DNA from: Lepidostoma basale
Taxonomy: Eukaryota; Arthropoda; Insecta; Trichoptera; Lepidostomatidae
DNA length: 64,000 bases
Reading direction: 5' to 3'
Assembly (NCBI GenBank): GCA_022606425.2
Contig: JAHDVF020000167.1
Span: 372,001-436,000, forward strand
The notes below the pieces were generated by a model. That model was not told the origin of the DNA, searched no databases, and saw only the letters and a list, made by a program, of their open reading frames with translations. Position numbers and translations under genes: made by a program. Below, piece by piece: positions 1-64,000 of the stretch (within the stretch, counting starts at the first letter, position 1; every line of letters starts with the position of its first letter).

Positions 1-440
1 GTTCAAATGTGGATTTGATTGTATTTGCGCCAGGCACAAAGTTCGCCCGTACTCCGGTCCATCTAGAAACTTCTCGAGTCTTCGTTGAAACTTGAAAAGT
101 GATGTTGATGGTCCTCGAATCGTGATTGATCGAGCCCGCGTCCTCGGCTTACAGTTCTCTCGTCACCCCGCCTACGGCCGCGCCCGTAGGAAGACAACTC
201 CACCTGCCTCGTGAATACGGCGACGTCTAATAATGTATTATTTCGACGTAACTTTAACTCAATCTTGCGAGTATACCTAAGCCTAGATTTTATTGAATCT
301 CATCTCATTTAAATTTAAATTGTTCTAAAAAGAAAAAAATCGAATAGAATTTCTTGATAGTAATATGTGTATGTATCGTAGAAAACCATTTTTATTTTTA
401 TTATATTAGAATATGTAAATATAAATCATTTCATTAACTT
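1..440. other. unassigned; GC-richer start, AT-rich end
   Basis: Positions 1-235 are GC-richer than the surroundings and contain no open frame of note. Positions 236-440 are AT-rich. No family, RNA gene or repeat of this window was recognised here. Confidence 0.5.
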
Positions 441-444
441 CGAA

Positions 445-923
445 CCCTTATGTATGGAAATGAAGCATGGAACTGGCAAAAGAAGGATGAAAGTAGAATA
501 AATGCAGTAGAAATGAGATCTCTAAGACGAATGTGTGCAAATCTGTTTATGATAGAGTGACAAATGCAAGTATAAGAAGTGAATGTGGTGCGAATGAAAG
601 TGTTATGAACAAAATAAGGAAAGGGTCATTAAGATGGTTTGGACACATGGAAAGAATGAGTGAAGACAGAATGGTAAAGAAGGTATATGTAAACGCCGTG
701 AACGGAGCTAGAAATAGAGGAAGGCCGAGGAAAACGTGGCACGATCAAATCAATCAAATATTGAATGTCGGTCACGTGAGGAGTCGGAAAAATCGACGTG
801 CGTGCATGACAAGATGTATGAATGTAGAGGAAGCGAGAGACGTATGTCAGGACAGAACAGTGTGGCGTTCCATTCTTTCTACCTACCCCTCCGGGGAGAC
901 GGCGTGATGGTAAGTTAGTTAGT
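445..923 (+). pseudogene. family A non-LTR retrotransposon, 3' fragment
   Basis: This is the C-terminal end of a non-LTR reverse transcriptase polyprotein. Translation reads YGNEAWNWQKKDES, then after a one-base loss near 535 continues in another frame (533-907) with SLRWFGHMERM, RGRPRKTWHDQI and a Cys/Arg-rich end (RRACMTRCMNVEEARD). It stops at the family's usual place and is followed by a (TTAG)n tail near 910-930. The RT and endonuclease parts are missing, as expected of 5' truncation during target-primed reverse transcription. Family A recurs about 17 times in this window. The clade is probably RTE- or I-like but unresolved. Confidence 0.85.
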
Positions 924-1380
924 TAGTTAGTAAATCATTTCCATTCTTTCATTTTTTCTAAGTATTTCTTTTCGAATATGTGTTATTTATATATCTGTGT
1001 TACCTTAATAAATTAATAAATCTTTTATTCCTTACAACTTTCTGATAAACTGGAGTTTTTAAATCGCCCTTTACATGAAATTCTTCAACCATTATCTCAA
1101 ATACAATAATAAATTCATAATTAAATTTATTATATTGTGGCTCAAAAATTATAAAAGTATATTAATGTTTTGTCTTGTATTTTTTTTGTGGCTGAATATT
1201 ATTATACACTATTATTATATTTGTGGCTGAATATTATTATACACTTTCTTATTTGTTAGGTTTTAAGTGAAATTTTAAAGATTATATCTCATTTCGACTC
1301 ATTATTTCTTTGCACTTTTTTCGTATATCACATAGATTCGTTTCAATACGTGCATCTTATAAAATAAGTAACGATAAAAA
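924..1380. other. AT-rich intergenic
   Basis: AT-rich sequence with a short direct repeat (ttgtggctgaatattatta, about 1187-1246). No gene seen. Confidence 0.5.
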
Positions 1381-1530
1381 TCTGCCGTCGAAAATGGCTG
1401 TTTTCTTTTAAAAAGTCACCATATTTAATGGAAGTGATATTTGATATTGATCTAGCACGACGAAACACGTCATTCCCACAAAACTTAATAAAATTTTCTA
1501 AAACCTACGTCATCAATATAAAATAATTCG
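1381..1530 (+). repeat. hammerhead-like foldback repeat (ACATGT subfamily)
   Basis: A degenerate inverted pair. The right arm carries GAAA followed by ACACGT and C (1462-1471), then the subfamily tail (attcccacaaaac...taataaaa). The left arm is a poor inverse copy. The 5' core box is degraded, so activity is unlikely. It belongs with the clearer copies at 20763-20872 and 39672-39912. Confidence 0.5.
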
Positions 1531-1649
1531 GATTTACATCAGATTCAATGTATAAACTCAATCAAGTTACGCTTTCAATGAAATCTTTCAAATTATAAAA
1601 ATGAATAATATAGCTAAATGAAACTTGAGGCGAAAAGAGAAGGATGGAG

Positions 1650-1724
1650 TACCGCAAAGTGTGACAGTTCATTATTTCTGCCTACCCTTTCGGAGAGATG
1701 GCGTGATGGTTAGTTAGTTAGTTA
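1650..1724 (+). mobile_element. family A 3' end fragment
   Basis: Matches only the last part of family A: the STYPSGE-like codons (cctaccctttcggagagatgg) followed by a (GTTA)n tail. A severely 5'-truncated insertion or relic. Confidence 0.75.
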
Positions 1725-3264
1725 GCTGTATTTTTTTGTCAAATCTTAGGCAACAGTAAAAAATTAACTTGTTTTCAATTGATAAAACATCATTTGAATC
1801 TCAGAGATTTCATCCTATAAGAATCGGTTAAGAAAACAGTTGACTCACAAATAATATATATAAACATTTGATTGCCATTATCTAGGTTCTAATTATGTTA
1901 TTCACTTTAATACTAGATTATAAAAAATCTTTTAATTTGGTTTCCCTAATATATATTTTGTTTCCCAAATATATATTATATAATATAAAACAGTTATGTG
2001 TCAAGAATAATTATATCAGTAGTATATTTAAGGTTAGAATTTCCCGGACTAGTGCGTAGTAAAAGTTATGCCTAAGCAAGATTGTACGAGTATACTCGTA
2101 TATTATATTAGTATAGTGAACGCAGAACTTTATTGAACGCTTGCTAATTCGAGCGCTGAATTTCCGTTGGGCAGATTTAAACAATTTAACAGTGGTATAA
2201 ATAACTCTTCGTTAATAGAAATCTGTATACTGTTAAATCGAACCCCTCAATCGACCCCCTTGACTGTAAAAACATATCAAGTCCTTTATTAAACCGGTAC
2301 AATTAACAACATTTATTTTCATTTCGCCCCAGTTGTCTAGCTGGTTGTTTAAAACTCAATAAAAAGTAATGGATTCCAATCGACCTCCTTGCCTCCGACC
2401 TGCTGAAATGTATGGGCTCCGGGGAGGTGGTTCAATGCGGGATTATCAGAGGGAGAACTTTAAGGCTAAAAACCCACTGGCACGGTTAAACTCGCACGCG
2501 GTTTCCAAAAGGCGACTTTGTAGCGGAACGTTTGACAGATTAATGCGAAAGTCGATGAGATCGCTCAGAATTACAATCCTTGCGGTAAAAATTAACTTTG
2601 CCGTGTTTTTCTCGCTGTTCAGCTATCATTTTATCTCTAAACTGCATTTCATATCTCTCTTTAATTGTCTGTTTAACGATTATATTTTTTATTTAAACAA
2701 ATTAATTGATTATATAAGGTTCCCACCACCACCCGAGACTGTTATGGGACGCAGCGACGCCCTTTCGTCAGTCTCGCTGCACTATCTAGGCCTGTTCCTT
2801 GTCCATCCGGGACTTACGTTAATTTAATTTGGCCTTTTCTTGTCATCAATCAAATTAATTGATTAATAAAAAAATGAGAATAAATCGAATGGTCGTTCTT
2901 CTTCGTCGTGTCAAAAGCAGCTAAGTGAGATATCGTCGGCCTAAAAGTCCGCCAACTGGACGGCACTGTGAACCCTCGAACAAGATCCTCTTCCGTGCAT
3001 GTCATAGGGCAACAAAGGACTCCGTTATGTGCAGCTTGAATTACTCCATGCTACAGAAGCAGGGCGTCGGACCGCCCTGAAGAACATCCACTCTCGCCAT
3101 GTTGTCTTACAGGGTCTACGGTTGAAGATCTTCAAGGTTTTCCGTGGTCACTTGTATCTCGGCGGCATGATCTCCATGGGCATCATCCAATCCAGGCATA
3201 CACAGCTTTCCCTCCAATACAATGATCGTTACTGTCAAGTATGTATTCTTCTTCTTTCGGTATA
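1725..3264. other. unassigned; contains an unsupported open frame
   Basis: 1725-2300 is AT-rich. 2369-2827 is open on the plus strand (152 codons) but shows no recognisable motif; it is probably chance or a relic. 2885-3250 is GC-richer and looks like decayed repeat or coding sequence, but I could not place it in a family. Confidence 0.4.
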
Positions 3265-3445
3265 ATTTCAGATCTTCCCAACGTTATATCACCCAAGAGT
3301 AAGCATTTATGTCCCTGGTAGCTAAAAACAGCTCCTCAAGCCAGTCAAGTCCCTTATGTTATGGAGCCAGAAGATTAACCTCCTGCCAACACCTCGTCGA
3401 CCCAGTATTTTCCCCTCAATGATCAAGTTCAGCAATTCATATGTT
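3265..3445 (-). pseudogene. family B (RTE-like) C-terminal fragment
   Basis: Across frames the minus strand reads LIIEGKI, GRRGVGRR, FWLHNIRDLTGL, the C-terminal signature of a common RTE-like family. Several frame breaks are present. The same family is intact in frame at 24919-25143 and 7444-7740. Confidence 0.7.
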
Positions 3446-4300
3446 TCCCCTTATCGTATGTACTAAATATGCCCGCTTATAGGTTTTAATATTGACCAAT
3501 AATTATCTATTAGCTCTGGCTCTCTGAGAACATTTATTTTTGTGACCATGTCGATCCAAGGAATACGAGTGTATAACATTTTGCGATACAGTCACTTTTC
3601 AAATACCTCCAGCCGATTCATAATAAATGCACATAATGATTTATACTATCTCTCTCGAGTCTTGTTAAGGAACTGACAAAAAATGGCGTCGACGGTTCGT
3701 GACGTACCGCGCGAGTGTGACTTCGGCCTTAGGGGTGGGTTGCCCCCGCGACCCTGTAGGTCCTGTCACTGACGCGAACAATTTCTCACGCCGAGTGCCT
3801 TACGCAAATGGATGGTTTTTACTATCGCGGACGTCTCACTAGAGGACAAATTAAGGAGATGATAAGTTGTATGTCATACGCATGTACCGCCGTACCCAGA
3901 GCCCCGAAGAGCTATTAGCGAGGCCATTAGTAGTTGTTGCACGTTCTGACGATCATCTTCATTATTAAAAAAATCTCCTTCCGACGTAATTAATGTAATA
4001 TTCAAGTTTTATAAAATAAAACCATTTTCAATCGTTGATATTAATATTGTTAAAAAGGTGGTACATAATATATTTTAAAATATTGTTTTTTTATAATAAA
4101 TAAATAGTCATGTACGTCTAATTTTTCGATTGATATTTTATTTACCTAATATTTAAGCCATGACGTGGAAAATAAATACAAGCCATTCACGAATAAAAGC
4201 AATGGATTAGCAATGATATATTTAATGTACCAAACAAGAAGAGGTACTTATTATTATCAAAATAAAAAAATACACTAATAATCCTTTATATGCGTTTAGT
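3446..4300. other. unassigned with GC-rich patch
   Basis: AT-rich except about 3680-3960, which is GC-rich and apparently single-copy within the window. No coding signature. Possible conserved noncoding DNA (inference). Confidence 0.4.
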
Positions 4301-4304
4301 TTTA

Positions 4305-4500
4305 TACCACTTGATTTTTAATTTGTACCGATTTCGTGAGCTCTCTGCCATTTTCTGGATGCAACTTCTCGTTGCATTTTCTGATGAGATGGCAGCGGGC
4401 TGCCGAAACCGGTCGAGGATAAAAATCAAGTGAAATAAAACTTAACGAACTTTATAAAATTATTTTTCTTTCAATATTTAAAATGAATTTCTACCAAGAT
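4305..4500 (+). ncRNA. hammerhead-like repeat (ACCGGT subfamily)
   Basis: CTGATGA at 4381-4387 is followed by three spacer bases, a perfect 5-bp hairpin (GGCAG 4391-4395, CGGG loop, CTGCC 4400-4404), GAAA (4405-4408), the palindrome ACCGGT (4408-4413) and C4414, the expected cleavage position. The spacer is longer than in the other copies, which may impair the core. A degenerate inverted copy lies at 4305-4350. The tail to about 4500 (aagtgaaataaa... then tttaaaatgaat) is shared with the copy at 27444. Confidence 0.6.
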
Positions 4501-6280
4501 ATTTCCATTAATAAAAATAATATATAATTTATTTGATGTAATTAAGTTCACATTTTTACAATATTAAATTATACATTAAAATACATTTACACAAACGTGA
4601 ACATTTGTTTAAGTTTTCGTCCGGTACCGAGCTTTCGCTGGTTTTTATTAAAAGAAATAGTGAAGAATAACAATTTTGGAATTAAATTATAATTTGACAT
4701 GGAAATTTTATTGTGTGTTTAACCTGTAAATGCTGAAAAGACGTTTTATCAAACTCGTGTTCAGTATCACCAGTAAACTCCAAAAATGTGCTCATCAACA
4801 CGCCATAAACCGCATGTGTGCTTTCAAAGACATGTGATAATTACAAAAGTTCGCAGTGACATTTTGCACTACATTTGCATGGTACTTTTTCCCCGGCTAG
4901 GGGGGTGGCGCAACGCCGCCCGCCGCGAATCGCGAGGATTTCATTTCGCTATGCCGCCCCGCCGCCCTCGGCCCCACGCCCAACGGTGGATATTCCAAGT
5001 TCCGTACTTGGGAAAACTTGGTGCAGTTTTAAGTCTGGCGGTTAAAACGGAATCAAGCGAAACCGTACAAGACCGGTACCCACACGGATTTTATTAACTT
5101 TCCCGTACATATGGCGGTGAATTTGCATGTCTTGCGATGGCGTTAATCCACTCCCGGGCTTGTTTGCCGTTCCCCATGCAACTTTTCCAATTAGAATCAA
5201 TTATATTTTTCACTTGTTAATGGCTCCCGCTAATACCGCTATGGAAGTGTTTGCTATAGCGCTAATGATTAATCGCTCCGTGGCCCCGTGAGTTATGTAC
5301 AAAAAAATCTCTTGATTTATGTAAATTTTACACACCAGGTATAAATTATATCCACCGGTTAAATAGTTACATAAACGATTGTGGTTTTATTAAAGTATAC
5401 TGATAGAAATATCTCATGTTTACATTTTAATCTTTTTGATTTATTCGTATTGTTTTTGTATACATTTACGTGCAATTAACCAGTTTATGTCCTTTTTGAA
5501 CTGATTGCTTAGATTTATACGGCATACGAATAAAGCGTGTGCGTTGGAGCCGCAGTAAATAATCAATCCGGAATTTGTTTTCGATCTAGAATTTCCTTAG
5601 TTTATTGGGGTGATATAGGGGTATTAGCCTCCTATACTGAGATTTCTTAGTGATAGGTTTTTTTTTATCTCCACTTAAATAAATCAGTTAAACGTATTTT
5701 TCTTCTGTTTAAAAAATGTTTCGGCAAGAATGCTTCCTTGATTTAAATTTATGGCTTTTGGTTCTTTGTTTTATGGGTTAAAAAATACCTATAGATTTTC
5801 GACCCTCTTTTTTCTATCGAACCCTTTTTGTTGGAATAACGCGAACAAAGAGGTCGCTTTAATAAGAGAGAATCTTATTTATTGACCTCCTTTTTCTGCT
5901 AAAAAGAGTTGATCATCCAACTATCCGAAATTTCCAATTTTTTCAAAGAGTGCCGAGTTTTATGGATAATAATTAAAATAACTTTCATATCACCCTTTTT
6001 CATAACGATTGCAATTTTATTAAAGAAAAATATTTCACTTACTCCTAATAACTAAATGTTATTTTTGCGAAGGGAAGGATAATTTAAAAAAAACTGGTTA
6101 TTTTGTTTTTATTTAGTTCGATGTTGCCACATTCGAAATACCAAACACAAGATGGTGTCAAATTATTTTAACCCTTTATAACATTTATTAAATAAGTACT
6201 CATTTATTAATTCGCCTTTTAATTCAAATGGATTTAAATTAGGAATTATTGTTCTCGAACACGAATAAATAATAAATCTG
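4501..6280. other. unassigned; GC-rich island 4890-5300
   Basis: 4890-5300 is GC-richer with several TAAT-type motifs (gctaatgattaatcgc) and no sustained coding signal; candidate regulatory DNA by inference. The rest is AT-rich without recognised features. Confidence 0.4.
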
Positions 6281-6804
6281 TACAAAATGGGGAGCGTATT
6301 ATACGGATTGATAGAGGATGCTTGGCACACGTCATCTCCACTGAACGAGGGTGACTTACAAGCAAAGGGCGGGACGTGTGGCAGTGTACTGCTTGTACAC
6401 AGTAGGGACGTGTGGTCTTCCTATTATTTCATTCTTACTACAAAGTCATATTGTACACTCAACACAAGTATAAAGTATTTTTGAATGGTGTATTAAATTA
6501 AATGTCATACAGCTATCACTTTGTGTCAGAATACTCGTATGTATAAACACAAAAGATATCTAAAATATTTAATTTGTTTTGTAAACGTCAGTATGCTTAT
6601 AAAACATCCTAAAGCTTAGTAATATAAACAGTATTTCTCCTTATAATTTATCCTATATATCCGCTATCCTGGTGGCTAAAAGTTATTTGGACCAGTACAC
6701 TTCATCATATAACATTTTAATGTCAGTGGAGTAGTATTTACTCGTAAGAATATTATCTTGCTGATGATGTCATATTCTATATAATTTTTCAAAATCATTA
6801 TAAT
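6281..6804. other. unassigned
   Basis: A 65-codon open frame (6287-6484) has no recognisable motif and sits in otherwise AT-rich DNA. I do not treat it as a gene. Confidence 0.4.
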
Positions 6805-7290
6805 AAATAACTAACTAACCATCACGCCGTCTCCCCGAAGGGGTAGGCAGAAAGAATGGACTTTCACACTTTTCTTTCCTGACATATTTCTCTCGCTTCC
6901 TCAACATTCATACATCGTGTCATGCACGCGCGTCGATTTCTCTGACTCCTCACATAGCCGAAATTTAATATTTGATTTATTTGATCTTGCCACGTTTTCC
7001 TCGGTCTTCCTCTATTTCTGGTTTCATTTACATCGTCAACATATATATTTTTTACCATTCTTTCTTCATTCATTCTTTTCATATGTCCAAACCATCTTCA
7101 TGATCCTTTCATTATTTTGTTCATAACACCATCATTTGCACCGCATTCACTTCTTATATTTTCATTCGACACTCTATCATACACAGAGTATCCACACATT
7201 CGTCTAAGAGATCTCATTTCTACTGCATGTATTCTACTTTCATCCTTCTTTTGCCAGTTCCATGCTTCGCTTCCATACATAAGGGTTGGT
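6805..7290 (-). pseudogene. family A non-LTR 3' fragment
   Basis: The minus strand reads PTLMYGSEAWNWQKKDES and RSLRRMCGYSVYDRV, then after a frame break near 7090-7100 MKRMNEERMVKNIYVDD, RGRPRKTWQDQI, RRACMTRCMNVEEARE and a YPFGETA end. The tail (TTAG)n is at 6806-6817 as seen on the minus strand. The RT catalytic region is absent. Confidence 0.85.
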
Positions 7291-7429
7291 AGAATCATTA
7301 TAATATATTTATATATATGAACATATGTAGAATATCCTTGTCTGGAGTGTGACAAAGTATGTTTATCTAAAATAGGACTATGTATTCACACCAGGTGGCA
7401 CAGAAGACGTATTTAAATATTTTTGTGCT

Positions 7430-7770
7430 CCTTATGCTCGTATTCACTGAACTCCGGTCCATTCCTTCATATTCTCGAGCCAGGACATCTGGGGTCTTCT
7501 CACACCGCGCCTACCCTCGATCTTCCCTTTTATGATGAGGTCCAGCAGATCGTTCTTCTCGTTGCGGAGAATGTGTCCCAAATATCCCATATTTCTAGAC
7601 ATCACATCTGACAACAATTCTCTTCCTACTCTGGCTCTATGTAGCACCTCATTGTTGGTGATCACATCAGTCCATAAGATCCGCAGCATTCTGCGATGGA
7701 GCCACATTTCAAGTGCTTCTATACGGTTTATTGAGTTCACTTTGAGGGTCCAGATCTATACATCGAATAG
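7430..7770 (-). pseudogene. family B (RTE-like) C-terminal fragment
   Basis: The frame (98 codons, 7444-7740) reads NRIEALEMWLHRRMLRI, NNEVLHRARVGRELL, YLGHILRNEKNDLL, KGKIEGRRGVRRPQMSW. This is the conserved region downstream of RT in a widespread RTE-like family. A stop just upstream (near 7750) and loss of everything N-terminal show a truncated relic. Confidence 0.8.
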
Positions 7771-7944
7771 TAATATGGACCAAATATATCACTTAACCAT
7801 CTTCTGTCTCAAGTTTGAGTTAATTTTGTCATTGCAATTACGTACATTTAACATTTTAATCTCTTTTTTTTTCTTTTGATCGAATTTTTGTAGATTCGTT
7901 ACATTTATTATGTTGCTTTAATGAAATAATATATTAATATTATT

Positions 7945-8555
7945 ATTATTATTATAATAATAAACGCGAATGTTAAATGGTTTTACTTTGTTTTTAATTC
8001 ATATAATTTCTTATACAAATATCAGTTACAAATTTGTTTCACCTTGCGAGGGTATTTTCAAACTGAACCTAGTCGCAAAACAATGTGTCCTTATATTGAT
8101 TTTAAAGAAATTAGGGTGGGGGAAAGAATTTATATAATGCAAATCGAAGGGGCCATTACACTAAACAATTTGAGGTTTTTCCACGATTTTCGTGGATGTT
8201 TTTCCATTTTCGTGGAGGTTTTTCCGATTTTCGTGGAGGTTTTTCCACGTTTTTCGTGGATGTTTTTCCATTTTCGTGGAGATTTTCCGATTTTCGTGGA
8301 GGTTTTTCCACGTTTTTCGTGGAAAAACCTCAAATTGTTTAGTGTAATGGCCCCTTCGATTTGCATTATATAAATTCTTTCCCCCACCCTAATTTCTTTA
8401 AAATCAATATAAGGACACATTGTTTGGCGACTAGGTTCAGTTTGAAAATGCCCTCGCAAGGCGAAACAAATTTGTAACTGATATTTGTATAAAAAATTAA
8501 AGAAATTTAAAACAAAGTAAAACCATTAAACATTCGCGTTTATTATTATAATAAT
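7945..8555. repeat. long foldback element with hammerhead-like arms
   Basis: Two arms of about 240 bp are near-perfect inverted copies (about 7945-8185 and 8318-8555), enclosing a loop of short tandem repeats. Each arm holds a hammerhead-like module. On the plus strand: UUGAAAA 8442-8448, extra U, stem II 8450-8462, GAAA 8463-8466, palindrome ACAAATTTGT 8466-8475, A8476, and a 5-bp stem I (8437-8441 with 8477-8481). The minus-strand mirror is at about 8024-8072. The core has U at position 3 and A at position 8, so it is probably inactive. The 109-codon open frames on both strands are a by-product of the palindrome. Confidence 0.75.
8180..8325. repeat. tandem repeat, about 21-24 bp units, in foldback loop
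   Basis: Repeated units of the form tttttcc-n-ttttcgtgga occur about six times. Each contains small inverted pieces (ccacg/cgtgg), so the centre can form several alternative hairpins. Confidence 0.75.
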
Positions 8556-8710
8556 TATAATTGAGTTTTACAAAACAAAAACCTCAACAATTAATTAATT
8601 AATTAATTAATTAATTTAATTAATATTATTACTAACAAATTTTGATTTTATTAGCTCATTATAAAGGTGAGGCTATGTGAATAAAATTATTGTTTTCTGA
8701 GAATAATTGT

Positions 8711-8790
8711 AACTAACTAACCATCACGCCGTCTCCCCGAACGGGCAGTTAGAAAGAATGGATTCCCTTACTGTTCTATCTTAACATACT
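8711..8790 (-). mobile_element. family A 3' end fragment
   Basis: Starts with the (TTAG)n tail seen from the minus strand (taactaactaacc), then the terminal codons. Degenerates after about 80 bases. Confidence 0.75.
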
Positions 8791-8821
8791 TCAATCGATT
8801 TTGTATAATAAATATAAATGA

Positions 8822-8905
8822 AAACGTCTGTTTTCTAGGAGTTTCATTAAGTTTTATATGGAATGACATGTTTTGCCCTTCTAAGGCATTATCAATCATT
8901 GATGA
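8822..8905 (-). repeat. hammerhead-like repeat (ACATGT subfamily)
   Basis: Minus strand: TTGATAA (8889-8895), one base, a hairpin (GCCTT with AGGGC), AAAA, the palindrome ACATGT (8866-8871) and C. The tail carries the shared ccatataaaac and gaaaacagacgttttcat. Core positions 3 and 8 and the first G of GAAA are changed, so it is probably inactive. Confidence 0.55.
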
Positions 8906-9539
8906 AGATTCGTGTTAAAACATGTTTTTATTAATTATTTTAAAATAAATTAACAATCAGTTCAGTATCGAAGTAAAGATGGCAACTCTCGGCTAGTCAC
9001 AGAAGTTGTTAGCATTGCACACGCTTGAAAGTGCCTGGGTGTGTAAAACTTGCCAAAGATGTTCGCAAATGTTATGAATTTTCCCCTCTGCCATGGAGTT
9101 AGATACATATTTGTTTGCCTCTCTCGATTTAAAACAACACTAAAGAAGACTTAAAACCGAGTAGAGATCAGTGACAGACCGTACGAATCAAACAATCTTT
9201 TAAGTCAATCGAATCCATAGAACCAAAATATATCAATTAAAATATACGTATTATATTTTTTTAATTATTCCTTTTTTTTATTAAAGGTGATATTTAAAAT
9301 ATGAAAATAAATATGTTTAATAAATATTTAGTTTGATTCCACATTTTCAAGTGGTTTCGCCAGTTTGTAGCCATATTCTGATAGGACAGAAAATAATATG
9401 ACAGAAACCGTTACACGCAGAATGGAACCATATATATTTTTGTAAAGAATTTATTTTTCAGTATTAAAATTGAGACTTTAATATTATATTTTGTCGTTAC
9501 TGTCGTTCTGTCGTTACAAAACTTTTTTTTTTACTTTTC
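8906..9539. other. unassigned
   Basis: 8990-9200 is slightly GC-richer; the rest is AT-rich. No recognised gene or repeat. Confidence 0.4.
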
Positions 9540-9606
9540 ATTATATTTTTTTCGACATGTTTTGAAGGTATATGCACCTTCATCATTGAAAGAATTATTT
9601 ATTGAT
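9540..9606 (-). repeat. hammerhead-like repeat, split by a retrotransposon
   Basis: Minus strand: UGAUGA, a GGU/ACC hairpin, AAAA, the palindrome ACATGT (9555-9560) and C. The mirror copy on the plus strand begins at about 9600, is interrupted by the insertion, and resumes at 10769 (aaaaccttcaatatgtaaatcg). Confidence 0.5.
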
Positions 9607-9619
9607 GAAGGTGTAAAAT
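9607..9619 (+). repeat. target-site duplication, left copy
   Basis: GAAGGTGTAAAAT, identical to 10756-10768, flanks the RTE-like element. Confidence 0.85.
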
Positions 9620-10755
9620 GACTTCAAACATTGACTTCATTGACTTCAAACAGGCTTATGATAGTATCAGTAGAGAGAAACTGTATGATGTACTCTTGAA
9701 CTTCAAAATCCCTACGAAGTTAGTAAGACTGGTAAAAGCAACCATGGATAATACAAAATGTAGAGTCAAGATAGGAGGAGAGCTCACAGATGAATTCATG
9801 GTATCACAGGGCCTCAAACAAGGTGATGGTTTAGCCCCAACACTTTTTAACCTGAGTTTGGAATATGCCATAAGGAAAACTTACCACCTTAACACGAATC
9901 CCAACACATACTTTCATAGCAGCCAGATCATAGGATATGCAGACGACCTTAACATTGTAGGAAGATCCCTAGCAGCCATACACGAAGTATTTGAGCCATT
10001 AGAGACAGCAGCCAAGGAGGTGGGTTTGGAGATAAACGAAGAAAAGACACAAATAATGAAACAAACCAGGAATGCAACCCATAACTCGAGGCGAACCATC
10101 AGATTCAAGGACAGATACGACTTTAAGATGGTGGAGGACTTCACTTACCTAGGCTCGTCTATAACAAAAGAAAACGAAGATCACAAGGAAATCGAAAGAA
10201 GAATCACAATTGGTAACAAAACATTCTTCTCTCTACTACCAGCGCTCAAATCAAGAAACGTACACTGGAAAACCAAAATCACCCTGTATAAAACAATCAT
10301 CCGAACAGTAGTGACCTATGGGTGTGAGGCGTGGACAATGACAGCGAAATCTGCAGAGCGACTGGATACTTTTGAGAGAAGGGTGCTGCGCAGAATTCTG
10401 GGGCCTGTGAATGACGGTGAAGGCTGGAGAGTGCGGCATAATGACGAGCTGTACAATATTTACAAAGCTCCCAGTCTCTCCACACAGGTCAGACTGAATA
10501 GACTGAGATGGGCCGGTCACGTGCAGAGGATGCCGTCATCGCGAACCCCAAAAAGATTGCTGGAGTGGCACCCAGGTGGTAGAAGACCAATTGGACGACC
10601 AAGGCTGCGATGGGAGGATGAAGTTGGGAGAGATGGAACAAGATTGTTAAGAGTGTCAGATTGGAGGGTCGAAGCGGAGGACAGGAGGAGTTGGAGGCGA
10701 AGAATACTGGAGGCTAAGGCTTGATATGGGCTGTAGGGCCATCGAAGAAGAAGAA
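9608..10755 (+). mobile_element. RTE-like non-LTR retrotransposon, 5'-truncated
   Basis: The element body lies between identical 13-bp target duplications (9607-9619 and 10756-10768) and ends in a (GAA)n tail merging with the duplication. It lacks the endonuclease and the N-terminal RT part. The clean boundaries and one uninterrupted frame suggest a fairly recent insertion. Confidence 0.85.
9618..10724 (+). pseudogene. truncated RT polyprotein of RTE-like element
   Basis: 368 codons without a stop. The order is RT motif A (DFKQAYDS, residues about 8-16), motif B (GLKQGDGLAPTLFN, about 66-79), the catalytic box GYADD (about 106-110), a thumb region, YLGSSITKE (about 178), the C-terminal TYGCEAWTM (about 234), RLRWAGHVQRM (about 295) and GRPRLRWEDE. 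The frame begins inside RT just upstream of motif A; the start ATG partly overlaps the target duplication and is fortuitous. As a copy this is dead on arrival (no endonuclease, no fingers), although the catalytic Asp residues seen are intact. Confidence 0.85.
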
Positions 10756-10768
10756 GAAGGTGTAAAAT
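10756..10768 (+). repeat. target-site duplication, right copy
   Basis: GAAGGTGTAAAAT, identical to 9607-9619. Confidence 0.85.
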
Positions 10769-12385
10769 AAAACCTTCAATATGTAAATCGAGAAAAATAA
10801 ACTCAAAATTGAAAAAAATATTATTCATAAGATTTTTGGGAATATTCCAGTTTAGTTCCTACTTTATCAAATAGATGTATATAACTTCAGGTGTCACCTT
10901 TAAAAAGAACTTCAAAAATTTAACAAGCTTACTGCAATCTGTACCAACCAATCATTCAATATTAATTGTATTGTTACTGATTTTAGCGATAGCCTTAACA
11001 TCGATCCCATTACAGTTTTTAATAAACAAGTTATTATCTCTTCGATGCGATGTTTATTCGTTGTTATCATATAACTATCTCACGAGACGTCACTGCCTGA
11101 ATACGAAGCGCCACCTCCTCAGAGCTACAGCAACTTATCTGAAAACTCCAATAATAATATATTTGTAGATAGAAAGAAGTTTTGAAACTGAAATAAAAGG
11201 GATCTAGAGAATATCAGTAATGCTTTTCGGGTGTTCTTCGACTAACTGGATATCTTTCTTTTTCTTCAGCAAAGCTTTATTCCCTATCTCTTTCTCTTTC
11301 GCTAGAATCATGCAGTTATATAGTTGGACTGCATTCTTTGTTACTTAAATAAAATGCACACGTTACACTTAAGTCCTTTCAAATAAATGGGGACAGTGTA
11401 TCTTTGTTTATTCTAACAGAAGAAATGGAAACTGATATGAGTCCGCACTTCATTTTAATCACATTCGAAACATATTAAATGTGTCGTTTCACATAGGTAT
11501 AAATAATTGGAATTTAGTTATTATTTTGTATCGTTATCATACCTTTTAATTATTTTGAATAATTGTAGTTGAAATTCTTTCACACCTTCAATATTTTTGT
11601 GACTGGTGATACTGACGTAGTCAACAATAAAGACATTAAAAATCATTCCATTTCACATGTCTGAATATTGATATAGTTAGTATTCTTAGATTAAAAATAG
11701 TTATTGTTTACAGTTATACATTCAAACGATTATTTTTAAATTATTATATTCGTGGGCTTTACAAATAAAGCTTATTTAGGGGTTAAAAATTTACAAATTT
11801 TCGAAATGCTATATAATTTATTCATATAGCTTAAGGGGCAGTCATAAGTATTAAAAAACAAGTATTTTAAATTAAATAAAATTGACAGTAATATAAACAT
11901 TTTTATAAAACCAACAAAATCTGACATTTTAGTCAAAATTCGTCGAAGCATAATGCGTCTCGTAGCGATGACAGATAGATTGACGTTTGTATAAAGTTAA
12001 TGGTTAAACAAAATATTGAAATTATAAAGAAATTTTTATTTCATTTAAATGTTGTGTTCTGAAACATATAATAAATTATTATATTTATTTTGGATTGTAT
12101 ATTTTTTTTATTACAAAAACAATTTATAAAAAAATAATTGTAACTGGAACTACATGCATACTACTGGAAAGTCAACTATTGCATCCTCTCCGTACTCTTC
12201 TTAGCTGTGGGAATACCAAACGCCATTTGCGTCCTTCGCCGCGGATTAGACTAGCTTGGCGGAAAAAAAAACACACCGAAATGGGTAAATTTGAAATTCC
12301 ATTCTGCGCCCGCGGGCCCCGTGCGAAGGGGACCCGCCGCGTTATTGAAACTACAGCGAAATATTTTTCTATTTTAGCCCAGCCG
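10769..12385. other. unassigned; remainder of hammerhead-like repeat at left
   Basis: 10769-10830 completes the repeat interrupted at 9607. 10830-12160 is AT-rich with no recognised feature; short open frames (10875-11168, 12095-12394) lack motifs. 12170-12370 is GC-richer. Confidence 0.4.
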
Positions 12386-12820
12386 CAGTTTTAGGCGGGA
12401 AGCAGACGAAAATTTGAAAATTTAATAGAACCTTTTTCTGACTGACATTATTTAAATTGTGAACATTTTCCACTGTTTTTTTTACCAGGATTCAGTCCGT
12501 AAGTAAAACCAACAAATCCAACAAATTGCTAAATTACTCCAAATTGTTTTCTTAAAATAAGCTTACTTTAAAAAAAATTAATTACATATTAGACATTTTT
12601 CAGTTTAGCAGTTTTAGGCGGGAAGCAGACGAAAATTTGGAAATTCAATAGAACCTATTTCTGACTGACATTATTTAAATTGTGAACATTTTCCACTGTT
12701 TTTTTTTAACAGGATTCAGTCCGTAAGTAAAACCAACAAATCCAACAAATTTCTAAATTATTCCAAATCGTTTTCTTAAAATAAGCTAACTTTAAAAAAA
12801 ATACATATTAGACATTTTTC
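12386..12820. repeat. direct tandem duplication, about 223-bp unit
   Basis: Unit 1 (12386-12608) and unit 2 (12609 to about 12820) share gttttaggcgggaagcag at the start and acatattagacatttttc at the end, with few differences. The second unit runs directly into the minus-strand hammerhead core at 12811-12841; the first ends at the equivalent point, inside the partial motif gacatttttc. Confidence 0.85.
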
Positions 12821-12850
12821 GGACAACCGGTCCTTCTTCAGTGTTTATTA
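12803..12850 (-). ncRNA. hammerhead ribozyme-like motif
   Basis: Minus strand: CTGAAGA (complement of 12835-12841), extra A (12834), a perfect 4-bp stem II (GGAC 12830-12833 with GTCC 12821-12824, loop CGGTT), GAAA (12817-12820), AAATGT (12812-12817) and C (12811). Every core position fits the CUGANGA...GAAA consensus. Stem I is weak and the stem III palindrome is imperfect. Forms a divergent pair with 13081-13129. Confidence 0.65.
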
Positions 12851-13080
12851 ATAATCAAATAAATTTAACGTCAAGTCCAATCTTTGATTTATTTCCTTTG
12901 TTGTAAGTAATTACCGGAACCCCAATAAGAACTTTAAATTATTATTTTAAATTTTAAATTGAATCATAATATTTGTTATAACAAAAGCAAAAACGTTCCA
13001 AAATAAATATTTATAACATCTGTCAAAACTGATCACATTTGTAAACAGTTTTATAATATTTTAAATATGTATCTTTATAA

Positions 13081-13129
13081 TATGTATCACTGAAGAAGGA
13101 CCAGTTGTCGGAAACATGTCTGATACGTA
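13081..13129 (+). ncRNA. hammerhead ribozyme, all three stems recognisable
   Basis: Stem I is 9 bp (13081-13089 with 13121-13129, one G-U). CTGAAGA at 13090-13096 matches CUGANGA. One extra A (13097) precedes stem II (GAC 13099-13101 with GTC 13107-13109, loop CAGTT, a G-G mismatch at the base). GAAA is at 13111-13114. Stem III is the self-complementary ACATGT (13114-13119), which has no loop, so the motif should work only as a dimer. Cleavage is expected after C13120. Established knowledge: newt satellite and retrozyme hammerheads use such short dimeric stems. Activity is inferred, not shown. Confidence 0.75.
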
Positions 13130-13140
13130 ATTGAATTTTT

Positions 13141-13369
13141 TTTATAGTATATATATTTTTATAGAATATCTTAAAAAGAAAAAGACAAATAAAACATCTA
13201 GAACACAAATAAATAAGCTTCTATACCCTTAAGATGTTAAACGGTGATCGAAGAGGCTAAAAAGGCCCACAGACAATAAAAACATGCTCATTATTTATTT
13301 TACGTATTTCATATGATGTTGTATTTTCAAAAGCTGTATTTCAAAATGTCGACTAAATGCCAAATGTGA
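13141..13369. other. AT-rich spacer
   Basis: No recognised feature. Confidence 0.4.
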
Positions 13370-13525
13370 ACCATATGAGGAGTTGGAGAAATCGACGCGC
13401 GTGTATGACACGTGTATGAATGTTGAAGAAGCGTAAGAAGTATATGTCAGGAAAGAACAGTGTGACAGTCCATTATTTCTGCTTTCCTCTTCCGAGAGAT
13501 GCCGTTATGGCAGGTTAGTTAGTGT
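13370..13525 (+). mobile_element. family A 3' fragment
   Basis: Recognisable terminal codons (gagaaatcgacgcgcgtgta, gtatgaatgttgaagaagcg) and a degraded (TTAG)n tail. Several indels. Confidence 0.75.
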
Positions 13526-13736
13526 TAAGTATTTCAATTAGAACAAACTATTTTATTTTAAAAAGAGTAACAAATGTAGAAAATAAACAAAAAAATGGGC
13601 AGGCTGACTGGAAGATAACTGGGAGGAAATAGGAAGATCTGGACAGGGACAAGAAGTGTGAAGGACTATTGTAAATAAGACCATATCCCATACCGGGATG
13701 TAGCGTCGAGAAACAGAAGAAGATGAAGAACAAATC

Positions 13737-14120
13737 GTCACCTGAGAGTAAGAAGGTTCCAGCTGTCAAAAGTAAAAAGCTGAGATTAAGTCTAAGTTTT
13801 GTTGGTTTCTGGTGTGTATCTTGGAATAAAAGGGTTCCTTCTGAAGCAGATGAAATTCTTTTACCGAGAAACGTTTAAATTTTCTCTAGCGATAGTTGGA
13901 TTATTAAAGTTCTAAGTTTAAATGATTCCTTCTTTGGTGAATCGTGTATTTTGAATGATGAGTTGGAACTTGATTCTTTTCGTAACATCAAAATGACGAT
14001 ACTATGACATGTTTTTTTTAATTGTACGTACAGATAAGGTTAGTGAGAACCCTTTTCATGAAAAAAAGCCAAATGTGAAATTTTGTTAGTTGTAACCCTC
14101 TTACTCTCAGGTGACGAAAT
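13737..14120. mobile_element. short TIR element with coding-like remnant
   Basis: cgtcacctgagagtaagaag at 13737 is mirrored by cctcttactctcaggtgacg at the right end, giving terminal inverted repeats of about 20 bp around a 384-bp unit. The interior has two adjacent open stretches in different frames (about 13733-13879 and 13890-14007; the second includes SSDSWIIKVLSLNDSFFGES) that look like former coding sequence rather than random AT-rich DNA. I do not recognise the protein. Probably a non-autonomous DNA transposon or deletion derivative; no target duplication was identified. Confidence 0.55.
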
Positions 14121-14585
14121 GTAGATATATATTCTTATGTGTATATTTTAAATTGTAATTATGACAATATTAAAGATAAACATTCAATAAACATCGCATT
14201 TAAGAAAAAACATGTAAAAAATTCTTACTGTGAGATCGGAAGTTAGATAAAATAATACTACAATCGTCAGGGACAGCGAGACAGTTCCATATGCATTCAT
14301 AATGAAAGCTCAAAATAGACTTACCCTGAAAGCTTTCACAGGTAAGGAATTCTGCACGAGCCAGTTATAGAATGGCACTTGTCCGCCATATACAAAAATA
14401 ATTTTAAAGATTTTACATATTTCATTTCAGCTCTTCGTAGCAAACAACAGAACATTTTTAATAAAATTACGGCGGATAACACCGTATAATTTCAAATAAC
14501 CACGTATAAGTGTATTCATTTTTTCAAAAAATCGTTAACAAAACTTTGTTTACTGAATTATACCTTTGTACTTTATTTTTACACC
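14121..14585. other. unassigned
   Basis: AT-rich, no recognised feature. Confidence 0.4.
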
Positions 14586-14589
14586 AGTT

Positions 14590-14725
14590 TATTTTATATC
14601 TGTATCTTACCAACCGGTTTCGCTTCCGCCGGAGCTTCGTCGGGATTATTCATTTTCATAACGCTGGCGAAACTTCGAAAAGAGAGAAACCAGTTGGTTC
14701 GATAAAACAAAATAAAGTGATGTAA
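14590..14725 (-). repeat. hammerhead-like repeat (ACCGGT subfamily), inverted pair
   Basis: Minus strand: CCGACGA (14637-14643), extra A (14636), stem II of GCTCC with GG(A)AGC (14622-14635), GAAA (14618-14621), the palindrome ACCGGT (14613-14618) and U at the cleavage position. A mirror copy on the plus strand lies at about 14665-14705 (ctggcgaaac... gagaaaccagttgg). Position 4 of the core is changed. Confidence 0.6.
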
Positions 14726-15449
14726 AAACAAAGTACCCAAGTGTTATTTATTATTTTTATTAATGCCACACCACAAATTTAGTGCCTCATAAGAAAGTTA
14801 AATTTAGTTTGTATGTTTTCTATTTCATTAAATCTTATAAACTCACTTGCACATCATATTACCACGAAGTAATGAGTATATTCAAGTAAATTAAAATTGT
14901 ATAGTTCTGTATCCAAACAAATGTATAAAATACTCGTATAAGATAAATAGGAACAAAAAACACAGAGTTAATTTAAAAAAAGTTTTTAGTTGAAATTGTT
15001 AAACGAATGAATAAACTATAAGCATCATGCTCTTTATCTTTTAACGTCAACTTGTTCGGTAAAATTATTTGCGGTTTATTATTCATAAACCTAAGTGCAC
15101 ACTTGTCAACAGTAGCTACCCTCTGGGACAGTGTGCACTCTGCACTATGCAGGTCTAGAGGTGAGAAAATCTTGACATTATTTTTTATTTCGTGTCATCC
15201 ATCAAATATTTCATCTGCACTATTATCATATTATTGAGACATCAAAAGATACTCACGTTTACACACATTTATTTGTAAACTAAATGGATTTTTCTATAAT
15301 ATAAAACGTGAAAATTAACAAATATTTAAGTAATTTAGCTAGGTTTTTAAACAAAACCTTAAATTAATGCGAATAAAAACCTCAGTCTTTTTTAAGTTTT
15401 ATTCTATTTTATGGAAATTATATTTTTCGCTTCGCTTAGACTTTATCTA
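14726..15449. other. AT-rich, unassigned
   Basis: No recognised gene or repeat. Short open frame 15052-15237 lacks motifs. Confidence 0.4.
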
Positions 15450-15570
15450 ATATTTTGAGATGTATTAATCGCCATGGCACACGTTTCGCTTTGATTAGAC
15501 ATTTAATAATGCCTTAGCAAAGCAAACATGTCATAGCCATAAAATAAAGCGAAGTTTTACATACTGGGGA
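15450..15570 (+). repeat. hammerhead-like inverted pair (ACATGT subfamily)
   Basis: Plus arm: a GCCTT/AAAGC-type hairpin, then caaac, the palindrome ACATGT (15526-15531) and C15532. Left arm is the inverse (cacacgtttcgctttgatta). Cores degenerate. Confidence 0.5.
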
Positions 15571-15659
15571 GTTTTATATAATCGTTCAAGAACGATAAAT
15601 AAAACCTGACATACGTGTTAATTATTTTACAATTATGTTAAATGCCATATTATATATTT

Positions 15660-15830
15660 AGTATTCATGAAAAATCTCTGTTTTCTGTACGTTGTATTGC
15701 ATTATATGGGAATGACATGTTTCGTGTTTTTATGCCATAGATATTAATGCGGTAGCATGGCGGAATATGACATTTTCATACAATATAAAGAAAACTTCTA
15801 GAAAACAGACGATATATTGAATAGTTATGT
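15660..15830. repeat. hammerhead-like inverted pair (ACATGT subfamily)
   Basis: Left arm on the minus strand: CGAAA before ACATGT (15715-15720), with the ccatataatgcaat tail. Right arm (about 15750-15820) carries gcatggcggaa and ends in the shared tail cttctagaaaacagacg. Cores degraded. Confidence 0.5.
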
Positions 15831-18110
15831 AACAATATAAATAAAAATACAAATATTAATCACTTTGTGAGAAATCAGTAAAATCAATGTGTTTTAATTA
15901 AATAATCTTAATGTCTTATTTCACTCGCGGAATACAAAGAATGATGATATCTTCAATTATTGTGGTATTCGAACTATTTTTGCGAAATTCGTTTTCTTTG
16001 AAACAATCAAGATAATGGATAGACGAAACAAACGAGGAAAGAGTCATTAAATCTTTGATTCTGTTCGTAATTTGATAACTCCCGCTAGTAATTTAAGTCT
16101 AAACAAATTGATGATCCCGAAAAATGATAGCGGCGAATTAAAATGGTAATCCTTAATAAAATCAAAAGTCCTCGGCTTCGGGATTACATGAGGTTTACAA
16201 CTTCGAGTCATCTTTTAATTGAATCCAAGTCCGTCGGCAAAATAAATACCTACATTCTGTTTGTCTTCCCGTTGGTGCGCTCTTTGCTCAATTAATTAAT
16301 ATAACTTTAATTTGAATTGAATTTAAATTCTCACGGATGGATACACTCCCCAATGAAGTTTCGGGAAAGATAAATGAAACATTCTCCTACGTCATTTAAA
16401 AATACGGAAAGTTATTGTTGGCTGTTTAAGTTCCTTTGTGTATCGCAATCGTCTAGACGTAATCCAAATCTTGGAGCTAAAGGATTTAGATGAGCGCTGG
16501 AGAAATGAAATGCGGATAGTTATTTTGTCATCTTATTTTGGAGATAATTGAAACGTGGTTTAAAATATATTCCCCTAAAGAAAAGTACACGAGCGCTGTA
16601 CAGAGTGGATATTTTAGAAAAACGCGTCTCTTATCGAGAATCTTCCAAGCTCTATAGTTTCCACTGATTATTGGTATATTGTATATTTTGATGCATTCAG
16701 TTTTCTTCTAATAAAATCATGAATACTGTTTTTATATTCATGGAAGATTTCCATTCTTTCCGATAAGTTTATATGAGGCGTACGGAAATAAAATTGATAA
16801 AAAAAAACTCGAACGTTTCCTTATAAAGATGGCATATTTGTGCCCGCGCTGGCATTGTTGTTGTTGACATTCGTCAGACGGTAAAATATGTTTATCTTGT
16901 ATTTAACGCTTCATTTCCTCCGCGGGCTGGCAAAGCCGGTATTCCCGGAAAAAAATTCTTCTCGCCGAGGCACCTTCAAATTTCCAAGTTCGGGAATTCA
17001 AACGAACCCCGTCGTAAAATGCCGATCGCACACTTTTCACATTATACGATCGGTTTGAGGCACAAAAAGAGGGAATAATCCAGTCATCCATGCCGTGATC
17101 GAATGACAGTCGAATCAAATGAGTGGCCTCCGCGGGATACAGAAGGAGGGGCGCGGGCGCGAGGCCCGCTGCTCGCTGCTCGCTACTGTCTTGTCACGTC
17201 ACGGTTCATGATATTTTACTGCCTTTTTTAAATATACTTTACGACCCTATTTGGCAGAATGGATTTAGGACACCGGTTGAATAGTTAAGTACCTTAAGCA
17301 ATAGCTCGATGATCTCGAGATTACGCTATTTTATGTTTAGTAGGTAGAGTATTAAAACGATAATTCGCTAGTTTAGAACATTTCGAAATTCTAAAAAGAA
17401 AGCTGTCCTTTTTAAACCCTACTTTTTTATCGCCCCTGGAAAAAGGCGAGTGTAATTTGCTGGTATAAAAGTGAACTCCCATATTCTAAGGGTTACGCGA
17501 AAATGAGACTTCGCAGAATATCTGACCTAACAACCAATACCCCGTACGACCGCGCCCGATCAATGCAGTCATTAGACCGCTTCCAGTCGTATCTTATGTC
17601 CCTCTCGGCGAACACTTTGCTGCATTTTTTTTTCGCCGCGAAGTTGTACCTTTTACCTAGAATTGGGCGCGCTCTGACGGCACAAGTGTGTAGCTCGTTC
17701 ATTTCTCTTTTGTGCAGAAAGAAAGTGGTCGCAATCGCCGGCCCGCCTCCCCACCTCCCCGCTAATGTATCGATAAGTATTTGAGCGCTGTAAAGTTCCG
17801 TGTGCTCGCGGAGCATTCGACTCTCGACGTTGCTTTATTTGAACGACCCTCTTGCCCCTCCTGTCCTCGGCCCGGCGCAAGTTGGGGCGCTCCGCTGAAT
17901 TTCTCCGTCTCGATCGCGAGAGACGCTCAAAGCAAACGTCGATTAGGTGGGAATAGCTCTGTTATAATATAATGCAATTTGGCAATGAAGTTTTGTTACT
18001 TCCATAACCTTTCCGTTGTATTGTGATTTTTCATTCAATAAAAATTAAAAAAAAACACAGTTTTAGCAGAAACACACCGATATTTCAATATTATTAACTG
18101 ATTAATTGAA
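15831..18110. other. apparently single-copy DNA with GC-rich islands
   Basis: 16060-16600 and 16850-17220 are less AT-rich than average; 17490-17970 is clearly GC-rich. Open frames here on both strands (17493-17972) reflect low stop density, not a recognised protein. 17157-17190 contains a short gctgctcgct tandem. Candidate regulatory or untranslated DNA (inference). Confidence 0.4.
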
Positions 18111-18149
18111 ACACCATTATAATATCAAATTTGATTAAATTTCTATGAA

Positions 18150-18202
18150 ATTGTCGCGACAGCTGTTCCGCTAACTAATGTTAGCATCATCAGGTCAACA
18201 AT
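18150..18202 (-). ncRNA. hammerhead ribozyme-like motif (ACAGCTGT subfamily)
   Basis: Minus strand: stem I 8 bp with one bulged A (18194-18202 with 18150-18157, one G-U), CTGATGA (18187-18193), extra U (18186), a perfect 6-bp stem II (GCTAAC 18180-18185 with GTTAGC 18170-18175, 4-base loop), then GGAA where GAAA is expected, the palindrome ACAGCTGT (18159-18166) and C (18158). The single A-to-G change in the second core box should inactivate this copy, but all three helices are preserved. Confidence 0.7.
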
Positions 18203-18225
18203 ATACTAAAAACGTTTTTGTTGAT

Positions 18226-18276
18226 TGTAGCACCTGACGATGCTCACATTGGTTAGCGAAACAGCTGTCACGACAA
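18226..18276 (+). ncRNA. hammerhead ribozyme-like motif (ACAGCTGT subfamily)
   Basis: CTGACGA (18234-18240), extra U (18241), stem II of 5 pairs plus one mismatch (GCTCAC 18242-18247 with GTTAGC 18252-18257), GAAA (18258-18261), ACAGCTGT (18261-18268), C18269. Both core boxes match consensus. Stem I is imperfect (attgt with acaat outside a mismatched base). Divergent partner of 18150-18202, with about 30 bases between. Confidence 0.65.
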
Positions 18277-18309
18277 TTTCATATAAATTGAATCAATTGC
18301 TATATTATA

Positions 18310-19280
18310 AGCGTTTCAATATTTTTTTTTTAAATAGCTAATACGACGTGTTTGTGAGTAAAGTAAGGTAATCTTCAAATATAATAATTCATTTACACGA
18401 TCATAAATAAATGATCATTAATGTGTTTTCCACGAACAGCCCTGGGATCTTTAAAAAATGGGATTAACATTAAAGCGGCCATAATTGCTATACAACTTCA
18501 CCTCGAAATTAGAGGTAGCCGGCGGGCCTACCGAATTAATAATTACCTAAGTAAGTGAGTTCAGTTAATATTTACACGTGTAAAACACTCGGAGGGTAGG
18601 GCGGGGAGCGGAGGCGGGGGCGTAAGGGCGGATCCACACGGGCCGGGCTCCGATAAGCCAGATCAGCCGTGTGCCCCGCATATCTGTATGTAAATGGCGC
18701 TCGATTCAATATCGCATGACAATTCCCCCGGCCGCGGCCCGGAGCCGGGGGCAGAGGTCGGCCGGCTACAGGGGCTGCCGGGGCTATCGGGCCAACGGGG
18801 ATAGTTGGAACCAAACTTTCATTTCTTGTGTTCTCCTGTTTACTCACAATACAATCATGTATTCGTAAATAAGACTATGAATTAGTTCAATCCCAATCTG
18901 ATTGATCGCAAAAATGACACCCTGTACTCTATTAAATTATCACAAACATTTTGCGATCGCGTAAGAGAAATGCATATTACAGTTTTATGTAGCGGTATAA
19001 TTAACGTTATCAATCAATTAAATCTTCAATGTAAATACAACTTTGACTTTTTTCATATGCATTATTCATTGAAACTTATACTTTAATTTTTCATTGAATT
19101 TCAACCACAATCTATGTATATATAATACCTAAGTTGTTTTTTTTATTTCAGTGGTAATTTTGATCGATTTCGGAAATTTTACTTCTGATGATTTAAGCTA
19201 CATATTTGTAAAAAATATAAATTAGTTATTATACAATCGAAGAATTGAATAAATTATGACAATTTACATATATGAGATTG
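18310..19280. other. unassigned; GC-rich island 18560-18830
   Basis: 18560-18830 is strongly GC-rich with low stop density on both strands; no domain recognised. Flanks are AT-rich. Confidence 0.4.
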
Positions 19281-19289
19281 TCACAATCT

Positions 19290-19375
19290 ATCTTTATATG
19301 TTGTTTTTAACACCTGATGATGTCAACATAGGTTATAAAACAACAGTATTATGAAACGTCGTAACAGTTATTCAA
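19290..19375 (+). repeat. degenerate hammerhead-like repeat
   Basis: CTGATGA (19314-19320) with extra T, then gtcaacataggttat resembling stem II of the ACAGCTGT subfamily, followed by AAAA instead of GAAA. Stem III is degraded. Confidence 0.5.
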
Positions 19376-20080
19376 ATATAAATATTTAATAATGTTGAAA
19401 TATCATATTGTTTCGGTTTAAATAATAGATTTTCTGATTTAGTAACCCTGCAAATTATATTTAATGTTTACTTGTATTTTTCTCAAGGCCAAAGGTATAT
19501 CTGGAACGTTTTCCCAATAATTGTGGTGAAAACGATCTGAATTTATTGTGGCTAATATGGGGTATAATTACCCCGAGAAAACAGCCCCACTTGCGCCACA
19601 GGAGCCCCCCTCCAGAGCTCCGGCGCGGCGTGAATAGATAAGATTAATGTACCCCCGATCGGGCGGGCGCGGATTGACGCGCCCATCGACTCCGATGTGC
19701 GGAGGATGTATAGGATGTACGGAGGATGGAGGTATCTCTCATCCGGCGTACCGCGGGTAACATGCATCACAATGTGCTCATCTGGGAATCGGCTAATGTG
19801 GAGCGGCACTTGGGGCGTTTTGCGAAACTAATGCGTCTGAAATAGCTTCCAGAACATTTGAATATCTCCCGATAATAAGGGTTTTAACATCGTTATATTT
19901 TTTATGTGGATTTAAGTAAACTTGGAAAGGGCGGTATAAAGGGAAGATTGGATATTAATGGGAGTTGGAAACGATATTTTTAGGTGTCGCTGATAATGAT
20001 CTATCCATAAGAATACATATTTCGTTTTATAACGTATAATAATATTCAAATTGCTGAATTATGACACATACATTCTCAAA
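19376..20080. other. unassigned; GC-rich island 19555-19830
   Basis: The island is GC-rich and single-copy in the window. No gene recognised. Confidence 0.4.
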
Positions 20081-20330
20081 GACGACCATCGTGGCCGAGT
20101 GGTAAGTGCTTTGACTGCCACACCGAAGATCCCGGATTCGATTCCCGGCGATGCTAATATGATTGTCACACTGTCATTGGTCTAGTGAAGAATTCACGTG
20201 AAAATGAAATGGCGATATATTAGCTACCTATCTCATGTCATGAGAATCAATATGATCCTTTACATCGGTATGGCTTGCACTGTAATGATGTAAATAGCGA
20301 TTCAACAAAATAATTATAATAAAATCATAA
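20081..20330 (+). mobile_element. tRNA-derived SINE
   Basis: The head resembles a Ser- or Leu-type tRNA: A box TGGCCGAGTGG (20092-20102) and B box GGATTCGATTCC (20134-20145), the internal promoter of RNA polymerase III. The body (tagctacctatctcatgtca, tgagaatcaatat) is shared with copies at 31840-32010 and 33820-34075. The region does not close into a proper acceptor stem, so it is a SINE rather than a tRNA gene. This is the best-preserved copy. Confidence 0.8.
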
Positions 20331-20464
20331 CAATGATAAACCTGAAGAATTTACCCTCCCATAATGACAAGTTAACATAAGTAAAAATTATGTCATATGT
20401 TTTTTTAAGCATCTAGACTAATGACGTTAAACTTCATTTTCAATACTTAATATTAACTTACACG

Positions 20465-20600
20465 TTCGTTTTCTATAAGTTTTTGTTTATTTTATAGGAG
20501 TGACTTGTATCGCTTTGGTGGATCAAATTAACGTTTGTAAATACGTTACCTGTGTCACTCGTATACAATAAAATCTTCCAGATAACTGACGTTTTCATTC
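20465..20600. repeat. degenerate hammerhead-like inverted pair
   Basis: Arms share the subfamily ends (cgttttctataagttttt... and ...ctgacgttttcattca) around a decayed centre. Confidence 0.45.
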
Positions 20601-20762
20601 ATACTATATAGTCACCGTGTCAATATCTATTTACAATATGTTTCAATTTTTCACTTTTTTTTTCAATTTTTGCGCGAACATATTTTCGAACTTGTTAAAA
20701 CTGAATATTTACAAAATTATTTATTGTTTCTTGAAAAATGTTGTACAACTCCATATTAAAAA

Positions 20763-20872
20763 ATTAATACGAATGAAAACGTCAGTTTTTTAGAAGTTTA
20801 GGCGAAACACGTCATTCCCATAAAATATAATAAAACTTCTAGAAAACTGACGTTTTCATTCGTATTAATTAT
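20763..20872 (+). repeat. compact palindromic hammerhead-tail repeat
   Basis: The outer 28 bases or so are near-perfect inverted repeats (attaatacgaatgaaaacg ... cgttttcattcgtattaat). The centre keeps GGCGAAA, ACACGT (20807-20812) and C20813, but lacks the 5' core box; only half a motif remains. Confidence 0.6.
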
Positions 20873-21520
20873 ATTCAAAATTATTAATGTGTGTATAATC
20901 TAATTTTTAAAGTGTTCTAACCACAATCAATTATAATCTTTTGAGATCCTTATGATTTGCGTTTAGCCAAAAATAATTTAATTATATAGAAGCTATGTGC
21001 ACTGTTGTAATCATGTTGTGTATGTATTTATTTTTGTTCGGTTTTGTGTTGTTGCCTCGATCTTACCATTTATATTAGTCTGTAACAACTGAGACGGAAC
21101 ACAATCTACGTATAAAAGGTGCAAATCTATGCTATAATCGGGAGTCTGTGAATAAGGTTTATCTCGTTCATTCTGCTCCGCACTCGCATTGTACAGGTGT
21201 TTGAGATAATACTTAGCTCAGATTCAAAGACCGGGTATTGTTTGATCACGACTTCTGAGATTATAGCACCGGTAAGCATATTCACAGGTGGAACAGGAAT
21301 AAAGATTATCGGGGAGTGAATGAATACTTTTCAAAAATATTTTTCAGTTATAAAATACCCACAAATATAAGTTCAAGTTTTTTTTTTGTGAAATTCCATT
21401 ATGAATCATATGGGAATTATTAGGATGTAACCCCAGATATAAGTAGGATTTTTTCTGATTCTAGTTGAGCAAATAGGGATTGCTTATAATCTTAAATAAA
21501 AAAACTTTTTTTTAATGTAT
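20873..21520. other. unassigned; promoter-like patch
   Basis: 21060-21330 is GC-richer and contains TATAAAAGG near 21111-21119. It could be a decayed LTR or promoter but nothing else supports that. Confidence 0.35.
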
Positions 21521-21524
21521 ATAA

Positions 21525-22200
21525 ATACTTGTAGACAAATACTGGATTTTACCCATTGCGGGTTTATCATTTTTAAGGATAAATTGTATCTCAATAGAGA
21601 CGAAGATGTAAATTGTTTTTTTTTTTGGAAACAGAATATTGTGGCCAAGGCGTTTACAGGACTTATGACCTGTCATTGGTTAGGTTAAGCGATCGCTTTA
21701 TATTAACAACATTCCCCATTCCGCACTTCTAAGGTATTGGAAACATTCAAGAAAACAAAATGTTGTATAAAAACTGGTCCAAGTTTAAAAAAGCATAAAA
21801 AATTGGAGAAGTATTCTCCTGGCGTTGTCTAGCAATGTAGCCTTTCACATTGCATTAATAAAAAATTCTGCTTAATGCTTACAAATAATCTTAACAGATG
21901 GCGCTAGTGTAGATTGAACAAAAATATGTGAAGTGTTTCTCAACATAGAAGCATATATACATCTTCCAAAAATGTGTCAGACGTGGTGGTCGTAAGAAGG
22001 GCGGAATGGGGATTGTTGTTAACATAAAACGACCGCTTAACCCAACCAATGACAGGTCATAAGTCCTGTAAATGCCTCGACCACCATATTCTGTTTCCAA
22101 AAAACAATTTACATCTTCGTATCTATTGAGATAAAATCAATCCTTAAATGATTAACTCGCAATGGGTAAAATCCAGTATTTGTCTACAAGTATTAATAAC
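21525..22200. repeat. foldback repeat (family G), arms about 210 bp
   Basis: 21529-21740 is the inverse of about 21985-22200. Outer ends read aatacttgtagacaaatact and its complement. The right side extends inward to tggcgctagtgtagattga (about 21900), matching the solo copy at 28682-28992. Contains a conserved hairpin (acagg ... cctgt) near 22052-22072. Confidence 0.75.
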
Positions 22201-23027
22201 ACTCAAGAAAACAAAATATTTAACAATGTATAGTATGTACTAGCAAGAATAAAAATGTTCAGCCTATAAAATATACTAAATTGTCTAGAAAACTGATATT
22301 ATTATTTACAATGAATACTTCATATGGATTTTAATATAAATTTTTGTGTGACAATAAATTAAATCTTAACGTTAATCATGCTTCTGTGTCAAACATATTA
22401 TGTAATAAGTCTAAGAATGTACGATCACTTAAATAAATAAAGTTATTCGGAAGATTTAATCTAGCGGGTTATTCCATTATTTATCGGAGGCAATATATTT
22501 GATTGAAAGCAACCCGCTCCGTTTCGGTCCAGATTGAAAGTTTGCTTGCGTAATAAGACGTTTGTCACTAACTGGAGCCCGTGTCCAAAATCAAGGGCGG
22601 GAATACTTTCCTCTTTCTCCTTCTTTGTAGGATCCCTCGTCCTCTCGGCTGTAATGGATCGGCGGTCCTTTGTCAGGCGGACGTGGAAAGTTGATCAGAA
22701 TGGGGGGATAGTCGAATCCATTTAGGATGTGACGTGTCCCTCATTATACCCCCAGAGATGTTTCGGATGCTAAGAGAAACTAAATTTTCATTGCGGATAG
22801 AACCGGTTTAATAAACATTTTTGCTGTATTGTCTTACGTCTGTAACTATGAAAATTACGTAAACCTCATTTTCTTAATAGTTCATGTAAATAGTTTTTCG
22901 TTTTATAACGAAGTCGTTTCTAAAAAGCATGAATGAAAGTGATTCTGTACAATAATAAAATTGGAATTTTATTTAACTTTTCGAAAACGCACTTACATTT
23001 GTTAAACTAAAAAAAAATAAACTAACT
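22201..23027. other. unassigned; GC-richer 22490-22740
   Basis: A fragment of hammerhead-tail sequence (tctagaaaactgatatt) occurs near 22275. 22490-22740 is GC-richer, no gene recognised. Confidence 0.4.
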
Positions 23028-23395
23028 AACTAACCATCACGCCGTCTCCCCGAAAGGGTAGGCAGAAATAATGGACTGCCACACTTTTCTTTCCTGACAT
23101 ATTTCTCTAGCTTCTTCAACATTCAAACATAGTGTCATGCACGCGCGTGGCCGACATTCAATATTTGATTTATTTGATCGTGCCACGTTTTCCTCGGTCT
23201 TCCTCTATTTCTGGTTCCATTTACATCGTTAATGTATGTATATTTTTTCATTCTTCTTCATTCATTATTTCCATATGTTCAAACCATCTTAATGATCCTC
23301 TCATTATTTTGTTCCTAACACCATTTCATTCACCATTTCATTCACGCATTCATTTCTTATATTTTCATTCGAAACTCTATCATACACAGAGTATT
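23028..23395 (-). pseudogene. family A 3' fragment
   Basis: Tail (TTAG)n at 23024-23036 on the minus strand, then terminal codons up to the VYDRV region (near 23385). An internal deletion removes the codons before the RRACMTRC-type end (near 23148), and the frame is broken. Confidence 0.8.
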
Positions 23396-24119
23396 TATAA
23401 AGTTATACATTGATTTGTTAAACTATAATTTAACAATTTTATTAATTGACTTAATCAATGGCTCTATTTAATTATGTGTTTCAATTTTTTTTTTTTTTAA
23501 TTCTCTTTATTGTTCTATGAACAAGTATTCATTTTACATATACTAATAATTTCCTAGAGTAAGAGTGTAGAGCTTTATATTTTTACATTTAAATGATCGT
23601 TTTAATTTTCTTTGTTGAATTTTTAAAAAGCACCAACCGGTTTCGCTACCACCTCAGGCATGTTTTGGTAACAAACCCAATAAATAATGGTATTTTAATT
23701 TATAAAGTTATACATTGATATCTTCAAACAGACTGTCATTTATAAAAGTAAGATTAAAAGACACTGCAAATTAAATTTGTAATTAATAGGTACACAATTC
23801 TCTTAGAGGCATCGGGAAATAAATTGAAAATCGCTAGATTTCCCATTCTATCGGCCTTCTTATCCAAAAAGTAAATTAATTACACAGATTTATTTCTAAC
23901 CTTACCGCTTAAGGCGTATTGATAGGAAGTCCTCTTATCACCGGCCACCCCGATCGGGCGGGGTGGGGAGCGATAAACGCTATCAGCCCTGGTCTTAAGG
24001 TTGACTGGAGGGTTAGGCCTTCTGTTATCTCCGATGACGAAAGAAGCGCCCGGACTTGCCTAGTGCATGCCACAAAACAAGAATATAATCCATTATTTAG
24101 AAGTAGAGATCTGCAGCCA
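23396..24119. other. AT-rich with a hammerhead-like remnant and GC patch
   Basis: 23630-23690 (minus) has GCGAAA and ACCGGT (23636-23641) but a degraded 5' core. 23890-24070 is GC-richer, unassigned. Confidence 0.4.
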
Positions 24120-24625
24120 AAATGACCGAATTACGAGAACAAGTCAGTAAAGCGTCTGCTATGTCAGGTTGCCTGAAGAATTTGGTCTGGAAGAACAAGC
24201 ACATGCGTATCGACAGCAAGATCAGAATATATAAAACATGCGTGCGACCTATCATGACGTACGCTGTAGAGACGCGAGCTGACACTGTGCGAACCAAGGG
24301 ACTACTAAGAACATCGGAGATGAAGGTCCTAAGATCAATTACTGGAAAAACTCTCCGAGATCGTGTCCGCAACATAGACATAAGAAAAACTTGCGAAAAA
24401 GAGGATATCGTTCAGTGGAGTAGATCCAGAAGAATATACTGGAGGGATCATGTAGCCCGAATGGATGGTGAAAAACTTGCATATACAGCCACTTATGAAA
24501 TCCCCTCCGGACACCGCCCACCTGGAAGACCACCTAAGAGGTGGAGGGACAGCTGGATCTCATCATCCGACGAGACATGACCTCTGTGTCACAGATCGTC
24601 AGATCTATTAAGAGAAGAAGAAAAA
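24120..24625 (+). pseudogene. family C (RTE-like) C-terminal fragment
   Basis: The frame 24122-24580 reads AMSGCLKNLVWKNKHM, RIYKTCVRPIMTYAVETRAD, LLRTSEMKVLRSITGKTL, RIYWRDHVARM and GHRPPGRPPKRWRDSW. This is the conserved region downstream of RT in a common insect RTE-like family. Everything N-terminal, including RT, is absent. It ends with a GAAGAAGAAAAAG tail. The frame is uninterrupted, so the copy is not very old. Confidence 0.85.
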
Positions 24626-24704
24626 GATTGGTTTTACCGAAATGATACTACAACATTACTGACTATTAAAATATAAAACTCAAACCAAATTTGTTATATC
24701 ACAA

Positions 24705-24765
24705 TTTTTTTTCGCGACAGCTGTTTTATCGACCTATGTTGATATCATTGGGTATTGGAATATTT
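24705..24765 (-). repeat. hammerhead-like repeat (ACAGCTGT subfamily)
   Basis: Minus strand: AATGATA, stem II of 5 of 6 pairs (ATCAAC with GTCGAT), AAAA, the palindrome ACAGCTGT and C, then gcga as in 18150. Core boxes decayed. Confidence 0.5.
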
Positions 24766-24918
24766 TTTTCAACTGTGAAAATATGTATACGAGTATATTA
24801 TGTTTCAGCTATACATGTCAGCTGCTATCAATTTAAATTCTGTTGTATTGTAAACAGAATGCTCTTAAATAACTTGAATACCAATTTTAAAATTCAGTAA
24901 TTTTTACATAGTGATATA

Positions 24919-25165
24919 CTGGGTCATATACTGCGTGAGGAAAAGTACCACCTTCTCCAACCGATTTTGGAGGGGAAAATTGAGGAACGTCGAGGGCCCG
25001 ATAGGAGACAAATGTCCCAGCTGCGAAACGTGAGAGAGTGTACTGGCATCCGAAGTGTGGAGGAGCTGTTCCGAGCGGCACGGGACAGGGACAGGTTCGC
25101 CGAGGTGATCGCCAACGTTGGGGGGACCCAACAGGGCACTTGAAGAAGAAGAAAAAGAAGTTTTA
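24919..25165 (+). pseudogene. family B (RTE-like) C-terminal end
   Basis: Starting at 24919 the frame reads LGHILREEKYHLLQPILEG, KIEERRGPDRRQMSQLRN, SVEELFRAARDRDRFAEVI, ANVGGTQQGT and stops at 25143. A GAAGAAGAAAAAGAAG tail follows. It begins without an ATG because of 5' truncation. This is the most complete family B terminus in the window and defines its 3' end. Confidence 0.85.
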
Positions 25166-25244
25166 CATTATTATTTTAAGATTATTTTTGTATCACGTTT
25201 ACCACCCCTAATCTGTATGTTTATAAAGTAGTTAGATTATAATA

Positions 25245-25330
25245 TCATATGTCGATGCCAGCGAGCCTAGCGAAACCGGTCGCTGTCGAAATAAATACAA
25301 AAGTGGAAGCAGTTAAAAACATCGTTTTGT
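25245..25330 (+). ncRNA. hammerhead-like repeat (ACCGGT subfamily)
   Basis: GTCGA, extra T, stem II of GCCAG with CTAGC (one mismatch), GAAA, ACCGGT, C. The 5' box reads UGUCGA rather than CUGAUGA. The tail (ctgtcgaaataaataca, aagtggaagcagttaaaaa) matches 27444 and 50960. Confidence 0.55.
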
Positions 25331-25394
25331 TTCATTATTATCTTAAAATTTACTCTGCAGTATCAGAGTCACGTGGCCGTGTACGGATTTTAAC

Positions 25395-25907
25395 TATATA
25401 GTAAACCATTTTAAGGACGCCCGTCGACAGAATAAGAACTGCTGAAAATCACTATTTTATCAGAGATTAACACTGCCGTATTTACGTGAGAAATCGGAGA
25501 AATCGACGTGCGTGCTACGATGTATAAATATTGAGGAAGCGAGAGAAGTATATCAGAAAATAACAGTATGGCGGTTCATTATTTCTGCTTACCCCTTCGG
25601 TTAGAGGGCGTGATGGTTAGTAAGTTAGCTCGTTGCTCTGCCGTTGATAGTTTTTACTCTGATTGAGATGGGTCAGTAAAAAAAAAATGTTAACATAAGT
25701 CTAGTAATGTTTCAATAGAGTACATGCTTTGTTATTTTCTTTCTTCGTCGGTTATCTCCGATCAAGTTTTAACGCGGGCCACAACATCTCGCGCGTATCT
25801 CCATCCTGGGCCGGAATCATCACATTTCAATAAGTGGGTCCCCTAGAAGCTTATTGATTTTCCAGCAGCCCTTATTCTGTCGGCGGACGTCCTTAAAATG
25901 GTTTACT
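25395..25907. mobile_element. TIR element with about 50-bp inverted ends
   Basis: tagtaaaccattttaaggac near 25400 is mirrored by gtccttaaaatggtttacta ending near 25905; the match extends inward through ccgtcgacagaataag. The interior carries a nested family A fragment (25490-25625) and a GC-richer stretch (25750-25860). No transposase remains. Superfamily unresolved. Confidence 0.65.
25490..25625 (+). mobile_element. family A 3' fragment nested in TIR element
   Basis: Terminal codons (ggagaaatcgacgtgcgtgc, tgaggaagcgagagaag) and the gatggttagtaagttag tail; internal bases lost. Confidence 0.75.
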
Positions 25908-26363
25908 ATTTTAATTACAATCCGATGTTGGCGACTCCAGCCGATTTTGGATCAATTTATTAATAATGCCTTGCAGACATTTCGGAAAGCCAAATTTGTT
26001 AAGAAAGCATCAATATAACTACATTTTTGAATAAATAAAATGAACATGAAATAAAGCGTAGGAAAAACACGTATGTGAAGACTTCAAAAAGTAATTTGTC
26101 GTTGAAATTAATAATTATGTCTAAATGAAAATAATATTTAAAAAATCTTTTTTGCACCCCGGGTATCCGTTGAAGAATGTCTTTCAGGGATGTATGTTCT
26201 CAGAGTCCATTCCTGGATTCACACACTTTGGGGTATCTAAAGCAGGTGAAAACGTTGGTAGTCGAATCGCCATCGTCTCCTGGTGGACTCTCCTTTCGTC
26301 TCCTCCTCATCTCTGCGGCGTCGTATTTACGTTATACTTCGAAGTTTTGCAAGTGTTTAACGA
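25908..26363. other. unassigned
   Basis: 26125-26376 is open in two plus frames but has no recognised motif. Confidence 0.4.
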
Positions 26364-26490
26364 ACTAGCTAGCTAACTATCACGTTGTTTCCTCGAAAGG
26401 GTAGGCAGAGAAGATGAACCACCATACTTCTCTGTCTTTACAAACCTCTCGAGCGTTCTCTACATTCATATATCGTAACATGCGCGTTGA
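26364..26490 (-). mobile_element. family A 3' fragment
   Basis: Tail and terminal codons on the minus strand, diverged from the other copies (ggcagagaagatgaaccacc). Confidence 0.7.
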
Positions 26491-27044
26491 ATGTAGCCTT
26501 ATTTTGATAAATTATTATTTTGGGCATGCAATCCGTGACTTTATCTATAGTGTTTCTTTATCTATGATGCATAAGATTATGTAAGTGTAGGTAGAATGTA
26601 GGTCAAATATTTTAGATTCAAGAATTACATAATATTAGAGAAATATTAAAAGCCTTCAATTCTTGACTCATGTTATTTAACTTTACAGGCTTATTGGAGA
26701 GTTTACCATATTTTTGCTCTAAAATGTAAAACTGTACCTCGGCGTATGAACGGAGACAAACCATTATTATTATTTGGTCCCCAATCTAATCGGCCGGGTC
26801 TCCGGAGCCCCGCCCCCGTCGGCGCGGGGCCTCCCGGCAAATATATTGGGACCATAATTTTACCTTGTCAGCACTTGTGCTTTTATAGACGTTTTTAAGA
26901 AACGGTGAGGATCGCGTTCTGTATTTTGCGTCTTGACTTATTTTTCTCTACGTTACCCATAGCTAAATATTTTCTAAAAATCTATACATAATTTTCTAAA
27001 AATCTTACCCACACAAAAATACGACCTACAACAACAACAAACCA
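26491..27044. other. AT-rich with short GC-rich patch
   Basis: 26790-26850 is very GC-rich; otherwise nothing recognised. Confidence 0.4.
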
Positions 27045-27441
27045 TCACGCCGTTTCCCCGCAAGGGTAAGCAGAGAGAATGGACCGCCACACTACACTAT
27101 CCTGACATACTTTTCTAGATTCGTCTACATTCATACAGCGAGTCAAACACGCACGTCGATTCTTCCGGCTTCTGACATTACCAACCTTTAAAATTTGATT
27201 AATTTGGTCATGCCATATTTTCCTCGGTCTACCTCGATTCTCATCTTTCTTCTGCCAGTTCCATGCTTCGCTTCCATACATAAGGGTTGAGACCAGAACT
27301 CCATTGTGAACGGCCATTTTCACTTTCATTGATAAATTCTTGTTTCCAATAACTATTTTTAAAGCTCTATTCACTTTGTAACCCGCACTAACCCTTCTTT
27401 CAACATCACTGTCCGTTCGGCCATCTGCTGTGAACAGACCA
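27045..27441 (-). pseudogene. family A fragment with internal deletion
   Basis: The minus frame reads LFTADGRTDSDVERRVSAG, MAVHNGVLVSTLMYGSEAW, then jumps from WQKKDE straight to NRGRPRKIWHDQI, RRACLTRCMNVDES and YPCGETA. About 85 residues present in the copy at 35484 are missing, and the junction stays in frame. The apparent N-terminus of the 157-codon open frame is translated from the adjacent hammerhead-like repeat and is not part of the element. Confidence 0.8.
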
Positions 27442-27590
27442 TTCTGTCGATGCCAGCGAGTCTGGCGAAACCGGTCGCTGTCTAAATAAAGACAAAAGTG
27501 GAAGTAGTTAAAAAACATCGTTTAATTTAATTATTATTTAAAATGAACTTCCATCAAGAGATTTCAGTAAAATCATTTGATTATCTTAAA
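27442..27590 (+). ncRNA. hammerhead-like repeat (ACCGGT subfamily)
   Basis: CTGTCGA (27444-27450), extra T, a perfect 5-bp stem II (GCCAG 27452-27456 with CTGGC 27462-27466), GAAA (27467-27470), ACCGGT (27470-27475), C27476. Core position 6 (A in active ribozymes) is U. The tail to about 27590 (agtggaagtagttaaaaaac, ttaaaatgaacttccatcaa) is shared with 4415-4500 and, inverted, with 50850-50930. Confidence 0.6.
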
Positions 27591-28681
27591 GATTTATAAG
27601 AAGTAGCGCAATGCTAATTTGAAGAATTACGTTATTATATCGATTAAATATAATTTATAATTGGACCGAAATTACAATATTTGAATTTGGAATAAAACTC
27701 CATATTTACATTAAAATATAACGATTGAGTCAATATTTGTTCCAAAAATGTTATCTTTTACGTGTGTGCGAGCCAATTGAGTCAATAAACTATTATAAAA
27801 TCTGTTTCCGAACTCAAATAATACATAAGAAGTAATGTTACGTACTCCTAATACTCTGAGATGTTCTCGCCCCGCGTAAATCTGGAATATTGCAAAAGGT
27901 AAACCCGTCGGTAGTCTTGAGAGAAAATTCGTTTCACATTAATTGAGATTTTATCAACAGCGGATTCGCATTATGGGAAAATGAAATGTCTGGGAAAATT
28001 TGCTTTCAAAGAGAGGAGGCTTTCGCTAGAGGGACGTGACGTATTTAACACACCAGAACTGTACTTAATGCGACGTCGTTTAGGGCCCGGTGGGGGTAGG
28101 GGAGAAACTTTCTTTCCGGCCTTATTAATTACTGAATAAATAAGTAAATATTAAAGCGTACTTCAATCGACTTCGATGCTATGTACACGGAATTAGACGT
28201 TAGACATTAGGGTTAGATGTGTCGAGGAATTGTTACGAGTTGTTGTTTCGTTGAAATTTTAAGTCGACCTGTCGCCGGGGAAGGAGAACGCTTATTTCAA
28301 CAGTAATTTCTTTAAAGTTCGTACCACTGTACTCGATTTGAACATTTTTACTTACCGATAATTACGAACGTTATATAACTTATATTAATTTAAGCGCTTT
28401 TTTTTCTTTAAATACGAATATGTCAGTTTATATCAAAATCCTGAATTAAAGCAATGTTTCATATAAATATTTTTCTCATCTCTCTGACTGTGTGTCATCC
28501 AATATGTTTTTAAAATATTCGTTTTTTATTATCTAATATTCAGTATTTCACTAAATGTTCCGTTTTTTTATCAAACAATGTATTTTCTCATTTAATTTTA
28601 CATTTGATTATATATGGCACTCAACTTCGGGAAAATGTATAATATGTGATAAAAATATTATTTTATTTTTAATTTTAATAC
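27591..28681. other. unassigned
   Basis: 27840-28340 is somewhat GC-richer and single-copy here; the rest is AT-rich. Confidence 0.4.
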
Positions 28682-28992
28682 AATCTTCATAGATGGCGCT
28701 TGTGTGTAGATTGAAACTACCATGTAAAGGGCGGTGTTACAGATTAACATATATACAACTTCCAAAAATTTATCAGACATGGTGGTTATAAGAAAAGGTG
28801 GAATGGGGAATGTTGTATTACATAAAGCGTGCGCTTAACCCAACCAATGACGGGTCATAAGTCCTGTAAACACCTCGATCAACCATATTCTGTTTCCAAT
28901 TTGCACCTTCGTCTCTATTGAGATACAATTAATCATTGAATTGATAACCCGCAATGGGTAAAATCCAGTATTCGTCTACAAGTATTTGTTTC
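28682..28992 (+). repeat. family G repeat, solo copy
   Basis: Co-linear with 21885-22200: tagatggcgcttgtgtgtag at the start, the acgggtcataagtcctgt hairpin in the middle, and gcaatgggtaaaatccagta to tctacaagtatt at the end. Present here without an inverted partner. Confidence 0.75.
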
Positions 28993-30254
28993 CATTCAAA
29001 ATATTATTTTAATGTTTAATATTTTTAATTCAATAATATTCTTAATAATCAAACAATTCAATCTCATAAATACAAGCATTGGAAAACCGAATTATTCTGA
29101 ATACCGTTAGAAAAAACGAGGTTAATCTTATGTTACTTCCTATCAATGCAACCTGGAATCATATGGACGACCCTAAACATAGTCTCATATTTCTTATTTA
29201 AGGTATGGCTGACTTTGTGTCGTTTCCCGAGACGCCGGGTATTATAGTAACACTACTACACGCATAGCCAACTTACTTGCCCCCCTACAAGTTTAATAAA
29301 AGTACGAGATATCAAAACAAACGAAAAATTACAATTTTAATAGTAGAAATGGTCGTCCCATGAACGTAGAGTTTAATATTTTTACCGTGTCTGCAGTAAT
29401 CAAAGCGTATTCCTTCAGAAGTGGGTAAACGTATCAAAATAAATAAGCAACATTTAAATGTACACTTTCCACGAAATTCCGCAGCTACTTTCCTTGACTT
29501 TTTATACCACGCAAATCCTCTCACATCCCCCAACGGCGCTCTATTCTTTATTAAATTTAAAATTATATCTCGTCTCACCGAGCCGGCATTCCCAAAAGAA
29601 AAGAGCGGATACTTAGAACACTATCGCTGCAAGTCACTCGTTCCCTAACTGCTTTTACAGCACTCCCGCCGCGTTTGTCATCCATGCCTCAAATTTTAAA
29701 CGCGATGAGACTTTTCTTACAGCCACATTAATTAAAATAGAAAACTATTTTCTCGCCCCCTTGCTTTATAATATTTTAATGAGTTTTATTTTTTGCTGGA
29801 TTATTTAAAAAATCTTTTTCGTCATCAACTTTGTGTGTTAAATGTTTTTAAAATCTTGAATTTGTGTTATCCCAAATATCGTAATTTAAAAAATTACATA
29901 ATTTATTCTCAAAATTCTCTATTACGAAATTTTAAAATTTTATTATATACTTAAAATTTCATCTCAAGTATTTTAATGAACAGTATTTGACCTAAAAACA
30001 TGGTATATTTTAACACTTTGGCTTCGTTAATTTGAGTGAATCTATGGAGTGATAGTTTTTAAAACTACAAAAAACTTTTTAATTTCCTTATTTTTCTTTT
30101 TACATACATTATATCTATCCTATTGATGGGTTGCTGAAAACTTTTTAATGAATTATAAAATACAGTATTAAATAAACAAAAAAAAATGTAATCACCTCTC
30201 AGCAGAATACGAATTTCTTGACTCTTAAACATAGATTTTGAATGGATGCACCTG
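28993..30254. other. unassigned
   Basis: 29190-29720 is GC-richer; open frames at 29312-29648 overlap on both strands and show no motif. 29720-30250 AT-rich. Confidence 0.4.
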
Positions 30255-30430
30255 ATTATTGAAGTAACAATAGAGGGTCGACAAGGTGTTGGCAGGAGGC
30301 GAATCTCCTGGCTTCGTAACTTAAGGAACTGGGTGGGCAAAAAAGCGTTGATGAACTATTTCGAGCTGCCAGGTACTTTCAAGTGATAATCAGTGTTGGC
30401 GAACCTAACATGACACCGAAAGAAAAAAGG
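30255..30430 (+). pseudogene. family B (RTE-like) C-terminal fragment
   Basis: Reads TIEGRQGVGRRRISWLRNLR and then decays; retains the aagtgataatcagtgttggcg end motif equivalent to VIANVG in the 24919 copy. Confidence 0.75.
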
Positions 30431-30474
30431 AAACATTTGTGAATAAGAACTGTTAAGAAAAATTTTCATGAATC

Positions 30475-30892
30475 TTCTTATTTTTCTTACTTATTGTAGA
30501 CCTATGTGGTCTATTCTCCAGTGTTGCTCCTCCTGTGAGGTAGATTCCCAGCTATCCTTCCATCTTTTAGGAGGTCTTCCACGAGGACGAGTCCCATGAG
30601 GTTGATTATGAGGCAATGCAATATAGGGGAGTCTGGTGGTGTCCGTTCTTTGAACTTGAGCGTACCAGTCCCTTTTTCGCTGTCTGCTCCATCTTATAAT
30701 ACATATCTCTCTTATTCTGGTGTTCCTCACGCGATCCCTTATTGTCTTGCCTGCTATCGTCCTCAGTGTCTTCATTTCGGAAGTCCTCAAAACTTGTTTG
30801 GTCCTTACTGTGTCTGCCCTTGCTTCAACGCCATATGTTATTATTGGTATTACGCATGCTTTATAGATTCTCATCTTAATCTTAATGGCCAT
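30475..30892 (-). pseudogene. family C (RTE-like) C-terminal fragment
   Basis: 133 open codons (30491-30892) on the minus strand: RIYKACVIPIITYGVEARAD, VLRTSEMKTLRTIAGKTI, IIRWSRQRKRDWYAQVQRTD and GTRPRGRPPKRWKDSW. Same family as 24120-24625. RT is missing. Confidence 0.85.
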
Positions 30893-31172
30893 GTCACGAA
30901 TCTGATATTCATATTCGAATATTCATTTTATTGTTATCAACGTCAGGGGAAGAAATATGAAGCTTGTTTTTATTGTATGTTTTTAATTGTATATTAATTA
31001 TATTCATAAATTATTCTCTATTACTTGACAATGCCTAAGGTTCGACAATATATAATATAATTATTTTTATTATGTTTTCTGTACTTTAAGCGTAGGTCGA
31101 TGATGTGGAAATATATATTTTTTAATAAGACTCCGATCGGTATATAATTTCAATTATATATTTATATAGTAC
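30893..31172. other. AT-rich spacer
   Basis: Nothing recognised. Confidence 0.4.
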
Positions 31173-31293
31173 AAAGAGATGTATGAACGTTGAGAAAGTG
31201 AGAGGAGCGTGTCAGGAAAGAATAGTGTGGCGGTCCATTATTTCTGCCCACCCCTTAGGGAGACGGTGTGATAGTTAGATAGTTAGTTAGCTT
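31173..31293 (+). mobile_element. family A 3' fragment
   Basis: Terminal codons (gtatgaacgttgagaaagtg, gtgtggcggtccattatttc) and the tail gatagttagatagttagtta. Confidence 0.75.
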
Positions 31294-31839
31294 TAGTACA
31301 ATATGTATTGCGTTAAAACCATTGACTTAATAATGATCGTATTCACCTTACAATTACCCCAGGAATTATTTCCAAGTCGGGTTCTATTATTTTCTTTCAT
31401 TTGATCGCGTAGACTACACTAATATTCCGTTTGCATTCGCTAGGGCTCTGTAATTATACATACAATACCAAGGAACGAGACAAGTCTGAAATATGTAGTA
31501 CTAAGCATTAATCGATATTCGTTAATTATACTCAATAATTGATGGTGCATAGTGCAGTCGGAACTGTGGTATTTATCGCCGTTTGCTATTGAATAGTTTA
31601 ACAAAATTGAACAGTGACGTTTGCTTAAATTTGTTTGTTGTAAAATAATTAAATAATCCAGTTCTGTGGATAAATTTAGAACATATATTAATGAGAAGAT
31701 AGCAATGATTCTATTGTCTAGAATGAAGTTCGGTGAGCATTTATCCTTAGACAGCTAGAATTACTTGTAAGTGTCCAATGAACTATAATAGATAAAAATA
31801 AAATACATAATATGCAAAAATTTTATATATAAAAATAAT
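31294..31839. other. unassigned
   Basis: No recognised feature. Confidence 0.4.
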
Positions 31840-32010
31840 GAGAACCTTTACAACATAGTGGAAAGAGCCATGACTGCCACAGAGAAAGTCCCAGATTCGG
31901 TTCCCATTGATGGCTGTGTGATTGTAAAAAGTTGGTCTGGTGTAGAATTCTCGCTATAGTAAAATGACGATAGATTAGCTACCTATCACATGTCATGAGA
32001 ATCAATAGCT
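31840..32010 (+). mobile_element. tRNA-derived SINE, diverged copy
   Basis: Keeps the B-box region (agattcggttccc) and the body tagctacctatcacatgtca; the A box is mutated. Confidence 0.75.
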
Positions 32011-32954
32011 CAAAAGATGTATCCAGTAATTGGGTTCAAATAATCTACTACATACAATTGTGGAAAGCAACGAGAAACTACTACATTAAAGGTCCAAGTG
32101 GCATCCCAAGAAACAGCAAAAATGTTACATTTTGCTACAAACAACCTTGGATTGACAATAGAAAAAAAATGAAAACGATGACCTACTAAAACCCTTTGCC
32201 CTAACCACATGTATTATTATAAAAAATTGTAAATATGGATCGATGAGTTCAATTGTTCTTTAATATTCACCCAAACCATTTCAATTGAATTAAAAAATTA
32301 TAACTCATTTTAATTATTTTTTATTAGTATAGTAATGTAAAATCAGTATTTTAAATATTGAAGAAATCGTTGGGCTTTTTTAACAATATTACCATTCTAT
32401 ATTTCTCTCTTGCAAAATCGTATCTTCCGATACACATGAGTTAAACTCAATTTTAAATGTGTTCTTTTTATTGATAAATTATATATTTCTTTTAAAATGA
32501 AAGCTTCAACTCAACATGTTTGTATGAAAATATTTAATTCTAATTTATTTTCAAAATATGGCGACCTTTAACCGACAATTTTATAACCTGCCACTAGAAA
32601 AACGTTATTTCCAAGTGGCCTAGAACAGAGCCCGGAGAACTCTCACAGTTTGACCAACTTTGGAACATTCGGCGGTTTTTTCAAACTACCATCAAGCTCC
32701 CGCCCTTTTCTCCCGCCCGCCGCCGGCCCTCCCCGCCCCTCCCGCGCTCGTCCTGATCCATTGATCCAGCCCGGCTCCGGGCGGAGGATCATACTTTCCC
32801 AATGTAATTGAGAACGATGAACATTCGCTCCAAGTGTTTCTAGTACTCATTTTAATTAAGTTAGCAATACCGTGTTGCATTACATAGTTGAATGAAAAAT
32901 ATTTCAAGTGTATCTAATTACAATGAATAAATGTTAATCACACCAGAGTTGCAA
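32011..32954. other. unassigned; GC-rich patch 32600-32790
   Basis: Mostly AT-rich. The patch contains C-rich sequence (cccgcccgccgccggccctc). No gene recognised. Confidence 0.4.
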
Positions 32955-32959
32955 GAAGG

Positions 32960-33090
32960 AATTATGAAAGTTTTAATATATCATATAGGAATAACATATT
33001 TAGTCTAGCTAATGCTTTAGCAAGGTAAAACATATCATTCTCATAAAATCTAATAAAACTTCTAGATAACAGTTGTTTTCATTCATATTC
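32960..33090 (+). repeat. hammerhead-like inverted pair (ACATGT subfamily)
   Basis: Plus arm: TAATGCTTTAGCAAGGT, AAAA, ACATAT, C, then attctcataaaat and the cttctagataacag tail. Left arm mirrors it (ggaataacatat). Cores decayed. Confidence 0.5.
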
Positions 33091-33096
33091 TTTCTC

Positions 33097-33560
33097 TTGT
33101 AGTAGATCCGAGGCATCTCTTTGGTGGTCTTCCGGGTAGGCGGCTACCCTCTGACATTTTATATGCTATCAGTGGAAGTCTATTGGGGTTTATTCTCTCC
33201 ACGTAGTCGCGCCAGAATCGTCTAATTTTCCTATTTCATCTGAAAATATCATCCGTTTTTCAGGCTCCATGTTTGACAGTGTTTCTGATTCTATCCATCG
33301 ACGTATTTTAGGCGTAATGCCTTTATTTCTGCAACTCTAAGCAGTGCTTTCGGTTCAATTAGGTCAATTATTTTTCTTCTTTTCTCTTTCTTCTTTCTGC
33401 AGATCTTACGGTCGTTTAGACATAATAATAATGTTATTCCTATGATGAAAACGTTCAACGTTCTCTCCATCATTTTGGTAGTCGTTGATCGACGGCCCTC
33501 TGAAGTCAAGTGCATCACGATCTTGGGGATATTTGCTGGGTCCATCCTCTCATCATTTCG
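33097..33560 (-). pseudogene. family C-like (RTE) C-terminal fragment
   Basis: The minus strand reads EPKALLRVAEIKALRLKYVDG, then across frame breaks KIRRFWRDYVERINPNRLP and GSRLPGRPP. Same architecture as family C but diverged. Broken by at least two frameshifts. Confidence 0.75.
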
Positions 33561-33815
33561 ATGTAAATAATATTTTTCTCTTATACAATATTAAAAAGAA
33601 AATAATCAATAATAAGAAAATTAATAAAAAAAATTAAAACTCTTAAAATTGTATATTTTGGAATTATATTTCAAATTTCAGAAATGTTTACATAAAGTTT
33701 GTATTTGACTTTTAATTCACTATTGGTGTTTTAATCTAAAAAGCATTTAGTTTTTGCAGTTTTTTTATATATTGTATATGATAGTATAAATATTTTTTGT
33801 GAAATGGCTCTTTAT

Positions 33816-34075
33816 GGTAGATAATTATAGAGCACGAGCCAAATCGATATAAAGGGTAAAGCAATTATATTGATTCTCATGACATGTAAAAGGTTACTTA
33901 TTTTTCGCCATTTTCTTGTCACGCAAATTGTTCACTATAACATACTCGTACATCCATAATTTTATGTAATAAATTAAAGATATTGTGAGAATCACACTAT
34001 CATTGCCGGGAATCGAGCACAGAGTCTTCGATGTAGCAGTCAAAGCTGTCACCACTTTGGCACGATGGTCATTAT
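33816..34075 (-). mobile_element. tRNA-derived SINE, minus-strand copy
   Basis: A-box complement at about 34052-34062 and B-box complement at about 34009-34019; the body contains tgattctcatgacatg. Ends are AT-rich and diverged. Confidence 0.75.
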
Positions 34076-34107
34076 ATCTGTATACTAATCGCTGTTTGTC
34101 CCTCTAA

Positions 34108-34391
34108 ATCATAGGTTTCCAATCTTTTCTGGGCCACCGCCCCCTTTACAAGAAAAATAAACGTTTAACGCCCAGTCCCATAAAAGTTATTCGAAATATG
34201 GTAAAATGATGACAATACACCAATATTTAAGTTAAATTTGCTTTTTTAGTACCTACGTGTTTTTTTTTTGTCTTTTTAGACTAATTTTTTTTATCTGGCC
34301 ACGCTCTCTTTTTTTTCTGGGTCTTCTACTGCCCCCTGAAAGTCTCAAACGCCCACAAGGGGGCGTTATTACCCACTTTGAGAACCTAAGC
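34108..34391. mobile_element. possible hAT-like non-autonomous element
   Basis: The ends resemble each other in inverse (taggtttccaa at left, gagaaccta at right), with C-rich and G-rich subterminal blocks (ccaccgccccc, agggggcgtt). That layout suits hAT-type MITEs. No 8-bp duplication could be confirmed, so this is tentative. Confidence 0.4.
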
Positions 34392-35483
34392 TATAATGAA
34401 TAAATACGTTTATCTAAAAAACATTAATTTTATACTCATAAATATAACTATTCATTCATATATGAGTAATTCTAAATTTTAATAAAATATAAACAGAAGG
34501 CATATCGATAATGATAGAGTTGAGACATGAGAACGTAAATTATGAAGTGGTCAATAATATCAACTCAATACTGGTTACGTCATACAACTTCTTGCCGTCC
34601 AAGTCAAGCTAATATGTCGTGCTGAAACTACTGCAGTCGATATTTAAGCATAAAATATTCACTTCTTCGTGCTGTTTTCAAAATAAATTATGAAATTATA
34701 CGTCTATCCTACTTCCCGGGGACCGTTATTAACCCTCTCGAATAAAATACGCCATTCACTCATGCCAGACGTCAAAACATTTTAATGTTTTTCATATCAT
34801 CCATTAGGTTGTCGATAGAAATTTATTTAAAATATCCCTCCGCCATGACACGGAGGGGGGGGGGGTGCCGGGAGAGTGGGGGTAGGTACGACATCAGCTG
34901 ATATTACATCCCGCACGTGATTTTAATTTAATGTCACACAAAATGGCGTGTGATATTTTGACAATGACGTATGATGAGATTCCGTCATATTGTTTTATGT
35001 CATATTATAATCGTCTTCGTACACTTGATTCGCGCAAGTACCTACCGAAATGCTAGTCGCAAAATGCGCGACGGATAAATATTTCAGACCTTTTGTAAAT
35101 GTTTAAGGTTTTGGGCTATATACTGCTTTTACAAATTATTCGTCTATACAAGTAATTAAACCAAATAAATAAACACGATGTTTTGTTAATACGTAATCTT
35201 TGGTGAAACCAAAAAATCCATGTTAACACGATTGATCTGCTTTGGGTATTCTATCTTAACATAGATGCTTAAGATATACTCGTATATGTTTTAAATTAAG
35301 TTTTTCATGGAAAAAAATATGATTGTGGGATATCGCAACATTATTTTACTACAACCAACTTATTGTTTGCTTATTTTACCGTAGTTGGTAGGAAATTTCA
35401 CATTTATACGAAGTTAATATTCGTCATTAAATATATATGAACTAACTATATATTAACTACATTGATAAAGTTAATTAAGTTAA
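34392..35483. other. unassigned; poly-G run
   Basis: A G run of 12-13 bases lies near 34855-34866. Otherwise AT-rich and unassigned. Confidence 0.4.
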
Positions 35484-36255
35484 GAGGCATGCAAAAAGAG
35501 CGACTTGGTGATGAATGTGTCTAAATCTAAAGTGATGGTTTTCGAGAAAGAAGAATGTATGACAATTTGTGATATAAGTGCGATGGGCGAGAAATTGGAG
35601 CAAGTTACTGAATTTACGTATCTGGGAAGCATGTTTACAAGGGACGGAAAAATGGAGAAACACGTCGAAAGGAGGGTTGGTGCTGGGAATAAAATAAATG
35701 GCGCACTCAAAGTCATTACTGCAAATATAAATATATCCACAGAAGCAAAGATGGCAGTACACAATGGAGTTCTAGTGCCAACCCTCATGTATGGAAGTGA
35801 AGCTTGGAGCTGGCAAAAGAAGGATGAAAGCAGGATAAACGCCGTAGAAATGAGATCACTAAGAAGAATGTGCGGGAAAACGTTGTATGATAGAATACCG
35901 AACGATGAAATAAGAAAGAAATGTAAGGCAGATGACTGCAACATGAATAAAATTAAAAAAGGATCCCTGAGATGGTTCGGACATATGGAACGAATGGATG
36001 AGAGTAGAATGGTTAAAAAGTTGTACACAAGCAGCGTGAGTGGGAAAAGAAGCCGAGGACGACCGAGGAAAACATGGCATGACCAAATTAATCAATTACT
36101 AAAAGGCGGCCACATTCGAAGTCGGAACAATCGACGTGCGTGCATGGTACGATGTATGGATGTAGAGGAAGCTCGAGAGTTATGCCAGGACAGGCCAGTG
36201 TAGCGATCCATCCTCTCTGCCTACCCCTCCGGGGAAATGGCGTAATGGTTAGTTA
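35484..36255 (+). pseudogene. family A non-LTR retrotransposon, longest copy
   Basis: 232 open codons (35505-36203). It begins in the RT thumb region (NVSKSKVMVFEKEECM) and continues with YLGSMFTRDGKMEKHVERRV, MAVHNGVLVPTLMYGSEAW, RSLRRMCGKTLYDRIPN, SLRWFGHMERMDESRMVKKL, RSRGRPRKTWHDQINQLL and RRACMVRCMDVEEARELC. It ends at gatccatcctctctgcctac and a short gttagttagttg tail. RT catalytic motifs and endonuclease are missing. The uninterrupted frame makes it the reference copy for family A here. Confidence 0.85.
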
Positions 36256-36410
36256 GTTGTTGTTTTTTTATGAAGTTATTATGTTTATAATACGTAATAT
36301 GCACATTTTAACAAAATCTTGAATGTGCGTATTTTCTAGTAAACTTGAGGCATTTTTAACACTGGAATTTCAAAAGGACGATTTTTTTATGAATTAAAAT
36401 ACTAAATTGA

Positions 36411-36530
36411 AATAAAATACTCTTTTTCTACTCCAGAGTGTATTATTTGCGACACTTTTCGAAAGGTTTAGACCTTCATTATCAATAGTAAACTCAAATG
36501 TAGAAAAACGGTGTTTTAATTCATTAAAAT
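36411..36530 (-). repeat. hammerhead-like inverted repeat (variant)
   Basis: Minus strand: TTGATAA (36479-36485), extra T, a GAAGGT/ACCTTTC hairpin, GAAA (36457-36460), AAGTGT, C (36451). Outer ends tttttctac and gtagaaaaa are inverted. Core positions 3 and 8 are changed. Confidence 0.55.
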
Positions 36531-37756
36531 GTAAAAAAATTTACTTTGATATTAATAAAAAAAGGTATATTTTACCACATTTACTATAAAGTATATCTAA
36601 AATATTACTATTTGAGGTAATATTTTATACGCACGCGAGTAAATCTTCCATTTTTGATCAACGAGTCTTCTATATACGATTTCTGATTTCAATTCCGTCC
36701 CGATATATCGGGCCGTAAAGAATATTCAAATCCATCAGGCGCGAGAGTAATCCCTTCATACCAGTGGAGAGGCCTTCCAAACCGCGCGACCCCCTTCCAA
36801 GACATTGCATAGACTGCAGACTACACAGTGCACACAGAGATAGACTGCGCTTTTAATTTATTTAAGTGCCGTCGGTCGTTCCCGTGATATCAGACACTTA
36901 TTGTACCATACAGCGGCTCTATCCTGAGATATGAAGCCTACCGATAGCTCCGTTATTTAGCGTCCCCCCCCCGCCCCCTTGTTCTCAAAAGAGGTGTAAT
37001 CGGCTAGAAGAACGCCTGTACAGTTCCCTAGCCTTGCCAATGATAAACCGTGCGAGATACTCGTACCGCCGGAGTGCGGGTATTAGCTTGGGACTTAGGA
37101 AAAGTACACGGGTTTTGCGAAACTTTCAGTCTGAAAGAGTATTGCACCCACATACAGACAGTAATGAATGGAGTGCTTCCGTTTCGTAATATCTTGAAAT
37201 GTGATGCCAGCAATCTCGAATGTACATATTTATTTTTCCGCCTTTGAGAATAAAAGAGGCGGAGGGAATGTTCTTTTAAAAAAAAATTCTAAAGATATTT
37301 TTCACGATGAAAACGGGATACATTATTGTAAGCGCGTGAAAATTGTTAATGTTAAATCTCACCACGTGGACTCTTACATTACTGTGGACTTTTATTAACA
37401 TTTGTTATATTCTGTTCATGGAATTTAATTCTGCACACTTCTTGATATCTTTAAAAAATACAGAGAAATAGAACAGTATTTATAAAATTTAACATGAACG
37501 GTCTTTATTGAAATTGTATTACCTTATAAAAGCTTTTTAAATTTTCGATAAATATGTGATATTAAATGTGCAGAATTCAATCTTCATGTAAATGTATTAG
37601 TAATTTTAAACACAGTTTTTTTTATGCTTATAAAATATTAACTTATTTTAATGGCAGATCCACTACGTCCGAGTTCGTCGAGATACATAATTTAGTATCA
37701 GTAGAAATAAGATTGTTTTGACAATTCAAAAAATTTACCTTGATGTATAAGGTTTT
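36531..37756. other. unassigned; GC-richer 36690-37000
   Basis: 36690-37000 contains a C-rich tract (cccccccccgcccccttg). No gene recognised. Confidence 0.4.
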
Positions 37757-38030
37757 TAAATGGTCATTTGTGGAACATGTTGCCAGATTGACAGACAGAT
37801 TGATAGATGGACCAGAAGGGTGGTAAAGTGGAGACCCCGCGAAGACAAACGAAACAGAGGGAGACCCCCCACACGATGGTCCGATGACATTCAAAGAATT
37901 ACTGGTGATTAGTTGCAAAAAGCACAAGACAGGGATAAGTGGAGAAGTATGGGGGAGGCCTATGTCCAGCATTGAATGACAACGACTAGACAAGACATTA
38001 GACAAGAAGAAGAAGAAGATAAGACAATAA
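37757..38030 (+). pseudogene. family D (RTE-like) C-terminal fragment
   Basis: Across frames: GHVARL, KWRPREDKRNRGRPPTRWSD, DIQRITGD, then KAQDRDKWRSMGEAYVQH and a GAAGAAGAAGAAG tail. At least one stop and one frameshift. A second fragment of the family is at 54290-54490. Confidence 0.8.
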
Positions 38031-39059
38031 CAGTAAAGATATCACATTTTTGGACGTTTTCCTTTGATAATGCCCGAGTTATGAAACAAATGTGAACCTC
38101 TTATTATATCACATTATATATAATTGTACCAAACTTCCAAAAACCATAATTTAACAAAATCTGTTTTTTTAGATATGGAATTTAAGTAAGCAAGGACCAA
38201 CTGTATTTTTAAAATTTTTATCGTTTTGTAAAACATCGGATGAATAACGTGTCTCTGAAAATGAATAGGTATACTCAAATTGTTTAAATAGCAGAAAACA
38301 AAATGTTTTGTTTCAAACAATAGAACGAGAGACGGATCTTTGAACAAATCAGGCGATATTGATCCTGGTTAGAGTAAAGATTAAGTTAGTTACTTGAGCA
38401 CACAGTCGCAAATGCGGGTCCATTTGAGTGCCGCAATTTCATAGACAAGGGAACTCCAAATCCCGGTATGAAAGCAAATTTTCGCGTTGAGGTGGTACCA
38501 CTAATTGACACGTAACAGATTTATCGATTGTCGCTTTGAACTTGCCCCTTAATTCCGTCCCTTTTAAAGACTTACGTGTGTTTTGGGCGCATGCCCAGTG
38601 CCGGGAGGCGGAAATCATTTGAATTCATTTACCGAGTGGGGGTCATAAACTTAAGAATTCTCGTTATTGTAAGGAATTGAATACAGTAAATTCTTGAAAC
38701 TTCTTTTTATTCCTGCAAATACTCAGATAGTTATAAATTTGGTCAGAATTAAATCTTCCACGTACTGTTATTTGAAGCATTCTCTTAGCTAAGTACTTCG
38801 AGAATACGTTAAAAATAAAAATGTCTAATTTACAGATGTAACTACAGGATATAATGTTAAACAGAAGGTTTTATTTTACATTGAGAAGACAAATATAATA
38901 CAAGAATTCAGAGCGGATAAAGGCGTGATGGACAAATATTATAAAACTTTTTGAAACTACGTTTCCTGGCGATTGAACAATAACATTATACTAAAAAATA
39001 TATATTTAATATTGCGAAAAACACATAATTACTGAATTAAATAGATTTTTAAGAGAGTT
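38031..39059. other. unassigned; GC-richer 38390-38680
   Basis: No recognised feature beyond the moderately GC-rich, single-copy patch. Confidence 0.4.
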
Positions 39060-39145
39060 ATATGTTTCAACTTAATAATAATATGTGCCTAGCAAAACAT
39101 GTCACACCTATAAAGTATTATAAAACTTTTAAAAAAATATATTTT
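39060..39145 (+). repeat. degenerate hammerhead-like repeat (ACATGT subfamily)
   Basis: gtgcctagcaaaacatgtca followed by the cctataaagtattataaaac tail. The 5' core is lost. Confidence 0.5.
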
Positions 39146-39189
39146 TCAATATTATTTATTGATGAATTTTAAATGATAATGCATACTTG

Positions 39190-39520
39190 TATACTTATTT
39201 TTCAAATCATCCTGGTCTAGGTAGTATGACCTGCTTGTGACCTGATAATGACGTTCAGCCATCCCTTCATATTTCGGCAGCCTTCCTGTTAGTTACTTAT
39301 TGCTGAGTTTTTCATTTTTAACAATTTTTGGAAGTCTCATATATTCCACGTGGTCCATGTGATCCCTCCAAAAGTGCCTTCTGCTTCTTCCTCACCTTAC
39401 TATATCTCTAACATTTTAGACAAACCAAATCATCTCATTTCTGATCCAATCTCTGAGAGTTCTGCCCACGATCTAACGCAGGGTTCTCATTTCTGAGACT
39501 TTAAGGTAAATACGTAAACG
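39190..39520 (-). pseudogene. RTE-like C-terminal fragment, heavily decayed
   Basis: The minus strand gives scattered family C-like pieces (RSWAELSEIGSEMR, FGGITWTTWNI) with many stops. Confidence 0.5.
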
Positions 39521-39671
39521 ATTTGAACAAACGAGGAATACTTTATAGGAGGAAATAACTTTATGTTCAAAATAAAAAGCGACAATTTTAGACGTCAGAA
39601 TAATCTCTTTACTTGTACGTACATTACATAATTATCGTTTCTTGAACACTGTTGTGAATCTCCATGTTAAA

Positions 39672-39912
39672 TAATTAATACGAATAAAAACGTCAGTTTT
39701 CTAGCAGTTTTTTTATGAATTACATGTTTCGAATGTTTAAGGCATTATCAAATGTAGCGATACATACACGAGTTAAAGGAGCAGAATGCGATAATAAGGG
39801 CAAATTATCGTATAATTTTAGCTACATCTGATAATGCCTTAGACAGGCGTGACGTGTCATTCACATATAATATAATAAAACTTAAAGGACATTTTCATTC
39901 GTATTAATTACG
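39672..39912 (+). repeat. hammerhead-like inverted pair (ACATGT subfamily), long spacer
   Basis: Outer ends (aattaatacgaataaaaacg ... cattcgtattaatta) are inverted. Plus motif: CTGATAA (39828-39834), extra T, GCCTT with AGGC, GTGA, CGTGTC. The minus motif near 39715-39760 has TTGATAA and CGAAA before ACATGT. Both carry A at core position 8. Confidence 0.6.
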
Positions 39913-40739
39913 TACATTACACATTATAACAAAATGATGTATTATATATTGGAGGATCATACCATTAATTTAGTTTCCATTATTACCTCTGCCTGCATCA
40001 ACAAAGGAACGGCGCTTTATTTAAGTTAGTAGTTTTTTCATGACATAAAATAGTGAATTCAATCTCAATTTTGACGGAAAAATATTCATCGGACAATGTA
40101 TACACGGATGTGTAAAAATGTATTTTATTTTTATCTAATCGTTTTTTAAATGGACTCTGAAACATTTTATTAAAATTGGACGTCCATCACGACGATTAGC
40201 GAGAAATTGAAATGTCACCATCAGATTTATAGAGTCGGATAATACTGATGAAAAACAATGCCATTTGGCCAAATGCAGTTGTCACATTTTTTTGCGTTTT
40301 ACTTTGATGTCACCGAATGAAATGATATTTATTTCGTAACAAAAAAATATTTCTAACGAATGCAGTATGATGACGTGATTCATTCTCACAATGTTCATTT
40401 TATAATCACAAAAAAATGTACACGTTAAGAGCATTATATTAGAAAATATTTCGACATAAAATTTAATACTGTTTATAAATGTCCTATTGAATTCTATTAT
40501 TTCTCTATATTCGTACCGTATAGTGAAATTAAAATTATATTGTAAAAATGTTTTTTTTTAAATCAGCGAAAAATTGGCGAATAATCTTTTTTGTTTACAT
40601 TTAGGCCGCTTTGACAACTAATATTTTATACTTACGTCCAAGACAGCCGATAATCAATTTAAATCATATAATTATTACTCACTTACATCCAGACGTCCCA
40701 AAGTAGGGCAAACGACAAAAACAATGAAGGAGATATATA
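39913..40739. other. AT-rich, unassigned
   Basis: No recognised feature. Confidence 0.4.
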
Positions 40740-40816
40740 ATAACTAACTAACCATCACGCCGTATCCCCGGAGGGTTAAACAGAAATAATAGAGCCTCAC
40801 ATTGTTCTTTTCTGAC
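40740..40816 (-). mobile_element. family A 3' end fragment
   Basis: taactaactaaccatcacgc and the following terminal codons on the minus strand, then decay. Confidence 0.7.
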
Positions 40817-41500
40817 AAATAAATTGAAGTAATATTCTTACCAGGTATAAAAATTATTAAGTATTTTAAAATACACTGAACAAAGAAATGAAGTAGCATT
40901 ATTAACTGCTATAAAAATTATTAAGCATTTTGAATTACACTGAACAAATAAATTGAAGTAACCTATTTAATGGGTATTAACATAATTAAGCGTTTCTAAA
41001 AACAGTTAGCAAATAAAAAAAAATGACTTAAGCAGCGATGCACAAAATTAAAGTTGCACAGTGGGCCATTGAAAAATCCATGTTGGGTATCTCACTTAGA
41101 GACCATATAGCCAACTTGAAGATTAGAAGACGCACCAGGGTCACCGATATAGATATACGCAATGCGAGGATGAAGCGAAAATGGACTGGATATGTGTGCC
41201 GACGGGATGATGGAAGATGGAGTCAAAGGGTTACTGAATGGAAGCCAGGGTTGAGTAGGAGAAGAGTCGGGAGACAGCTACCAGGTGGAAGCAAACACAG
41301 GCAATAGATCGAGAGGAATAGCGTGGGGGTAGAGTGGCTTACGTCCAGCAGTGGATGGAAACAAGCTGACTAAAAGACAAATTAATTGAAGTAACGTCTT
41401 TAACGTGTATGTGTTAAAATCATTTTGAATTACATCTAAAAAATAAATTGAAGTAACGTCCTTAACGGTTATAAAAATAATTAAGCATTTTGAAGTACAA
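40817..41500 (+). repeat. 64-bp satellite, about five units, interrupted
   Basis: Units begin caaataaattgaagtaa and contain aaaattattaagcatttt. Clear units: 40817-40880, 40881-40944, 40945-41009, then 41377-41440 and 41441-41500. The array is split by an RTE-like fragment at 41015-41376. Confidence 0.8.
41015..41376 (+). pseudogene. RTE-like C-terminal fragment inside satellite
   Basis: The frame 41038-41307 reads SLRDHIANLKIRRRTRVTDI, DIRNARMKRKWTGYVCRRDD, GRWSQRVTEWKPGLSRRRVG and then breaks; the remaining bases end near cgtccagcagtggatggaaa. It belongs to a common RTE-like family distinct from A-C, possibly related to D. Confidence 0.75.
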
Positions 41501-42109
41501 CCCGCAGCACGGCACGGCGACGAGTTAACGAAATAGATACGAGCCATTCAAAGGCAATTTAAATGCTTATCTGGATCTACGCAAAGACAGAGAGAATGAG
41601 AAAAAAATGAATTCGCGGTACTTCCCGGGCTAATCATTTCATAATAATACAGCCACTCAGGTTTAGCGGGCTCGCGGCTAGCTTAGCGCCCCAAAGTGTG
41701 GGGTAGAATTTCCATAATGATTATCATATCTGGCGTTCGGTGCACATGTATTATGCTCGGGAGGTTAATAATGCTATTTTCGCGCAGCCATTTCGCGCTA
41801 TCGGCCCACCCCATCTCCGACGTCACCGCAAAAAGGAGGTTTGGAGTAAGCGGCGGGGGCCCTTTGAGGTGGCTTTGCCGGCCCTTCGCCGGGACTGGTA
41901 TGTTATAAAAAGGGACAGACTTACCCTTAATTTAATTACCATTTATAAAACAGTATTTCCTAATGAAAACAAACAAGTTTTAGCTCTGAAGTTTCCAGCT
42001 AATAGCTTTGTCTTGTCTCTAGTAAAATGTAAAGAGTTTTATAATCATTTTTGTACTATTATATGGGAATAATTATATAACGATTGCTGAGGGTGGACTC
42101 ACGCGTTTT
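41501..42109. other. unassigned; GC-rich island 41620-41900
   Basis: Island open on the plus strand in two frames (41696-42072) but no motif; probably noncoding. Confidence 0.4.
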
Positions 42110-42215
42110 TAAAAGAATAATGAACAGACACCCAGGCGGAATGAGACGAGTGGGAAGATCCAGGTTGAAATGGAGTATTTTAGATGAAACGGAAACGGAG
42201 AGTAGAAATCTATCT
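42110..42215 (+). pseudogene. RTE-like C-terminal scrap
   Basis: Reads NRHPGGMRRVGRSRLKWSIL, matching the GRRPIGRPRLRW region of the 9618 element; nothing else is left. Confidence 0.6.
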
Positions 42216-42344
42216 TAACACTTACTTAATAAATAACAATATCTCATTTATTGGTTCTAAGAATATGATGTCAACAACATAATAAGTGGTGAAATTTCAT
42301 TAAACCATACGTTTACTTCAGAATTTTAATTTTAATAATACAAT

Positions 42345-42540
42345 AAATAATTCGAAGGAAAACGTAAATTTTCTAGAAGTTTTATTATATTTTATGGGAA
42401 TGACATGTGCTTAGGCACTATTAAATTTGGTAGGGCATTATCATTGAAAAAGGCATTTACTGAGTGACACATGCCATTTAAAAAAATAATGCTTTTAGAA
42501 AAGAGACGTTTTCATTCATATTAATTGTTTAATATGGATA
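42345..42540. repeat. hammerhead-like inverted pair (ACATGT subfamily)
   Basis: Left arm: attttctagaagttttatta, gggaatgacatgtgcttagg; right arm: tgacacatgcc, ttttagaaaagagacgtttt, cattcatattaatt. Centre keeps gggcattatcattg. Cores decayed. Confidence 0.5.
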
Positions 42541-43114
42541 TTTAGATCAAGAAACAATAAGTTAATATTTCAACCTGATAATACTATATATGTCTTATAA
42601 TTGAATGTTTTGTTTTCCAAAACATAATACATATTTCCATAAACAATGAACGATGATAATGAATATGATAATATTAAATTACAACAAAAGCAAAAATTGT
42701 TAATATATGTTTACTGTATTTAACTCCCTCATTCAAAATTGGATATTGAATAGTTCCTTTAGGCATTAAAAATCTAAATAAATTAAAAAAGATTTAAACT
42801 TTAATTGGAAACTATAACTTGGTCGTTTGACTTATTTAAAAGTAAATAAATATATCCCTTGTGTATTAACCACTTTATTAAATACAGTGGTTAATACAAA
42901 GAAAAAAATATATTTTGGAACTAGAATTGCAATCTGAAAAGTAACGATCAATTAATCGGCGGTTTAAACTTTTAATTAACTCACAAGTCTGTAGATCGAA
43001 AGATGACGAAAATTATATTTAAAATAAAACATGGATTATAAAGAATTCTATAAAGAAGAAAACATCTATGTTATAAGTACGAAGTCTTATTTTATTATAT
43101 CAATCGTGAATAAA
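42541..43114. other. AT-rich with a perfect small hairpin
   Basis: tgtattaaccact and agtggttaataca (about 42860-42898) form a 13-bp perfect inverted repeat with a short loop. No gene recognised. Confidence 0.5.
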
Positions 43115-43250
43115 TACGGTAGAGTTGAGTTCCCTTAGACGTATGTGTGGTAGAACGATGTATGACAGAATCTCAAATGCTGATAAATGAAAGGAGGAAC
43201 AAAAATATAAAAGGATCTCTCCGTTAGTTCGGACATATGGATCGCATCCA
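43115..43250 (+). pseudogene. family A internal fragment
   Basis: Reads LRRMCGRTMYDRISNAD, then broken pieces including a GSLRWFGHM-like stretch. Lacks the 3' tail. Confidence 0.65.
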
Positions 43251-43459
43251 ATGCAAATTCCCACTTTAGATTTTTTTTTTTTAATATTTTCGTTAAAAAA
43301 TTTTTTAATGTTTGTTTTACAAATTAATAATCACTTGTATTATATCAAAAACAAACATGTTCACATAAAATATTATGTATGCACCTATATTTTTGAAACT
43401 TTGTGACAAAATTAAAATGAATTAAAACCAGATTAAACGTGGGAAAAAACATGTATTAA

Positions 43460-44244
43460 CCCTTAACGTACCGTGTTCAAAACAAAACGCTTGCTCCCAT
43501 GTGGTAAGTTCAGTTTACCGCTAACTTTATCTAAATATCAAGCATATGACTAGATGAATCAAAATTTAATTTATGTCATCTTGTAGGGAATTTCATTAGA
43601 AATAGATCGATATCTATAACATACATGGATTATTTGAAAAACATATCATTATTAATTTTTTTCTGGAACCATGCGATTTCTGATATGTAATGCGTCATAG
43701 CATACGAATGACTGGACACGCAAGTAAAGACAAGCGCCGCGCGGCGGCCGGCGCGGCTAGACTTTACGAGATTTTACGTATGATAAAGGCACCTAGGCAA
43801 AATGTATAGTACGTTCAAGACAACGAGTACGTATTAATATTTGTCCCTTTTGGTAAAGTGTTAATATTTTCACAGTTCTGATATTATTAAGTTGCGTCCT
43901 GCGTTTCCGTCTACAGTCTGTATTATTACGTACATATTGAAAAAGCCAAAGATATAATTTATAATACGTTCAAAACAGCGAGTAAGTATTTGTCACTTTT
44001 GATAAAGTTGTAAATATTAGCAAAACAAATTCTACCTTAACACGAATGAAGGTGAGGGCAGTCTTAAAAATATTTTTTTTTGGGATGAAGGAAGTAATTT
44101 TTTGCTTTTTTTTTATTACGAAATATTGAGAACACTTCAATGGAGGATTACAATTTTTTTTATAATATTAGGGTCCATAGGTTTTAAGAAAATCAACTTT
44201 AAATTGGCAGTGGAAACTCAATTTACCACATGGCAACGCGACGG
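43460..44244. mobile_element. piggyBac-like MITE flanked by TTAA
   Basis: TTAA at 43456-43459 and 44245-44248 flanks a 785-bp unit starting CCCTTAACG and ending GCGACGG. Both subterminal regions carry, in opposite orientation, ccatgtggtaa followed by a ttnagttt block. TTAA targets and CCC ends are typical of piggyBac. No transposase frame. The interior holds a diverged duplication (gtacgttcaagacaacgagt near 43810 and acgttcaaaacagcgagtaa near 43967) and a GC-rich spot near 43735-43760. Confidence 0.65.
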
Positions 44245-44248
44245 TTAA

Positions 44249-45784
44249 AAAGAACCTCCTAGTTATTTAAGTATGAAATTTTGAAATACCCATTTAGTGA
44301 TATATTTCCAAATATTAAATTCACAATGAAAATAATATAGGATGTGTATTTTAATTTGTATTAATATTTTGATCATATTTGTACTTGTTACCAAAAATCA
44401 ATTTCAGCATTAAAATTCAAAATTTAAGTATTCTTTAAAATACAAACCAATGCATTCATTCCAACACACCAAAATTACAGAGATTTAACAACAACAACAA
44501 AAAAATTGTAAACCCCAATATTAATTTAGGTATCTGTTATCTTTACAATCAAAATTCTTTGTTCGAACAGTTTAACAAAGGCTCGTCATTATAAAGGAAG
44601 AGTAATAAATGTTGTTTTACGTGCTTACACTGAAATGTTGACTTGTTTGCTCCTTCTTTTTCATAAAATTAAAAGTTTTGGTGTTATCTCTTACAATTCA
44701 TTGAACCTGTTGAATTATGGCCGCGGGCACGCGAATAGTGCTGCTCTTTTGACCACGAGAGTCGGGACGGAGAGGATGTTTACCAGTTCTTTGGCTGAAG
44801 GTTCCCGCCAGAGCCTGCTTGTTTGATTTCGGGATTTATCATTAACCGTATATCAGAGCACACAAGCATAGAAAAGTCTTTGTAGAGAGCGATAGCGCCA
44901 GCACGCGCGGTACTAAAACTTATCAAGTTACCGCCTATTTTTTGTATGAAAATCATTCTGAGTATGAATAAAGGAGATAAAATACTTTATGGCGCTCCTT
45001 TTAAGATTTATTTGCCGACTTAAATGTTCGAAACTCTTCTAAAGACGTCATGAAAATGGGAAAAAACGATTTTATACGCCTTTTTGAGCGAACATAAAGG
45101 CCTAAGATTTGCGAATGCCGGTTCTACCGAACTCCGCTAAAGCATGGTAATATCATTATTCACCGGGATTATACGCAATTATATTCCATCGCTTTAATAT
45201 TTTAAATGATTTCCTACTGAGACTAATTTTCAGCAGTAAACTAAGAAACCGTCTAGGTACATTAATATCGGAGTAAGTTACTCTGTCTCCGGTGGAGAAA
45301 ACAATAAAAGTATTAATTACTTTTAAAGTTTTCGAAAAATCCCGTTCTACAAAAACTTAAAGAGTTTCGGGTTCGCTTTCGTATTTTTTCTTCCGCCCGT
45401 ACACTGTTGAGCGTTGAATAATTCACCGAATGAACCCATTTTCTCCCTGGAATTGGACATAACTATAACCTCCCAGATAATGTACGGCCTTTTACATAAT
45501 TCGATCTTGAAATTGAAACGTAAATCACGTATTAAAATTGTTTTTCCACGCAAACAAGGAACAAAGATGATCGCGCACATTTCTTATACTTTTATGGCAA
45601 GGGTTGTTGAATTTTCCAATAATAAGCTACATTCTTTATTTTAAGAAATTCCTATATTTGTAGGTAAAATATTTTAGCTGAAATAAACTGTAATATTCTG
45701 GGAAAAGGTGCGTTTTCGCTTGAAATTCGAATGCTTTTTGATTTTCATAATATTATAAATATGTACATATTTTAATATTCATAC
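44249..45784. other. unassigned; GC-richer 44700-44930 and 45000-45620
   Basis: Apparently single-copy. Short open frames on both strands at 45347-45644 have no recognised motif. Confidence 0.4.
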
Positions 45785-45965
45785 TTGTAATTAATACGAA
45801 TGGAAAAACACTAATTTCTAGAAGTTTAATTATATCTTACGTTAATGCCACGTTTCGCCTGTCTAATGACATGTCAAATGTTTGATAATACTTAAGACAT
45901 GAGAAACATGTCATTACCATACAATATAATTAAACTTCTAGAAAACAGACTTTTTCATTCTAATA
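45785..45965. repeat. hammerhead-like inverted pair (ACATGT subfamily)
   Basis: Ends attaatacgaatgg and tttttcattctaat; left arm CACGTTTCGCCT, right arm TTTGATAATAC... GAGAAACATGTC near 45878-45922. Stem II is decayed in the right arm. Confidence 0.55.
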
Positions 45966-47021
45966 AAGTTTTAATAAATTTTAAATAAAAATGTTTGTTA
46001 GTTTGTAATATATTTTTAATGTTTTCGGTAAAATTCTTTCAAAGTATTTTTTATCAAAAAGGCGAAAAACGCGCGGTAATTCCCTTTTCACGAATATAAA
46101 ACGAGATGCTATGAAAAATGTTTAATAAGTATTGTTTTTTTTTTATTTCTTAATTTATTTGTCATATAATACTTGATGTATTATATAACAAATAAACAAA
46201 AATATCAAATTCCTTGAATATTTGTTATTTATAACATAGCAAAATAGTTAAAATTTTAATTAATATTTGAATAGGCGATAAAAAAAATATTTCTTTACTT
46301 TAAAATAAAAAAGGCGTTATTGAGTCCCATAATAAAATTTCACTCGTTTTCGTTTTATAATGAATAGTAGTGAAGAAATCGTACGTCTGATGAGGCCAAT
46401 GTTTGTATACTCCCTATTAATGAAGAATGAAAAAAAAAGAATATCCGAATACTAAAACTGATTATCCATGTTTTAAAAACTGGAATGAGAAAAAATCGAC
46501 GGCTTAATATTTTTATCAGAATTAACTTAAAATGCAAAGAATGTAAACGCATTTTTTTAAATTGAATCCCTCTTGGTGACCGTATCTAAATGTATGAAAC
46601 TATAAAATGTATTATTTGCTCCTGGCAACCCTAACCGCTCGGTATTCCCGTAGTAAGACAGGGCCAGCGCAGGGCGATAGCGCCCGCGGCCGATAACAGA
46701 ATTAACGGAATAGCGCCATCTATCTTTTAAATGTGCACCTTTGTGCCTCGCCTAAGGGGCTCGCTCTATTTGTTAATGCAAACTTATGCTAGCCTTTTTC
46801 TATCTTAAATTTCGGTAACTCCTCTCCTTCCTAACAAACCTCTTGAAAAAACAATACGACGCATTATCCTTTATTTATAATGTTAATTTTTTGCCTCTTC
46901 TGCTCACACGTTATTTTCCTTGTTGTGTTCCATTTATGGAAATATATTATTTGACCCACTATTTCTCCTAATGGGTACTTATAGTAGCTAAGTACAATAA
47001 TAAAAACACATATTTTATTTT
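45966..47021. other. AT-rich; GC-rich patch 46610-46750
   Basis: No gene recognised. The patch includes gggcgatagcgcccgcggcc. Confidence 0.4.
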
Positions 47022-47115
47022 ACGTTGATGAGAACATCCGTTTACTTGAAGTCTTATTATTTTTTGTGGGAGTAACATGTTTTGCCTTGCTAGGGAAATT
47101 TATTGTGGCATTCCA
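47022..47115 (-). repeat. hammerhead-like repeat half (ACATGT subfamily)
   Basis: gggagtaacatgttttgcct (stem III ACATGT, AAAA, GGC...) with the shared tail inverted at left. Truncated at right. Confidence 0.5.
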
Positions 47116-47135
47116 GACAAGAAATATTTTCATTG

Positions 47136-47400
47136 TTGTTTTTTTTTTTTATTGATTTATTCGATTTAATATGGGAGTATCGTGAGAGGCCTCTCATTTT
47201 TGATACCTCACTATTTATGACATGATTGGCTCTCTTGAACATTATTAGAACCAGAAAATATACTTATTTCAAGTTTGTGAAAAAATAATCATAATATTTT
47301 TTAAAACTTATTTACTAAACAATTGAACAAATAACAAATTACGGCAAACTTAAGTTAAAATTACATAATCTATTTTAGTTATAATATATTATTAACATAA
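47136..47400 (-). mobile_element. CR1/Jockey-like 3' end fragment
   Basis: A T run (poly(A) of the minus strand) followed by gggagtatcgtgagaggc and downstream bases co-linear with the 3' UTR of the element at 47517-49655. A second, severely truncated copy of that family. Confidence 0.75.
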
Positions 47401-47404
47401 TTAG

Positions 47405-47510
47405 ACGACCTTAGATATGAAAGTGAAACTTGGAACTGGCAAAAGAAGGATGAAAATAGAATATATGCGGTAGAAAAAAGACATCTTAGACGTTTGTGTG
47501 GAAAATGTGT

Positions 47511-47516
<6 letters not shown>
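47405..47516 (+). pseudogene. family A fragment interrupted by CR1-like insertion
   Basis: Reads NWQKKDENRIYAVEKRHLRR and LCGKCVYD, then stops abruptly at the poly(T) start at 47517, so the CR1-like copy abuts or inserted into it. Confidence 0.75.
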
Positions 47517-47542
<26 letters not shown>

Positions 47543-47998
47543 ATTATACGATTTTATTTTGGGAGTATCGTGAGAGGACTCTCATTACTGATACGCCACT
47601 ATTTAAGACATGACTTTTTAATACATTATTATAAACAGGAAATATACTTATTGTAAAAAATTATAAATAGAATTACTTAAAACTAACTAAACTAAATAAT
47701 CGAGCAAATACAAATTACGGCAAGTCAAAATTACAATTAAATTTAAATTTTTTAAAAGTTAAATATAAATTGATAATACATCTATAATATTTACTACACA
47801 GATAATAAATGGAGAGTGAAATGAAGAAATGTATAAATTCTCGGCTTGAAACAGAAAATCAGGGAGAGTTTTGAAAATATCACGAAATAATTTATAACAA
47901 GAAAATATAGAATATGAGTTAAAAAATTAATATAATTTTAAATCAATTGCGGTACCATAATAGTATTCCAAAGTAAACAGTTTAATCACTATATTAAG

Positions 47999-48703
47999 TT
48001 AAAAATCATTATTTTCTAAAATCTGGTTAAGGAAATATAATTTAAGTGGGTTATTTTTTGTTTCATCTTTAAGGTGTTCCGGAAGTCTATTAAGTGCAGA
48101 AAAAGCTATGAATTTAAGTGATTTTATTCCGTATTTAGTAGTGGATACTTTGGGGATATACAGGTTGTTTGCTTGTCTAGTGTTATGGTCATGTATGCCA
48201 TTGTTGAGATTAAAGGTTGTATTAAAATGTAATGATTTTTGAATCAATTGCTTGATTGTACAAGTTATTTCGTATAGCGGCAGTATTTTTATTGGAAGGA
48301 TTTTTGTATTTTTGTAGATATCTTTAGTGGGGGTGTCAACTGGGAGTTTAAGTATGTTTTTTATTGCCCTGTTCTGTAGTACCTGTAGTTGGTTGATATA
48401 TTTTTTTGTTGTAAAACCCCAGATACAGGACAGGTATGATAGGTGCGAGTGCACGAATGCATAGTAGATAGAAAGCAGAGTATTTGTTTTTATCAATTTT
48501 TGGAATCTATAGAGAATACCTATTACTGGAGTTATTTTGTTAATAATGTTTTCTATGTGCATATTCCAATTTAGTTTGTCATCGATTATTAATCCCAGAT
48601 ATTTCGTAGAGTTTTGTTTATGTAATAGGTGACCATTTAATTGTATGCTTATATCATAGTGAGGTCTGTTATTAAAAAGTAGGTAGTGCGTTTTTTTTTT
48701 CAT
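47999..48703 (-). pseudogene. ORF2 C-terminal part, shifted frame
   Basis: 234 codons continuing the same protein: KYLGLIIDDKLNWNMHIENI, YYAFVHSHLSYLSCIWG, LQVLQNRAIKNILKLP and a C-terminal HNTRQANNLYIPKVSTTKYG block typical of CR1/Jockey RTs. Overlaps the upstream frame by 32 bases at the homopolymer. Apart from this frameshift the whole region is open, so the insertion is probably young (or the slip is a sequencing error). Confidence 0.9.
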
Positions 48704-49655
48704 TAACTGTTAGTTTGTTCAGTCTCAGCCACTCCGCGAGTTCCACAAGATCCGATTGAATATTCTTTTCTAATTGCTTTAAATTTTCATGTTGATAGAA
48801 GATCACTGTGTCGTCTGCATAGAGTTGCAGTGTGCCGTGTAGTTGTAGATCTGTTATGTCATTGATGTATATTAGAAAGAGCAGTGGGCCCAGGATAGAT
48901 CCTTGGGGTACTCCACATGTAACCCTTTCAATGGTGCTCTGATAACTGTCTATTTCAACTATTTGTAACCTGCTTGTTAGGTAGCTTCTGAAGAGATCTA
49001 AGTATTTGTGCGTAACTCCAATATATTGAAGCTTTTCGAGCAATATCTTATGGTCCACAGTGTCAAACGCTTTCTTTAAATCGATAAAAATAGCAGATGT
49101 GTACTTTTTGCTGTCAATGTGATTTTGAAGTGAGGCTATTATGTCAAATGTTGCACTTTTTGTGGTTGACTTTTTTGTAAAACCGTATTGGTTGGGTGAA
49201 AGAAATTTAATTTTATCAAGATAATTTGTTAGTCTGTTCTTCATGAGAGTTTCAAATATTTTTGATATGATTGGAAGAATAGAAATCGGGCGATAATTAT
49301 TAACATGTTTTGTGGAATCTCCTTTATGAATTGGGACTACTTTAGCTATTTTCAGTTTATTTGGAAAAATACCAGAGGAGATGGTTTTATTTATTAGTTT
49401 GACTAAATCATTCGCCAGTTCATCGCTGCAGGCCTTTAACATTTTGGGTGATATTTTGTCCACTCCTGAGGCGGCACGATTCTTTAAGTTCGATATTATG
49501 CGTTTTACTTCTGTTTCATTAGTATATGTCATGTAAAAAGATTGCAGAACAGATTTAGAGTTTGATATTGAATTAGAGTCAGTGGTCATTATTGGAATTT
49601 TCGATGCGAGATCATGACCAACTGAGGTGAAGTACGTATTAAAAGCGTTTGCAAT
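48672..49655 (-). pseudogene. ORF2 reverse transcriptase, upstream part
   Basis: Open from the truncated 5' end; the first ATG (49589) is internal. RT blocks in order: ASGVDKISPKMLK (fingers), VPIHKGD, NYRPISILPIISKIFE, NQYGFTKKSTT, FIDLKKAFDTVDH (motif A), GVPQGSILGPLLFLIYINDI (motif B) and LYADDTVIF (catalytic box). All catalytic Asp residues are present. The frame ends at a run of A codons (T run near 48690-48700 on plus), where a one-base slip separates it from the downstream part. Confidence 0.9.
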
Positions 49656-49689
49656 TAATAATTAATATTTAATATGGAGTATTTTTTTC

Positions 49690-49885
49690 ATTCATTTAAT
49701 TTGTAGCGTTGCGTTATTAAAAAAATAAAACAATTGTTGACTTTGTTTTTACAATACTTTATTTTGTTCTATCGAACCAACCGGTTACGCTTCTGCCGGA
49801 GCTTCGGAGTTTCAAAACATGCTTGAGTTTGTTTTAATATAGAAGCGGTTGGCTTTTTCTCATTTTTTTTTTATCTTTCAAATAA
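49690..49885 (-). repeat. hammerhead-like inverted pair (ACCGGT subfamily)
   Basis: Minus strand: CTCCGAA, stem II (GCTCC with GCAGAAGC), GTAA, ACCGGT (49780-49785), as in 14590-14725. Mirror remnant at 49845-49855 (gaagcggttggc). Core decayed. Confidence 0.55.
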
Positions 49886-50849
49886 AATAAAAATCAATTT
49901 TTATTACATTATATGTGTTGATTCCTTTGATTTTAAAGAACTACATAATTAGTACATTTTCAGTAAATATAAAATACTATTTACATTCTTTTTCAAATAC
50001 TAATTCATTAGCAACTGAGTCTCACCTAATAAGATTAAACCTGGTCCTGGTTATAAAATATATGAAAACATATTAATAAAGTATAAAAAATACTTTTTAA
50101 AGGTTTTGAGAAACATTTTTTGATAAAACAGAATTTAAAAATAATATTCCAACGTTTTAATGTACATTAAAACCCAGTAAAATACATTTTGAGCATGTCG
50201 GGATAAATACAGAAATATCACTTAAAAAATACTGTCCCATATAATAAAAAATACAGTCTTTTATCATAAAAAATTGAACAACGCTAATTAAATTATTCAA
50301 TATTAGAAATAATTGTTTCATATAGGTTGTCATGATTATAAGTGGTAAGGTTGTTATTGAGTATATTGTGTTTATGCATACCATACATATCTCTGTATAT
50401 AAGTACAATATGTTCAATTACTATAGATGGATATACATATTTTTGGGTAATTGCTTATGTAATAATTTCAGTACGAATTGAATGAATGTATGTTCAGAGA
50501 AATTCATATCGTTTACATGGATACCGCACTCGATCGGAAACCGCGGAATGTAATCCGAAAATGTCGCTTTAGTGGTAGATTCGGTCAAATGTTATTAATA
50601 TATTGGATAATAATATTTAGAACTTACCATGTAACAAAACATCATTAATAATAAAACATATTTCAAATATTTCTTCTATATTCACTTTGGTTTGTGAGTT
50701 CAAATTTCAAATGTATATATTTTTAAATATTTTATGACTATACTCGTGATCACATTTTAGTACCTTAATTTTTCGTATCGATTTTTTATTTAATTTTATT
50801 CCAAATATTCAATAATAAGGCAAATAAAAAATTACGATTATTTAGCGTT
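49886..50849. other. AT-rich, unassigned
   Basis: No recognised feature. Confidence 0.4.
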
Positions 50850-51045
50850 TAATGATTTTACTGAAATCTCTTGATGAATGTTCATTTTAAATTATAATTA
50901 AAAACGATTTTTTTAACTACTTCCACTTGAGTCTTAATTTAGACAGCCGGCAGACCGGTCTGTCGATGCCAGCGAGCTTGGAGAAACCGGTTGCTGTCGA
51001 AATAAAAAATAAAGTGGAAGTTGTTAAAAATCATCGTTTTTAAAA
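50850..51045 (+). ncRNA. hammerhead-like inverted repeat (ACCGGT subfamily)
   Basis: CTGTCGA (50960-50966), extra T, stem II (GCCAG and CTTGG), GAAA (50983-50986), ACCGGT (50986-50991). A second ACCGGT-C (50954-50960) directly precedes the 5' box, so two cleavage-site-like palindromes bracket one core, as expected for a junction of tandem units. gacagc (50942-50947) can pair with gctgtc after the core. Outer arms (aactacttccactt ... aagtggaagttgtt) are inverted. Core position 6 is U. Confidence 0.6.
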
Positions 51046-51055
51046 ATAAAAAAAA

Positions 51056-51525
51056 CTAACGAGCCCTCACGCCGTCTCCCCGAAGGGGTAGGCAGAAAAA
51101 ATGGACTGCCAAACTTTTCTTTCCTGATATATTTTTCTCGCTTCCTCAACATTCATACATCGTGTCACGCACGCGCGTCGATTTCTTTGACTCCTCACAT
51201 GGCCGACATTCAATATTTGATTTATTTGTTCGTGCCACGTTTTCCTCGGTCTTCCTCTATTTCTGGTTCCATTTACATCATTAACTTATAATTTTTTTAC
51301 CATTCTTTCTTCATTCATTCTTTCCATATGTCCAAACCATCTTAATGATCCTTTCATTATTTTGTTCATGACACCATCATTCGCACCGCATTCACTTATT
51401 ATATTTTCATTCGACACTCTATCATACACAGAGTATCCACACATTCGTCTAAAAGATCTCATTTCTACTGCATTTATTCTACTTTCATCCTTCTTTTGCC
51501 AGTTCTATGCTTCGCTTCCATACAG
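51056..51525 (-). pseudogene. family A 3' fragment
   Basis: Minus-strand codons from the NWQKKDES region through SLRWFGHME-like, RGRPRKTW-like and RRACVTRCMNVEEAR-like stretches to the terminal codons; closest to 6805-7290. Small indels break the frame. Confidence 0.8.
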
Positions 51526-51730
51526 ATATTACAAATAGCATAAATGTTTAAGGGATCTATTGTGTACAGGTTACAAATTATACAATTATTACAACATAAT
51601 ACCAGAAACGCATGAGAGATGGTTCGATATTAGGAAGATAAGATACTCCAAAGTCAAGAGTATTTGTCTTCCGAACGTATTTTTACTAATATGAAAGACG
51701 TCAATCTTCGAGGAGACGCGTTCAGCAGAC
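51526..51730 (-). repeat. family F repeat (non-LTR 3' end), minus copy
   Basis: Inverse of 52685-52915: tctattgtgtacagg, gcatgagagatggttcgata, agagtatttgtcttccgaac. Abuts the truncated family A copy. Confidence 0.65.
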
Positions 51731-52540
51731 TAATTGCTCTTCCCATCGATGTCACCAGAGGCAGATTGGTTCTGGCGGGTGGTAGGTAAAACAATCTGTA
51801 CTCTCGCTGTCGGATATCTATCGGTTTATTTTAAATTTTTGAGTTTATATTCTCGACATGTTTAGTTAGTAAGTTAGTAATATCTGTTGAGTTAATTAAC
51901 TGTTTTGATTTGATTTGAAAACAAAAAAAGAAAAACAGTGTTTTAAAATGCATTAAGAAATTCAGAATTTTGTAATGATTTTTATTCTATACGTGATGCG
52001 AAGTACCATATACGTAATGCGTACCATATACGTGATGCGAAGTCGTCGTGTAGTTTTTGAAAATGTCTTATTCTCGTCGATTTGGATACTTATAATTGAT
52101 AATACAGTAAATCGTGTCTAATCAATTTTCTGCAGCTAGATGCGCGTCATTTAATTACCTCAATCCATCGAGAGCCGCTGAACCGTAATCCGTAAATGCC
52201 TCTTAAGGGGACCTCGGTCAATCAGCGGTCCCCTGGTGTGTCGCCTCGTGTCAAAGAGTTCAAGCTCATCTGATTTCCCCAGATATCCTTCCCTTAATTC
52301 TGCCGCCACGGGAGACTCCGCCATATCAGACGCTGTGAACTCTTTGGATTGAATGCCAATTTAAGAACGCGAGCTTTGTTTCAATCTGAGATTTAATGAA
52401 ACTATTTTACTAGTGTGATCGTTTAAAAACAATAATTGTTATTTTTATACGAGCTTTTTACTTGCTAGTAAATATAATAACTAAGCGGTACAAAAGGTAT
52501 ACTCTTTGTATCTTTAAAAATGTAAACACAAAAAAAAATT
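51731..52540. other. unassigned; short tandem and GC-rich patch
   Basis: accatatacgtgatgcg recurs in tandem near 51990-52045. 52130-52350 is GC-richer and single-copy. Confidence 0.45.
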
Positions 52541-52544
52541 ATTG

Positions 52545-52670
52545 ATGAAAATGACCGTTTTCTAGAAATCATTTAAATATTTTAAAGATATTGCATTTAA
52601 TACTACTCTAGCAAGGCGAAAAGTATCACTTGATTAAAATATAATAAAACATCTGAAAACGGACGGGTCT
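52545..52670 (+). repeat. hammerhead-like inverted pair (ACATGT subfamily)
   Basis: Plus arm: tagcaaggcgaaaagtatca, then tataataaaacatctgaaaa. Left arm mirrors the tail (accgttttctagaaatcatt). Core decayed. Confidence 0.5.
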
Positions 52671-52684
52671 TATCATCATCTCAT

Positions 52685-52915
52685 GAACGCGGTTTCTTCG
52701 AAGATCTTCGTCTTTCATGGTTGTGATGGTACGTTCAGAAGACAGATACTCTCGACTTTAGAAAGTATCTTGTCTACTTAGGTACCAACCATATCTAATA
52801 CGTTCCTGGTATATAATTTTTTTACCTGTACTCAATAGATGCCTAAAATATTTTTATGCTGTTTGTAATGTCTTTTGAGTAAATAAACCGATTTTATTGA
52901 TTTGAATTGATTGAT
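52685..52915 (+). repeat. family F repeat (non-LTR 3' end), plus copy
   Basis: Ends in aaataaaccgattttattga and ttgaattgattgat, a simple tail of the sort seen on CR1/Jockey-type 3' UTRs. Further copies at 51526-51730 and 62048-62208. Confidence 0.65.
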
Positions 52916-52994
52916 CTCGTATATTACCGATAAATCCTTCCCACAGACAATGTGTTAGAATAAGTTAAACTCAAAAACAATTTTTATTTTGCTA

Positions 52995-53198
52995 AACTAA
53001 TGAACTTACCATCATACCGTCTCTCCGAAGTAGTAAGCAAATAGAATAAACCACCACACTGTTCTTCACTGACGTACATATATCGTTTCCTCAACATTCA
53101 TACATCATGTCATGCACGAACGTCGATTTCTCCGACTCCTCGCGTGGTCGGCATTTAATATTTGATTGGTTTGATCGCGCCACGTTTTTCTCGGTTCA
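52995..53198 (-). mobile_element. family A 3' fragment
   Basis: Terminal codons on the minus strand up to the RKTW region; diverged and frame-broken. The (TTAG)n tail is eroded. Confidence 0.7.
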
Positions 53199-53216
53199 AA
53201 ATTTCAAAACAATAAC

Positions 53217-53265
53217 AAACCATCACGCCGTTTCACCGGAAGGGAAGGCAGGGAGAATGGACCTT
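53217..53265 (-). mobile_element. family A 3' end scrap
   Basis: aaccatcacgccgtttcacc followed by terminal codons only. Lies about 20 bases beyond another family A fragment. Confidence 0.65.
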
Positions 53266-54289
53266 TAAATTTTGATTAAATACTTAATATCCAAAATTGG
53301 ATCACCTTAAACCATTTTAATTAAAAACTATTAAATAAACCAATTTTGTAACGTAACCTTCGGCGACATAAATTATAGGCGCTCGGCCCCTTCCGCCCGC
53401 CACCCAAACTTGCCCCTTTCCCTTCGTCCATTCGATCTTCGGCATTTCTTTCGCGCCGATTTCTCTCCGTTGTCTGGCGATAGAGGAAAAATTCCAATCA
53501 CCGATTCGAGAGATCGTTACGCCTAATGCCCCATCCCCACGCGCGGACCGGACCAAGATTTTCCTCCCGGACTAAATTGGACGCTATTTATTTCGTGTCG
53601 ATTTATATTAATAGCCTAGATTGGACAGGGGGATGATATCGGGGTTAGCAATTTTCTACGCACTGTATTCAAAATTGTTTCTTTTCGACATTTTCCATAC
53701 CGCTTTGTTATTGGAGCGGAGATAATGAACGAAGTTTCGATTGTCGCTGACCCGAGACGGTTAATTGAGATCGTACGTTTTATGTGATGAAAGGGTGATA
53801 AATAAAATATATGCCTACATTTCGAGGGCTGCGGAGGCGCTGGAAAAGCTCCTTTATTCGGAAAAGGCCTCACCATCAAGTTATGATACTTTATTTTATC
53901 CGTGCAGACTATCTTTAATGAAACCAGGCGGGTTTTTTCTCTTATCTTAAACCAAATCTGTTAGCAGAATCGTATATGTTTCCGTAAAAATCCTAACCAA
54001 ATATTTAACTGAAATTGTTTTAGTCGCCATTATTTCCTGTTTTCAATCATCTATGACATAATTTAGTTTGTTCTATACCATTAACTGTCAATATTTATCA
54101 AATTTATATTTTACCATGTTCTCAAAGAATAAGTTTTTAATTTGTTTGATAAAGAGTAACATAGTAATTTTATAAAAGATGGGATATTTGGTAATTTTTT
54201 TATTTGATTCGTTAATCGCAAAATAGTTCACTCGGAAATATAATGCTGAGCAATTTAACATTGTATTTTACTCAAGCCATTAAATTATC
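53266..54289. other. unassigned; GC-rich island 53330-53640
   Basis: The island has low stop density (53317-53556 and 53616-53879 on minus) but no recognised domain. Remainder AT-rich. Confidence 0.4.
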
Positions 54290-54490
54290 CTTACTTCCAT
54301 ACTTATACAGCCGATAACGTCAACAATTAGACATATGCATCCCCCATATCCCATATCTTGTGTCTTCTGCATCCAGTCACCAGCAATTGCGCTGATGTCA
54401 TCTGACCATCGTGTTGTGTCTCCTTCTACTTCTCCTATCTTAACGCGGTCTCCATTATAATATTCCACTACCATTGAAAACAATTTTTCG
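54290..54490 (-). pseudogene. family D (RTE-like) fragment
   Basis: Reads EVEGDTTRWSDDISAIAGDW and MQKTQDM, matching GRPPTRWSDDI...AQDR of the copy at 37757-38030. Small piece only. Confidence 0.65.
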
Positions 54491-54539
54491 GAAGTTGTAT
54501 ATATGCTACTATGTTACACCACACTTCTAATTTTTTAGT

Positions 54540-54588
54540 TCAATCTAATCCTTAAAATTATTAATCCGCAATGGGTAAAATCCAGTAT

Positions 54589-54589
<1 letters not shown>
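54540..54589 (+). repeat. family G 3' end
   Basis: gcaatgggtaaaatccagta followed by tttg, the end of family G, running straight into (TA)n. Confidence 0.7.
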
Positions 54590-55881
<1,292 letters not shown>

Positions 55882-55888
55882 TAATAAC
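55882..55888 (+). repeat. target-site duplication, left
   Basis: TAATAAC, identical to 60970-60976 at the other end of the BEL/Pao element. Confidence 0.75.
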
Positions 55889-56980
55889 TGTTTAGGCTAT
55901 TTTTGTAATCAAACAAAGATGTTAGCAACTAGACATTTAGACTTTAAATAATTACAGATGTTATTTATGTAGATATAATTTTTACCTTTGTTTGCCGACT
56001 TGTAAAGGTTTTGAATATTATCGCGGGTATTTCTGGCAAATAAAATAATAAATAATAATTGGATATTATTTGTATAGGCCGAACAGTCAAAGGTGCTGGC
56101 TTAGGACCGGAGAAAGATAATTTTAAAAGGTCAATAAACATAATTGCAGTTTTTCCCGTATTCTTCAAACAATGCATTTAGGTTGTTTGTTTAGGGCAAA
56201 TAGTTAAAATGGGTTAGTCCCAAACATTAAAATTAGTTTACTTAAAGTTTATGTAAACAGTAAATTCTATAGAGCGCTCATAAAGGATAATCCTAGCAGT
56301 AGGTACAATGACAAGAAACCATCATGCCGTTTCCCCGAGAGGGTAGGCAGTTAGAAAATTATTATTTAGAAATTTAATTAAATAAAAAGGTTGTTTAGTT
56401 ACAGTACATTTTAGATATATGTTAGTTATACCTAACATTATTGCAGTATTTAAATTTTGTAATGTTTTGTGTGTCTTTGTTTGTCTTTGCATCTTTGTTA
56501 TATGAATAGATATGTAACGACTTAGTATTTTATGTAAATTGATCTAATTGGCCTACACGGTAAAAGGTAAAGCCTTACGGTGTGGTTAGGTTAAGATTAT
56601 AATTAGTTAAATATTAAGTTTTAATTTTGTAATTAATGTGCATAAATATGTCACGGAACGGAATGGACTTGAGGTAACGGGAAAACCAGCCACCCTTTGT
56701 CAGGGTTGGCTTTATATTCAGTACCCTTTTAGAGAAGGCAGAAGTGACCACTTGTCAGTGCTAGAGTAAGGAACATCCTTACGCTCCCGCGAACTCACGT
56801 CAGTTTTCCGTTCCGTCGAAGAAGTGGACATTTGCTAGGAATGTCGTAATGCTTTGGGCGGAATTAAATAGTTCGATCCGAGACCGGTGATCTTATTTGG
56901 GAAAACGTGACGTGAGAGTATGTGTGTGCGCGACCAGGAAATTCAGTTTAGTCAAGTAGAAAAGTGACTTTTAGGCTGAA
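55889..56980 (+). mobile_element. BEL/Pao-like 5' LTR
   Basis: Starts TGTTTAGGC. Almost identical to 59832-60969 for its first 850 bases or so (one mismatch seen), then increasingly different, with the last 110-150 bases strongly diverged. It is followed by a tRNA primer-binding site. Contains an embedded family A 3' end (about 56315-56360, minus orientation), also present in the other LTR. The exact 3' boundary is uncertain by a few bases. Confidence 0.85.
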
Positions 56981-56985
56981 ACATC

Positions 56986-57002
56986 TGGTCCTTCGAGCCG
57001 GA
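56986..57002 (+). other. primer-binding site
   Basis: TGGTCCTTCGAGCCGGA begins with TGG, complementary to a tRNA CCA end, a few bases after the LTR. This type of site is known from BEL/Pao elements. Confidence 0.75.
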
Positions 57003-57023
57003 TCTTGGACTTGGCTGAAGAAG

Positions 57024-59717
57024 ATGGAGCAGCAGGGCGCTAAAGGTGCGTCAAGATCACCTTCAGTGATGAGTGGCTTCTCAACACGCTCAAGAATGGA
57101 GGCGTTGTTATGGAAGTCCCGTGAGCAGCTGAGGTTGACGAAAAGGAAGGCGCAGCTTCAAGCAGAAAGGACGAATTTGGAGGCCGAAGAAGCGAAAAGG
57201 AAGGCGCAGCTTCAAGCAGAACGGACGAATTTGGAGGCCGAAGAAGCGAAAAGGAAGGCGCAGCTTCAAGCAGAAATGGCAATTTTGGAGGCCGAAGAAG
57301 CTCACAATGAACTTGTGTTTAAAATGAGATCCACAAGTTCAAATACGCCATGTATAAAGGAACGTGTCTCTAACTGGAGAAGTCAAACTCCAGAATTGGA
57401 AAGGCGACGGACATCATCTTCCGAGTCGCCTGAACAGATCGAGGGCCCGACGCAATCATGGCGGGGCGATTCTCGAAAATTGGAACACGAGGGTCCGTCG
57501 CATTCAGGGCGGGACTCACAGCAGCCGCAGCAGCAGCGTAACAAGTACGATCCTGCCATGGCACATCCTGCAGGGAGACCGGATCAATTCATCGGCAGTC
57601 AACCATACGAGCGGTGGCGCCAGATGACATCGGTGGAGCCACATGCAGAGAAATCCGGGAGACCAGTTCCCGGCTCGTGTAACGACTCGGCTGTAGCCGA
57701 TCGCATCGCGGATCAAGAGGGCCCGACGCTATCAAGGCGGGGTGAATTTCGAAAATTGAAACACGAGGGTCCGTCGCATTCAGGGCGGGACTCACAGCAG
57801 CCGCAGCAGCAGCAGAACAAAGACGATCCTTCCATGGGACATCCTGCAGGGAGACCGGACCAATTCATCGGCAGTCAACCATATAGGCGCCAGATGACAT
57901 CGGTGGAGCCACATGCAGAGAAATCCGGGAGACCAGTTCCCGGCTCATCGAACGACTCAGCTGTAGTCGATCGCATCGCGGATCAAGGTAAGGCTTTATC
58001 CTTATTTACCGGTAGGCCAAATAATGAAAATAAGTTGCACAGTGTAAATGCCAGTGTTATTGAGGATTTGTACATACCTAAGCAATCGGTAGTGTGCAAA
58101 TCATATGTAGATAAAAATAAGGAATGTGAAAATGACAAAATCACATTAGGGAAAAAGATTTATAAAAATAGGGAATTTTCCGAAGCTAATTGTAATAAAA
58201 TAGAAAATTGTAATTTAAATGTTTATGCAAGACCATTTTTGGTTAAAAATATTATGTGTATTATAGATAAGTTTTACTTGCCTCGCTTCACAGTATTTAA
58301 TTCAAATAAATCAGGAAAATTGGTAATTGTGTTCGATGCAGCGGCCAAACTTAAAGTTATCTCGTTGCATGACAAATTACTAAAGGGCCCCGACTTATAT
58401 AATTCAGTATTAGGAATAATGTTTAAATTTAGACAACACAAAATCGTGTTAACGGCTAACATACAGAAAATGATTTTGCAGATAAACATCACTGAGAAAG
58501 ATGTTTTTAATAAATTATTATTTCTTTGGAGAGGAAATAATCGCGAATTGCCACCTGTCACATATGCAATGTGCTCAATAATATTTGGGGCTAAATCGTT
58601 AATGTTATCTGCAAAATATGTCAAAAAGAAAAATGGGGAAAATTATTCTGAAAATTTTCCGGAAGCAGTAGATGCTTTTCGTATTAAATGTTATATGGAA
58701 GTTTACTTAGATAGCGTAAAATCGGGTGAGGCTGCGCAGCAGCTAATAAGACAAATTAGATTTATACATGATAAAGGCGGGTTTAAAATGACTAGTTGGG
58801 CATTGAATTGTCAAATAGCATTTAAAAATATACCTCCAGCGCGGCGATCTCATTACATTGTAAACTTTGAGGAAAGAATAAGCACAGCTCAGAGAACGTT
58901 AGGTTTACAATGCGACCCGAAACTAGATTTACTATTTTTTTATTTGAGTTTCAAGAAAATAGGAAAGGAAATCGTTTTGGGCGTTCAAGTACGAACTAAG
59001 AGGACAAGGCTTAAGATGATCATAACAGCGTTTGATCCGCCCGGGTTCCTCGCCCCTCTGACAGTTAGATTAAAATTTTTGATGCAAATTGTGCGGCTAT
59101 CAAGGATTGACATCGATGAGAAGATATCGATAAATACTCGCAACTATAATGAGTTGGTTGCCTGGTTAAAAATTCAGTGTGAAGTAAAACACTTGAAAAT
59201 ACTCCGATTTTACGAGAAAGGGTGCGTAAAAGTGAAAAATCGAAAATTTCATATATTTTGCGATTTTAATAAAATGAAACTGTGTTGTGTCGCATACTGC
59301 AGAGTGCAGAAAGTAACAGAAAATATAAAAGCAACCTTCATTGCAAGGAAGGTAAAGGATCTTCATGGAGTCCTGCTGGAAAATCGCTTGGCAAAAAAGG
59401 TTATAGAAAACCAATATATTAAATATAAATCAACACACCTTTGGATAGACTCCAATGTCGTCATGTGTTGGCTTCAATCGGATGATACAAATTTTAAATC
59501 ATTTGTGGCCCATCAATTGAGAAAAATTGATGAAATTGTAGGCACGGACTGTAGGCCGTGGCTACCTTCTGTAGAAAATTTAGTTGAAAATGATATCAGG
59601 AAAGAGGTGGATGAAAACCACCCAGAACTTAGATCGGAAGTTCTGCACACGCTTTTACTGGAAGAGGAAAAATTAGAAAATAGTAGAGACAAGAACCGCG
59701 TATGGCATATATCGTAA
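57024..59717 (+). CDS. BEL/Pao Gag-RT-like polyprotein, catalytic residues replaced
   Basis: 897 codons from the first ATG after the PBS; an upstream GTG-led extension (from 56964) lies in the LTR and is not used. Residues about 36-95 form a charged coiled coil with three near-identical 18-residue repeats. About 140-321 is a tandem duplication of roughly 92 residues, Q-rich (nucleotides about 57441-57715 and 57716-57987). About 390-897 follows the BEL order: RT (VVFDAAAK-like block read as VIVFDAAAKLKV, GPDLYNSV), connection, RNase H-like (FCDFNK, LWIDSN). The motif A Asp is Asn (residue 479) and the Asp pair of the RT box is Glu-Val (559-560). Zinc knuckles, protease and integrase are absent. 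Composition turns AT-rich after about 57990. Probably a non-autonomous element; a domesticated protein is possible but unproven. Confidence 0.8.
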   Translation: MEQQGAKGASRSPSVMSGFSTRSRMEALLWKSREQLRLTKRKAQLQAERTNLEAEEAKRKAQLQAERTNLEAEEAKRKAQLQAEMAILEAEEAHNELVFKMRSTSSNTPCIKERVSNWRSQTPELERRRTSSSESPEQIEGPTQSWRGDSRKLEHEGPSHSGRDSQQPQQQRNKYDPAMAHPAGRPDQFIGSQPYERWRQMTSVEPHAEKSGRPVPGSCNDSAVADRIADQEGPTLSRRGEFRKLKHEGPSHSGRDSQQPQQQQNKDDPSMGHPAGRPDQFIGSQPYRRQMTSVEPHAEKSGRPVPGSSNDSAVVDRIADQGKALSLFTGRPNNENKLHSVNASVIEDLYIPKQSVVCKSYVDKNKECENDKITLGKKIYKNREFSEANCNKIENCNLNVYARPFLVKNIMCIIDKFYLPRFTVFNSNKSGKLVIVFDAAAKLKVISLHDKLLKGPDLYNSVLGIMFKFRQHKIVLTANIQKMILQINITEKDVFNKLLFLWRGNNRELPPVTYAMCSIIFGAKSLMLSAKYVKKKNGENYSENFPEAVDAFRIKCYMEVYLDSVKSGEAAQQLIRQIRFIHDKGGFKMTSWALNCQIAFKNIPPARRSHYIVNFEERISTAQRTLGLQCDPKLDLLFFYLSFKKIGKEIVLGVQVRTKRTRLKMIITAFDPPGFLAPLTVRLKFLMQIVRLSRIDIDEKISINTRNYNELVAWLKIQCEVKHLKILRFYEKGCVKVKNRKFHIFCDFNKMKLCCVAYCRVQKVTENIKATFIARKVKDLHGVLLENRLAKKVIENQYIKYKSTHLWIDSNVVMCWLQSDDTNFKSFVAHQLRKIDEIVGTDCRPWLPSVENLVENDIRKEVDENHPELRSEVLHTLLLEEEKLENSRDKNRVWHIS

Positions 59718-59813
59718 ACCTGTAACAAAGGTCGCCAAATTAGACTTAGTTTAAAGTATCTTAGTAGCCATACTAGACTTAGTTTTTCTATGTAGCCATA
59801 TTAGAATTAGTTT

Positions 59814-59831
59814 GATTACAAGGGGTGGAAA
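59814..59831 (+). other. polypurine tract
   Basis: acaaggggtggaaa directly precedes the 3' LTR start (TGTTTAGG), as required for plus-strand priming. Confidence 0.7.
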
Positions 59832-60969
59832 TGTTTAGGCTATTTTTGTAATCAAACAAAGATGTTAGCAACAAGACATTTAGACTTTAAATAATTACAG
59901 ATGTTATTTATGTAGATATAATTTTTACCTTTGTTTGCCGACTTGTAAAGGTTTTGAATATTATCGCGGGTATTTCTGGCAAATAAAATAATAAATAATA
60001 ATTGGATATTATTTGTATAGGCCGAACAGTCAAAGGTGCTGGCTTAGGACCGGAGAAAGATAATTTTAAAAGGTCAATAAACATAATTGCAGTTTTTCCC
60101 GTATTCTTCAAACAATGCATTTAGGTTGTTTGTTTAGGGCAAATAGTTAAAATGGGTTAGTCCCAAACATTAAAATTAGTTTACTTAAAGTTTATGTAAA
60201 CAGTAAATTCTATAGAGCGCTCATAAAGGATAATCCTAGCAGTAGGTACAATGACAAGAAACCATCATGCCGTTTCCCCGAGAGGGTAGGCAGTTAGAAA
60301 ATTATTATTTAGAAATTTAATTAAATAAAAAGGTTGTTTAGTTACAGTACATTTTAGATATATGTTAGTTATACCTAACATTATTGCAGTATTTAAATTT
60401 TGTAATGTTTTGTGTGTCTTTGTTTGTCTTTGCATCTTTGTTATATGAATAGATATGTAACGACTTAGTATTTTATGTAAATTGATCTAATTGGCCTACA
60501 CGGTAAAAGGTAAAGCCTTACGGTGTGGTTAGGTTAAGATTATAATTAGTTAAATATTAAGTTTTAATTTTGTAATTAATGTGCATAAATATGTCACGGA
60601 ACGGAATGGACTTGAGGTAACGGGAAAACCAGCCACCCTTTGTCAGGGTTGGCTTTATATTCAGTACCCTTTTAGAGAAGGCAGAAGTCACCACTTGTGA
60701 GTGCTAGAGTAAGGAACAGCTTACGCTCCCGCGACCTCACGTCAGTTTTCCGTTCCGTCGAAGAAGTGGACATTTGATAGGAATGTCGTAATGCTTTGGG
60801 CGGAATTAAATAGTTCGATCCGAGACCGGAGTTATTATTTTGGAAAAGTGCCGTGGGGGTATGTGTGCTGCACCATCAGGAAGCCGTGCTTCCGCTTAGC
60901 CGAGTGCCAGGACCGTAAGTAAGTTTCAGCTGAAGTGTCAAAGTGAAAAGTGACCATTTTAGGCTGAAA
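59832..60969 (+). mobile_element. BEL/Pao-like 3' LTR
   Basis: Starts TGTTTAGGC, ends near ggctgaaa. About 45 bases longer than the 5' LTR because of extra sequence near 60865-60945 (gccgtgcttccgcttagccg). Differences from the 5' LTR cluster in the last 350 bases. Confidence 0.85.
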
Positions 60970-60976
60970 TAATAAC
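60970..60976 (+). repeat. target-site duplication, right
   Basis: TAATAAC, identical to 55882-55888. The length is slightly above the usual BEL 4-6 bp, so one or two bases may match by chance. Confidence 0.75.
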
Positions 60977-61139
60977 CTATCCATTTACTTTTCTTGTTGG
61001 AATAAATAAATATAAACTAAAACATTTCCACGGTTTCTGTAAATTAATCAGTATTGGTTGTTATTTAATAATCATTAAAAATGTTATATTTGATTTGTTT
61101 TAATAATTCTGATTCCCTTCGTAATAGTTATTCTTATAC
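60977..61139. other. AT-rich spacer
   Basis: Nothing recognised. Confidence 0.4.
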
Positions 61140-61235
61140 CAAACCAGAGTAGAAGATAGCAGCGGGCTACCAAAACCATTAAAATCTAAAATTACAAGTG
61201 AAATAAATCAGAATATTTAGTATAAACAAAGAAAC
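61140..61235 (+). repeat. hammerhead-like repeat (as 4305-4500)
   Basis: gatagcagcgggctaccaaa then accatt and aaatctaaaattacaagtga, co-linear with 4388-4440. GAAA and stem III are mutated. Confidence 0.5.
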
Positions 61236-61299
61236 TTACTAAAAAAATTGTTTCCGTATAGTTAAAATTTACATACTTAGTTAAATTTTAATTATTCAT

Positions 61300-61385
61300 C
61301 TTCTATTTTGAACAAGTTTCGTCTGTTTGCTGCATCGAGCTGTCGAAACGGATTTGAAATAGAAGAATAAAAAGTTGATCAAAAT
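61300..61385 (+). repeat. degenerate hammerhead-like repeat
   Basis: gctgcatcgagctgtcgaaa then cggatttgaaatagaagaat with an inverse tail at left (cttctattttgaacaagttt). Stem III palindrome lost. Confidence 0.45.
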
Positions 61386-61940
61386 TTTGTATTTTTCATA
61401 AAACTTTCGATAACATTATTTTTTAAATATGTACTTTTACGGATAAATGTATCAAAAAATTGTAATGGAAATGAAGTAGTAAATATTTTCAGCTGAATTC
61501 CAATATCAACGCTTAGAAGTGGGCTTAATAATTATCTGTCCGCACTTGCTATCGGTAAAATGTTTTAATCGTCGATACAAGTACCGGCTTGTACTGTAAA
61601 AAATCTCAAAGCGAACAAGATGTATCCCGTACCCATCCAAAGGAAACAGTTTTTGTGCATCATTCCAACCGATAAATGTTCCGAGCCCGATCCTTTGATA
61701 CTCCTTTGACAATCACGCTGGTACACCGATCATGATAGGGCGGAAGTCTGCAAGTGGTCTGGCATCAATCCGAGAAGAGCTCTTCTGAAAGACAGTGAGT
61801 ACAGTCAGCTGTATAAATATTTCCAAACAAATTTAACCGGATTAGAAAATTTTTATCTTTCATAACAATTGAACGCAATATTAAAAATAATCAAATTAAC
61901 ACTATTTATCGTTTCTTGAATGATGTTGTTAAACTCCAAG
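61386..61940. other. unassigned; 61500-61810 coding-like
   Basis: A 68-codon minus frame (61506-61712: TFIGWNDAQKLFPLDGYGIH) looks less random than its surroundings but is not recognised. Likely a transposon relic or a chance frame. Confidence 0.35.
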
Positions 61941-62300
61941 TTAATGATAATGTACGTTTTTTAGAAGTTTTGTTATAGTTTTTGGGAATGACATGTTTCG
62001 AATTTCTTAAGCTTTATCAAATGTCTAATGCATTTCATACTGACATTTCAAATCAAATCAAATCAGTTTATTTCATCAACAGACATTACAAAATTTATTT
62101 TTAAGGCATCTATTGAGAACAGGTAAAATAATATATTATGTATAGTATACTACCAGGAACGCATGAGAGATGGTTCAACATTAGAAAGACAGGATACTCT
62201 CCAGAATTAAGAGTATTTGACAATGCCTTAATAAGGCGAAACATGTCATTTCCATCACTATAATAAAACTTATAGAAAACAGACATTTTCATTCATGTTA
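61941..62300 (+). repeat. hammerhead-like inverted pair split by family F insertion
   Basis: Left arm (61950-62030): tagaagttttgttatag, gggaatgacatgtttcgaat. Right arm: TTGACAA, extra T, GCCTT with AAGGC (perfect 5 bp), GAAA, ACATGT, C near 62218-62251, then the tail to cattcatgttaattaa. Between them lies a family F copy (62048-62208). Confidence 0.65.
62048..62208 (-). repeat. family F repeat nested in hammerhead-like pair
   Basis: Starts with the reversed simple tail (aaatcaaatcaaatcagttt), then tctattgagaacagg, gcatgagagatggttcaaca and gaattaagagtattt, as in 51526-51730. Confidence 0.7.
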
Positions 62301-63584
62301 ATTAAATGTAATAGGTAAAATTATAATATTTCTACGATCATGTTTAAAAAATGATGTTTTTAAATCGTGGATTTATTTTGTAAAATTTTATGCAATGATA
62401 TACTGTACAATTTATTTCATTTAATACAGTTTTAATCAGTTTTTACAAATACTTGCAAAAAAACCTTGTTTGTTAATAAATTCGGATTTTTTATATGGAG
62501 TACGTACATATCGCCCTCGGTGTGCCTAAAATATTGGTAATAATTTGTTATTTGTAATCGAACAATTGTTTTATTTTTGACGTTGTATTTTTAGTATTAT
62601 TGATTTTCAGAGATGTTTTGTTCATTTAGTTATGCGGCTGACTGTACCAGATATGGAAATAAGGAGACTGTAGGTACATCAGCAGAGAGCGGTTTGTTGG
62701 CCGTAGTTATTTCCCGTCTCACTCTATCCCTGTTTTTTGCATTGTTTTAACTTGAGCATGAATATTACCTATCTCGAATCCTCTTCTTTTCTATGTATAA
62801 TTTTGTTATACTTTCTCTTGTAAAAATATCCGAAATTGATGTTAAATAAATGTATGTTCATTTTGACAAACGTACATAATATAAAACTATGATGAAAATT
62901 ATACGACAACATTTCATCTAATGCACGGAGTTTAATTAAAATATGTAGATATGAATTTATTTCGCTGTGGATGCCATATTAAACAAAACACAGAGTTAGA
63001 TGTTCAATTAGCAAAGTTTAAAATATTTCTCTCCGCGGACAACACAATTCTCGTACCTCAAATAGCAAGAGCTTTTGTCGCAGCCATAATAAGTTAAAAT
63101 GACAAATAAAATTGTCCGTTTGTTTTAAATCGAGTTTGTATATTAAAGAGAAATAATATACTCGTCGCATGATCACTGTGGCTGAATAATTTAACACATT
63201 CTATATGATGAGAACCACTCGATCGGTCGTTTTCATATTTGCAAGTCGCAGTGTTGTTGTTAGCGAAAAACTCAAAGTGAATGTTTCAGCCCTGAAAATA
63301 TATATGTTTAAGTATAGTGAGGATGAAAGGGCTGCTTACCACACCATGTTCGATATTCCTAAGAAAACCGCTTCAAAGGATTCCCGCCTACAGTTGTGTT
63401 CTGCTCCTTCGGTTCCTTATCGAATCTAGATTATGTATATATGTGAGGACGACCATAATGATTCACATCGGAGAGGAGAAACCCCGCTTAGCAAACGAAC
63501 TGTAATGCGCCGGGTCGTATACATAAAGGATGCTCGATACTTTAATTAAATGTTTAGAGCTGTCCTTAATCATGTGGGGTCTTC
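62301..63584. other. unassigned
   Basis: AT-rich; 63200-63500 is GC-richer with a 74-codon plus frame lacking motifs. Confidence 0.4.
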
Positions 63585-63640
63585 TTCTTCTTAGTTTCGT
63601 AAAGCCAAGCGTTGGCAATTCCGTTTACTTCACTTTAAGT
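63585..63640 (-). mobile_element. family B 3' end scrap
   Basis: The minus strand reads GIANAW followed by an AAGAAGAAGAAG tail, the terminal few codons of family B (compare VIANVGG at 24919-25143). Confidence 0.5.
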
Positions 63641-64000
63641 TATATAATGCTGCAATTGAACTCGTTAAAGGGTTTTACTTTGTAGATGGTACTTTTTCCA
63701 AATTCTTTCATCATATACTATGTAACAAAGCAGTTAAAAAATTGATTTCATTATAAAATTCACTTATATCATATCTAATCAATTTAAAATTACAAATACA
63801 TTCAAGACCATTCGGATAATGAACGGCGTTTTTTAAAGATAATAAGAAAGATAAATTTTTATTTATAGTACATTAATGCCGCGTTATTAAATATATGCAT
63901 TACGCTTTCTATACGATATTTCTTAATCCCAAACTACCGTACGTTCTCGATCCAGCTAACTCACAAGTGACTTTAAGAGTTTTGACGCGACTCCGACCCT
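63641..64000. other. AT-rich, unassigned
   Basis: No recognised feature. Confidence 0.4.

Follow-up and report, generated by a model that had tools for sequence, protein, structure and literature searches.

Results

Iterated nhmmer searches from hand-picked seeds, with the pair near 8.2 kb (family E) added, identified 38 repeat copies, hereafter arms, in the window, a 64-kb stretch of Lepidostoma basale DNA. The arms fall into five families, A (5), B (4), C (3), D (24) and E (2), and a sixth family, F, with three arms was recovered after this survey and stands outside the 38. The initial annotation had described about 30 loci in four subfamilies, ordered as a CUGANGA-like box, one extra base, a hairpin, GAAA, a palindrome and C, U or A. 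Dispersed repeats with this order of parts are real, and each of the four stem II variants and three palindromes quoted was found in the window, but the counts were, given 38 arms and the later family F, if anything too low; the high density holds, for this one window. The full order is not common to all copies, nor is one fold kept in roughly 30 of them: every core nucleotide is intact in 10 of the 38 arms (four with the core pair C3-G8 and six with U3-A8), as read by a parser that is lenient because it takes the best-scoring frame per arm. A contiguous stem II of at least 3 bp is also present in seven of these ten, and the other 28 arms are decayed or truncated.

Family A includes a foldback at 4293..4447 (inverted repeat I13; arms 4293-4351 and 4389-4447, 78%) with an intact canonical core at 4381-4414 (+), in which stem II is displaced by 3 nt; its left partner matches the A profile only at E 0.13. 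The second A foldback, 50910..51030 (I23; arms 50910-50947 and 50993-51030), carries a core at 50960-50992 (+), and its ungapped right arm begins one base past the predicted cleavage site. Two further A cores lie at 25249..25281 (+), with the decayed box ATGTCGA, and at 27444..27476 (+), with CTGTCGA (A6U), stem II GCCAG/CTGGC and ACCGGT. The family B foldback (18093..18313, 221 bp; I6) is near-palindromic throughout, with head-to-head arms around the centre AAAAACGTTTTT and a left arm about 21 nt longer. The core at 18234..18269 (+) retains all nucleotides, reading CTGACGA-T-stem II-GAAA-ACAGCTGT-C, and the left-arm core (18158..18193, -) has GGAA in place of GAAA. Two single B arms with decayed cores were found at 24662..24762 (-; nhmmer E 4.8e-19, itself used as a seed) and 19299..19347 (+; E 4.8e-9).

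In family C, the left-arm core at 12811..12841 (-) is intact with stem II GGAC/GTCC and mostly broken stems I and III; the right-arm core at 13090..13120 (+) has a 9-bp contiguous stem I, and its stem II opens with a G10.1 x G11.1 mismatch followed by 3 bp. A partial direct tandem of 2.0 units of 224 nt (12385..12820, -) has its edge at G12 of the C core, and unit two begins with a truncated core near 12603. The family E foldback (7942..8561, 620 bp; I1) consists of 255-nt arms (7942-8196 and 8307-8561) that are 95% complementary, around a centre of tandem units of 20-64 nt. Its core TTGAAAA (U3-A8) at 8442..8476 (+) is accompanied by a 5-bp stem I, stem II, GAAA, ACAAATTTGT and A; in the left-arm core (8027..8061, -) the first stem II pair is A-U rather than G-C, both sides having changed. 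The family F foldback (14505..14802; arms 14505-14648 and 14659-14802) bears hammerhead-like cores at 14643 (-) and 14664 (+), and a third, non-seed arm lies at 49698..49807 (-; nhmmer E 1.5e-17).

Family D is the largest. Two of its foldbacks have a tail on the left arm only and exact flanking repeats: 39629..39908 (280 bp), with the 13-bp TACGTACATTACA at 39616-39628 and 39909-39921, and 20722..20875 (154 bp, with a truncation within the left arm), with the 10-bp CAAAATTATT at 20712-20721 and 20876-20885. The foldback at 61891..62293 (arms 61943-62022 and 62215-62293; left-arm tail 61891-61952) contains an intact U3-A8 core at 62217-62247 (+), and that at 42356..42578 (arms 42356-42425 and 42460-42516) has a right-arm tail at 42515-42578. 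The others are 15373..15602 (arms 15373-15451 and 15501-15557; weak right-arm tail match 15567-15602), 15669..15811 (15669-15738 and 15743-15811), 20401..20598 (20462-20525 and 20552-20598), 45802..45958 with abutting arms (45802-45879 and 45880-45958) and 32965..33082 with overlapping arms (32965-33023 and 33007-33082). The left arm of 20401..20598 may carry a decayed tail, given a 66% match at 20401-20482 to repeat family D14 (tail profile E 2.2). At 52545..52665, an arm (52595-52665, +) has a weak left partner (52545-52608, E 0.0023). Single arms are found at 1439..1515 (+; E 1.1e-12), 47028..47098 (-; E 1.5e-14) and, decayed, at 22236..22305 (+; E 1.2e-8) and 39087..39148 (+; E 1.8e-7); the single arm at 8817..8895 (-) has the top D profile score (E 1.1e-18), with a UUGAUAA box and AAAA in place of GAAA.

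The cores are hammerhead-like as proposed, but the CUGANGA-like box does not describe family D, whose consensus is UUGAUAA: all 15 readable rows have A at position 8, and 12 of 13 have U at position 3. U3-A8 takes the place of the core pair C3-G8 in families D and E. Three further points noted initially are borne out: the base inserted after A9, a stem III without a loop and dispersal in small foldbacks. A loopless palindromic stem III occurs in families A-E, and the F core at 14643 (-) has ACCGGT. Stem I reaches nine contiguous pairs in the C core at 13090 (+), five in the E cores at 8442 (+) and 8061 (-), and four in the A cores at 4381 (+) and 50960 (+). In family D it has at most two contiguous pairs at the core, both present in 10 of 24 arms and three in none, and homology across 13 D arms ends abruptly at about -4 of the box. 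ATG is found at the base of stem II in the E core at 8442 (+) and in the majority of cores from families A, B and D, but families A and B differ in its frame relative to GAAA, which leaves it no more than a possible coding start.

A structural descriptor gave 11 sites at scores of at least 12 (60 local dinucleotide shuffles averaged 2.07, with a maximum of 6) and five at scores of at least 14 (shuffles 0.13, maximum 2), so that matches do exceed a dinucleotide-shuffled background at these two thresholds; at scores of at least 9 the excess is unconvincing (57 against 41.1, maximum 59). The Rfam hammerhead models, which the initial annotation had put forward as a check, matched neither the window nor three pieces of 101-151 nt at the gathering score or at E<=10, a silence to be expected if these models require helix III. 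Against the hammerhead reading, the minimum-energy folds of ten isolated 68-nt pieces included none that combined stems I and II with a free core, and five whole foldbacks gave long hairpins on either strand. A model, R1, was trained on eight cores drawn from families A, B, C and E, with D and F held out. It recovered the D arms at 62217 (+; E 2.8e-5) and 8895 (-; 9.7e-4) and the F core at 14643 (-; 8.2e-4); because the stem II and loop of family E resemble those of D, only the F core is a fully independent test of R1. Below E 0.02 there were 13 matches, all within the families, eight of them training sequences.

Covariation was assessed on nine well-preserved cores from five families, chosen by us. 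Among these, 81.5% of cells were paired against 53.4% after shuffling and the covariation score was 0.731 against 0.260, neither value being reached in 500 shuffles, which upholds the claim of stem II covariation between families; two of the five measures, both-side pair changes (39/500) and further pair types (158/500), lay within the shuffles. The core pair 3-8 is CG in six of the nine and UA in three. Inside family D, stem II variation is mostly decay.

The arms form 14 head-to-head pairs: 13 among the 38 arms, three of these being overlapping hits, and the F pair. No tail-to-tail pair occurs within an element, the two tail-to-tail rows being neighbouring foldbacks; the C tandem is the one direct neighbouring pair, and 12 of the 38 arms are partnerless at E<1e-3. 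An extra outer tail lies on one arm only in four D foldbacks, plus one weak match. No foldback has both arms tailed, and the mate arms of the four tailed D arms gave no match (0/4) to the tail profile at E<=10; this profile was built from the same four tails, so that their E-values (8e-18 to 4e-12) are those of its own seeds, and three of the four were independently grouped as D14. The boundary of the family B tail was read from the sequence and the flank repeat.

Exact flank repeats abut the arm ends in three of 12 foldbacks tested. The D repeats of 13 bp (39.8 kb; 0 of about 300 controls) and 10 bp (20.8 kb; control fraction 0.01) are convincing target-site duplications; the 10-bp B repeat (18.2 kb), TTTCAATATT at 18083-18092 and 18314-18323, is suggestive, its control fraction of 0.035 being one that would fail correction for 12 tests. 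Among the other foldbacks, the family E repeat is a microsatellite, and the rest lie off the arm ends or do not exceed controls.

Discussion

The loci are short, palindromic, AT-rich and dispersed, as would be foldback DNA transposons of the MITE kind, whose outer ends are recognised by a transposase and in which the hammerhead likeness of family D would partly be chance; this largest family indeed departs from the core at two positions and has little of stem I. Such elements are expected to have symmetric terminal inverted repeats, whereas the outer ends here are asymmetric, with the D tail on a single arm, and the two best duplications are unequal. Arm spacing varies across copies from overlap to 192 nt, against the propagation of one fixed unit. 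Moreover, a hammerhead model with no D arm in training finds two D arms below E 0.001, and the layout is common to five further families. We consider this explanation unlikely.

Less likely still is that the elements are live hammerhead foldbacks, moving as foldback RNA after the transcript self-cleaves in the right arm. Family E offers the best case, with stems I and II and a U3-A8 core retained and highly complementary arms that differ in both bases of one stem II pair. Against this, the fold predicted for the five whole foldbacks is a long hairpin whichever strand is taken, the core is not intact in 28 of the 38 arms and spacing varies between D copies. Retrozymes, non-autonomous tandem elements spreading as circular RNAs via type I hammerhead pairs, are the least probable source: the type I hammerhead in short repeats is common to both, and insects are among the hosts listed in PMC7229834, but the animal non-LTR retrozymes described there are direct tandems of about 170-400 nt whose hammerheads have canonical helices and contacts between loops, whereas head-to-head pairs prevail here and the sole direct pair has a truncated core in its second unit.

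Penelope-like elements (PLEs), which the initial annotation had named among hammerhead hosts, are where the evidence leads. We put at roughly three in four the probability that PLE insertions, of six families or more, left these loci as remnants cut down to one or two pseudo-LTRs (pLTRs), mostly head-to-head. Rather than a hammerhead-built superfamily in its own right, as had been suggested, the head-to-head arms, single-arm tail and target-site duplications fit PLE pLTR remnants, each pLTR bearing a minimal type I hammerhead-like core of a sort described from PLEs, with a palindromic stem III that has no loop and an additional base behind A9. We infer from this a PLE origin, a mechanism of the following kind and cleavage in the past. 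In parent transcripts of tandem pLTRs, the palindromic stem III would pair two hammerheads, with cleavage following C17 or, in family E, A17. After nicking AT-rich DNA, the PLE protein would begin reverse transcription at an internal RNA site lying downstream of the hammerhead, and the optional tail would result from which site is used. Synthesis of cDNA would then turn back, often near the hammerhead, the inverted pLTRs probably being made by self-priming or template switching, and would leave two arms head-to-head between duplicated flanks of about 10-13 bp. The present copies appear mostly dead, and cleavage would be expected from few of them.

These loci share with the published Adineta vaga Penelope pLTRs (PMC3846280, where the tail is 31 bp and on one inverted pLTR) and Anolis Poseidon (PMC11167929) the head-to-head inversion of pLTRs, palindromes at the junction and a 30-40 nt optional tail on one copy. 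Short duplications, for which exact repeats at the arm ends of three foldbacks speak here, would be a further likeness. The likeness extends to an ATG at the stem II base with the cut about 25-30 nt on; PMC11167929 places the ORF start at stem II and the cut 26 nt on. The A. vaga duplications described are 8-10 bp, a range that the 13 bp here exceeds. Arms of about 100-140 nt in B and D are shorter than the 181-218 bp of described PLE pLTRs, and the E arms are longer. In contrast to those two systems, no RT/GIY-YIG gene was found beside the pLTRs in a Pfam scan of nine of the 21 ORFs of at least 130 aa, which returned only RVT_1 (two) and a Pao peptidase (one) and no PLE protein gene; a linked RT and GIY-YIG ORF is, however, not needed if the remnants are non-autonomous. 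Searches for an outside relative gave 0, 0, 1 and 0 matches for four patterns against viral contigs, the one being an 18-base match that is possibly chance, and none for one pattern against genome contigs.

PLE hammerheads are described as minimal, without helix III (PMC6155905, PMC7761336). The minimal hammerheads of Lunse, Weinberg and Breaker (2017), as cited in PMC6155905, PMC7761336 and PMC11620745, likewise have the type I order and no helix III, are dispersed both in non-coding DNA and in pLTRs, and are reported to cleave as dimers. In PMC11167929, a PLE hammerhead without protein did not cleave and no reads ended at its cut site, which weighs against the PLE reading. Relative to that description, D and E here carry U3-A8, D is without most of stem I and most cores have the extra base after A9. 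U3-A8 itself is on record as a natural, compensatory core-pair change, with activity reported in vitro (PMC3088659, section 8). In the present loci, the consensus of a family with 24 arms has this pair fixed, as does a second family resembling it.

It is conceivable, though improbable, that the hammerhead sets the turning point of the foldback, a folded or cleaved core or stem III annealing directing the self-priming or template switch, with the U3-A8 lineages D and E selected for that. The idea arises because D homology stops about 4 nt before the core and the ungapped A arm at 50.9 kb begins directly past the predicted cleavage site. If true, PLE hammerheads would gain a function in building the integrated structure.

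Elements of this kind, PLE pLTRs with hammerheads, are already known; the packing density and the two-letter core change are noteworthy. Two uses can be seen for the loci, which would be ordinary repeat decay if neither holds up. PLE hammerheads have no agreed role, and in one study catalytic mutants did not block insertion in vitro (PMC11167929). The pLTR foldbacks, of which 64 kb holds over a dozen from six families, some with readable junctions and duplications, would supply numerous natural insertions for counting where the turning point falls with respect to the core and cleavage site. The U3-A8 families, in turn, would test the wholesale replacement of a core pair in a spreading element.

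Repeat families carrying a hammerhead-like block

The window is AT-rich DNA that holds fragments of non-LTR and BEL/Pao retroelements together with scattered short repeats carrying a hammerhead-like block. Copies of these repeats, hereafter arms, were assigned by iterated nhmmer searches of the window (E<1e-3) to families A (5 arms), B (4), C (3) and D (24), using hand-picked seeds that match by construction. Family E is the pair located at 8.2 kb (2 arms), and a later search gave family F with three arms (14643-, 14664+ and 49807-; start and strand). All the motif variants listed in the initial annotation, four for stem II and three palindromes for stem III, were present, corresponding to families D, B, A and C. 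The kind of element is already known. Minimal type I hammerheads are described in reviews as dispersed by the thousand in animal genomes (PMC7229834, PMC6155905, PMC7761336). Families A-F are new to us, Repbase comparison aside. Literature searches linking Penelope, hammerhead and Lepidoptera, with or without inverted repeat, returned nothing, and novelty of such foldbacks is not claimed. The density of ten intact cores in 64 kb appears high compared with the >6000 motifs reported across a whole coral genome (PMC7229834), a comparison in which one chosen window provides no genome estimate.

Several other repeats share the window. The 3' end of a non-LTR element (ACTAACTAACCATCACGCCGTCTCCCCGAAGGGG...) recurs at 6805-7104, 23020-23220, 27028-27327, 51050-51349, 52995-53195 and elsewhere, with 11 copies of 68 nt among those listed, and adjoins family A arms at 27.0 and 51.0 kb. 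A 300-nt direct repeat (55886-56185 and 59829-60128; 99% identical, 3.9 kb apart) brackets a BEL/Pao-like ORF (56952-59717) and probably represents its LTRs. From 54593 to 55459 runs a long stretch of simple sequence, TA-rich and arrayed over about 870 bp.

Hammerhead motif versus chance

A strict descriptor returned only 6 sites, some plainly spurious. The descriptor used instead assigned scores to the box, the extra base, stem II, GAAA and a loopless stem III on both strands, and its results were compared with 60 dinucleotide shuffles. Eleven sites scored at least 12 versus a shuffle mean of 2.07 (maximum 6), and five scored at least 14 versus 0.13 (maximum 2); the signal was weak at low cut-offs (57 sites at 9 or more versus 41.1 in shuffles). 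Three of the 11 sites (14643-, 45039+ and 43038+) then lay outside the families, of which 14643- was later placed in family F. The Rfam models detected no hammerhead in the whole window or in three pieces of it.

As a fairer test than the descriptor, R1, a covariance model built from eight cores drawn from families A, B, C and E (D and F held out), was run over the window without filters. It gave 13 matches at E<0.02, all within families: the eight training cores and five cores not in the model, namely 62217+ and 8895- (D), 14643- (F), and 25249+ and 4381+ (A). Four further D arms matched at E 0.17-0.51, bringing those below E 1 to 6/24. Because the non-family sites 23119-, 20666- and 38064+ (E 0.13-0.48) fall among these weaker D arms, R1 cannot tell decayed D copies from background, and its D matches are not a fully independent test given that E, which is in the training set, resembles D. 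At 38044-38143 (+), weak D, E and R1 matches (E 0.21, 0.14 and 0.48) coincide at one spot, perhaps a very decayed further arm. A single weak A/F-like stretch lies at 23619-23670 (-); its stem II region is apparently deleted and its end, AGCGAAACCGGTTGGT, is the same 16-mer as at 14622 (-).

Stem covariation, core changes and decay

Covariation was analysed in nine cores from five families, picked as well preserved. Stem II pairing occupied 81.5% of cells versus 53.4% when shuffled, and the stem II covariation score was 0.731 versus 0.260 (slid controls at most 0.306); neither value was reached in any of 500 shuffles. Two other covariation measures fell within the shuffle range (39/500 and 158/500). 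Counts were taken from alignment A1, in which row A4381 is out of register yet counted, lowering the pairing figure; the MAFFT alignment A2 was left out, its stem II being out of register. Stem II covariation holds between families; inside D there is decay, with stem II kept by only some arms. All core nucleotides are kept in 10/38 arms, of which seven have a contiguous stem II of at least 3 bp.

Stem I measures 9 bp in C 13090+ and 5 bp in E. In D it comprises at most two core-proximal pairs, both present in 10/24 arms, and the mutual homology of D arms (n = 13) ends near -4. By our reading of the coordinates, blastn searches upstream of D arms mostly re-found the opposite arms.

Position 8 is A in 15/15 readable D rows and position 3 is U in 12/13, in hammerhead numbering; the E box reads UUGAAAA in both arms. 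These letters indicate that the C3-G8 core pair is replaced by U3-A8 in D and E, and the change may be one event since stem II and loop letters are common to both families. The same 3-8 covariation is noted for several natural hammerheads in PMC3088659, which cites in vitro activity, so U3-A8 alone does not make D and E dead.

Head-to-head arms, tails and target-site duplications

Thirteen head-to-head pairs (minus copy left, plus copy right) were found in addition to the F pair, three of the 13 being overlapping hits, i.e. palindromes. Two tail-to-tail rows represent adjacent foldbacks, and the single direct row belongs to family C. Twelve of 38 arms had no partner at E<1e-3, among which 4365+ and 52595+ have a weak one. 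Arm spacing ranges from overlap at 33.0 kb, through direct contact at 45.88 kb, to a gap of 192 nt at 62.1 kb, and this copy-to-copy difference argues for foldbacks having formed separately rather than by the spread of one unit.

At the centre of the E foldback (8172-8323), tandem units of 20-64 nt (GAGGTTTTTCCACG...TTTTCGTGG) form a small array that sits between the 255-nt arms and reaches slightly into both. A further foldback, at 21572-22148, consists of nested inverted repeats of 113 nt (90%) and 50 nt (92%), with no family match inside.

Four D foldbacks carry a tail of about 40 nt outside the shared arm, and a fifth is weak (E 0.0024). The tail profile was built from those four, whose own E-values prove nothing; repeat family D14 had grouped three of them independently. 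The four mate arms of these foldbacks gave no match to the profile at E<=10, and no foldback was seen with a tail on both arms. Exact repeats of 13 bp flank the predicted ends of the D foldback at 39.8 kb (0 of about 300 controls), and exact 10-bp repeats flank those at 20.8 kb (D; control fraction 0.01) and 18.2 kb (B; 0.035). We count two good target-site duplications; in the other 9/12 foldbacks the best word common to both flanks was a microsatellite in E and otherwise either lay away from the ends or did not exceed controls.

Present-day activity and proposed origin

Five whole foldbacks were predicted to fold as a long hairpin on both strands, and folding prediction gave a full hammerhead as the minimum-energy fold in none of ten isolated pieces. 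Together with the lack of an intact core in 28/38 arms, this disfavours present activity. The best candidates for cleavage activity are 18234+, 13090+, 8442+ and 8061-.

PMC3846280 describes Penelope insertions with head-to-head inverted pseudo-LTRs (pLTRs) and palindromes at the junction, an optional 31-bp tail on one inverted pLTR, duplications of 8-10 bp, and solo pLTRs with unrelated DNA lodged between them; its authors proposed self-priming. The layout of the window foldbacks fits that of published Penelope-like element (PLE) insertions. In one PLE the hammerhead lies at the ORF start, with the cut 26 nt past the ATG; it required the protein for cleavage and was dispensable for insertion (PMC11167929). 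Helix III is absent from PLE hammerheads according to reviews (PMC6155905, PMC7761336). Coding capacity from the stem II ATG in families A and B, judged by eye, is suggestive, and no PLE protein domain was found in the nine of 21 long window ORFs scanned. In the A foldback at 50910..51030, a possible start of the inverted arm right at the predicted cleavage site was set aside as a lead only, being a single case in which ACCGGTC similarity resumes past a 5-nt gap.

The window itself shows the layout, the cores, between-family covariation, head-to-head order, tails and two good duplications. As in published PLEs, where reverse transcription begins inside the RNA at sites accounting for the tail (PMC11167929), synthesis would start internally and the hammerheads would cleave as dimers; the cDNA, we propose, may then turn back near the hammerhead. 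The foldbacks are probably reduced PLE insertions.
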